Shown: one piece after another, positions 1-40,902 of the stretch | How the letters are laid out: each line of letters begins with the position of its first letter | Numbering within the stretch: position 1 is the stretch's first letter | Assembly (NCBI GenBank): GCA_017427945.1 | Contig: JAFRRT010000004.1 | Span: 1 to 40,902 of the forward strand | Source: Muribaculaceae bacterium | GTDB lineage: Bacteria > Bacteroidota > Bacteroidia > Bacteroidales > Muribaculaceae | Reading direction: 5' to 3' | Length of the DNA: 40,902 bases | The notes under the pieces: generated by a model | The model's input: only the letters and a program-made list of their open reading frames with translations | Told to the model about the DNA's origin: nothing | Databases searched by the model: none | Position numbers and translations under genes: made by a program

Positions 1-1
1 C

Positions 2-2116
2 ATCATTTCAGGTGACGACCGTGCGCCAGAGGTGCTTGCCTATGGTGACCGTCCGTTGGATGAGAAACGCATTCCTGCCAACATGGGGCACTGGCTGGCC
101 AATTACAAGGGACAGATGGAGTATTTGCAGGAGCATCCTGAGTTGGTTATTAGCAACAAATTGAACGAGCCTACTCGTGTCGCAAGTGTGGCTCCGCTGC
201 TCACGGCCATGTGGGATCAGCAGGAACCCTACTACAACCATTGCCCTGTGTATAATGGCAAGTTCTGTGTCACTGGTTGCCCTGCCACTTCGTTGGCAAT
301 GGTGTTCTATTACTGGAAATATCCTGTAGGCCCCACTCCTGCTGTTTCGGGTTACGACAGTTACGATTTCCAAGTCGAGCCTCTGCCTTCCATCACCTTT
401 GATTGGGACAATATGATTGACGACTACCTGAATGGTTATACTGATGCCCAGGCCGATGCTGTGGCTTGGTTGATGCGTTACATCGGTCAGGAAGAGGAGA
501 TGGATTACTCCCCAACCGGCAGTGGTGCCTATGGTAGCGATATCTTGCGTGCAGTGAAATTCTTTGGTTACAACTCCAGTATGGCTCAACTTTACTACAA
601 GTATTCCTACAGCGACAGTCGCTGGGTTGGCATGATTCAGGAGGAGTTGGCGAACAACCGCCCCATTGTGTATTGTGCTTCCGATAGTAATGCTGGTGGC
701 CATGCCTTCAATGTCGATGGCTATGATTCAACCAACGATACCTACCACATTAACTGGGGTTGGAGTGGCGATGGCAACTGCTATTGCGTGCTCAATGACT
801 TCACTGACGGTCACTACACGTTCGATGACAATCAGCAGATGATTATCGGTATCCAGCCTCCTTATATGGGACCGACTATCGTGCCCAGTGTCAAGAATAT
901 GGCTATCGAGTCCTATGCCGAGAAAACTGCTACCGATGTTCTCACGGTTTACGGCTATTATCTGGAGAATGACGTGACGTTGACATTGAATGATCCTAAT
1001 GGCGTCTTCTCGATTGATGCTGACCATGTGTCGTTGAGTGATGCGGATGCTGGCAAAGACATCAATGTGACCTATTCTCCCCAGGAACTGGGTACGCACA
1101 GTGCAACCATCACTATGCACAGCGAGGGGGCTGAGGATGTGGTGGTTAACTTGACGGGTACCTCTATCTTTGAAACTCATAATCCCGTAATGCTCGATGC
1201 AAATGAAGACTATATCAAATTAACCGAATTCCGTGCCGATTGGACAGACGAGACGCCTGCTAAGAATGTGGAGAGTTATACCTTGGAGGTGAAGAACAAA
1301 TCGATTATTATGGAGTTGGGCGAGGCCGACTTCAGTGACTGCTATTTTCAGGGCTCTAGTGTCATTTCACATTGGCAGGATTACTTCCCTGAGGGTTGGG
1401 TTTACAATGGAGATCAGTTATTTACTGGAAACGGTTGCATCCAGTTGGACTCAGAGGGTGAAATTCTCACACCCGAGTATGATCTGGCTGGCTATGACAA
1501 GATTACCGTTAAGATAAAAGCCAAGAGTTATAAATCATGGTATCAATCAGGTATTACGATCTCGACCAGTCTCCAGTCAATTCACGTTGATCTGGAACCC
1601 AATTTTACCGACTACGTGTTTGTGCTTGACTGTGCCGACGTAGACCAGGTGTCCATCAAGGGTGATAATTATCCGAACGACTATGGATCGATCGCAAACA
1701 TCCAAATCCTAGCAGGTGATGCTAGCGAGCCTTCAAAACTCAAAGCCGTCAACGAGGAAGGAGATGCTGATTATCGCTTGATTACCGGTATTACCCCCGA
1801 CAAGTTCTACACTGTCAAGAACTTGACCGCTGGTGGTACGTTCTTCTACAGAGTAAAGGCCCACTATACAGATGATAGTTGGAGCTCATGGAGCAAAGCA
1901 AAGACCGTGACTCTCTTTGGCGAAGGCCATGGCTTCGCTCCTGGTGATGTGAACCACGATAGCAATGTTTCAATTGCTGACGTGACCGCTCTCATTGACA
2001 TGCTTCTCGGTGGTGGTAGCGGTTGCGAGATCTGCGCCGATGTCAATGGTGATAACGAAGTATCTATCGCCGACGTGACTGCGTTGATAGATTTGTTGCT
2101 GCAAAGTGCTAATTAA
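2..2116 (+). CDS. C10 (streptopain-like) cysteine peptidase with C-terminal dockerin-like module, 5' partial
   Basis: Secreted papain-fold peptidase of family C10. The frame is open to the left edge, so the signal peptide and most of the Spi propeptide lie outside; the first visible residues (IISGDDRAPEVLAYGD) are the end of a Spi domain. The catalytic Cys is in TGCPATS (codon 278-280) and the catalytic His in GGHAFNVDGYD (codon 701-703), followed by the conserved INWGW. After the peptidase come one Ig-like domain (about 890-1170), an FnIII-like domain interrupted by a roughly 140-residue choice-of-anchor-like insert (about 1290-1730), and two dockerin-like calcium loops (DVNHDSNVSIADV and DVNGDNEVSIADV) up to the stop. 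It has the same architecture as the peptidases at 14623 and 18200. A strong terminator follows. The family call is secure; the substrate is unknown. Confidence 0.92.
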   Translation: MISGDDRAPEVLAYGDRPLDEKRIPANMGHWLANYKGQMEYLQEHPELVISNKLNEPTRVASVAPLLTAMWDQQEPYYNHCPVYNGKFCVTGCPATSLAMVFYYWKYPVGPTPAVSGYDSYDFQVEPLPSITFDWDNMIDDYLNGYTDAQADAVAWLMRYIGQEEEMDYSPTGSGAYGSDILRAVKFFGYNSSMAQLYYKYSYSDSRWVGMIQEELANNRPIVYCASDSNAGGHAFNVDGYDSTNDTYHINWGWSGDGNCYCVLNDFTDGHYTFDDNQQMIIGIQPPYMGPTIVPSVKNMAIESYAEKTATDVLTVYGYYLENDVTLTLNDPNGVFSIDADHVSLSDADAGKDINVTYSPQELGTHSATITMHSEGAEDVVVNLTGTSIFETHNPVMLDANEDYIKLTEFRADWTDETPAKNVESYTLEVKNKSIIMELGEADFSDCYFQGSSVISHWQDYFPEGWVYNGDQLFTGNGCIQLDSEGEILTPEYDLAGYDKITVKIKAKSYKSWYQSGITISTSLQSIHVDLEPNFTDYVFVLDCADVDQVSIKGDNYPNDYGSIANIQILAGDASEPSKLKAVNEEGDADYRLITGITPDKFYTVKNLTAGGTFFYRVKAHYTDDSWSSWSKAKTVTLFGEGHGFAPGDVNHDSNVSIADVTALIDMLLGGGSGCEICADVNGDNEVSIADVTALIDLLLQSAN
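1925..1995 (+). repeat. 71-bp dockerin segment identical to 17743-17813
   Basis: First dockerin loop of the left-edge peptidase. It is identical base for base to the same region of the 1101-aa peptidase, including synonymous positions. Flanking bases differ on both sides. Confidence 0.95.
1982..2079 (+). repeat. 98-bp dockerin segment identical to 20435-20532
   Basis: End of the first loop plus the linker and second loop of the left-edge peptidase, identical base for base to the 787-aa peptidase. It overlaps the 1925-1995 block by 14 bp, so the module is a mosaic of two paralogues. Confidence 0.95.
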
Positions 2117-2139
2117 ACTATAACGTTTCTAATGACCGC

Positions 2140-2182
2140 AAGGCTCAGGCATCCAAATGTGATGTCTGAGCCTTGTTTGATT
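2140..2182 (+). terminator. Rho-independent terminator of the first C10 peptidase
   Basis: A 14-bp stem with one G-T wobble has arms AAGGCTCAGGCATC (2140-2153) and GATGTCTGAGCCTT (2161-2174), separated by a 7-nt loop. A T-rich tract (GTTTGATTTG) follows. It starts 24 nt after the stop codon. Confidence 0.85.
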
Positions 2183-2189
2183 TGTACGA

Positions 2190-2230
2190 AAAGCAGTGAG
2201 AGGCAGTGCCATCATGGTATTGCCTCTCAC
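2190..2230 (-). terminator. Terminator of the hut operon (downstream of hutI)
   Basis: The inverted repeat GTGAGAGGCA (2196-2205) / TGCCTCTCAC (2221-2230) is followed on the minus strand by TGCTTTTCG. It lies 22 nt beyond the hutI stop and sits back to back with the plus-strand terminator of the convergent peptidase gene. The inner stem pairs better on the plus strand through two G-U pairs, so it may work in both directions. Confidence 0.7.
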
Positions 2231-2252
2231 AAGTAAAGGTGTTTAAAATGAT

Positions 2253-3494
2253 TTACTTTATTTCCTGGCCCATGAGGAAGGTCCTCGCGATGATGGGAGT
2301 GGTGTAGGAGTAGGGGATGAAGTCAATCGAGGGGATGGGCGCGGTGATGAAGAAGTTGGCGATTTTGCCCTTGGCGATGCTGCCGTAGTCCTTGCTCAAG
2401 TCCATGGCAGCTGCTGTGTTGATGGTAGCGGCGTTGATGGCCTCAGCAGGCAACAGACGCATCTTGATGCAAGCCAGTGAAACGACAAACTTCATGTCAC
2501 CGCTAGGCGTGGAACCGGGATTGTAGTCACTGGCAGTGGCCACGGGCAGACCTGCCTCAATCATCTTGCGGGCGGGAGCAAACGGCATATTCAGGAAGAA
2601 CGAGGTGCCAGGTAGTCCCGTGGGGATGGTGTCGGTGCCCTTGAGCATCTCGATGTCCTCGTTAATCATGCTCTCCAGGTGATCGACCGACACGGCATTG
2701 TGCTTCACGCCCACCTCGACTCCACCTGACGGAGCCAACTCTTGCACATGAATTTTTGGCCTCATGCCCCACTTGGCTCCAGCCTCAAGGATGCGTGAGG
2801 TTTCATCGGGTGTGAAGAAGCCCTCATCACAGAAGACGTCGATGAAGTCGGCCAACTTTTGCTTGCCTACTTCAGGAATCATCTCGCTGATGAGCATGTC
2901 AACATACTCGCCCTGACGACCGGCATATTCCCTACCGACGGCATGCGCGCCCAGGAAGGTGGAAACTACCTTGATGGGTGATGTCTCGCTAATGCGGCGG
3001 ATGACGCGCAGCATCTTGAGTTCATCCTCGGTATTCAGACCGTAGCCGCTTTTGATCTCGACGGCACCGGTTCCTTTGGCAATGATTTCACGCACGCGAC
3101 GCATAGCCTGAGCGTAGAGCTCATCCTCGCTCAAGAGGTGCAGGCGGTCGGCCGAATTGAGGATACCTCCGCCACGACGGGCTATTTCGGCATAGGAGAG
3201 GCCGCGGATTTTGTCCACGAACTCGCCCTCACGACTGCCGGCATACACGATGTGAGTGTGACTGTCGCACCATGAGGGCAGCACTGTGCCACCCTGAGCG
3301 TCGATGACGTCCCAATCCTCCTCAGGCGTGGGCATGGTTGCCATCTCGCCCCAAGAGTCAAAGCGGCCGCCGTCAACGAGCAGCCAGGCGTCGCCGATGC
3401 AGTTGAGTGTTGCCATCTCGCTGCCCCGCAGGCAATGTTTCTTGTCGAAATCAATGCCTGCAAGACAAGCGATGTTCTTAATCAATCTTTTCAT
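2253..3494 (-). CDS. hutI: Imidazolonepropionase
   Basis: Third step of histidine degradation: hydrolysis of 4-imidazolone-5-propanoate to N-formimino-L-glutamate in the cytoplasm. It is an amidohydrolase-fold metalloenzyme of 413 aa, the normal length. The metal-binding HxH is at residues 79-81 (DSHTHIVYAG). Other hallmarks are EIKSGYG near 147-152, His184 in LGAHAVGREY, His249 in KIHVQEL, His272 in VDHLESM and Asp323 in TASDYNPGS. Its start overlaps the end of hutH by 17 bp, so the two are probably translationally coupled. It is the last gene of the ftcD-hutU-hutH-hutI operon and is followed by a hairpin terminator. No motif is missing. Confidence 0.97.
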   Translation of the reverse strand: MKRLIKNIACLAGIDFDKKHCLRGSEMATLNCIGDAWLLVDGGRFDSWGEMATMPTPEEDWDVIDAQGGTVLPSWCDSHTHIVYAGSREGEFVDKIRGLSYAEIARRGGGILNSADRLHLLSEDELYAQAMRRVREIIAKGTGAVEIKSGYGLNTEDELKMLRVIRRISETSPIKVVSTFLGAHAVGREYAGRQGEYVDMLISEMIPEVGKQKLADFIDVFCDEGFFTPDETSRILEAGAKWGMRPKIHVQELAPSGGVEVGVKHNAVSVDHLESMINEDIEMLKGTDTIPTGLPGTSFFLNMPFAPARKMIEAGLPVATASDYNPGSTPSGDMKFVVSLACIKMRLLPAEAINAATINTAAAMDLSKDYGSIAKGKIANFFITAPIPSIDFIPYSYTTPIIARTFLMGQEIK

Positions 3495-4965
3495 TCTGCA
3501 GGAACACTACCGATTTTGCAATGTGCGGATACATGGGCTGGTCCTCGTTGATGAAGGGCACAACCTTGCGATAGTCGGCAAAGACATGCTCAAGTACGGG
3601 CGATGACTTCAACGGACGGCGGAACTCCAATGCCTGAGCAGCGTTGAAGAGCTCGATTGCCAGCACGCGCTCGGTGTTTTCAACGACTTTGCAGAGTTTC
3701 ACACCAGCGTTGGCACCCATGCTCACGTGGTCTTCCTGGCCCTGTGAGGTGGGGATGGTGTCGGCCGACGAGGGCATACACAGCGTCTTGCTCTGGCTGG
3801 CGATGGCAGCAGCGGTGTACTGCGGAATCATGAAACCGCTGTTCACACCGGGCTGTGCCACGAGGAAGCTGGGCAGGTCACGGGTGCCGGAAACTAGCTT
3901 GTAGGTGCGGCGTTCCGAGATGTTGCTCAGTTCGGCCATAGCAATGCACAGGAAGTCCATGGGCATGGCGATGGGCTCACCATGGAAGTTACCGGCCGAG
4001 ATGATGAGATCGTCATCGGGGCAAACTGTGGGGTTGTCGGTGGCTGAATTGATTTCTGTGTCGATAACCGAGCCGACGTAGCGGATGGTGTCCTTTACTG
4101 AGCCATGCACCTGAGGGATGCAGCGGAACGAGTAGGGATCCTGCACGTTAACCTTGGGCTGACGGATGAGCTCACTGCCGTCAAGAAGCTCACGCATACG
4201 CGCGGCGGTCTCGATTTGGCCCTGATGGGGACGAACGGCATGCACAGCGTGGGTGAACGGCTCAACGCGGCCATCATATGCCTCCAGCGAGATGGCGGCA
4301 ATGACATCGGCCCACTTACTCAGGCGTTCGGCTTTAATCATGGCCCAAACAGCGTGAGCACTCATGTTCTGGGTTCCGTTAAGTAATGCCAGACCTTCCT
4401 TAGAACCGAGTTTGATAGGCTCCCAACCCAATTTCTTGCACAAGTCGCCACCGCTCATGAGTTCACCCTTGTACTCAACCTCTCCAAGCCCAACGATGGG
4501 CAGACAGAGGTGAGCCAGCGGCACGAGGTCGCCAGAAGCGCCTACCGAGCCCTGCTTGTAGACAACGGGATAAACGTCGTTGTTAAACAAGTCGATGAGT
4601 CGCTCCACGGTATCGAGTTTCACGCCCGAATAACCATAGCTTAATGACTGCACCTTTAACAGGAGCATAATCTTGACGATGTCGTTGGGCACACGTTCGC
4701 CCACGCCGCAGGCGTGAGACATCATCAGGTTGATCTGCAGTTGCGACAACTGGTCATTGCTGATGGAAATCTTGCACAGCGACCCGAAGCCTGTGGTCAC
4801 ACCATAAATGGGCTTGTCGCTCTCAGCAATCTTCTTGTCAAGGTATTCACGGCAGTGGCTGATGCGCTTGATGGCATCGGCACTGAGTTTTAGCGAATGA
4901 TGGCCTTCAATGATCTCGGCAATCTTTTGGATTGTGAGATGTTCGGCACTGATTTGATGTGTCAT
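3478..4965 (-). CDS. hutH: Histidine ammonia-lyase
   Basis: First step of histidine degradation: non-oxidative deamination of L-histidine to trans-urocanate and ammonia. The 495-aa length is typical. The MIO cofactor triad Ala143-Ser144-Gly145 sits in GSVGASGDLVPLAH, and the catalytic Tyr54 in YGVTTGFGS. The late SQGQEDHVSMG motif of the aromatic ammonia-lyase family is also present. It follows hutU after 28 bp and overlaps hutI. Single-copy, intact and clearly part of the hut operon. Confidence 0.97.
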   Translation of the reverse strand: MTHQISAEHLTIQKIAEIIEGHHSLKLSADAIKRISHCREYLDKKIAESDKPIYGVTTGFGSLCKISISNDQLSQLQINLMMSHACGVGERVPNDIVKIMLLLKVQSLSYGYSGVKLDTVERLIDLFNNDVYPVVYKQGSVGASGDLVPLAHLCLPIVGLGEVEYKGELMSGGDLCKKLGWEPIKLGSKEGLALLNGTQNMSAHAVWAMIKAERLSKWADVIAAISLEAYDGRVEPFTHAVHAVRPHQGQIETAARMRELLDGSELIRQPKVNVQDPYSFRCIPQVHGSVKDTIRYVGSVIDTEINSATDNPTVCPDDDLIISAGNFHGEPIAMPMDFLCIAMAELSNISERRTYKLVSGTRDLPSFLVAQPGVNSGFMIPQYTAAAIASQSKTLCMPSSADTIPTSQGQEDHVSMGANAGVKLCKVVENTERVLAIELFNAAQALEFRRPLKSSPVLEHVFADYRKVVPFINEDQPMYPHIAKSVVFLQNEKID

Positions 4966-4993
4966 GTGAATGATATTTTAGGTTGTTCAATAA

Positions 4994-7021
4994 TCAAAAG
5001 ATGGTCACGGCATTGTCGATGACATCGTCGTCAACCAGGTTAGGCATGGTGACCGTCAACTCGGGCGTACGCTCCATCTCGCGGCGGATGGCGTCCATCG
5101 AACCGCTGTTGCGTGCCCAGCTGCGGCGTGCGATACCGTTGTTCACATCCCAGAAGAGCATCTCACGGATGTGGCGGGCCGAATCCTCGCTGCCGTCAAT
5201 CGCCATACCGAAACCGCCGTTGATGACCTCGCCCCAGCCTACACCGCCGCCATTGTGGATGCTCACCCAGGTAGCACCGCGGAAGGAATCGCCGATAACG
5301 TTCTGAACAGCCATGTCGGCGCAGAATTGTGAGCCGTCATAGATGTTGCTGGTCTCGCGGAAGGGTGAGTCGGTACCCGACACGTCGTGGTGGTCACGGC
5401 CCAGCACCACGGGAGCGCTCAGCTCACCGCTGCGGATAGCGTCGTTGAACGCCAGAGCAATCTTGGTACGGCCTTCGGCGTCGGCATACAGGATACGTGC
5501 CTGGGAACCGACAACGAGTTTGTTGGGACCTGCCTCCTTGATCCAGTGGATGTTGTCCTCCATTTGGCCCTGAATGTCCTCGGGGGCATCTTTGCGGATT
5601 TCCTCGAGTACCTGTGCAGCAAGGCGGTCGGTGGTCTCCAGGTCTTTGGGGTCACCTGAGGTGCAAACCCAACGGAAGGGACCGAAGCCGTAGTCAAAGA
5701 ACATCGGGCCCATGATGTCTTGTACGTAGGACGGATAGCGGAATTTGCCATCGGCCGTCATGATGTCGGCACCGGCACGGCTCGACTCCAGCAGGAAGGC
5801 ATTGCCATAATCGAAGAAGTACATGCCCTTATCGGCCAACTTGTTGATGGCGGCGCACTGGCGGCGCAGCGAAGCGCGAACGCACTCCTTGAACTTCTCG
5901 GGTTCCTCGGCCATCATCTGCTTGCTCTCTTCAAGTGTCAGGCCTACGGGATAGTAACCGCCGGCCCACGGGTTGTGCAATGAGGTCTGGTCACTACCCA
6001 GGTCAACATGCATATCCTCGGCTGCCAAACGCTCCCACAGGTCAACTACGTTGCCTACATAAGCCATCGAGACGGTGCGCTTGTCGGCGACTGCCTGACG
6101 GATGGCGGGGATGAGTTCATCGAGGTTGTTGTGCAACTCATCGACCCAACCCTGGTCATAGCGCTTCTGCGCTGCCAGCGGGTTGATTTCGGCAGTCACG
6201 CTCACTACACCGGCAATGTTACCTGCCTTGGGCTGAGCACCCGACATGCCACCCAGACCAGCAGTCACGAACAGCATACCATGGATGTCGCCACCCTTCT
6301 CGCCACGCTTCACGAGCTGCTTGCGGGCAGCATTGAGCACCGTGATGGTGGTACCGTGTACGATACCTTGCGGGCCGATGTACATATAGGAGCCAGCGGT
6401 CATCTGACCATACTGGCTCACGCCCAGAGCATTGTCACGCTCCCAATCATCGGGCTTGCTGTAGTTGGGGATGACCATACCGTTGGTGACCACCACGCGG
6501 GGCGCGTTCTTATGTGAGGGGAACAAGCCCAGGGGATGGCCCGAATACATCACGAGCGTCTGCTCATCGGTCATTTCGCTCAGGTACTTCATCACCAAGC
6601 GGTACTGTGCCCAGTTCTGGAAGATGGCACCGTTGCCGCCGTAGATAATGAGCTCGTGGGGATGCTGTGCCACGCGCGGGTCCAGGTTGTTCTGGATCAT
6701 CAACATGATGGCTGCAGCCTGACGTGAACGTGCGGGGTACTCGTCGATGGGTCGGGCATACATCTCATATTTGGGACGATAGCGGTACATATAGATGCGG
6801 CCGTATTTCTTCAACTCCTCGGCAAACTCGGGAGCCAGGGCGGCATGGAGTTTCTTGGGGAAGTAGCGCAGCGCATTCCTCAGGGCGAGCTTCTTTTGCT
6901 CGGGGGTGAGGATGTCTTTGCGCTTAGGCGCATGGTTGATCTCGGTGTCGTAAGCCTGCAGTTCGGGCAGTTCCTCGGGAATGCCACCACGAATGTCGGC
7001 AATGAATTCTTCTTTTGTCAT
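4994..7021 (-). CDS. hutU: Urocanate hydratase, long (eukaryote-like) form
   Basis: Second step of histidine degradation: NAD-dependent hydration of urocanate to 4-imidazolone-5-propanoate. At 675 aa it is about 115 residues longer than the ~557-aa proteobacterial HutU and close to the ~676-aa animal enzyme (lengths from memory). Recognisable stretches include IYGGNGAIFQNWAQY, MYSGHPLGLFPSH, GLGGMSGAQPKAGN and the C-terminal NGGGVGWGEVINGGFG. The start at 7021 lies 23 bp after the ftcD stop and is the only sensible start. No frameshift was seen. Confidence 0.96.
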   Translation of the reverse strand: MTKEEFIADIRGGIPEELPELQAYDTEINHAPKRKDILTPEQKKLALRNALRYFPKKLHAALAPEFAEELKKYGRIYMYRYRPKYEMYARPIDEYPARSRQAAAIMLMIQNNLDPRVAQHPHELIIYGGNGAIFQNWAQYRLVMKYLSEMTDEQTLVMYSGHPLGLFPSHKNAPRVVVTNGMVIPNYSKPDDWERDNALGVSQYGQMTAGSYMYIGPQGIVHGTTITVLNAARKQLVKRGEKGGDIHGMLFVTAGLGGMSGAQPKAGNIAGVVSVTAEINPLAAQKRYDQGWVDELHNNLDELIPAIRQAVADKRTVSMAYVGNVVDLWERLAAEDMHVDLGSDQTSLHNPWAGGYYPVGLTLEESKQMMAEEPEKFKECVRASLRRQCAAINKLADKGMYFFDYGNAFLLESSRAGADIMTADGKFRYPSYVQDIMGPMFFDYGFGPFRWVCTSGDPKDLETTDRLAAQVLEEIRKDAPEDIQGQMEDNIHWIKEAGPNKLVVGSQARILYADAEGRTKIALAFNDAIRSGELSAPVVLGRDHHDVSGTDSPFRETSNIYDGSQFCADMAVQNVIGDSFRGATWVSIHNGGGVGWGEVINGGFGMAIDGSEDSARHIREMLFWDVNNGIARRSWARNSGSMDAIRREMERTPELTVTMPNLVDDDVIDNAVTIF

Positions 7022-7044
7022 GATATCCTTGTTTTTAGTCTTTT

Positions 7045-8748
7045 TTACTTGATTTTCTCTTCAACCATTGCGGTGATTTCGGCCTCTTCGGCATTGGCTT
7101 TGGCAACCAGGTCGTTGGCTTCGGCGATGAGCTTCTCGGCCGTTTCACGGTCAGTAAGGCTGGCGGCATTGATTTTCACGTTCATGCCTGCACCCAGCAC
7201 GGCGGCACGGGCAGCAAGAGCTCCAACACCGGCGTCGGTTACACTGTTGGGGTTACCTGTCTCGACCATTGCGCGGCAGATTTCAAACGCCTTGAATGAA
7301 GCTTTCATCGTGCGCAGAGGCACCTGAGTAGCATACAGGGTGGCGTCCTGGATGGCGGCTGTGCGGGCAGCCTTGTCCTCCTCGGTCTTCTTAGGCATGC
7401 CAAAGGCAGCCATAATCCTGTTGAACGCGTCGGTGTCCTCATCAACGAGGTGAAGCAGTTCAACCTTGATGGCCTGGCCCTTGTCGGCCCACACGCTGAA
7501 CTCATTCCAGCGCTCGTCCCAACCGGGCTTGTGGCTCGACAGGTTAGCAACCATGGTTCCCAACGAAGCGGCCAGAGCACCCATGTAAGCACTGATGGAA
7601 CCGCCACCGGGAGCGGGCGACTCGCGGGAGGTCTCGTTGGCAAAACCTGTCACGGTCAAGTCCACCAGACGGTTGGCGGTCTGGTTATCGGCCTCAAGCA
7701 TGAACTCGATGACTTTCTCCTTGGGGTCAAACGGCTTGAGGTCGTCCAAACCCATCGAGTGAATAGCGATGTTGATGATGTCCTCCTCAGGGATGCCTGT
7801 CGAGCGCTGTTGTTTCTCAAGGAAGTACTTGCCGGCCTCGATGAGGCAACGCTTGGGCATCAGGCCCACAATCTCGGTTCCCGTCACGCGGATGCCACGG
7901 TTCTGTGCACAGCGGCACACCTCGTCAAATGCAACGTGCAACGGCGTTACGTTGATGTTGGTGATGTTCATCGACACCTGTGCAATCTTGTACTCATCGA
8001 TATACCAACCGATGGCCTTGGTGCCCTTGAGGGTTCCAGGCTTCATCACGTTGTTGCCGTTCTCGTCCTTGACGATCTTGCCGGTGATGGGGTTGCCCTC
8101 ACGCACGGGGCGGCCCTTCTCGCGCACGTCAAAGGCGATGGCGTTGGCACGGCGGGTAGAGGTGGTGTTCAGGTTATAGTTTACAGCGATGAGGAAGTCG
8201 CGGGCACCAACGGCGGTGCAACCAGTGCGGGCAACGCCCTCGTCAAAGGGACGGTCGCCGAAGTCAGGACCCTTGTCGGGGTTACCCATCTTCTCGGGCA
8301 GTGCCTCGTATTCTCCAGCGCGGCACACGGCCAGGTTCTGGCGGCCGGGCTTCATCGCTGCTGCCTCATAGCAGTAGCAGGGAATATTGTGTTCGCGGGC
8401 GATGCGCTCAGCTAGCTTGTGAGCAAGTTCGGCGCACTCCTCCAGAGTGATACCTGCCACGGGAATCAGCGGGCACACGTCGGTGGCACCCATGCGAGGA
8501 TGCGCGCCGTGGTGGCCGCGCATGTCGATGAGCTGTCCGGCCTTGCCTACTGCCTGGAAAGCAGCTTCGAGCACTGCATCAGGCTCACCCACAAAGGTCA
8601 CAACCGTGCGGTTAGTGGCTTCTCCCGGGTCCACGTCGAGCAGTTTCACGCCCTTTATTTTCTCGATTTCATCGGTGATTTGTTTGATAACAGCCATGTT
8701 GCGTCCCTCACTGAAGTTAGGCACGCATTCCACAATTTTCTTCTCCAT
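7045..8748 (-). CDS. ftcD: Bifunctional glutamate formiminotransferase / formiminotetrahydrofolate cyclodeaminase
   Basis: Transfers the formimino group of N-formiminoglutamate to tetrahydrofolate, giving glutamate, then cyclises it to methenyl-THF with loss of ammonia. It is about 567 aa from the chosen start. Residues 1 to about 330 are the transferase (EKKIVECVPNFSEGRN, HHGAHPRMGATDVCP, GCTAVGARDFLIAVN). Residues from about 360 to the end are the all-helical cyclodeaminase (ESPAPGGGSISAYMGALAASLG). This is the fused arrangement of mammalian FTCD; many bacteria encode the halves separately. I chose the Met at 8748 (alternative two codons upstream, 8754) because family members begin at MxKxIVECVPNFSEG; the 28-30 further upstream codons overlap the promoter and are unlikely to be translated. 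First gene of the hut operon. Confidence 0.95.
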   Translation of the reverse strand: MEKKIVECVPNFSEGRNMAVIKQITDEIEKIKGVKLLDVDPGEATNRTVVTFVGEPDAVLEAAFQAVGKAGQLIDMRGHHGAHPRMGATDVCPLIPVAGITLEECAELAHKLAERIAREHNIPCYCYEAAAMKPGRQNLAVCRAGEYEALPEKMGNPDKGPDFGDRPFDEGVARTGCTAVGARDFLIAVNYNLNTTSTRRANAIAFDVREKGRPVREGNPITGKIVKDENGNNVMKPGTLKGTKAIGWYIDEYKIAQVSMNITNINVTPLHVAFDEVCRCAQNRGIRVTGTEIVGLMPKRCLIEAGKYFLEKQQRSTGIPEEDIINIAIHSMGLDDLKPFDPKEKVIEFMLEADNQTANRLVDLTVTGFANETSRESPAPGGGSISAYMGALAASLGTMVANLSSHKPGWDERWNEFSVWADKGQAIKVELLHLVDEDTDAFNRIMAAFGMPKKTEEDKAARTAAIQDATLYATQVPLRTMKASFKAFEICRAMVETGNPNSVTDAGVGALAARAAVLGAGMNVKINAASLTDRETAEKLIAEANDLVAKANAEEAEITAMVEEKIK

Positions 8749-8807
8749 ACTCATTTGATAATCAGAAGTTTTTGTTTTTGTTTTATGTTTAAAGGTTAAT
8801 TTTCCTC

Positions 8808-8839
8808 CAAAATTACTGCAATTCTCCCAATCAGACAAA
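8808..8839 (-). promoter_or_regulatory. Bacteroidetes-type promoter of the ftcD-hutUHI operon
   Basis: Read on the minus strand, TTTG (8839-8836) and TAATTTTG (8815-8808) are separated by exactly 20 nt. This is a full match to the Bacteroidetes -33/-7 consensus. Transcription should start near 8801, giving a leader of about 50 nt before the ftcD start. Confidence 0.85.
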
Positions 8840-8872
8840 TTTTTGCCTGATTTAATGTTTTATAAACATTAA
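8830..8872. promoter_or_regulatory. Operator-like palindromes at the hut promoter
   Basis: Two adjacent inverted repeats. The first, ATCAGACA (8830-8837) / TGCCTGAT (8844-8851), covers the -33 TTTG of the hut promoter. The second, TTAATGTTT (8852-8860) / AAACATTAA (8864-8872), is perfect with a 3-nt centre and lies just upstream. Together they fill the space between the permease stop and the promoter. They may be regulator sites for histidine control, a terminator for the upstream ABC operon, or both. No T-run directly follows the second palindrome on the minus strand. Confidence 0.5.
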
Positions 8873-8886
8873 GCAGATAGAAAGTA

Positions 8887-10092
8887 TTACTTTTCGTGGA
8901 GCCACAAGGAGTTGACCTTGTTGCGGATGGCGCGGATGTTGCCGATGGTGATGGCAGCCATGATAATGATGCCCACGAGAATAGCGACCCAGACGCTGCT
9001 GCCGCCCACACCAAAAGCGTGAATCATCCCCATATAGGCCATGCGGCCGATAAGCATGAGCACGATAGCCAGTACCAGCACAATGGCATTAAGTCCAATT
9101 ACCAACAGGATGTAAGGCTTAGAGACCTCGCTCGGCGAATAGCCCAGCAACAGCAAGTCCTGCAGTTTGCGGGTGTTCTTTTGCAACAGCAGATAGATGC
9201 TGAGCATGAGCACGAAGAACGACAGAAGACTGATGATAATGCCTACAGCGATGACGATGCCGCTGATAACAATCAGGAAATAGTTTGCCTTGCTGGTTGA
9301 CATCTTGTCACCCGCTACCTCGTAGTGGTGCTCATCCATATACTGTTCAATCTTGACGTCGCCTGGCTTGCTCACCTCAACGATTAGGCGCTGCGGATGC
9401 TGTACCTCCCCAGTCCCGAAGTAGCCGTTGGCCCACTGCATGAACTCCTCAGGCACAATAACTGTATTCAGGCGGTTGGAGAAGCCTACGATACGACCCG
9501 GCATGACCTTACGCTTGCCGTTGCCGCTCAAAGTGAATTCCAGCGGCAGCATCTCGGCTTGACCCTCACTGATGCGTGGCATGCCCTGTGTGGCTGCGAA
9601 GCCGAAGTTGTAAAGCGACAGGTAGTCGCGTGAAATGACGACAGGCACCTCGGGCTTGTTGGGTGAGAAACCCCACTCCTCAGGGTCGATATCGATGAAC
9701 TCGTCGGGAATCGCTTCAAAAAAGAACTGTGTGTGCATGGCATGACTGCTGCCTACTCCCAGGCGGGCATCGATGGCGAAGTCGCTGTTCAGGAACCTAC
9801 CCACTTGTCGGCACCATGGTTGATGTACAATGTCGTTGATATCATCTTCGCTGAACTCGCCGTTGCTGCCCATCATGGCCCCGGCTCCCGTCACGGCACG
9901 CGTAATGATGAGGTAGTCCTTGCTGATAAAACTCTCCTGGTCATTGAACACGGGCCTGATGTCACGGTAGAACTGCACCGCAAGCAGGACAATGGTCAAC
10001 CCGATGAGGTTGGCGATGGCAAAGCCGATGAGCTGGCCTTTGCTGATGTGCTGCCGCAGTAGTTTCCATATGATATGGTTGATTTTAGTCAT
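8887..10092 (-). CDS. FtsX/MacB-like ABC transporter permease
   Basis: Membrane subunit of an ABC transporter, 401 aa. One N-terminal membrane segment (about 20-42) is followed by a large extracytoplasmic domain (about 45-265). A C-terminal block of three hydrophobic segments (about 270-300, 325-350, 365-390) follows, with the charged loop LLLQKNTRKLQDLLLLGYSP between the first two. This four-helix topology is that of FtsX, LolC/E and MacB permeases, which act on envelope substrates rather than importing solutes. The paired ATPase gene ends 6 bp upstream, so they form one operon. The substrate cannot be read from the sequence. MacB-like efflux, lipoprotein release and cell-division signalling are all possible. 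Confidence 0.8.
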   Translation of the reverse strand: MTKINHIIWKLLRQHISKGQLIGFAIANLIGLTIVLLAVQFYRDIRPVFNDQESFISKDYLIITRAVTGAGAMMGSNGEFSEDDINDIVHQPWCRQVGRFLNSDFAIDARLGVGSSHAMHTQFFFEAIPDEFIDIDPEEWGFSPNKPEVPVVISRDYLSLYNFGFAATQGMPRISEGQAEMLPLEFTLSGNGKRKVMPGRIVGFSNRLNTVIVPEEFMQWANGYFGTGEVQHPQRLIVEVSKPGDVKIEQYMDEHHYEVAGDKMSTSKANYFLIVISGIVIAVGIIISLLSFFVLMLSIYLLLQKNTRKLQDLLLLGYSPSEVSKPYILLVIGLNAIVLVLAIVLMLIGRMAYMGMIHAFGVGGSSVWVAILVGIIIMAAITIGNIRAIRNKVNSLWLHEK

Positions 10093-10098
10093 TGGTGT

Positions 10099-10740
10099 CT
10101 AAAGTTTGAATGTGATGGCATCCATCTTCAAGTGGTAACCTACCGAAGTAGCGATTACGCCCGCCCCTTGACGGGTGGCCTCCTCGGTAATGAGTCGTGC
10201 AACTGTGCGGTTGTTCTCATCGTCAAGGTGACTCACAGGTTCATCGAGCAAAATGAAGTCACATGGCTGGCACAGTGTGCGGATGATGGCGACACGCTGC
10301 TGTTGTCCGATGGATAGCTTGCTGGCCAGGCTGTCCACCTTGTCGGCAATACCCATGGCTTCGAACAGATGCGTGATCTCGTCACGGCTCTTGAACCCCG
10401 TGAGACGGTTCTTCAGTTCCACATTTTCCATCGCAGTGAGTTCACCAAACAAGCGCATGTCTTGCGGCAGATAGGCAATGTGGTGTTGCCGCACGTTGCA
10501 CCACTGCTGCACCGTGAGTGACTTGATGTCAACGCCGTCAAAGGCGATAGTGCCGCTGTAGTCCTGGCGGTAGCCGTAGATGTAGCTGCACAACGATGAC
10601 TTCCCCGTGCCGCTCTCGGCACTGATGAGGTATTGCTTCCCCTTCTCAAAGGTGATGTCACGGTGCCACACGTCGCTGCTGATGTTGTTCTGTCCGGCAA
10701 AGACGCGGGGTAGGGTGTTATGTAGCGTAATCTCTTTCAA
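10099..10740 (-). CDS. ABC transporter ATP-binding protein, TTG start, atypical H-loop
   Basis: Cytoplasmic ATPase partner of the permease at 8887-10092, 213 aa. Walker A is AESGTGKSS (41-49, Lys47), with Ala in place of the usual first Gly. The Q-loop is Gln93, the signature is LSIGQQQR (142-149), Walker B is ILLDEP and the D-loop is SHLDD. The position of the switch (H-loop) histidine reads ATSVG, giving Ser199 where His is expected. No ATG precedes Walker A in frame and a stop lies five codons upstream (10753-10755), so translation must begin at TTG (10740) or a nearby non-ATG codon. The family call is secure; reduced or altered ATPase cycling is inference. Confidence 0.85.
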   Translation of the reverse strand: MKEITLHNTLPRVFAGQNNISSDVWHRDITFEKGKQYLISAESGTGKSSLCSYIYGYRQDYSGTIAFDGVDIKSLTVQQWCNVRQHHIAYLPQDMRLFGELTAMENVELKNRLTGFKSRDEITHLFEAMGIADKVDSLASKLSIGQQQRVAIIRTLCQPCDFILLDEPVSHLDDENNRTVARLITEEATRQGAGVIATSVGYHLKMDAITFKL

Positions 10741-10792
10741 TTTCAGTTTTGACTATTTTTTTGGATTCTCTATGAGTTATAGAAAATGACAA

Positions 10793-11734
10793 TTAACTAA
10801 TTTTCTCGCAGTGGTCGTGGCCACGGTAAGGCTCCACATGGATGTTGGTCATGATCTCGCCCAGCGCCTCGGACAGTTGCCGCTCGATGTTTTTGGTGAT
10901 GTCATGAGAACTCGTGACACTCATTTCGCCGTCAACCTTTATGTGGATGTCCACTACACGCAGGTTGCCGTTGCGGCGGGTCCTCAGGTTGTGGAACGAC
11001 TTCACGCCGGGCGTGCTCGTGATGATATCTGCAATTTTATCTTGCTCGTCTTGAGGCAAAGATACTTCCAGCAACTCCTCGACGGCAGGACGGCCCAACC
11101 GATAGGAGAGCACCAGAATCAATACGCTCACAGCGATAGCCGCAATCGGGTCAAGCACGCGCCAGCGTTCGCCCAAAAACATCGCTCCTGCCACACCCAG
11201 CAACGTTGCTGCTGTGGATAAAGCATCGGCACGATGGTGCCAGGCGTATGCCGCCAGAGCCTTGCTGCTGGTCTTTTTCCCCTTCAAGCGGGTGTAGTGG
11301 TACAAACCTTCCTTGACCACAACGGCGATAAGTCCCACAATCAGGGCTATGTTATGAGGACGCTCCAGAGCTTCACCTTTGATGGCTGCCATGACATCCT
11401 GCACTCCCTCGGTCATCAGTCCTACGGCAACCACCACAAGGATGATGCTGATGAGGAAAGCCGCCAGCGTCTCATACTTGCCACGACCGTAGCGGTAGCG
11501 CTCATCAACGCCTTTTCCCGACAGCCGTACCATGGCATAGACCAGCGCATCGGTCACCGTGTCACTGATGCTGTGAATACCGTCGGCAAGAATGGCACTG
11601 GATCGTCCCAGGATGCCAGCTGCGATTTTCACTGCGGACAGGCACACATCACAGGTCATTCCCACCAACGTGCAGCGTTTCTCCTCGGTGGTGTTCCAGG
11701 CGGTGTCAGGATTGATATGTTGTTCCTCATTCAT
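10793..11734 (-). CDS. Cation diffusion facilitator (CDF) metal transporter
   Basis: Inner-membrane metal/proton antiporter of the CDF family, about 313 aa from the Met at 11734. The helix-2 metal ligands read His54-xxx-Asp58 (GIHSISDTVTD) and the helix-5 ligands His166-xxx-Asp170 (WHHRADALS). The His/Asp set favours zinc over the all-Asp pattern of manganese transporters (family knowledge). About six membrane segments are followed by a cytoplasmic C-terminal domain from about residue 220, ending in the His-rich tail YRGHDHCEK. A GTG 13 codons upstream (11773) is possible, but a -7 promoter box lies between the two starts, favouring 11734. The ABC genes follow after 52 bp and may be co-transcribed. 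Confidence 0.9.
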   Translation of the reverse strand: MNEEQHINPDTAWNTTEEKRCTLVGMTCDVCLSAVKIAAGILGRSSAILADGIHSISDTVTDALVYAMVRLSGKGVDERYRYGRGKYETLAAFLISIILVVVAVGLMTEGVQDVMAAIKGEALERPHNIALIVGLIAVVVKEGLYHYTRLKGKKTSSKALAAYAWHHRADALSTAATLLGVAGAMFLGERWRVLDPIAAIAVSVLILVLSYRLGRPAVEELLEVSLPQDEQDKIADIITSTPGVKSFHNLRTRRNGNLRVVDIHIKVDGEMSVTSSHDITKNIERQLSEALGEIMTNIHVEPYRGHDHCEKIS

Positions 11735-11742
11735 TGTGACTG

Positions 11743-11750
11743 CAAAATTA
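11743..11750 (-). promoter_or_regulatory. -7 promoter element immediately upstream of the CDF gene
   Basis: TAATTTTG on the minus strand ends 8 nt before the CDF ATG, so the transcript would be leaderless or nearly so. A partial -33 match (TGTG, 3 of 4) sits 20 nt upstream. Confidence 0.55.
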
Positions 11751-11880
11751 CGCAATTCTCGCCACAACAGCACATCAATTAACGAAATTTCAGGCTAATT
11801 GTACTAAAATAATAGGATGGCATTTCTCTATGTGAAAATAGTTGAATGAGTGCATCATTGAGGATAATCCCGACAAGCAA

Positions 11881-11917
11881 GCAGGGACTTGGAAGAATCA
11901 ATCTTCAAAGCCCCTGC
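11881..11917 (-). terminator. Terminator hairpin of the minus-strand C10 peptidase
   Basis: Arms of 15 nt, GCAGGGACTTGGAAG (11881-11895) and CTTCAAAGCCCCTGC (11903-11917), pair with one mismatch and one wobble around a 7-nt loop. It lies 20 nt past the stop at 11937. The downstream tract is only moderately T-rich (TTGCTTGT). Confidence 0.65.
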
Positions 11918-11936
11918 TCGTGGTTTATTGGTCCAA

Positions 11937-14315
11937 TCAATGTTGAGTGAGCAACATGTCGATAAGTGCTGTTACGTCACCGATTGAGATCTTGCTATCT
12001 TGATTTACATCGGCCGCATCTACATTGATTTCCTCGGAATTAGGACTCAACAGGTAGTCAATGAGTGCCGTCACGTCACTGATTGACAATTTACCGTCGT
12101 CGTTCACGTCACCCAAGATGAATTCGGGTATTTCGGGGAATACAATGGAGTAAGTGCTGGTGCCCTTGAGCCCTTCTTCAGTGCCGCTGGTGTAATAATA
12201 GGTCTTAATGAAGTACCTCCAGCCATCCATCACGTTATCCATGTCAAACTGCACTGTTGTTGATGCTCCGGGAGCCAGTGTGATGAATTGGGTCTTAATT
12301 TGTACATTGCTTCCTGTAGTACCATATATGTTCTTATAGAGCTTCGCCGTGATGTCTTCGCTATAAGTCGTCGAGCCGTTGTTCGTGATGGTCAGAATGA
12401 CACTGAATTTATCACTGGTGATGATTTTGTTGGTCGCATCGGTTACATCAAGGATCTCAAGGTTTGCCGACAGGTCGGCGGCAGGCATCTCTTCAATGTT
12501 GATGACATGACTGGCAATAGGATCACTGCCGTCATCATTGAATGAGAATGTGAGCGTATAAGACCTAGCTGCATCAGGATAGTATCTATAGGTAATGTCA
12601 CCGGTCTCGCCAGGCTCCAGACCCACATATCCCGAGGCCATGAAAGTGCCATCGACGAACATGTGCAGTAACAGGTTGTCAGATACGCCGTTGTTGGTTA
12701 AGTTCACATTGATATTAACCGGGCGTGTGGGATGCATGCTGCCGCTGTGAGTAATGCTGTTCACCGTGTAGTTGGGTGTAGCTGCTGTTCCATAGCCTTC
12801 AAAAGTGCAGGTGTTGCCGTTGATGGTTACTTCGATATAGTTCTTGTCATACCCTATGCAAGGTTTCCAGTTGTTGGCATTGCGCTCGCTGCAAATGGGC
12901 AGAATGCGGTAAGTGCCGTTGCTTAGTCCGGCACCAAAACTCAGTTCACGCTCGTTGAGGTCGAAATATTTGCCGGGAGTTGATGAGCTGGTATAGACAC
13001 TCATGAGTTTCTTGACCATTGTTGAGCCTTGGTACAGTCCCCAACCGAAGTCGGCCGCGAACACATGGGCTGTGTAATTATAGAATCGAGCCGAAACGAT
13101 TGCAGTGAAGTTACTACTGCTATTGTTGCGTGTGTCGGTAAAACTGTTGAGTATCATTTTGGTTACCGTGAACATCACTTCATCGTTTATTTCGTTGCCG
13201 GGCTCAATGCCCACAACAGCGGCTTGATCATAGATGTATCCATAGGCACCAGTGGCACTGCCGGTACCTTGCCTGTCGGGGTTGAGCACATTTAGCAGAT
13301 AGTAACCGTTACTTTGTCCGTTCCAGCCCCAATTGATGTGGAACATGCCGTTGCCGTCATAGCCGTCGCACACGAAGGCGTGTCCGCTCTCGGCCTTGCT
13401 GGCACTGAATATTACTGGGCGGGAAGCAGCGAGCTCGCTGTAGATGGCATCTACCCACCCTTGGGTCGTATAACTGGTGCGCCTCAAAGTATGCGCATCA
13501 CTGTAGCCGAAGTAGGAAGACAGACACAAGGGAATGCGGGTGGTCGTAGCCCCAGAGCTGGCGGTTTTGAAATTCATCTCTACCGCTTGGGCACAGTATA
13601 GTGTGAGCTTTGCTGCTTCAAGGGCGTTGCTGCTGGTGGTGTCGGTCGTCTGATAGGTGTTTTGCATAGCTCCCCAGTTAAAATCCACGACAGGTAATTC
13701 GGGCATCACTATACCGAGCGTAGAACTGGTATAAGCGGGAATTGCAGTTGTGGGACGGGGTGGCCATTGCCAATAGTGCATTACTTGGGCCAATGCAGTG
13801 GCGACGCAGCCGGCATAGGCATGTTTGCCGTTGGGCAAGAAAGGCAACAGAATGTTGTAGGGGGCATTCTGTGACCACACGGCTCTAACAAGAGGAGTGA
13901 TGGCTCCATACGTTCGCAGTTGGGTGGCGGCTATGGCGCCATTGTCCAGCTCCTCGATTTGGGCGGTGTAGCCTTCGAGCAGCTCCTGCATGGCGGGAGG
14001 CAGATCGGTGACATCAAATGTGCCGTGGTCGCTGTATCCAAGCACGGCGGGTGCGCGGTCATCACCGGCAACGATGACGAAACCGCTGTTCTGACGCTCA
14101 GCGTTGAATACATAAAACGCGGCATTGCCGGCTGTGGGAGATGCACCAAAGTGCGGCGCCTTGTGGGCTATCTTTAGCCCTGAAGCCGGCATCCCGTGAC
14201 TGGCCATGAAGTTTGTTGCAATACTTTTTGCTTGGTTTTCGGTAATGGTTCCTGCCCACGCGGTGCTCATCACCGCCAGACAAAGGAGAAATAACAAGGT
14301 TTGAACTCTTTTCAT
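11937..14315 (-). CDS. C10 (streptopain-like) cysteine peptidase with C-terminal dockerin-like module
   Basis: Secreted cysteine peptidase, about 792 aa from the Met at 14315. That start gives a clean signal peptide (MKRVQTLLFLLCLAVMSTAWA); the 12 codons upstream have no such character. A Spi propeptide follows to about residue 115 (FVIVAGDDRAPAVLGYS). Cys170 lies in YAGCVATALAQVMHYW and His312 in SGHAFVCDGYDG, with INWGW after it. The middle (about 390-715) has beta-sandwich, CARDB-like character: two alternating segments about glycine-rich turns and NNG motifs. The end is a dockerin-like pair (DVNDDGKLSISDV, DVNQDSKISIGDV) with a longer inter-loop linker than its paralogues. It is divergent from the peptidase at 14623 and lacks the nested FnIII architecture of the three plus-strand paralogues, so it is an older relative. 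Confidence 0.92.
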   Translation of the reverse strand: MKRVQTLLFLLCLAVMSTAWAGTITENQAKSIATNFMASHGMPASGLKIAHKAPHFGASPTAGNAAFYVFNAERQNSGFVIVAGDDRAPAVLGYSDHGTFDVTDLPPAMQELLEGYTAQIEELDNGAIAATQLRTYGAITPLVRAVWSQNAPYNILLPFLPNGKHAYAGCVATALAQVMHYWQWPPRPTTAIPAYTSSTLGIVMPELPVVDFNWGAMQNTYQTTDTTSSNALEAAKLTLYCAQAVEMNFKTASSGATTTRIPLCLSSYFGYSDAHTLRRTSYTTQGWVDAIYSELAASRPVIFSASKAESGHAFVCDGYDGNGMFHINWGWNGQSNGYYLLNVLNPDRQGTGSATGAYGYIYDQAAVVGIEPGNEINDEVMFTVTKMILNSFTDTRNNSSSNFTAIVSARFYNYTAHVFAADFGWGLYQGSTMVKKLMSVYTSSSTPGKYFDLNERELSFGAGLSNGTYRILPICSERNANNWKPCIGYDKNYIEVTINGNTCTFEGYGTAATPNYTVNSITHSGSMHPTRPVNINVNLTNNGVSDNLLLHMFVDGTFMASGYVGLEPGETGDITYRYYPDAARSYTLTFSFNDDGSDPIASHVINIEEMPAADLSANLEILDVTDATNKIITSDKFSVILTITNNGSTTYSEDITAKLYKNIYGTTGSNVQIKTQFITLAPGASTTVQFDMDNVMDGWRYFIKTYYYTSGTEEGLKGTSTYSIVFPEIPEFILGDVNDDGKLSISDVTALIDYLLSPNSEEINVDAADVNQDSKISIGDVTALIDMLLTQH

Positions 14316-14348
14316 AATGATAATTTGTTTATGGTGATTGATTCCCTG

Positions 14349-14356
14349 CAAAGATA
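14349..14356 (-). promoter_or_regulatory. -7 element of the minus-strand C10 peptidase
   Basis: TATCTTTG on the minus strand matches TAnnTTTG and lies 33 nt upstream of the chosen ATG at 14315. No TTTG is found at the expected -33 spacing. Confidence 0.5.
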
Positions 14357-14474
14357 ATATTTATTTTTGAAAAATGGTTGGTTTCATCAGTGAAATCGGC
14401 GTTATTATTTGTGAGGGAGGTACGGTGCAAGATAGACTTTGCGGCAGATTTGGTGCGCAAGCAAAATCGCCGGA

Positions 14475-14561
14475 TTGCTTGACATTTTTCCACCGTTAGT
14501 TGGATTTTTGTGGTAATTGTCTATAAAAATTTGGAGTTTTCAAACATCTGTTATAATTTTG
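14475..14561 (+). promoter_or_regulatory. Promoter of the 1101-aa C10 peptidase, with a shared upstream element
   Basis: TTTG (14530-14533), a 20-nt spacer and TAATTTTG (14554-14561) match the Bacteroidetes consensus. About 55 nt upstream of the -33 is TTGCTTGACATTTT (14475-14488), found again at nearly the same distance (54 nt) before the promoter of the next peptidase. The segment GTTTTCAAAC just after the -33 is also shared. The expected leader is about 55 nt. Confidence 0.8.
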
Positions 14562-14622
14562 CGAGGTTAATACCAAACATGGAGACTTAAACATCTTTTA
14601 TATATTTTTAATCAACAAGCTT

Positions 14623-17600
14623 ATGAAGAAATTGTTATTTCTCTTGACTGCCATTATGGTGGCATTGTCAGTGTCGGCTGCTCCTGTGGATCAGGCAACA
14701 GCCCAAAGGAAAGCAAAAAGCTACTTAACCAATGAGCTTTTTGCCGGCAAATTAATGGCTCCCGCTGCTTTGAATCCCGTTCTGCTGAAGGCTGAGATGG
14801 GCGAAGGCAAGGTAAATCAGCCTGTGTATTACATTTACAACACTTCTGAGACCTTCCTCGTTGTGGCCGGTGATGACCGTGCCGAGGAAATCCTCATGGT
14901 AGGTGACCGTCCCTTGAAGGATATCAACAACCTGGCTCCTGGTATGAAGGACATTCTCAATCAGTACAAGGAGGAAATCCAGTACCTGCATGAGCATCCG
15001 GGTCTGGTGGTTGATCCTATTATTAAACCCGCAAACCGGACCTCACTACGTGCGACCTCTTATTTGTTGACAGCACTATGGGACCAGGAGGCTCCGTACT
15101 GGAACCAGTGCAAGTTTACCTATAGTGGTACAACCTATCAGTGCTTGACGGGTTGCCCCGCTACTTCGGCATCGATGGTGCTCTATTACTGGAAGTACCC
15201 TGAGAGTGTCGCTGCCCTTCCTTCCTATACAGCCACATTGGATTTATCATACTATAACAGTGTGAACTTTACCTATCCTGCTTTGTCTGCAACAACCTTT
15301 GACTGGGCTAACATGAAGGACAGCTACAGTGGTAGCTACACCACCGCTCAGGGTAATGCAGTTGCAACGCTGATGCGTTACGTGGGCCAGGCCGAGAACA
15401 TGATGTATGGTACTGAGAGCGCTGGCGGTAGCGGTATTTATGTTTCCGAGAATTATAGGATTGCCGATATGTTCAAACTTTTCGGATATGAATCCACTGC
15501 CCAAAATGCTGAAAAATCAAACTATACCGCTACTGCTTGGGCTAGCCTGATTCAAGGAGAAATTGCCGCAGGCCGTCCTCTCGTATATTGTGCAGTGTCG
15601 AGCAGTGGAGGCGGTCATGCCTTTAATGTTGACGGTTACGACAGTAGCAGCAACAAGTACCACGTGAACTTCGGTTGGAGTGGCGACGGTAATAGCTGGT
15701 ACTCGATGAATTCGTTCTCATACAGTGGTTACACCTTCAACCAGAGCCAGCAGGCTATCATCGGTGTTCAGCCCCCCAGTGGCCAGTCCACCACACCCGT
15801 ATTGACCGTTAATCCCACCTCGTTGACTTTCACCGGTGCTCAGACTGGTCAGACCTACACCAAGACCTTTACTGTAACTGGTACCGACTTGCGCGGAAAT
15901 GTGACCGTATCGTCTAACAACGGCACCTTCACCGTTTCGCCTACGACTATTACCCAGGCTCAGGCCGAGGCTGGTGCTACCGTGACCGTGACCTACAAGC
16001 CCACATCAAGTGGCACCCAGAGCGGTACCATCACTGTATCGAGCAGTGGCGCAGCCGATAAGACCGTTAGCGTTTCGGGTACCGCTACCACGAAACCGGT
16101 GATCACAGTTAATCCCACCTCGCTCAACATGAGCACCTCAGTGGGCACTCCCGTGACCCAGACGTTTACCGTAACTGGTACCAACCTGTCGAGTAACGTT
16201 TACCTGTCATGCAGTGGAACTGGCTTCTCGATTGACAAATCGTATATAACCAAGACCCAAGCAAGTCAGGGTTATACCGTGACGGTTACCTACAATCCCA
16301 CTGCAGTCGGCACTCACACTGGCACTGTGACGCTGACCAGTTCTGGCGCTGATGACGTTACCCTCACTCTGAACGGTACTGCTGTAGGTACTCCCGAGTT
16401 GACCGTTAATCCCACCTCATTGTCATTCAATGCAACTGTAGGTCAATCGCAGACCAAGACCTTCAACGTAACTGGTACAAATCTGACGGGTAATGTGATG
16501 CTCGCCGTGAGTGGTGCAGGTTTCTCGATTGATAAGACCACAATCACTCAGAATGCTGCTACCAACGGTGCTACTGTAACCGTAACTTACACGCCCACCA
16601 CTGGCGGAACTCACACTGGTACTGTCGCTCTTACATCAGCAGGCGTACAGCAGGTTACCGTAGCCCTCACAGGTACTGCAACCACAGTTCCCACTCTGTC
16701 GGCTAATCCCACCTCGCTGAATTTCCAGACCACGGTTGGTACTCCTGTAACCCAGGCATTCCAGCTGAGTGCTGCCAACCTTGAAGGCAATGTTACTTTG
16801 GCTGTTCAAGGCGAAGGCTTCACCATCGACAAGACCAACATTCTCCCGGGTGCCGCTAACAATGCTTATGTCAATGTGACCTACACCCCGACGACATTTG
16901 GTACAACTACTGGTACTGTTACCATCACGAGCCCCAATGCTCAGACGGTTACTGTTACCTTGAATGGCCAGGCCGACCTCGTGAAGTATGCTCCCGTCAT
17001 GCTGCCTGCTGATGAGGCTTACATTAACCTGACCAAGTTCCGTGCCGACTGGACCGACCAGACACTTGCAACCAACGTTTCAAGCTATACCCTTGAGGTG
17101 AGCGCCAAGCCCGAAGAACCCGTAGAGCCCGAGGTTGTATTGCTCAGCTCTGTTGCTGGTACCGACTTCACGGGCAGCTCAACCGGATATTATGACATCA
17201 CTTTGCCCGATCCTTGGGGTGGCACCAACGTGCGTGGTGGTCTCAACTCGGTTATCTACTTCAGGAATAATTACCAGGGAACCGGTACTGCAGGTAACAT
17301 CACCTACACCATTCCCGCTGGTTATGAGAATGCTACCTTCACGATGAAGATTACCACTGCTACCACCACTGACGGTGCTGGTAACTTGGCTGTGGCTACT
17401 CCGCAGACTGCTGCCGTGAACCACAACTTCTCCGCTGGTCAAACCTATGCTTGGGTAGTGACTGCAAGCAGTGGTGAGAAGATCACTATCACGACGTCCG
17501 ATGCCAACTATTCGCCTGACATCGCTCTGCTCCAGGTTTATGCTGGTGACGCTACCGTAACGCTGAATGCTACCGAGACTGGCGATGCCAACTACCGCTT

Positions 17601-17928
17601 GATTACCGGTATTACCGACAAGTTCTACACCGTTGAGAACCTCACCGCCGAGGGCACCTTCCTCTACAAGGTGAAGGCTCTCTACATCGACGGTACCGAG
17701 AGCGAGTGGAGCAACATCGAGGAGGTAACCCTGTTCGAGAATGGCCATGGCTTCGCTCCTGGTGATGTGAACCACGATAGCAATGTTTCAATTGCTGACG
17801 TGACCGCTCTCATCGACTTGCTGCTTGGCGTTGGTGACGGCTGCTCGATCTGCGCCGATGTCAATGGTGACAACAACGTATCGATCGCCGACGTTACTGC
17901 CCTCATCGACATGCTCCTTGGCGTGTAA
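14623..17928 (+). CDS. C10 (streptopain-like) peptidase with four Ig-like repeats and a dockerin-like module
   Basis: Large secreted peptidase, 1101 aa. It has a signal peptide (MKKLLFLLTAIMVALSVSAAP), a Spi propeptide to about residue 125 (LVVAGDDRAEEILMVGD), and a peptidase with Cys178 (TGCPATSASMVLYYW) and His332 (GGHAFNVDGYD). The motif after His reads VNFGW (Phe350), where the other three C10 proteins here have NWGW; by memory this matches Trp357 of SpeB. Four tandem Ig-like domains of 99-100 aa (from about residue 390 to 785) each begin near VNPTSL. An FnIII domain with a nested insert (about 830-980) and a dockerin-like pair complete it. Nearest relatives are the plus-strand peptidases at 2 and 18200, but its FnIII insert differs in sequence from theirs. 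Protease substrate unknown; cleavage of host or microbial proteins is inference. Confidence 0.93.
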   Translation: MKKLLFLLTAIMVALSVSAAPVDQATAQRKAKSYLTNELFAGKLMAPAALNPVLLKAEMGEGKVNQPVYYIYNTSETFLVVAGDDRAEEILMVGDRPLKDINNLAPGMKDILNQYKEEIQYLHEHPGLVVDPIIKPANRTSLRATSYLLTALWDQEAPYWNQCKFTYSGTTYQCLTGCPATSASMVLYYWKYPESVAALPSYTATLDLSYYNSVNFTYPALSATTFDWANMKDSYSGSYTTAQGNAVATLMRYVGQAENMMYGTESAGGSGIYVSENYRIADMFKLFGYESTAQNAEKSNYTATAWASLIQGEIAAGRPLVYCAVSSSGGGHAFNVDGYDSSSNKYHVNFGWSGDGNSWYSMNSFSYSGYTFNQSQQAIIGVQPPSGQSTTPVLTVNPTSLTFTGAQTGQTYTKTFTVTGTDLRGNVTVSSNNGTFTVSPTTITQAQAEAGATVTVTYKPTSSGTQSGTITVSSSGAADKTVSVSGTATTKPVITVNPTSLNMSTSVGTPVTQTFTVTGTNLSSNVYLSCSGTGFSIDKSYITKTQASQGYTVTVTYNPTAVGTHTGTVTLTSSGADDVTLTLNGTAVGTPELTVNPTSLSFNATVGQSQTKTFNVTGTNLTGNVMLAVSGAGFSIDKTTITQNAATNGATVTVTYTPTTGGTHTGTVALTSAGVQQVTVALTGTATTVPTLSANPTSLNFQTTVGTPVTQAFQLSAANLEGNVTLAVQGEGFTIDKTNILPGAANNAYVNVTYTPTTFGTTTGTVTITSPNAQTVTVTLNGQADLVKYAPVMLPADEAYINLTKFRADWTDQTLATNVSSYTLEVSAKPEEPVEPEVVLLSSVAGTDFTGSSTGYYDITLPDPWGGTNVRGGLNSVIYFRNNYQGTGTAGNITYTIPAGYENATFTMKITTATTTDGAGNLAVATPQTAAVNHNFSAGQTYAWVVTASSGEKITITTSDANYSPDIALLQVYAGDATVTLNATETGDANYRLITGITDKFYTVENLTAEGTFLYKVKALYIDGTESEWSNIEEVTLFENGHGFAPGDVNHDSNVSIADVTALIDLLLGVGDGCSICADVNGDNNVSIADVTALIDMLLGV
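15790..16976 (+). repeat. Four tandem ~297-300 bp Ig-like domain repeats
   Basis: In-frame repeats inside the 1101-aa peptidase. The landmark TAATCCCACCTC recurs with starts spaced 300, 297 and 297 bp (counted from the preceding GTT/GCT at 15808, 16108, 16405 and 16702). The peptidases at 2-2116 and 18200-20563 have one copy each, so this gene expanded by internal duplication. Confidence 0.85.
17743..17813 (+). repeat. 71-bp dockerin segment identical to 1925-1995
   Basis: Partner copy of the first-loop identity block. Beyond 17813 the two genes diverge at many synonymous sites. Confidence 0.95.
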
Positions 17929-17956
17929 TGGATAAACGCTGATAAAGGATTATTTC

Positions 17957-18029
17957 CGATTAAGAATCGGATTGCCTTGAAATAATCATTGCGGGATGGC
18001 CGTTTCACAGGTCATCCCGCATTTTTTTT
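17957..18029 (+). terminator. Double-hairpin 3' end of the 1101-aa C10 peptidase
   Basis: A small hairpin CCGATT/AATCGG (near 17957-17971) is followed by a strong terminator with arms TGCGGGATG (17990-17998) and CATCCCGCA (18013-18021) and eight Ts. The same two-hairpin order recurs after the next peptidase. Confidence 0.9.
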
Positions 18030-18062
18030 CTTGTTTTTTGGATTGCAAGTAAAACTGCTGAC

Positions 18063-18148
18063 TTGCTTGACATTTTCCGTCGTCGGTCAGTTTTTTCGGG
18101 CATTTGTCAAGTATTTTTTGGCGTTTTCAAACTTTCGTTATATTTTTG
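18063..18148 (+). promoter_or_regulatory. Promoter of the 787-aa C10 peptidase
   Basis: TTTG (18117-18120), a 20-nt spacer and TATTTTTG (18141-18148). The spacer keeps GTTTTCAAAC from the preceding gene's promoter, and the upstream element TTGCTTGACATTTT is at 18063-18076. This is a homologous copy of the 14475-14561 promoter. Confidence 0.82.
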
Positions 18149-18199
18149 TGTGGTCTTAAAAACTTAATTATTGCTTAAATTATTAAAATTCACAAGTTT

Positions 18200-20563
18200 A
18201 TGAAAAAAATTCTATTTCTTTTTGCAGTAGCTATTACAGCTCTGCAAATGTCAGCTGCCGATGTGACTCCATCACAGGCACAGGCCGCAGCCAACGCTTT
18301 TGTTGCAAAACAAGTAGCTACCGGTCATCTTAAAGCATCTGCCGCTTCAGGCCTTCAGCTTGTCAAGTCTGAAAAATCGGTAGCCAAGCCTTCGGCTGTG
18401 GATTACTACATCTTCAACTCATCAAAAGCCTATGTAGTGGTTTCTGGTGATGATTTGGCACCCCAGATTCTGATGTACGGTGATGAAGGTGCTCTTGACT
18501 TGAATAATATTCCCCCCGCCATGCAGTGGCTGCTCAACAAATATAAATATCAGATTGACGGTCTCAAGGCTGGTACAATGGCACCGGTGAAGCTTCCCAA
18601 GTTTGCCACCACGCCCGTTGCACCGCTGGTAAATGCTAACTGGGACCAGAGTTCTCCTTACAACAACCAGTGCCCCTCAGGTGCAGTTACAGGTTGTCCT
18701 GCCACCTCGCTGGCTATGTGCTACTACAAGTGGAAATGGCCCGAGACTTATCCTGCATGTGCAGCCCTCTCGGGAACTGGTGGTGTCTCTGCTGCGGCCC
18801 TGCCGGAACGCGAAGCCGACTGGGATAACATTATCGACGAGTACACCGGCCCCACCAACTACACCTCTACAGCTGACCAGAAAAACGCTGTGGCATGGCT
18901 GATGCGCTATGCTGGCCAGTCTATTCCAGACTATTACTACAGTTCTAGCGCCAGTGGTGCCAATGACCCCGAAATCTATCAGGGCTGCCTCAACATGGGT
19001 TACACCGATGCCCAGTACCTTATGCTCACTGAGCTTCTTGAATCTGGTTGGAGCTACTATAATAGCGAACAGTATTACACCGATGAACAGTGGAACGAGT
19101 GGATGCTGAACGAGCTGCATAATGGCCGCCCCATCGAATATTTGGCTTATGACGTCCAATACGGCTATAGCGTTTCGGGTCACGCCTTCAACGTGTTTGG
19201 CTGCGACGCCAACGGTAAGTATTATGTGAACTGGGGCTGGAGTGGCGACAGCAATGGCTATTGCACGCTTCACAACTTCACCACCGCTACCGGTGCAACT
19301 GGTCAAGCAGGATCCTACGTCTTCAATTATGGCGAGGCCATGATTATCGGTATCGAGCCTCCCGCAGGTGCGCTCACCGATCCCAGAATCAAGGTGAACC
19401 CCACTACGCTCACCATGAACACTATCGTAGGCAATCCTGTCACCGAAACCATCAACGTCAAAGGTTACAACCTCGTTGGCGATGTGGCTTTGAGCATTAG
19501 CGGCGATAACGCATTCTCACTGAGCACTACCAGCATCAGTATGGCTCAGGCCACCAATGGGGTGGATGTCACTGTAACCTATAATCCCGCTGCTGTCGGC
19601 TCCAATGAGGCTACCATCACGTTGACCAGCACCGATGCTCCTGATGTGACGGTTAAGCTCAACGGTACCGCCGACCTGGAGGTTTATGAGCCTGTAATGC
19701 TCGAGGCTAGCAATATCACCTCCACTTCGTTCAAGGCTACCTGGACCGATGAGACTCCTGCCCAGAACGTAGAGAGCTACACCCTCTATGTTTCGGCCGA
19801 GCCCTTCCTGCCCCCTGTTGCCTTGCTCGACACTACCGATTGGACCTCGAATAATAATGTGCCCACTGGCTGGACAGCCTCAGGTCTGAACTATTATGGC
19901 TCCAACAGCGCATGCTACCTGAGTTCATACGGCAGCAGCTATGTACAGAGCAAGACCTACGACCTCACTGGCTATGACAAGGTGACCGTGATGGTTTACA
20001 CCGAGCCCTATGGCAGCAGTAACACCATGACTGTAGCTACCAGCGTTGAAAGCAAGACCATCAACCTCTCGGGCAGCTCGTTCTATTGGGTTACTTTCGT
20101 TCTGGATTGCGCCACCAGTGACTATGTGAAACTCACCACCACAGGTCTGCCTGACATGAGGTACATGAAGGTTTATGCCGGCGACCTCACCGCAAATCAG
20201 CTCAAGGCTTCCGAAACTGGTGATGAGAACTATCGTGTCATCACGGGTATCACCGGCAAGAGCTACACCGTTACTAACCTGGCCGAGAACGGCTCCTTCT
20301 ACTTCTACGTGATGGCCAACTACGTCGATGGTGGTACTGGCGATAGCAACGTAATGGAAGTAACTCTGTTCGATAGTGGCCATAGCTATGATGTTGGTGA
20401 TGTGAACCACGATGGTAACGTATCCATCGCCGATGTGACCGCTCTCATTGACATGCTTCTCGGTGGTGGTAGCGGTTGCGAGATCTGCGCCGATGTCAAT
20501 GGTGATAACGAAGTATCTATCGCCGACGTGACCGCTCTTATCGATGTGCTTCTCACTCATTAA
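18200..20563 (+). CDS. C10 (streptopain-like) peptidase with C-terminal dockerin-like module
   Basis: Secreted peptidase, 787 aa. Order of parts: signal peptide (MKKILFLFAVAITALQMSAA); Spi propeptide (YVVVSGDDLAPQILMYGD); peptidase with Cys166 (TGCPATSLAMCYYKW) and His328 (SGHAFNVFGCD), then VNWGW; one Ig-like domain (from about 395 to 495); an FnIII-like domain split by a choice-of-anchor-like insert (about 530-665); two dockerin-like loops (DVNHDGNVSIADV, DVNGDNEVSIADV). The insert shares the landmarks YDLxGYDKxTV and FVLDCA with the gene at the left edge. Its own promoter and terminator are homologous to those of the preceding gene, so the two look like tandem duplicates transcribed separately. 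Substrate unknown. Confidence 0.93.
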   Translation: MKKILFLFAVAITALQMSAADVTPSQAQAAANAFVAKQVATGHLKASAASGLQLVKSEKSVAKPSAVDYYIFNSSKAYVVVSGDDLAPQILMYGDEGALDLNNIPPAMQWLLNKYKYQIDGLKAGTMAPVKLPKFATTPVAPLVNANWDQSSPYNNQCPSGAVTGCPATSLAMCYYKWKWPETYPACAALSGTGGVSAAALPEREADWDNIIDEYTGPTNYTSTADQKNAVAWLMRYAGQSIPDYYYSSSASGANDPEIYQGCLNMGYTDAQYLMLTELLESGWSYYNSEQYYTDEQWNEWMLNELHNGRPIEYLAYDVQYGYSVSGHAFNVFGCDANGKYYVNWGWSGDSNGYCTLHNFTTATGATGQAGSYVFNYGEAMIIGIEPPAGALTDPRIKVNPTTLTMNTIVGNPVTETINVKGYNLVGDVALSISGDNAFSLSTTSISMAQATNGVDVTVTYNPAAVGSNEATITLTSTDAPDVTVKLNGTADLEVYEPVMLEASNITSTSFKATWTDETPAQNVESYTLYVSAEPFLPPVALLDTTDWTSNNNVPTGWTASGLNYYGSNSACYLSSYGSSYVQSKTYDLTGYDKVTVMVYTEPYGSSNTMTVATSVESKTINLSGSSFYWVTFVLDCATSDYVKLTTTGLPDMRYMKVYAGDLTANQLKASETGDENYRVITGITGKSYTVTNLAENGSFYFYVMANYVDGGTGDSNVMEVTLFDSGHSYDVGDVNHDGNVSIADVTALIDMLLGGGSGCEICADVNGDNEVSIADVTALIDVLLTH
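20435..20532 (+). repeat. 98-bp dockerin segment identical to 1982-2079
   Basis: Partner copy of the second identity block. Upstream of 20435 this gene differs from the left-edge gene (GATGGTAACGTATCC against GATAGCAATGTTTCA). Confidence 0.95.
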
Positions 20564-20589
20564 GGAACATATCCGAGAAATGATGATGT

Positions 20590-20663
20590 CCGATTAATTA
20601 TCGGATTGACCTGAAATAAAGTTTGCGGGATGACCGACACAATGGTCATCCCGCAAATTTTTA
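20590..20663 (+). terminator. Double-hairpin 3' end of the 787-aa C10 peptidase
   Basis: A small palindrome TCCGAT/ATCGGA is followed by a perfect 14-bp stem, TTTGCGGGATGACC (20622-20635) / GGTCATCCCGCAAA (20644-20657), and a T-run. It is homologous to the 3' end of the preceding peptidase. Confidence 0.92.
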
Positions 20664-20753
20664 AGGGTACCAGACTCTTTTTTTACCATTTTTACACAAT
20701 ATTTTGCGTTGGTCGTAGTTTAATAGTTGTATAAAGCTTATTGACGATAGCAA

Positions 20754-21761
20754 ATGAAGAATGTGATTCAGGGCAGTCTGATCACTACTTTCAGGTGCAA
20801 TGCGCAGTGTAATATGTGCAACATCTGGAAGTTCCAGACCAGCCCGAGCGAAGAAATAGATGCCTCCTACTATGAGAAACTGCCTGCGGGGTTGAGAATC
20901 AACATCACGGGCGGCGAACCTACTTTGCGTCAGGACATAGACAAAATCTTTGAAATCCTTTATCCCAAATCACGGCTTCTCGAACTCAGCACCAACGGCT
21001 ACAACACAGCCAAAATTGTTGAGCTCGCCAATAAGTATCCCAACATCCTCATTCGCGTGAGCGTTGAGGGTTTGCCCAAGATCAATGACGCCAAGCGCGG
21101 TATCAAAGACGGCTTTGACCACGCCCTGCGCACTATGTTGGAGTTGAAGAAGACCAAGTGCAAGAACATCGGCTTCTCGGTGGTCATTTCACCCGACAAC
21201 TACATGGACCTGCTGCACCTCTACGACTTGTGCGTGGCACTCGACGTGGAGTTGGGCAACAGTGCCGTGCATAACTCATGGTATTTCCATAAGGAGGACA
21301 ATCAGGTCGAAAGCGAGGAGGCCCTGCGTCAGCATGAACTCTTTGTCAAGGCCCTGCTCACCAGCAAGCGCCGCCGCTTCAAAGACCGCCTCAAAGACTA
21401 TGGCCGTGCTTACTTCAACCGCTCGATTCACCGTCGCCTGCGCGGCGATACCGACGAGTACCGTCCGCCCTGCGGCGCCCTGAGCGACTTCTTCTTCATC
21501 GATCCCTGGGGTAATGTCACCCCCTGCAACGGCAGTTGCGAGGAGTGGAAACTGGGCAACATCAAGGAAGACTCCTTCGAGAACATCATGAACAGCGATA
21601 AGGCCCGCGAAGCGATGGAGAAAGTGCGTAACTGTAAACGCAACTGCACCTTCATCGTTACCGAGCGTCATGATATGGTACGTCGTCCCTGGATTCCCAT
21701 CAAGTGGATCATCAAGAACAAGTGGCGCACCCACAAGGGCAAAGACATCTGCTGGGACTAA
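20754..21761 (+). CDS. Radical SAM protein with SPASM-like C-terminal cysteines
   Basis: 335 aa. The radical SAM 4Fe-4S ligands are Cys15, Cys19 and Cys22 (CNAQCNMC), followed by the NITGGEPTLRQD motif that contacts SAM. The C-terminal third carries cysteines in PPCGAL, VTPCNGSCEEW and NCKRNC, plus a final DICWD, suggesting an auxiliary cluster of the SPASM/twitch type. The family modifies peptides, sugars or lipids; the substrate cannot be read here. It lies between a dockerin peptidase and a glycosyltransferase on the same strand. No small precursor-peptide gene was seen in either flank, so a RiPP role is unsupported, and a role with the neighbouring glycan genes is the more natural guess. 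Confidence 0.85.
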   Translation: MKNVIQGSLITTFRCNAQCNMCNIWKFQTSPSEEIDASYYEKLPAGLRINITGGEPTLRQDIDKIFEILYPKSRLLELSTNGYNTAKIVELANKYPNILIRVSVEGLPKINDAKRGIKDGFDHALRTMLELKKTKCKNIGFSVVISPDNYMDLLHLYDLCVALDVELGNSAVHNSWYFHKEDNQVESEEALRQHELFVKALLTSKRRRFKDRLKDYGRAYFNRSIHRRLRGDTDEYRPPCGALSDFFFIDPWGNVTPCNGSCEEWKLGNIKEDSFENIMNSDKAREAMEKVRNCKRNCTFIVTERHDMVRRPWIPIKWIIKNKWRTHKGKDICWD

Positions 21762-21770
21762 TCTAAAACA

Positions 21771-21896
21771 ACTACGAATTAAACGAACAAATACAAATTG
21801 TTTAATAGTGTGATTCGTAGTTAAGTTGTTAGTCTAATTCGTAATAATTGAACGCGGATGCCAATTTGTTGAATTAGCGTAATTCGTAGTTTAAAA
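21771..21896. repeat. AT-rich intergenic repeat built on TAATTCGTAG
   Basis: The gap between the radical SAM gene and the glycosyltransferase contains four copies of the core (T)AATTCGTA(G). One is inverted (ACTACGAATTAAACGAAC, from 21771) and the others are at about 21822, 21834 and 21880. The first two form an imperfect stem with TTAAAC/GTTTAA inside it. The core CGAATTAAACGAA recurs in the inverted repeat at 28742-28826, so this may be a dispersed genomic repeat. Confidence 0.6.
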
Positions 21897-21906
21897 ACTC
21901 AAGAAG

Positions 21907-22971
21907 ATGAAGACGATAGCGGTCATCGGCACCCGTGGTTTCCCTGGCATCCAGGGCGGTGTCGAGGCTCACAGCTATCACCTATATACCCGCATGCAGG
22001 ACGTCCGCATCAGGCTCTACCGCCGCCGCGCCTACCTGAGTGAACAATCGTCCCAAACCTTCCCCAACATCGAGTACATTGACCTGCCCTCGACCCGCAT
22101 CAAGGGTTTTGAGGCGGTGTGGCATACCTTCTTGAGTGTCACTCATATCCTGTTTCACCGTCCCGATGTGGTGCACATCCACAACATTGGGCCAGGCATG
22201 TTCGCCCCCTTGTTGCGGCTGGCTGGCCTGCCCGTTGTGATGACCTATCACAGTCCCAACTACGAGCACTCCAAGTGGAGCGCTCCAGCACGCTGGCTGC
22301 TGCGCCAGTGCGAGAAAATATCTCTCCACTTCAGCAACCGTGTCATCTTTGTCAATAAGCACCAGATGGAGAAATGCGGAGCACTCGACAAAAGCGTTTT
22401 CATCCCCAACGGCATCGACAGCGTGACACGTAGCGACTCCACCTTTTTTCTTGAGAAACATGGTATCCGCGCAGGCCAGTATCTGCTGGCCGTGGGGCGC
22501 CTCACGCCCGAGAAGGGTTTTGAATATCTCGTCGAGGCAGCCAATCGCTTGCCACAGGTCAGCCAGATAGTTATTGCTGGTGCAAGCGACCACGACAGTG
22601 CCTATCGCAGCCAGTTGGAACGGCTCGATACCGGCAAAAAAGTGATCTTTACAGGTTTTACTATAGGCGAAGACCTGCGTCAACTCTACAGCCACGCCCG
22701 CCTCTTTGTCCTGCCCTCGGTCAACGAGGGCTTCCCGATGGTGTTGCTCGAGGCGATGGCCTACGGCTTGCCCATCCTGTGCAGTGACATTCCCGGTACC
22801 CGCCAGGTCAATTTGCCCGAGCAGGATTATTTCACCGTTAAGAATGTCGGTTCACTGTGTGATGCCATCAACCGCCTGCTCGACACTCCAGCCGAGCCGC
22901 AGCATTACGACCTTGAGAAATACAACTGGCAGTCCATTGCCGACGCCACCCGCCAGCAACTGGATTGTTAA
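21907..22971 (+). CDS. GT4-type glycosyltransferase with DUF1972-like N-terminus
   Basis: 354-aa GT-B glycosyltransferase, likely cytoplasmic and acting on lipid-linked glycan precursors. The N-terminal VIGTRGFPGIQGGVEAH is the motif of the DUF1972-type glycosyltransferases found in polysaccharide loci. The C-terminal domain has GRLTPEKGFEYLVEAA and an EX7E motif (Glu274 to Glu282, EGFPMVLLE) that contacts the nucleotide sugar. Donor and acceptor are unknown. Its stop codon overlaps the stop of the convergent CotH-like gene in the shared tetranucleotide TTAA (22968-22971). It may belong functionally to the polysaccharide locus on the other strand. Confidence 0.9.
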   Translation: MKTIAVIGTRGFPGIQGGVEAHSYHLYTRMQDVRIRLYRRRAYLSEQSSQTFPNIEYIDLPSTRIKGFEAVWHTFLSVTHILFHRPDVVHIHNIGPGMFAPLLRLAGLPVVMTYHSPNYEHSKWSAPARWLLRQCEKISLHFSNRVIFVNKHQMEKCGALDKSVFIPNGIDSVTRSDSTFFLEKHGIRAGQYLLAVGRLTPEKGFEYLVEAANRLPQVSQIVIAGASDHDSAYRSQLERLDTGKKVIFTGFTIGEDLRQLYSHARLFVLPSVNEGFPMVLLEAMAYGLPILCSDIPGTRQVNLPEQDYFTVKNVGSLCDAINRLLDTPAEPQHYDLEKYNWQSIADATRQQLDC

Positions 22972-24455
22972 TTCCCAATTCCTTCTTGTTCATTGCCCCA
23001 TTGCGTTTGCAGCCAGGCTACCTTCTTGTGGAAACAAGGCTTCAGGTACTGGTTGACACGCAGGCCGATTACACTGCTCTGGCTTTGGGGCCAACGTTTG
23101 AAATCGGCGGTACCGGCCTGTTCAATCTTGGCGGCAAAGCTGTCAATATAGTTGTCCATTAGGGGATAGACGTCGTTGTAGAAATGCTGCCAATGGTAGC
23201 GGACACGCTCCTGGAAATGCGGGAATTTGGCAATCTCGGCAATCCATCTGCATCGGCAATAACTCGGCTGATTCTCGTAGATGAACTCGTTAAAAAGATA
23301 GTCTTTGCTATAGCGTGTGAATGAGCTGCCGCAATCCCACATCGGCCCGAAGATGAGCTTGGTGCTGTCGCCACGCTGCTTGTGCATGAAGCAGCTGCCC
23401 GAGAAGGCTTCGGGGTTATCAACGGCCTCTTGAACCAAGTAATAGATTGCCAGCGAGTCAATGTCGATGTAGCGCTCCCATTCAACACTGTCTTTGTCCT
23501 CGACATAGATGGCAGAATCTGCCTCAAGCAGGAAATCGGTGATATAGTTGCGTTGCTCAGCGCTTAACACCTCGGGGGATTTGGGCGTGACCCAGAAAGG
23601 CTCTCCACTGCCTTCAGTGAAAGAGATATTACCAGGCTCCTCATAGTTATCAATCTCGAGCAACCATCCGCCTGTGATTCTAACAGAATCGGTCTCGTTG
23701 TCATTTTGCTCAACGATGTTGACACGATCTTTCCCGACACGAATCTGCTCGGTCAGGAAGTAGAGACCGATGTACTGGCCGTTGAGCACCACCTCGACAG
23801 GCTCCTGACGGGGGTTCCATGCCATACCCATGCGGCGCCCAAGTTCAAAGGGCAGGTTATCGTTCATCAGTCCCATCCACATGCCTTCGTTGGCCAGCAG
23901 TACCCAGTGTCGGTTGGAGGGCATGCCCAGCATCCCGTATTTTTCATCCAGTTTCAGCCGATATGGTTTCTTTTCACAGTTGGTCCAGGTGGCGTTGCCG
24001 CGTCCCTTGATCTGCGTTCCCAACGGCGCCTCGGCCGAGCCTATTGACTGATAACCCTCAATTCCCATGTTGTCGAGCCACCATTTGGCCCGCAGGTATT
24101 CCTCCTTGCTGACGATGTCGCGATATCCCGCGGTGTTGATGAACAGTACAGGCAGCGTGCCCGAGTAGGTGGGCATAGGCTTCAATTCGTCGCCCAAGAC
24201 GGCACCTATGAGTACATTCAGGTCAGCGATGGTGATTTCCTTGTCGCCGTTGATGTCGTAGGCATAGGTGTAGAGCGAGTGATATGGCTTTCCCGCTATG
24301 ATGGCATCCACCATAGCATTAACGTCAGCGATGTTGACCTCCCAGTCACAGTTCAAGTCACCGCGCGGCCGCAGCCCCGACTGGGCATTGACGAGCAGCG
24401 GCACTATCATCATCACTGCCAATAGAGCGGACAAATATATGTTGTTTCTTTTCAT
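22968..24455 (-). CDS. CotH kinase-like protein with N-terminal dockerin-like module (copy 1)
   Basis: 495-aa secreted protein. A signal peptide (residues 1-24, MKRNNIYLSALLAVMMIVPLLVNA) is followed by two dockerin-like loops (DLNCDWEVNIADV, DINGDKEITIADL; about 31-90) and a CotH-like domain (about 105-480: TQIKGRGNATW, YRLKLDEKYGM, NGQYIGLYFLTEQIRVGKDRV, FGPMWDCGSSF). CotH proteins are atypical protein kinases known from Bacillus spore coats. The usual WDFD near the metal site reads WDCG here. The paralogue 25 bp upstream has the same layout. It is the last gene of the minus-strand polysaccharide cluster; no terminator space exists before the convergent gene. Kinase activity is unproven. Confidence 0.82.
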   Translation of the reverse strand: MKRNNIYLSALLAVMMIVPLLVNAQSGLRPRGDLNCDWEVNIADVNAMVDAIIAGKPYHSLYTYAYDINGDKEITIADLNVLIGAVLGDELKPMPTYSGTLPVLFINTAGYRDIVSKEEYLRAKWWLDNMGIEGYQSIGSAEAPLGTQIKGRGNATWTNCEKKPYRLKLDEKYGMLGMPSNRHWVLLANEGMWMGLMNDNLPFELGRRMGMAWNPRQEPVEVVLNGQYIGLYFLTEQIRVGKDRVNIVEQNDNETDSVRITGGWLLEIDNYEEPGNISFTEGSGEPFWVTPKSPEVLSAEQRNYITDFLLEADSAIYVEDKDSVEWERYIDIDSLAIYYLVQEAVDNPEAFSGSCFMHKQRGDSTKLIFGPMWDCGSSFTRYSKDYLFNEFIYENQPSYCRCRWIAEIAKFPHFQERVRYHWQHFYNDVYPLMDNYIDSFAAKIEQAGTADFKRWPQSQSSVIGLRVNQYLKPCFHKKVAWLQTQWGNEQEGIGN

Positions 24456-24480
24456 GTAGTCGTATTCAATATCTCACTAA

Positions 24481-25950
24481 TTATTCCTCATCATCAACTC
24501 CCCACTGGGTGTTGAGCCAGTCAATCTTATTATGAATAAATGACTTGAATCTATTTTTCTGATATTTAATATCATATTTGGACCAACGCACACCGTCAGC
24601 ATTGAACGCAGGGGTGATATAATCTACAAAGTCATCCATGAATTGATCCATCTCCTGGCTCATGAAGTCTGACCCGTTGAACGCCTGCCAATGCTCGCGC
24701 ACCTTTTCCTGGAAATGCGGGAACTTACAAATTTCCTCAATCCAATGGGATGTGAATTTCGTTGGTTGCTGGAAGATGAATTTGTCGAACTCAGTGACGC
24801 CATAGATGGCGTGGCGTTGGAAGGCATTTCCGAAGTCCCACACAGGACCGAAGTTCAGTTTGGTGCTGTCGCCGCGATGTTTGTACATATAGCAACTGCC
24901 GGCAAAATACTCCAAATCGTCCATGATTTCTCCAACGATATAGTACATGGCGAGCGTGTCGATGTCAATATACTTTTCCCATTCCGTGCTGGTCTTATCA
25001 TCTGTATAGATGGCATCGTTTGCCTTTTGAATATAGTTTTTGATATAATTCTCCTGTTGCCAAGAGAGCATCTCGGGCGATTCAGGTGTGACCGCAAGCG
25101 TAACGTCGTTTTCCTGCTGCTCTACAAAGTACAAAGTATTGTCCTCATGCGTATTGGTGATCTCAAGCAGCCACCCGCCCGTGATGTAGCCGGGTTTAGT
25201 TTCGCCGTCCATCTGTTCCTCGATGTCGACACGGTGCTTGCCAACGCGAATCTTCTCGGTCAGGAAATACAGACCGATGTATTGACCGTTGAGCACTACC
25301 TCGACAGGCTCTTGGGCAGGGGTATAGGCCAGACCAATGCGTTGGCTCAGTTCAAACCCCATCGTGTTCTTGAGCTTGGCTCGGTTATCGTCAGGATGTC
25401 CCAATAGGCAAAAGTGACGGTTGGTGTGCATCCCCATCAACGGCTGCTTTTCATCGAGTTTGAGACGAAAAGATTTCTTGTCGTAGTGTGTCCACGTGTA
25501 GTTGCCGCGTCCTTTGATTTGCATCCCCAATGGCTCTTCGGCCGAGCCGATGGACTCATATCCTTCAACGCCCATGTTGTCAAGCCACCATTCGGCCCGC
25601 AGGTATTCCTCCTTGCTGTCGATGTCGTGGTGTCCCTCGGTGTTGATGAACATCACGGGCAGCGTGCCCGAGTAGGTGGGCATGGGGTTCACCTTGTCAC
25701 CCAGTATGGCACCGATAAGCACATTGAAATCGGCGATATTGATTTCCTTGTCGCCGTTTACATCAAGGGCATAGGTATAGAACGCATGATAGGGCTTCCC
25801 TGAAATGATGGCCTCCACCAGTGTATTTACGTCCGCTATGTTGACCTCCCAGTCGCAATTCACGTCACCGCGCGGTCGCAGCCCCGACTGGGCAAACACG
25901 CCGGGTATGGTAAACACTGCAATCAGTATGATCAATAATAGCTTCCTCAT
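24481..25950 (-). CDS. CotH kinase-like protein with N-terminal dockerin-like module (copy 2)
   Basis: 489 aa from the Met at 25950, chosen because it begins a signal peptide (MRKLLLIILIAVFTIPGVFA); nine upstream codons are not signal-like. Two dockerin-like loops (DVNCDWEVNIADV, DVNGDKEINIADF) precede a CotH-like domain (MQIKGRGNYTW, FRLKLDEK, NGQYIGLYFLTEKIRVGKHRV, FGPVWDFGNAF). It is clearly a tandem duplicate of the downstream gene, sharing SGLRPRGD, PTYSGTLPV and GSAE landmarks. The second Asp of a typical WDFD motif is Gly here too. It follows the acyltransferase after 44 bp. Role in capsule or surface-protein modification is inference. Confidence 0.82.
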   Translation of the reverse strand: MRKLLLIILIAVFTIPGVFAQSGLRPRGDVNCDWEVNIADVNTLVEAIISGKPYHAFYTYALDVNGDKEINIADFNVLIGAILGDKVNPMPTYSGTLPVMFINTEGHHDIDSKEEYLRAEWWLDNMGVEGYESIGSAEEPLGMQIKGRGNYTWTHYDKKSFRLKLDEKQPLMGMHTNRHFCLLGHPDDNRAKLKNTMGFELSQRIGLAYTPAQEPVEVVLNGQYIGLYFLTEKIRVGKHRVDIEEQMDGETKPGYITGGWLLEITNTHEDNTLYFVEQQENDVTLAVTPESPEMLSWQQENYIKNYIQKANDAIYTDDKTSTEWEKYIDIDTLAMYYIVGEIMDDLEYFAGSCYMYKHRGDSTKLNFGPVWDFGNAFQRHAIYGVTEFDKFIFQQPTKFTSHWIEEICKFPHFQEKVREHWQAFNGSDFMSQEMDQFMDDFVDYITPAFNADGVRWSKYDIKYQKNRFKSFIHNKIDWLNTQWGVDDEE

Positions 25951-25978
25951 AATTCTTGGAAGACCCCGTACCACCAAC

Positions 25979-26013
25979 TCCTCATTCCTGACTTCTAACT
26001 TCTAACTCCTAAC
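25979..26013 (-). repeat. Degenerate 7-bp tandem repeat at the acyltransferase 3' end
   Basis: Read on the minus strand: GTTAGGA, GTTAGAA, GTTAGAA, GTCAGGA, ATGAGGA. The first units encode the last residues (GVRS) and stop of the acyltransferase; the rest fill the gap to the CotH-like gene. Confidence 0.75.
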
Positions 26014-26972
26014 TTTACTTTATAAGGCCTGTAAAACTTGTCTTTCAGGAAGATATAGCGGCTAATTTTCAGTTTATCAGATAAATAGGCACATGCAAGG
26101 CAGCAAATTACCACAAAGACAACTGCAACCACTGCAAAGCAGGCGGCTGACGGGTCGAAGCTGAAATAAGGTGCTGCCATCTTGGTGAGAATCGTGAAGA
26201 TGGGGGAGAACACCACAATGGCCAGCGAGTTGCGGCCGATGTAGCACAAGCCGTCTCTCAAGACCTTGAAGCAATAAGGATAGAGAGCCAGCAACAGGCT
26301 CATCATCAGCACTGTAATGGCAACTCCCGCTAGCGAGCCGTTTTGATAGTTCTCGCGGAAGGCGAACAGAACAATCAGCGGCAGGGCGGCGATGAATGAC
26401 GGTGTGATGACCTTGAGCAAGGCATAACCGCTGCGCATAATGAACATGCCTATCAGGAAATAGATGATGTAATCCCAGTGAAGTCCCTCGATGACCAGCG
26501 ACAGGCCGTAAAGCACCAGTCCCGACAATGCCAGTCCCGAAATGCCATTAAGCTTCAGCACACGGTAAACCAGCCAATAGATGATGGTGCAGATGACCAA
26601 TGTGTGCAGATACCAGTAGGGGCCTGTGGGTTGCGTCGCGATGCGCGTCACAAAATCCATCGCCGTGAGGCGTTCAATGGCATTGTGGGCATGGAGTGCA
26701 TGGCCCATAAAGTACTGCAAAAGGATGTAAAGCGCTTCAAACAGCAGGTAAGGCACCAGGATGCGCAGCAGGCTCTTGCCGAAGGCGCGCGGTTCCTTGT
26801 CCACGTTGGCCAGGTAACCCGAAATAATCAGGAAGGCCGACATGTGGAACGTGTACACCGCCTCGCGCAGCACGGGATAGGTCTCCTCGATAAGGGCGAG
26901 GTGAAACAGCACCATCAACAAGATGAAGATGCCCTTGAGGTAGTCCAGCTGGTGAATGCGTTCCTGTGCCAT
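25995..26972 (-). CDS. Membrane acyltransferase (acyltransferase 3 family)
   Basis: 325-aa integral membrane protein with about ten hydrophobic segments. The N-terminus (LDYLKGIFILLMVLFHLALI) carries the family's FH motif, although the usual preceding Arg is Lys. FHMSAFLIISGYL in the second helix is typical. Family members O-acetylate or O-acylate surface polysaccharides. Its start lies 6 bp after the beta-helix gene's stop, so they are co-transcribed. The extreme C-terminus is encoded in a 7-bp tandem repeat, so its length may vary between strains. It is more distant from the paired acyltransferases at 36257-38391. Confidence 0.85.
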   Translation of the reverse strand: MAQERIHQLDYLKGIFILLMVLFHLALIEETYPVLREAVYTFHMSAFLIISGYLANVDKEPRAFGKSLLRILVPYLLFEALYILLQYFMGHALHAHNAIERLTAMDFVTRIATQPTGPYWYLHTLVICTIIYWLVYRVLKLNGISGLALSGLVLYGLSLVIEGLHWDYIIYFLIGMFIMRSGYALLKVITPSFIAALPLIVLFAFRENYQNGSLAGVAITVLMMSLLLALYPYCFKVLRDGLCYIGRNSLAIVVFSPIFTILTKMAAPYFSFDPSAACFAVVAVVFVVICCLACAYLSDKLKISRYIFLKDKFYRPYKVKLGVRS

Positions 26973-26978
26973 CGCGGT

Positions 26979-28664
26979 TTATCGGGTAATCTTGTTGGAA
27001 GTAACCTTGCGCTTTTTCACGTGAGTGACGTTGCGCAACATCTCGGACTCACTTTTCACGCCCTTGAATTTATTGCCGGTTATGATCAGCTGGTCAAACT
27101 TCATCGAGTTGGTGCTGTTCTTGCCCCAGTGGGTCATGAACTGTCCATCACCGCTGGTCACGTCAACATCGTTGTAGTTGAATACGACATTGCCACGAGA
27201 CGCAAACTCCTGCAGGAAGAAGTTCATATTGTTGCTCCTGAATGTATTGTTGGTGAAAGTGAGGTTCATCTCCTTGATCTTGTGGCTATAGATGCGGGTG
27301 TCGCCCTCAAAGTAGTTGTTATAGGCGTTGAGGGTAAACAGGGGCGTGCCATCGCCACCACCCACATAGGCAAGATATCCCAGACCCTTGCACACATTGT
27401 TCATCAGGGTGACGTCACCGCCCTCTTCCTGGCACCATACGAGTTGCATGCCGTAGGGCTGGCCATTGGCAGTGGATACCTCGTTGACGATCTTGTTGTC
27501 TTGAACCATTACGACACCGCCGCGCGTCTGCAGGAACATATAGCCGATGTTGCCGCTGTTGCTAAGGACGAGCGCCTTGTTCCTGACAGTGTTGCCCACG
27601 ATATGGATGGAGTCACCACATGAGCTGAGGTCATGCACCTCAATGTCCTTGTGGTAATACCTGTATTCGCGACCGATGTCGCCATTGATGATCTGGTTGT
27701 TCTCGATATAGATGTCGCTGTGCACGTCGGCAGGATCAAAGCCTATATACATGCAGCGCGTGGTCACGTCGTTGATATAGAATTTGTTATTGCGCATGTG
27801 GAAGTTGCGCGTCGTGCATTTGTCGCTGCTCATCTTGTGGTCTGTCATCAAGGAGAACAGCATGCCGCAGTTGGCCTCGGGGTCTTTGTCTTTGCCCTTG
27901 TAACCGCCATAGTAGAACTCGTTGTCCTCGACAAAAATGTCGGTACGGGTGGCCTTGCCACGCTTATAGCCATCGGTTACGTCAACCACACGGTCATAGA
28001 TGCCGAGCGTTTCGTCCTTGCCGTACTTGTAGAACTTGTTGTTCCTGATATTGATGTTGTGCATCTCACCACGAATCCACAGGCCACCGCCGTCGTTGCA
28101 GTTGTTATAGTTGGAGATGATGCAATTCTCAACGGTGACATTGGAGCACACACGCATATCGATATTGGTAATCACCGCATTCTGCATGTAGCTGTCCATA
28201 TCGTGGATATCCACCTTGTTGGCGTGATAAATCTTCACGGCATGACGGGCCTCACTTTCCCACCAGATACCTTTGTGGTCCTTGAGCTTGATGGTAAGGT
28301 CGCTGATGCTTGCCGTAATGGGTTTTTTCAGCGTGCCGGTAATCCTGAAGTAGGTGTCATCAGTAAACGCCTTGAATCCTGAACGGTCGCTGCCCTTGTC
28401 AAGGATGATGGTGGTATTGTCGCGGCCTTTGCCCTTAATGACGACCGAGCATTTAAGGCGGATAGTGCCGTTTATTGTGTAGGTGCCTTTCCCGAAGTTG
28501 AGCACTACGATGTCGTTGTAGCTGGCTTTGGCGCACTGGTCGCGCAGTGTCTGCGTGAGGTCTCCCCTCAGCTCATCGACATTGATGGTGATGGTCCGCG
28601 CTTGGCCTGCAATCGCGGTCAGCAGCATAGCCAGCAGGCAGATGTATTGTCTTGTTCGTTTCAT
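26979..28664 (-). CDS. Secreted right-handed parallel beta-helix protein
   Basis: 561 aa with a signal peptide (MKRTRQYICLLAMLLTAIAGQA). The body is built of parallel beta-helix coils seen as repeated N-N-x-F/I and I-x-x-N patterns (NITVNGT-like turns, IRNNKFY, VEDNEFYYG, MRNNKFYI, IENNQII, IVGNTV, YNNYFEG, FTNNTFR, ITGNKF). This fold is shared by polysaccharide lyases, hydrolases and mannuronan epimerases. No catalytic set could be assigned. Position inside the polysaccharide locus, just before an acyltransferase, suggests a periplasmic enzyme trimming or epimerising the polymer (inference). It has its own -7 box at 28704. Confidence 0.75.
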   Translation of the reverse strand: MKRTRQYICLLAMLLTAIAGQARTITINVDELRGDLTQTLRDQCAKASYNDIVVLNFGKGTYTINGTIRLKCSVVIKGKGRDNTTIILDKGSDRSGFKAFTDDTYFRITGTLKKPITASISDLTIKLKDHKGIWWESEARHAVKIYHANKVDIHDMDSYMQNAVITNIDMRVCSNVTVENCIISNYNNCNDGGGLWIRGEMHNINIRNNKFYKYGKDETLGIYDRVVDVTDGYKRGKATRTDIFVEDNEFYYGGYKGKDKDPEANCGMLFSLMTDHKMSSDKCTTRNFHMRNNKFYINDVTTRCMYIGFDPADVHSDIYIENNQIINGDIGREYRYYHKDIEVHDLSSCGDSIHIVGNTVRNKALVLSNSGNIGYMFLQTRGGVVMVQDNKIVNEVSTANGQPYGMQLVWCQEEGGDVTLMNNVCKGLGYLAYVGGGDGTPLFTLNAYNNYFEGDTRIYSHKIKEMNLTFTNNTFRSNNMNFFLQEFASRGNVVFNYNDVDVTSGDGQFMTHWGKNSTNSMKFDQLIITGNKFKGVKSESEMLRNVTHVKKRKVTSNKITR

Positions 28665-28703
28665 GACTCTTAGTATTTATTATTTAGTCATTAGACTATT
28701 CTA

Positions 28704-28711
28704 CAAAGATA
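28704..28711 (-). promoter_or_regulatory. Internal -7 element before the beta-helix gene
   Basis: TATCTTTG on the minus strand, 40 nt upstream of the ATG at 28664. The expected -33 TTTG is not present, so this is a weak or regulated internal promoter at best. Confidence 0.45.
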
Positions 28712-28741
28712 ATGTTTATTCTCGAGATTCCACGAGTTTAT

Positions 28742-28826
28742 TGTCCACTAATTACGCGAATTAAACGAAATCTAAACCTTGCCCATAATGAGATGATATT
28801 TGTTTAATTCGTTGAATTTGTGGACA
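28742..28826. repeat. Long imperfect inverted repeat between glycosyltransferase and beta-helix genes
   Basis: Arms at 28742-28771 and 28798-28826 match at about 25 of 30 positions. Both arms share TGTCCAC, AATT, the 10-mer CGAATTAAAC and AAAT; the spacer is 26 nt. It begins directly after the glycosyltransferase stop on the minus strand. The core matches the repeat at 21771-21896. It could fold as an intercistronic RNA hairpin; no T-run follows, so it is not a classic terminator. Confidence 0.75.
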
Positions 28827-29945
28827 TTAAAAATTTGCAATAACATCATCGAGAGCAGAGCATAGTGCCTCAGGACTGTAAATTCGTTTGTACAGTCCTT
28901 TTGTCGAAGCTGATGAGTCCAGGGCTTCACCGATGGCGACCGCAAGGGAATCGACATCTCCACTCGGGAAGAAGAACACGCCTTTAGCACCCTGGCAAGT
29001 CTGTTTAAAGAAAGGCAAGTCGCTCAGTACCATGGGTTTGCCAAAGTAGCTGGCAATGCTGGTTACGCCGCTCTGTGTGGCTGAGGTATATGGGTAAACA
29101 ACGACGGCAGCCCGTTTGAACAGGTCTCGCACCTCGCTGTCATCAATAAAACGATTGATGTGGATGATGCGCTTCCCGTCGGTCTCGCAGTCGAAATAGG
29201 GATTGCCCTTACCCGCAATCACCAGCGGGTGCTTTTGCAGTTCGGGGTGTGAGCGGTAGGCGTCATAGAGCAGATGCACCCCCTTATACAGGTGCACCGT
29301 GCCAAAGAACAGGATATAACCGTCGTCAACTCCCTTTAATTCCTCGGCTTGCTTGTGGCCATCGGTGATACCGGCATTGACAAGGGTAGGGAAGGGAAAA
29401 TAATATACCTGATGCTCTGGATAACGGCGCTTGATGTAACCTAATTGCTCCTTGCTGTTGGTGACCTTATTAACGGTGTGATTGAACAGCTGTTGCTGTG
29501 GCCAGGCAATAATCAGTCTATCCTTAAGCCACTCGACAGGGGAACTGAACTTGTAGTCGTGATACACGGCATCATGTACCGTGTAAAGTACGGGCAGTTC
29601 GCGTTGCAGCCGTTTGATGGTCGGTGCGAGTACCAGTTCTCCCGTCAACGAATAGATGAGCCCGATGCCGCAAGTGTCAATGATGTGACGAATGGCACGG
29701 TTCAAGCGCTTGGGGTAGTACCGGAACAACGCCCGCTGCAGTGTCGAAGCGGGGTAGTCTATCCATGTGATGCACTCAGCAGGAATGTTTGGGAATGCCT
29801 GACTATCGACTCCATAACGAGTTACGATGGCAACCTGGTCTCCAGGTTGCCACAGGCTATTGATGATGTTGATGGCATAGGGATGCATTCCGGGCGCATC
29901 ATATTCTGTCGCGAGAAATAATATGTGCCGGGATGCGGTTCTCAT
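28827..29945 (-). CDS. GT4-like glycosyltransferase
   Basis: 372-aa GT-B glycosyltransferase. The N-terminal Rossmann half has HILFLATEYDAPGMHPYAINI; the C-terminal half has LFFGTVHLYKGVHLLYDAY, LVIAGKGNPYF and the nucleotide-sugar site region SATQSGVTSIASYFGKPMVLSD. A strict EX7E motif is not seen at the usual place. Its ATG overlaps the stop of the upstream polymerase by 4 bp (29942-29945), indicating translational coupling within the polysaccharide operon. Sugar specificity unknown. Confidence 0.87.
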   Translation of the reverse strand: MRTASRHILFLATEYDAPGMHPYAINIINSLWQPGDQVAIVTRYGVDSQAFPNIPAECITWIDYPASTLQRALFRYYPKRLNRAIRHIIDTCGIGLIYSLTGELVLAPTIKRLQRELPVLYTVHDAVYHDYKFSSPVEWLKDRLIIAWPQQQLFNHTVNKVTNSKEQLGYIKRRYPEHQVYYFPFPTLVNAGITDGHKQAEELKGVDDGYILFFGTVHLYKGVHLLYDAYRSHPELQKHPLVIAGKGNPYFDCETDGKRIIHINRFIDDSEVRDLFKRAAVVVYPYTSATQSGVTSIASYFGKPMVLSDLPFFKQTCQGAKGVFFFPSGDVDSLAVAIGEALDSSASTKGLYKRIYSPEALCSALDDVIANF

Positions 29946-31423
29946 GCTAGTGAAGGTTCTTGGTCAGTGATTGTCTCCTCTTCTTCAAGGAGTTCTTCTT
30001 TCATTCGCCGTTTCGCCGCCTCAACCGATTCAAACTCGGGATGCACTTCGGCAGCGTAATGGCTGTTCAATGACAACGCGATGAACATGAGCGATAGGCT
30101 CAGCACCTGAGGCGTGAGCGGCGCCCAATCGCTGTTGCCTTGCACCAGCAAGCATAGCATGATGCCCAAACCCGTGATGTTGATGATGTTGTAGTATCGA
30201 TTTTGCGATTGCCTAGTTCGTCGTTTAAAGGTAGCGATATACCAGATGACAAAGCCCAGGATGGGCAGGAAACCTATAATGCCTAACTCCACAATCAGGA
30301 TAATCCAGATGTTGTGGATGGGATTGGTGAACATGAATTCCTCAGGCTGCCACAAGTCGGTCATGTCGAACACCTGTTCAAAGATGACAGCGGAACTGTT
30401 CTCTCCCAAATACACCAGATGAGCGTTCATACCGACGCCAACAAGCGGGTGATCCTGGAAAATCTCGTAGCCGCAATAATAGTGCATCAGGCGCGAGGTT
30501 GTCATCTCATCCAGGTTGTCAAGGTCGCTGAACATGAAGCTCAGCGGACCGGTCAGCAGCAGCGCAACCAGGATGCCAAGAGGGATAACGCCCTTGAGAG
30601 CACTTTGGAAACTCAGCAGCTTGTAGCGGCGGTAAACATAGAAGACCACAATACCCAACAGGGCAATAATGGCCGCCAGCAGCGCGCTGCGGCTTGCACT
30701 CAAGACAATCACCAGAAATGACAATCCGGCAAAAAGAGCACTCTCGCGACGCTTGTAGGCAGTGATGAAACAAGCTGCAAAGAATACAAAATAGTAGCTG
30801 GCGTAGGTGCCCAACACGTTAGGATGGCCCATGGTGGCTACAGCACCGACACGGTCATCGGAACGTGCAGCCGCTTCGCTGTCAAACAATTTGATGGCAC
30901 TCTCCATGCCCAAGACGGGATAAAAGATTGCCAAGATGAAGTGTAATACCACGGTAGCTGCCAGTCCCATGTATATGCCGCGTACCACATGCTTTACAGG
31001 CAAGCAGTTGCAAAACATGTACAGGAAAATGGCAAATGATATCAGGTAAACAACTTCGGCCAACGTCTGGCGACGTGCCATGTTAAAGGGATTCAGCAAC
31101 GTGAATGCCGCGTAGCCCAAGAATATGAAAAATACCCAGATGTTGGGACGCCTGATGCGCCACTGCTTTTCATGGGCAATCATCCATATCAGCAACAATG
31201 ACAGGACATAAAACGGCCATATCGACAAACTGGTGCCGAAGGTACCGCAAGGCTCACCATCGCCCTTGATGACAGGGAGGAAAAGACGTGAAAAGCAACA
31301 CGAGAACGTGTAAATGCCTATCATGATTTCATAGATACGCTCCTTGGACAAACGTGACCCTTCCCTCGCGATGAAAAACATCAACGCGAAACCCAAAGTC
31401 ACAAAAATGAGCGCTCTATCCAT
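29942..31423 (-). CDS. O-antigen polymerase/ligase-like membrane protein (Wzy/WaaL family)
   Basis: 493-aa polytopic inner-membrane protein with about twelve hydrophobic segments and one large periplasmic loop (about residues 290-360, including YYCGYEIFQDHPLVGVGMNAH). The FxxHPLxGVGxNxH pattern is characteristic of Wzy_C/O-antigen ligase proteins. In a Wzx/Wza/Wzc locus it most likely polymerises the repeat unit at the periplasmic face. A hydrophilic, acidic cytoplasmic tail of about 35 residues (KRRMKEELLEEEE) ends the protein. It starts 31 bp after the Wzc gene. Confidence 0.87.
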   Translation of the reverse strand: MDRALIFVTLGFALMFFIAREGSRLSKERIYEIMIGIYTFSCCFSRLFLPVIKGDGEPCGTFGTSLSIWPFYVLSLLLIWMIAHEKQWRIRRPNIWVFFIFLGYAAFTLLNPFNMARRQTLAEVVYLISFAIFLYMFCNCLPVKHVVRGIYMGLAATVVLHFILAIFYPVLGMESAIKLFDSEAAARSDDRVGAVATMGHPNVLGTYASYYFVFFAACFITAYKRRESALFAGLSFLVIVLSASRSALLAAIIALLGIVVFYVYRRYKLLSFQSALKGVIPLGILVALLLTGPLSFMFSDLDNLDEMTTSRLMHYYCGYEIFQDHPLVGVGMNAHLVYLGENSSAVIFEQVFDMTDLWQPEEFMFTNPIHNIWIILIVELGIIGFLPILGFVIWYIATFKRRTRQSQNRYYNIINITGLGIMLCLLVQGNSDWAPLTPQVLSLSLMFIALSLNSHYAAEVHPEFESVEAAKRRMKEELLEEEETITDQEPSLA

Positions 31424-31454
31424 GCGTCAATCTGCCGAATGTTTCCTGATGGAC

Positions 31455-33782
31455 TTATTCCTCGTCCTTGGTCTTGCCGTAACCGTAGCCGTAGGTGTTG
31501 TCGCCGGTGGGCTTGGTGTCGTTCAAGACAACACACATGTTCTTGAGCTGCTTGTTGGCGGCAATGCGGTTCATGAACTTGATGAGGTTGCGCTTGGTGT
31601 AGTTGGCGCGCGTCACATAGACGGTGGCATTGCTGAACTTGTCCAGGGCGAAGCTGTCGCTCACCATGGCCACAGGTGCCGAGTCAACAATGATGACGTC
31701 ATACTGGTCGCGCAGGTCCTTGAAGAAGTCCTTCACGCGGTCGCCCAGCAGCAACTCCGATGGGTTGGGCGGAATGGCACCACCCACAAACACGTCAAGA
31801 CCTTTGACCTCGCTGCACGGCTGTGCAATCTGCTCGAGGGTAACATCGTTGCGCGACAGGTAGGAAGTCACGCCGGGCACCTCATTGAGGTTGAGCATGC
31901 CTGCCAGCTTGGGCGAACGGATGTCCATGCCAACGAGAGCGACGCGTTTGCCCAGCAGGGCAAATGACGAGGCGATGTTGGTGCTGATAAAGGACTTGCC
32001 TTCGCCACTGACACTGCTGGTAACCAGGATGACCTTGTCATCATCCTTGTTGAGCATGAATTGCAGGTTGTTACGCACATAGCGGAACAACTCGACAATG
32101 GCCGACGTCTTGCCGTCCTTGACGACAAGCTCGGTGTTGTGGCGGTTGTGATGAATGTGCCCGATGAACGGCACTTGCGAAATCTCTTCCAGTTCCTCTT
32201 GATTCGAGAACTTGGTGGTGAACAGGTCCTTGAGATACAGCAGCAACAACGGCAGGAACAAGCTGGCGAGAAGCGCCATGGCCAGAATGACCATCTTGTT
32301 CGGGCTGATGGGAGTTGACTCGGCATAGGCGTGGTCAACGATTTTTCCCTTAGGTGTTGTGGCTGCCAGCACCAGAGCATTCTCCTCACGCTTCTCAAGC
32401 AGGAAGGTGTACAGGGTGTTCTGGATGCCTTGCTGGCGTAGCAGTTCGCGTGCCTCACGCTCCTCGGTGGGTACTCGGCCCAAATCTCCGGCGGTGGAGT
32501 TGGCCTGAGCCTGGAGTTTATTCAGCTGCAGGTTCACGCCCTTGATGGAGCTGTTCAAGCCTTGCAGCACATTGCTGTGCATGGCATCGATTTGTTCGTC
32601 AATCTGCTTCAGCACCATGTTGTCGCCTTTGGCTGACTGTTCCAGTTCCTGACGCTTGACAAGCAGGTTGTTGTAAGCTTTGATGGCGCTGGATGCCGCG
32701 CTCGAGTCAACGTCAAAGGGGATATAGGAGCGCTTGTTGGCGGGGTCGGTGACAAAGTCCTTGACCATTCCCAGCAGCTGCTTGTTGGTTTCCTGCTTGA
32801 TGATGGCGCGGTCGGTGATTTCCTGCTTACCTACGGCCGACTTGACCTGTAATTCGGGATCGACAATCTTGTGGGCGCGTTTATAGGCTTCGATATCGGC
32901 CTCGCTGCTCGTCAGGCCTTTGTAGATGAGGGCAAGACGCTCGTCGATGAACTTCGCGGTGTTGATGGCTTCTTCGTCTTTCTCACGCTGTCCGCGCTCG
33001 TTGTAAAGCTCCATCAGCTTGTTCAGGATGTCCTTTCCGCGTGAACGGTTGCTCTCGGCGATGGTCAAGTTGATACCGTTGGACTTCTTGGTCGCAAGCT
33101 TGATTTTGATGCGATGATTCAGTATCTCGCCCAGAATCTGGTTGCCGCACAGCTTGGCAGTGATGTGACAAGGCTTGCCGTCCTTGAATTCCTCGGTGGG
33201 CTTGATGGTGAAGATGCCGTAGCTGGTCTTCAACGTCGTGGGCAACTTGGTGTCCTTGATGTTGGCGATCTTTTCCTTGCCGCTAGTGGCTTTGATATCG
33301 GTCTTGCCTTGTTTGTCCACATCGATGACGAACTTGACGACCGACAAGGTGTCAAACATCTCCTCAGGTGCAATGACCTCGATGGGCGTGTTGTTATAAT
33401 GGTCCTTGTCAGGCTTGTACCATTCTTTCTTCTCGACGTAGCTGCGGTTAAGTCCCAGTTGTTTGGCGACCTCGGTGCACAGCTCCTGGGAGGCAAACAC
33501 GATCATCTCGTCGTCAACCTTGTTGGCGTTGCCCATCAGTTTCATGCTCTTGAGCAAGTTGGCACCGGCGCCGCCCTTGTTGTCGTCTTGGGCGACAAGG
33601 ACAACGGCCTTCACGTTATAGACTCGCTTGGCATACTTCAGGTAGGCGAAAGCCAAGGTCATGCATGCTAACAATGACAGCAGGAAAAGCCACCAGTAGC
33701 GCTTGTACTTGCGGACAAACGCACTGAAGTCAACGATTTGTTCCTCTTGCTGCGCAGTAGGCGGTGTATTGAAAATTGCCAT
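31455..33782 (-). CDS. wzc: Polysaccharide chain-length regulator / tyrosine autokinase (Wzc-like)
   Basis: 775-aa fused bacterial tyrosine kinase controlling capsule chain length and export. The N-terminal Wzz domain has a membrane helix (YWWLFLLSLLACMTLAFAY, near 15-40). A long periplasmic coiled region follows (about 230-480), then a second helix (VILAMALLASLFLPLLLLY, about 495-520). The cytoplasmic kinase has Walker A SGEGKS (Lys596), Walker A' LVGMDIRSPKL and Walker B VIIVDSAPV. The C-terminal tail ends in a tyrosine cluster (NTYGYGYGKTKDEE), the usual autophosphorylation site. It sits 18 bp downstream of the Wza gene. All motifs are intact. Confidence 0.95.
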   Translation of the reverse strand: MAIFNTPPTAQQEEQIVDFSAFVRKYKRYWWLFLLSLLACMTLAFAYLKYAKRVYNVKAVVLVAQDDNKGGAGANLLKSMKLMGNANKVDDEMIVFASQELCTEVAKQLGLNRSYVEKKEWYKPDKDHYNNTPIEVIAPEEMFDTLSVVKFVIDVDKQGKTDIKATSGKEKIANIKDTKLPTTLKTSYGIFTIKPTEEFKDGKPCHITAKLCGNQILGEILNHRIKIKLATKKSNGINLTIAESNRSRGKDILNKLMELYNERGQREKDEEAINTAKFIDERLALIYKGLTSSEADIEAYKRAHKIVDPELQVKSAVGKQEITDRAIIKQETNKQLLGMVKDFVTDPANKRSYIPFDVDSSAASSAIKAYNNLLVKRQELEQSAKGDNMVLKQIDEQIDAMHSNVLQGLNSSIKGVNLQLNKLQAQANSTAGDLGRVPTEEREARELLRQQGIQNTLYTFLLEKREENALVLAATTPKGKIVDHAYAESTPISPNKMVILAMALLASLFLPLLLLYLKDLFTTKFSNQEELEEISQVPFIGHIHHNRHNTELVVKDGKTSAIVELFRYVRNNLQFMLNKDDDKVILVTSSVSGEGKSFISTNIASSFALLGKRVALVGMDIRSPKLAGMLNLNEVPGVTSYLSRNDVTLEQIAQPCSEVKGLDVFVGGAIPPNPSELLLGDRVKDFFKDLRDQYDVIIVDSAPVAMVSDSFALDKFSNATVYVTRANYTKRNLIKFMNRIAANKQLKNMCVVLNDTKPTGDNTYGYGYGKTKDEE

Positions 33783-33800
33783 AATTCTGAGTTAAAGTGT

Positions 33801-34607
33801 TTATCGTGCCAACGCGATGATGAGTGATGCGATAACCGACACACTGCTCACGACGGTCGAGATGACCGACAGTTTGAATGCGTTGTTCTGATTGTATTTT
33901 GAGTTGTCTATGCGTATCTGGTTGGGCTCGACATAAACGACGTCGTTCTGCTTCAGGTAGAAGTAGGGTGAATTGAAAACATCGCTGTTGGTGAGGTCCA
34001 GACGGTGATAGGAACGCTTACCTTCCTCGGTACGGATTACATACACGCGGTCACGCTTGGCATACTCGGTCAGGTCGCCGCACTGTGACAGTGCGTCGAG
34101 CACAGTGAAGTGCTGATGGCCCGAATAGACACGCTGCGGTGCGCGCACCTCGCCCATCACGTCGACCGAGAAATTGACGATATCAACACGCACATAGGGG
34201 TCCTTCACGTTCTGGGACACCATGGCGTTGATTTCGCCGGAAATCTCTTCCAGCGTCTTGCCGTTCACATAGATACGGCCCAGCACTGGCATCATGATAT
34301 AACCAGCGTCGTCAACAACGTAGGTCTGAGTGCGGGGCTGGGTGGCCTGACGCAGATTGCCGCGAACGGCGGGATTGTCCATAGGCAGGTTATATGCTGC
34401 GGTGGCCTCGGGAACTGCCGAGGTAACAACGATGACCAGCTCGTCATCGGGCTGGATACGGATGGGATAACTGCCTTGAGGATTTGCTAAAGTGCCGTTA
34501 GAGCTGGCTTCCAGGTCTTTAAAGTAAGCGAGCGCATTGTCTTTGCTTGATTGACACGACAGCAAAGTGGCTGCGGCAATCAGCAATATAAAAAATCTAG
34601 ATTTCAT
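33801..34607 (-). CDS. wza: Polysaccharide export outer-membrane lipoprotein (Wza-like)
   Basis: 268 aa. A lipoprotein signal peptide ends in LLSC (Cys18). It is followed by the polysaccharide export (Poly_export) domain (PIRIQPDDELVIVVTS, about 45-130) and a SLBB domain (VRAPQRVYSGHQHFTVLDAL, about 150-235). A C-terminal hydrophobic helix (VISTVVSSVSVIASLIIALA) corresponds to the outer-membrane-spanning helix of Wza. It is shorter than E. coli Wza (about 380 aa), as usual in Bacteroidetes, which tend to have one SLBB domain. It lies between the flippase (54 bp) and Wzc (18 bp). Confidence 0.93.
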   Translation of the reverse strand: MKSRFFILLIAAATLLSCQSSKDNALAYFKDLEASSNGTLANPQGSYPIRIQPDDELVIVVTSAVPEATAAYNLPMDNPAVRGNLRQATQPRTQTYVVDDAGYIMMPVLGRIYVNGKTLEEISGEINAMVSQNVKDPYVRVDIVNFSVDVMGEVRAPQRVYSGHQHFTVLDALSQCGDLTEYAKRDRVYVIRTEEGKRSYHRLDLTNSDVFNSPYFYLKQNDVVYVEPNQIRIDNSKYNQNNAFKLSVISTVVSSVSVIASLIIALAR

Positions 34608-34661
34608 TATGTTTGTTACTGTTAGCTTTTTAATTATCTATTAAACGAAGTTTAGCGATAA

Positions 34662-36110
34662 TTATTTTGTCGCATCGTGTGTTTTAGCGATTTTTGAGTG
34701 CCACAGGTCAAGCAACTCACTTCGTATGGTCCACGTGATTACGGCAATGGCGATGACCATCACGGCCACGTCAATCAATATGTTTTTGCTTAGGTAAAAG
34801 GGTATGGCACAGGCCAATACAAGCGCTACGGGTAGCAGGATGCGCTTGTCCAAACGCAGAACAAAATAGCGTTTCATGTCATGCCAGCGGTAAACGACGA
34901 GCACGATATAGGTGATGATTTGTGTCACGATGACGCCATAGACGCCTAATGGCTTGATAAGCGCAAAGTTGAAAATCAGGTTGACGATGGCCGACAGCAC
35001 GATGGCAGGAAGGGTGCGCGGGGTGTCCTTGGCGCACTGGTAACCCATGTCAAAGAATGCCGCGATAGCAAAGATGACTGCCGACAAGCCCAACGGATAA
35101 ATGTAGTTGAGGCTTTCACGATACTCCTCGGCCACCAGCCATCCGTAGCACACCTTGAGCAGGAAACTGTACCCGATCAGGAGGATGGAAAGCAGGAAGA
35201 TGTAACTGTTCAACATCTTGGAAAAGAACCTGTTGCGGTCGGGACTGTGGTATTGCAGGATGGCGGTTTCTTGCCATGCTTGGTAGAAAATGATGGCAAG
35301 GGTGGTGATGATGCCCGTGAAACGGATTGCGACGGCATAAACGCCATTGGCATCAAGGCCCAAAAAATGGGAGATGAACAGCCTGTCGCTGCTGCCCGTA
35401 AGCCACCAGCACAGGGAACCAGGCAGCAAGGGTAGCGTGTAGCGTATAATGTCGCGGCCTACTTCGCGTGCATCGATGTGCCAACGGGTGTGGCGACTGA
35501 TGAGGCGAACCTGCAACTCGACAATCACAAGGGCGAGCAGACGGGCAACGATATTGGCAAGAAATATACCCTTGATGCCCCAACCGAGACCTACCACGAA
35601 GACGACGCTGAACACGCCGATGCCCAAGGCCGACAATATGCCTACAGTCACAAAGGCGCGGTTGTTGCCCAAACCACGAAATACCTGGGAATAAACCTCT
35701 TGCAGCGATATGGCAATGAGCAGCCCCAGGATGTAGCCCAAGTAATGGATATGTGTGAATACCGCCAGCACAACTGCTATCAACGCCGTGATAGACAACG
35801 TGCACAGCATGGAACGCGACACAAAGGTAACAATGCGCTGACGCTCAGTCTCTTCGTCGCAGTCCAGCAGGAAGCGGAATGCACCGTCGCGCAGCTGCAA
35901 TGTGACAAACGGAATGAGCAGTAAGCACACCGTAAAGCACAGGTCATAGTAGCCGAAGTCGGACGTAGGAACAAAGTGGGTATACAACGGCACCATCAGG
36001 AATGTGATGAGCTTGGACCCTATATTCCCGATGGCATAGACGCCGATGTCCTTGATGAATTTGGAGCTACGGCTGCTTGCCTGAATGTCGCTGTTTCTTG
36101 TTGTCGGCAT
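34662..36110 (-). CDS. Polysaccharide flippase (Wzx / MATE-like)
   Basis: 482-aa membrane protein with about fourteen hydrophobic helices and the N-terminal signature SSKFIKDIGVYAIGNIGSK, typical of RfbX/Wzx flippases of the MOP superfamily. It should move undecaprenyl-linked repeat units across the inner membrane. It is the first gene of the minus-strand polysaccharide cluster. Upstream lie two abutting -7 boxes. It is divergent from the acyltransferase pair, with 146 bp between. Confidence 0.9.
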   Translation of the reverse strand: MPTTRNSDIQASSRSSKFIKDIGVYAIGNIGSKLITFLMVPLYTHFVPTSDFGYYDLCFTVCLLLIPFVTLQLRDGAFRFLLDCDEETERQRIVTFVSRSMLCTLSITALIAVVLAVFTHIHYLGYILGLLIAISLQEVYSQVFRGLGNNRAFVTVGILSALGIGVFSVVFVVGLGWGIKGIFLANIVARLLALVIVELQVRLISRHTRWHIDAREVGRDIIRYTLPLLPGSLCWWLTGSSDRLFISHFLGLDANGVYAVAIRFTGIITTLAIIFYQAWQETAILQYHSPDRNRFFSKMLNSYIFLLSILLIGYSFLLKVCYGWLVAEEYRESLNYIYPLGLSAVIFAIAAFFDMGYQCAKDTPRTLPAIVLSAIVNLIFNFALIKPLGVYGVIVTQIITYIVLVVYRWHDMKRYFVLRLDKRILLPVALVLACAIPFYLSKNILIDVAVMVIAIAVITWTIRSELLDLWHSKIAKTHDATK

Positions 36111-36121
36111 TTTTGCGGGTG

Positions 36122-36137
36122 CAAAGGTACAAAATTA
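36122..36137 (-). promoter_or_regulatory. Two abutting -7 elements before the polysaccharide operon
   Basis: Minus strand: TAATTTTG (36137-36130) directly followed by TACCTTTG (36129-36122), both exact TAnnTTTG matches. The second ends 11 nt before the flippase ATG, so its transcript would be nearly leaderless. No TTTG sits at 20 nt upstream of either. Confidence 0.6.
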
Positions 36138-36256
36138 TTGAGTTTTATTATGCTCTTTAGACAAATGTTTGTAATTTCGCATTCTAAATTGGCCTGTAAG
36201 CGGGGTTTTCGGCCCCATTGGGCGTCTAACGGCAACTTTTTATCGACTCAGGGGCA

Positions 36257-37312
36257 TTGATCAAGACAATCAATTCATGGCGCGGAATCATTGCGGTCGT
36301 TGTGGTATTGTTTCACGGCGGCATGACCGGGTTGTGGGATTTAGGACATGCGGGTGTGACGTTTTTCTTCGTTGCCAGCGCGTTCCTGCTGATGATGAGG
36401 CACCCTTTCGATAGCCTATCGGCGCGTGAATACCGCAACTTTGTCCTGGAGCATGCCGCCAGGCTCTATCCTTTGAACTGGTTAGCATTGGCATTGATGG
36501 TAGTTATGGTCCACGCGTTCCATTCTGCTATCGTCGATTGGGTGAATGTAGTCCTGACTGCACTGATGCTGCACTCGTGGTCGCCTTTGCATGACATGCA
36601 TTACGGCGTCAATCCGGTGGCTTGGTTCTCGTGTGTGCTCATGTTTTGCTATCTCGTCTATCCTTTACTCGCACGCCTGACGAACCGTTGGCGCTGGTAT
36701 CACATAGCATTGGCCATCGTCATGATGATATTGGTCTTTAGCTGCTTCTTGCCGGGAATGAACGTCCCCGAGCGTGAGGCGGTGTTTGTCAATCCGTTGT
36801 CGCATGTGCTTGACTTCACGTTGGGCATCTTGTTGTATCGTGTTTATCGTGCTCTCAAAGGCCGCTGTCAATCGGTGAATTTTACCACAGCCTCGTTTCT
36901 TGAATTGGGAGCTTGGTCGCTTTTTGCATTGGTCATCATAATCAGGCACACTACCTCATGGTTGACACAGTGGGAAGACTGGATCATTTGGCTCTTGCCG
37001 CAGGGTGCCATACTGCTGGTGATGGCTTTGCTCAACGGTCAAGAAGGACTGCTTGGGAAAATACTGACTTTCAGGCCCTTGCAGTGGTTGGGAAACATCA
37101 GTTTTGAAGTCTATATGCTGCAGTTTGTGGCGTTCCTGTTTTTCAACTATGTGGTGGCTCCTGTGCTGGGTCATTTCGGCATCATGGTCTATGATCATAA
37201 ACTGATTGGCGTTTGGCTGGTACTCCTGCCGCTGGCTTGGCTGGTGAACCGATATTTTTCTCGTCCGTTAAAGGCGTTATTCAAGAGAAACTTTCAATAT
37301 AACAACCAATGA
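36257..37312 (+). CDS. Membrane acyltransferase (acyltransferase 3 family), TTG start
   Basis: 351-aa integral membrane protein, about ten helices. The N-terminal WRGIIAVVVVLFHGG carries the conserved Arg and FH of the family; AGVTFFFVASAFLL is the second signature. The only usable start is TTG at 36257: an in-frame stop lies at 36227-36229 with no ATG or GTG between, and the paralogue starts at the same alignment position (MKIKTIN against MIKTIN). It is followed by a 4-bp ATGA overlap with the next gene. Probably O-acylates the polysaccharide made by the divergent cluster (inference). Confidence 0.87.
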   Translation: MIKTINSWRGIIAVVVVLFHGGMTGLWDLGHAGVTFFFVASAFLLMMRHPFDSLSAREYRNFVLEHAARLYPLNWLALALMVVMVHAFHSAIVDWVNVVLTALMLHSWSPLHDMHYGVNPVAWFSCVLMFCYLVYPLLARLTNRWRWYHIALAIVMMILVFSCFLPGMNVPEREAVFVNPLSHVLDFTLGILLYRVYRALKGRCQSVNFTTASFLELGAWSLFALVIIIRHTTSWLTQWEDWIIWLLPQGAILLVMALLNGQEGLLGKILTFRPLQWLGNISFEVYMLQFVAFLFFNYVVAPVLGHFGIMVYDHKLIGVWLVLLPLAWLVNRYFSRPLKALFKRNFQYNNQ

Positions 37313-38391
37313 AGATAAAGACAATAAACGGTTGGCGAGCGGTGTTCGCCATGATAATCGTTCTGTTCCACGTTGGTGTGGCGGGAATGGAGGAGTTGAC
37401 CTGGGCTGGAGTGACATTCTTTTTCATGGCTAGTGGCTTCCTGTTGACGTTGAAGCATCCGTTCAATGAACTGGATTCCAAGTCCTATGGCAATTTTGCT
37501 TGGCGCCATGCCCTCAAACTCTACCCCTTGCACTGGCTCACCCTGGTGCTCATGTTGATTGCATTGGCATGGGCTGGGAAACTTGTCATCAACTCGGGGA
37601 CGCTGGCACTCAACGCGTTGCTCTTGCAGAGCTGGTCGTTTACCCATTCAATCTATTTCTCCTACAACCAGTTCTCGTGGTTCTTGGGTACGCTGCTTTT
37701 CTGCTACCTGTGCTATCCTTTGTTGGCCCGCTGGTTCTCACCGTTGAGGCTTCGCATCCAGGCTGCCATCATCTTTGTGCTCGTGCTCATCGACATCATC
37801 ATTCTTGCGAGTGTTGACATTTATGGCCAGACCGCCCTCTACGTTTTCCCGCCGGTTAGGCTCATCGACTTCCTCATCGGTATGACGCTGGCCCGTGCCT
37901 GCCAGTCGATGAAGAATCTCAAGGTGCTGGGTAAGAGTGAGAACGGCACCGATATCGAGCTCATTTCCATTGCCCTGCTTTCGGTGACGGTGATGTTCCT
38001 CAGGGCTTATCCGTTCTTCCAGCCATGGAGCGATGCCATCGTTTGGTGGCCCGCTGTCATCGTGTTGATCATGGGTTGCCTGCTCTATAACAACCGTGAG
38101 GGTTTCATTGGCAGGCTGTTGTCGAGCCGCCTCATGCAGTGGCTGGGCAATATCAGTTTTGAGATGTTTATGCTGCAGGGGCTCATCCCCTTCATATTCA
38201 CAGGGCTTATCAGTCCGGTGCTTGGCCACTTCGGCATCACTGATGTGGCTAACGAGGTCAGCAACGACATCTTCGGCACCAATGCCAACCTGATGGCCGT
38301 CTTCGCGCTGCCCATCGACATCCTCCTTGCCTGGATTGTCAACCGTCTCTTCACACGTCCCATAAACCGTCTCCTTATCGCTCGGAAATAA
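37309..38391 (+). CDS. Membrane acyltransferase (acyltransferase 3 family)
   Basis: 360-aa paralogue of the preceding gene: KTINGWRAVFAMIIVLFH and AGVTFFFMASGFLL align directly, as do LQWLGNISFEVYMLQ and MQWLGNISFEMFMLQ near the C-terminus. The ATG overlaps the upstream stop (ATGA, 37309-37312), so the pair is translationally coupled and arose by tandem duplication. Both keep the His of the FH motif. Different acyl acceptors within the same glycan would explain keeping two copies (inference). Confidence 0.88.
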   Translation: MKIKTINGWRAVFAMIIVLFHVGVAGMEELTWAGVTFFFMASGFLLTLKHPFNELDSKSYGNFAWRHALKLYPLHWLTLVLMLIALAWAGKLVINSGTLALNALLLQSWSFTHSIYFSYNQFSWFLGTLLFCYLCYPLLARWFSPLRLRIQAAIIFVLVLIDIIILASVDIYGQTALYVFPPVRLIDFLIGMTLARACQSMKNLKVLGKSENGTDIELISIALLSVTVMFLRAYPFFQPWSDAIVWWPAVIVLIMGCLLYNNREGFIGRLLSSRLMQWLGNISFEMFMLQGLIPFIFTGLISPVLGHFGITDVANEVSNDIFGTNANLMAVFALPIDILLAWIVNRLFTRPINRLLIARK

Positions 38392-38423
38392 TCCGATGCA
38401 TCATCAATCAACTCCCAATAAAT

Positions 38424-38457
38424 AAGAGGGCGTGTCTGGAATTTGACACGCCCTCTT
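38424..38457 (-). terminator. Terminator of the adhesin-like gene
   Basis: A perfect 13-bp stem, AAGAGGGCGTGTC (38424-38436) / GACACGCCCTCTT (38445-38457), with an 8-nt loop. On the minus strand it is followed by ATTTATT. It may also stop the convergent acyltransferase transcript. A near copy is at 40669-40702. Confidence 0.85.
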
Positions 38458-38465
38458 GTGGATAT

Positions 38466-38502
38466 TAAAGCTAAAGCCTAATAGCTAAAGCCTTAAGCCT
38501 TA
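38466..38502 (-). repeat. 7-bp-periodic 3' UTR repeat (copy 1)
   Basis: On the minus strand, between stop codon and terminator: TTAAGGC, TTAAGGC, TTTAGCT, ATTAGGC, TTTAGCT. The same string appears at 40713-40750 downstream of the paralogue. Confidence 0.7.
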
Positions 38503-38504
38503 AT

Positions 38505-40460
38505 TTACTTTACAACCTTTACGGTGTTGGTGCTACCGTCGGTGTAGGTGATCACCTTGATGGTCACGCCGTTGGGCTGAGCCATCTCCTGACCGGCAAC
38601 GTTGAAGTAGCGCTCGCTGGCAACAGTCTTGCCTGCGTTCATCTCATTAACGTCAACAGCACCGCCGCGAGCAACGTATGCGCTGTAGCCTACCAGGTCA
38701 CCAGTGTTCTCGTCCATGATGAAGTGGATACCGAGTACATAGCTGTAACCGTTGTCAACATAGTAGGTGTTAGTACCCTCGGTCAGCGGGTTCTGGTCAG
38801 CATCACCAAGAATAGCCAGGGTTGCATCTGCTTCTGCACCATAAGCAACGCCGTTGATCATGAAGTAGAAGTTACCAGTGTTCTCGTAGGTAGGATAGAT
38901 TACATCAACCAGGTTTACGTAGTCACCGTTGGTGCCCTCCTGCAGCTCGAGGAATTCCTCAGTGCCGTCGGCCAGAATGGTTACTACCCAGTAGCCGGTC
39001 ATGTGGGGATCCACGGGAGTTTCACCTTCCTCAAGGGTGGTGAAGATGGTGCTCTCGGTCCACTTGCTGGGAACACCCTCATCAACAGCCTGTACCTGTA
39101 CCTCATAGGTGGTCTCGGGATCCAGACCCTCGATGGTGTAGTTGGGATCGGTAATGCCGTTAACATAGATCCACTCTGCCTCCTCAACGGGCTCGGGCAG
39201 TTCGCCAATGAGAATGTTGTCGATGTTCAGACGGAACATGTCGGTCACGTTGTAGTGACGGATGGCTACATAGCCCTCCATGCCCTCATACTCGCTCAGG
39301 TCGAAGGTGTACTGCTCGATGGGGCTGGTAGCAACGATGTCATCAGAAATCTTCACGAAGTCACTGGTGGCGGTTCCGGTGGTCGATACATATACAGCAA
39401 ATACCTCAGCTGCATAGCTGGGATCCTGACCGGCAGCCCAGAACGAGAAGTCTTTTGCAAGGGTTACCTTGGGCGAGATCATCCAGTCGTCAGGATACAA
39501 TGCGCCATAGGTATTGTAGCTGGCCGAAGTTGCGCACTTGGTGCCAAACAATCTCACGCCATCGCCGGTCTCATAGCCCAAGCTCTGGGGATCCCAGATG
39601 AACCAGCCAAAGCCGTCACCATCGGCATCAACAGAGGTCCAAGACAGTTCAGTCTCATCCTCAAAGTCCCAGAAGTAGCCGGTTGCCTCGGGCTCCGGAG
39701 TGTAAACCCTGTAGCGCAGGTTCCACTCGGTGCTCTCACCAGCCTCCCAGGTTACATCAGCAGTCGTGGCGGCGGGGGTTACCTGTACTCCCTCGGGAAC
39801 GGGGGTCACGGGACCAGCCTCGTAGGTGTAGGAAATGTCGTCGATGAAGACTTGATACTGGTCATAGCTGTTGTAGTGACGGAAGGCGAAGCAACCCGTC
39901 TGTCCTGCATAGTCGCTCAAGTCAACAGTGTACTCGGCCCATGTGGTGGGAGGAGTAATCATGCTTGATACAGGGATGAAGTCATTAGCCGAGGTGGGGG
40001 TGCCAATGCAAACATAAACAGCGAAGTTGTCGGGATATGATGACAAGTAGTTCATAGCCCAGAATGACAACATACCGCCCAGGGGTAACTCAGGCGAAAT
40101 CAGCCAGTTGTCAGGATCCAACGCGCCGCCATAATAGCTGCGTGATTTCAGACTGCAAGAACCACCGTTGTGTGAATAGTAGGTCTCAACTTCCCAACCA
40201 TAGCCGTCGCCATCGTTGTCCAGGCTCAGCCAGCCTTCAAAGTCAGCATCTTCCTCAAAGTCCCAGAAGAGCGTTTCGGTGTCGCGATTCATGATAGCAG
40301 GAGTCAACATCCCCTTATATGCCTTGAGGGGATTAACGCTGGTCTGCTCCAATGTGCTGCGGTCAATTTTGCCTGCCATGGCATCAGCCTTGGTTGCAAA
40401 CTGAGCCATCATCGGCAATGCCAATGCAGCCATCAACAAAATAAGAGAAAATTTCTTCAT
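38505..40460 (-). CDS. Secreted protein with two gingipain-adhesin-like (choice-of-anchor J) domains, FnIII and C-terminal sorting-like domain
   Basis: 651 aa with a signal peptide (MKKFSLILLMAALALPMMAQ). Two Cleaved_Adhesin/choice-of-anchor J domains start near residues 65 and 262; each opens with FWDFE, continues with DxDGDGxGW, has DxWxISP, and closes with an IDxI strand. An FnIII-like segment follows (ending TTYEVQVQAVDEGVPSKW, about 425-475), then a beta-rich domain of unknown type (about 490-605). A C-terminal ~45-residue region (YFNVAGQEMAQPNGVTIKV to TNTVKVVK) resembles type IX secretion C-terminal domains. Unlike the C10 proteins it has no dockerin module. Likely surface-exposed or secreted; the function is unknown. 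A partial paralogue lies immediately upstream. Confidence 0.8.
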   Translation of the reverse strand: MKKFSLILLMAALALPMMAQFATKADAMAGKIDRSTLEQTSVNPLKAYKGMLTPAIMNRDTETLFWDFEEDADFEGWLSLDNDGDGYGWEVETYYSHNGGSCSLKSRSYYGGALDPDNWLISPELPLGGMLSFWAMNYLSSYPDNFAVYVCIGTPTSANDFIPVSSMITPPTTWAEYTVDLSDYAGQTGCFAFRHYNSYDQYQVFIDDISYTYEAGPVTPVPEGVQVTPAATTADVTWEAGESTEWNLRYRVYTPEPEATGYFWDFEDETELSWTSVDADGDGFGWFIWDPQSLGYETGDGVRLFGTKCATSASYNTYGALYPDDWMISPKVTLAKDFSFWAAGQDPSYAAEVFAVYVSTTGTATSDFVKISDDIVATSPIEQYTFDLSEYEGMEGYVAIRHYNVTDMFRLNIDNILIGELPEPVEEAEWIYVNGITDPNYTIEGLDPETTYEVQVQAVDEGVPSKWTESTIFTTLEEGETPVDPHMTGYWVVTILADGTEEFLELQEGTNGDYVNLVDVIYPTYENTGNFYFMINGVAYGAEADATLAILGDADQNPLTEGTNTYYVDNGYSYVLGIHFIMDENTGDLVGYSAYVARGGAVDVNEMNAGKTVASERYFNVAGQEMAQPNGVTIKVITYTDGSTNTVKVVK

Positions 40461-40668
40461 AAGCTGAAAAATTTAAAAGTTAAACATTAAAAAAATAATT
40501 ATTTGTCAGTAAATCGTCATAATTAATAATGGTTCATTACTCGAGAATTTCGCTGGTTTATAGCGGTTTAGTAACAGCTAAAACCATAAAACCCGAGCAA
40601 ATGTCGCCTTACGTTATCGCAAATTACGTAATAAATCCTGACCTGTGCAAGTTTTTCTTAATAAAACT
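40461..40668. other. AT-rich intergenic region upstream of the adhesin-like gene
   Basis: No gene or clear consensus promoter seen. The 5' leader next to the ATG is A/T-rich. The remainder contains scattered near matches to TAnnTTTG on the minus strand (for example TAATTTGC) without a matching -33. Confidence 0.4.
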
Positions 40669-40702
40669 AAGAGGGCGTGCCGGAAATCTGGCACACCCTC
40701 TT
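40669..40702 (-). terminator. Terminator of the paralogous adhesin-like gene (partial at the right edge)
   Basis: Stem AAGAGGGCGTGCC (40669-40681) / GGCACACCCTCTT (40690-40702), followed on the minus strand by TAGTTTTATT. Homologous to the hairpin at 38424-38457. Confidence 0.82.
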
Positions 40703-40712
40703 GTGTCAATGA

Positions 40713-40750
40713 TTAAAGCTAAAGCCTAATAGCTAAAGCCTTAAGCCTTA
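40713..40750 (-). repeat. 7-bp-periodic 3' UTR repeat (copy 2)
   Basis: Same string as at 38466-38502, between the stop of the partial gene and its terminator. Confidence 0.7.
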
Positions 40751-40752
40751 AT

Positions 40753-40902
40753 TTACTTCACAACCTTTACGATGTTGGTGGTACCGTCGGTGTAGGTGAT
40801 CACCTTGATGGTCACGCCATTGGGCTGAGCCATCTCCTGACCGGCAACGTTGAAGTAGCGCTCGCTGGCAACAGTCTTGCCTGCGTTCATCTCATTAACG
40901 TC
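40753..40902 (-). CDS. C-terminal end of a paralogous secreted protein (5' part outside the window)
   Basis: 49 codons and the stop of a minus-strand gene that runs off the right edge. The residues (DVNEMNAGKTVASERYFNVA to TNIVKVVK) differ from the end of the 651-aa protein at only two positions. Across 150 bp the two genes differ at four bases. They therefore share a type IX-like C-terminal domain, and the whole 3' end including the terminator is duplicated. What precedes this domain cannot be seen. Confidence 0.8.
   Translation of the reverse strand, partial: DVNEMNAGKTVASERYFNVAGQEMAQPNGVTIKVITYTDGTTNIVKVVK

Follow-up and report, generated by a model that had tools for sequence, protein, structure and literature searches.

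Related cohesin–dockerin systems

The closest known system to the one described here is the cellulosome-like complex of Candidatus Stygibacter (Cloacimonadota), which is likewise only predicted. According to the sections of that report on which we draw (PMC8542988), the secreted enzymes with a C-terminal dockerin comprise, among others, S8 and C25 peptidases and a GH57, and one cohesin scaffoldin of 3755 amino acids carries CBMs and a conserved C-terminal domain. Both systems are predicted from genomes and combine dockerin-bearing secreted peptidases with a cohesin scaffoldin. Whereas Candidatus Stygibacter belongs to another phylum and has a single CBM-bearing scaffoldin, here we find mostly paired anchor proteins with the order LRR–dockerin–cohesin–tail (LRR-Doc-Coh-tail), adaptors that mostly end in a dockerin, ∼140 predicted cargo proteins, and C10 peptidases whose dockerin takes the place of the tail seen in homologues from outside the genus. 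For Sodaliphilus, which is probably the genus of the present genome, 63 to 107 cellulosome dockerins per genome were reported and cellulose degradation was inferred, the word "cohesin" being absent from the main text as available to us (PMC10872696); the present analysis differs in finding cohesins, anchors, and a peptidase-rich cargo.

Among camel rumen bins, cohesins were reported in certain Bacteroidetes alongside dockerin-rich Bacteroidetes bins, with neither anchor nor cargo given for the Bacteroidetes cohesins in the accessible parts of PMC6071333; the corresponding parts of a later camel study place cohesins in Firmicutes_A bins only (PMC9177762). The role of dockerins in PULs has been described, in the excerpt consulted, as undefined so far (PMC7480376). 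Within the portion of the open-access literature covered, we found neither the LRR-Doc-Coh-tail family nor an exchange of tail for dockerin described, and no report of a dockerin together with peptidase C10 in Bacteroid lineages; in the part of the literature on type IX secretion (T9SS) and piggyback transport at hand, the latter term concerns peroxisomes.

Classical cellulosomes and amylosomes (Clostridium thermocellum, Ruminococcus) share with the present system the type I dockerin and cohesin folds and multi-cohesin proteins with a C-terminal dockerin, but are attached by S-layer or sortase anchors; here the host is Gram-negative, the tails are of the T9SS type, and no cellulase was seen (E up to 1e-14). 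In the complexes of Clostridium perfringens (2jh2, 2w1n, 2ozn), judged by their entry titles, cohesins reside on glycosidases, whereas here they reside mainly on non-catalytic LRR or scaffold proteins. The predicted system is a variant of the known cohesin–dockerin kind. It suggests a possible binding partner for the dockerins of Bacteroidales, earlier surveys having recorded, in the portions seen, dockerins and once cohesins in rumen Bacteroidetes. A further prediction is that gut bacteria bear a surface complex rich in peptidases, and the system raises the question whether the T9SS can carry proteins that lack a tail.

Dockerin-bearing genes of the window

The window is the whole analyzed stretch, positions 1–40,902 of contig JAFRRT010000004.1 (GCA_017427945.1, Muribaculaceae bacterium), from a 2.77-Mb draft genome that is 96% complete. 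As originally predicted, it encodes six dockerin-bearing proteins, four C10 peptidases with a C-terminal and two CotH proteins with an N-terminal module, on which open reading frames and Pfam agree. These genes and one tail-bearing gene are as follows.

2..2116, + strand: C10 peptidase, 5′ end cut by the window start; C-terminal type I dockerin at ∼1940–2101 (PF01640 E 5e-50; I69; Dockerin_1 31.1 bits; own profile 81.9 bits)
11937..14351, − strand: C10 peptidase with I69 propeptide and CARDB domains; C-terminal dockerin at ∼11949–12116 (PF01640 E 3e-59; Dockerin_1 45.1 bits)
14623..17928, + strand: C10 peptidase with I69 and ASH/HYDIN-type Ig repeats; C-terminal dockerin at ∼17758–17919 (PF01640 E 1e-45; Dockerin_1 28.4 bits)
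18200..20563, + strand: C10 peptidase with I69; C-terminal dockerin at ∼20396–20551, structure modeled (Pfam)
22968..24455, − strand: CotH protein; dockerin at ∼24198–24362, shortly after an N-terminal signal peptide-like stretch (PF08757 E 2e-29; Dockerin_1 26.5 bits)
24481..25977, − strand: CotH protein; dockerin at ∼25702–25869, shortly after an N-terminal signal peptide-like stretch (PF08757 E 1e-35; Dockerin_1 28.9 bits)
38505..40460, − strand: protein with two Cleaved_Adhesin domains and fn3, dockerin absent, tail-bearing class (Pfam; tails compared by eye)

All six genes are real, and their originally given extents need amending: the gene at 2–2116 is cut by the window start, and two genes had been started at internal ATGs, their longest open reading frames being 11937–14351 and 24481–25977. 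The six modules score 26.5 to 45.1 bits, above the Pfam cut-off of 22.9 bits. A profile built from 106 dockerin modules of the same genome gave exactly six matches of 60.3 to 82.5 bits among the 217 six-frame stretches of at least 60 amino acids; this profile is not independent, because five of the window's six modules had scores that qualified them for possible inclusion in the building set. Among 5500 shuffled proteins it placed 4 below E 1, with a top score of 8.9 bits. The cohesin profile had no match in the window (top score 3.6 bits), so that the initial impression of no cohesin in sight holds for the window but not genome-wide, where at least five cohesin modules occur in four proteins.

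The remainder of the window contains at 2253–8838 (− strand) what we take to be a histidine degradation cluster (imidazolonepropionase, histidine ammonia-lyase, urocanate hydratase, and formiminotransferase). The region 20754–38391, with glycosyltransferases, acyltransferases, a flippase, and chain-length and export proteins, is presumably a surface polysaccharide cluster, and it encloses both CotH genes. The C-terminal tail encoded at 38505–40460 closely resembles the tails of a cohesin protein (C28:92919–95018) and of a neighboring 571-amino acid protein, and thus one tail type may serve both.

Dockerins and their cargo

Pfam dockerin matched 146 stretches of the genome at E up to 10. After the surrounding stretches had been fetched, 141 frames matched, 140 of them above 15 bits, a count that includes frames cut by contig or stretch ends and two end-of-contig frames (C2 and C11) with identical terminal residues, possibly one gene. 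The module lies within 10 residues of the C terminus in 111 of the 140 frames, is N-terminal in 19, and lies elsewhere in 10. A signal peptide-like start was found in 119 of 122 complete dockerin proteins by a crude detector that also passes 33 of 59 other open reading frames.

The modules are type I dockerins (PF00404), with two calcium-binding loop-helix repeats that fit the family profile, and the modeled module of 18200–20563 has the ordinary type I fold. The two loops are alike at 15.9 of 22 positions, and Ile-Ala at loop positions 10–11 is common to both loops in 72 of the 111 pairs in which both were found by pattern. We assume that these correspond to the contact positions of clostridial dockerins. 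A cohesin is absent from the same chain in 137 of the 140 frames.

Pfam assigns 17 of the 140 frames to C10 peptidases, 28 to LRR_5, and 10 to CotH proteins. Among the best 25 of the 35–36 Pfam families per list at E 1e-5 there are also at least six M6 and three S8 peptidases, at least five alpha-amylases, at least five FGE-sulfatase proteins, and at least three each of endonuclease I and GHL10 proteins. Carbohydrate-related domains in the set are alpha-amylase, GH53, GHL10, CBM26, and CBM20, and no cellulase family appears among the 140 frames in the complete lists of 20, 21, and 18 Pfam families (E up to 1e-14). As in a cellulosome, a multi-cohesin protein and many dockerin-bearing enzymes (∼140 dockerin frames) occur in one genome; the cellulases of a cellulosome were not found among the dockerin proteins at E up to 1e-14. 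Because the cargo list is peptidase-rich and holds no cellulase at this threshold, the cellulosome reading of these dockerins is disfavored.

Cohesins, anchors, and scaffoldins

The cohesins of this genome belong to PF00963 by fold and profile match. Their genes lie on contigs C6, C18, and C28, unlinked to the window; a sixth, weak and partial match is on C21 (19.7 bits). The Pfam cohesin model misses three of the four cohesin proteins, and such proteins may therefore have been overlooked. The single C6 cohesin protein, used as a query against the genome contigs, found no relative.

With profile A1, the cohesin profile used for genome comparisons, cohesins were found in each of the 10 genomes sampled from the dockerin-rich genus. 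A conserved and usually paired anchor family consists of a signal peptide, a BspA-type LRR region, a dockerin, a cohesin, and a T9SS-type tail, with dockerin and cohesin adjacent in one chain. We surveyed 44 distinct cohesin frames from the genus, a subset of those existing. Of 33 single-cohesin frames, 4 terminate in or near a dockerin, and in 29 the chain continues for 30 or more residues past the modules, mostly with T9SS tail-like ends (one is a 190-amino acid protein without such an end, and three matches are weak or partial). The 11 frames with two, three, or six cohesins end in a dockerin in nine cases and in a tail-like stretch in two, both with two cohesins. These architectures roughly follow, with exceptions, the logic of anchoring versus adaptor scaffoldins. 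A strict two-tier rule (several cohesins with dockerin, one with tail) fitted the first set (7/7 and 27/28, respectively) and was rejected once extra loci gave 9/11 and 29/33.

The premise that classical scaffoldins are missing was not borne out: this genome encodes a protein with two cohesins and a dockerin, and two genomes of the genus encode proteins with six cohesins and a dockerin. Both the unlinked cohesin genes and the tail-like C termini of most single-cohesin proteins agree with the suggestion of a dispersed cohesin receptor by which proteases and CotH proteins would be positioned at the surface.

Beside the two anchors on C28 lies the 571-amino acid gene (L066:10227–11939, − strand; G000 C28:95226–96938), which resembles a cohesin weakly and over part of the module (18 bits), has a tail of the type found on the anchors, and is perhaps a decayed third anchor member.

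A dockerin in place of the tail

Of the 18 C10 peptidases in the genome, 17 carry a dockerin; the remaining one (C14) has no dockerin match and a tail-like end. For comparison, the best C10 match was taken from each of 30 genomes of other genera, and 29 loci yielded 30 homologous frames, 28 of which (27 genomes) match through the catalytic part. None of the 30 carries a dockerin (0/28 among the catalytic-part matches). Twenty-six of the 28 have a complete C terminus, which by eye resembles a T9SS tail, less clearly in three (L276–L278). Since 17/18 compares with 0/28, a dockerin stands, within the C10 family, in this genus where relatives have an export tail.

Loss of the T9SS in the genus was rejected, as SprA, the component searched for, is present in all 22 genomes and tail counts overlap (8 to 16 per genome in the genus, 7 to 50 outside). 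With SprA present, peptidases that lack a tail must leave the cell by some other route. Tailed cohesin proteins could capture them at the surface or be exported jointly with them, and either scheme would be compatible with the results.

The anchor family tails match TIGR04183 in 13 and Pfam Por_Secre_tail in 6 of 20 members, both at E up to 0.1. The tails of the present genome's own anchors fall under the T9SS model cut-off (C28:90755, 11.9 bits; C28:92919 and C18, no match), and they are tentatively assigned to the T9SS because of these family matches. Strict exclusion between dockerin and tail holds for the C10 peptidases of this genome and is broken by three of its dockerin frames (two of them cohesin proteins) with tail-like ends. 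In G151, from another family, 5 of 23 dockerin frames extend 197 to 292 residues past the dockerin (one cut by the stretch), so the two are not mutually exclusive there; four of the five end like T9SS tails, one judged by eye. Of three dockerin frames read in G195, one has a tail.

A model for the system and its alternatives

We consider it fairly probable that a genome-wide cohesin–dockerin surface system, with tailed cohesin anchors and adaptors, has the six window proteins among its cargo. Modules, folds, architectures, counts, and phylogenetic pattern are the computed part of this explanation; binding, calcium dependence, surface location, and outer-membrane crossing are what we infer. Cargo would be exported by Sec, each protein with a symmetric calcium-binding type I dockerin at either chain end. 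This dockerin would bind cohesins on a few proteins, namely the LRR-Doc-Coh-tail pairs, further tailed proteins with one cohesin, and adaptor scaffoldins that have 2 to 6 and mostly terminate in a dockerin of their own. Export and anchoring of the tailed cohesin proteins would fall to the type IX system, the adaptors would plug into these proteins, and C10, M6, and S8 peptidases, LRR proteins, CotH proteins, and amylases would be held at the surface. With ∼140 secreted dockerin proteins, many of them proteases, alongside matching cohesins on proteins that look cell-anchored, the whole seems to resemble a cellulosome at the cell surface, directed mainly at proteins instead of cellulose. The imbalance of ∼5 cohesins to ∼140 dockerins counts against it, as do the poor fit of this genome's own anchor tails to the T9SS model, the non-random choice of comparison genomes, the exceptions to the two-tier pattern, and the dockerin-rich genomes in which no cohesin was found. 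Somewhat unlikely, in our estimate, is a piggyback route in which tailless dockerin proteins would bind a tailed cohesin carrier in the periplasm and leave with it through the type IX translocon; a few carriers would then export and display ∼140 cargo proteins, and in this genus the dockerin would have replaced the T9SS tail.

The same imbalance speaks for dockerins being mainly calcium-stabilized caps or same-chain partners, with cohesins that bind unrelated partners, as do the adjoining dockerin and cohesin in the anchor family and in several proteins from other genera of the family, and the dockerin-rich genomes without a detected cohesin. We nevertheless judge this unlikely, given the 137 of 140 frames without a cohesin in the chain, the strong conservation of the presumed contact positions 10–11, and the cohesins in 10/10 genus genomes. 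That last finding also tells against the dockerin itself being a signal for export or sorting that the secretion machinery recognizes in lieu of the T9SS tail and that acts without cohesins. Such a signal would suit the 111 of 140 dockerins near the C terminus and the C10 peptidases, which have a dockerin (17) or a tail (1) here and no dockerin outside the genus (0/28), but its fold is that of any type I dockerin, and the module is N-terminal in 19 of 140 frames, including both window CotH proteins; we regard this reading as unlikely too, and the 19 N-terminal modules likewise disfavor a bare C-terminal sorting tag. The reading as a genuine cellulosome acting on plant cell walls, suggested in print for Sodaliphilus, could appeal to the 63 to 107 dockerins per genome read there as cellulosomal (PMC10872696, in the text available) and to the alpha-amylase, GH53, GHL10, CBM26, and CBM20 domains of the present set; with 17 C10, at least six M6, and at least three S8 peptidases instead of any cellulase family in the complete Pfam lists of the 140 frames (E up to 1e-14), it is very improbable.

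Distribution outside the genus

Absence of cohesins outside the genus is not general: 16 other genomes of the family match the Pfam cohesin model and have 1 to 9 dockerin matches apiece, and the 12 non-genus comparison genomes were a non-random set (beforehand, 12/12 without Pfam cohesin and 11/12 without a dockerin match). Profile A1 found no cohesin in G001 (same family, 85% complete, 31 dockerin matches), in 7 of 13 order-level genomes with at least 10 dockerin matches, or in 18 genomes without dockerin matches. In the order-level search it found none in G241 and G342 (169 and 110 first-look dockerin candidates), where many listed matches begin at model position 8 and the module may therefore be of another type.

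Large scaffoldins occur in other Bacteroidales families: three in G151 carry 8, 5, and 7 cohesins and a single one in G416 carries 5, each of them ending in a YPNP-type T9SS tail, and G361 has a 3-cohesin protein without such a tail. At L342 and L343 (G151), L344 (G195), and L347 (G416) the multi-cohesin scaffoldins have 5 to 10 cohesins, and the preceding gene carries a dockerin and a tail at L342, L344, and L347. Within the family but outside the genus, L005 and L010 encode proteins of ∼1280–1320 amino acids with a dockerin-like pair followed by one cohesin in the same chain, and frame lengths at other family cohesin loci are similar.
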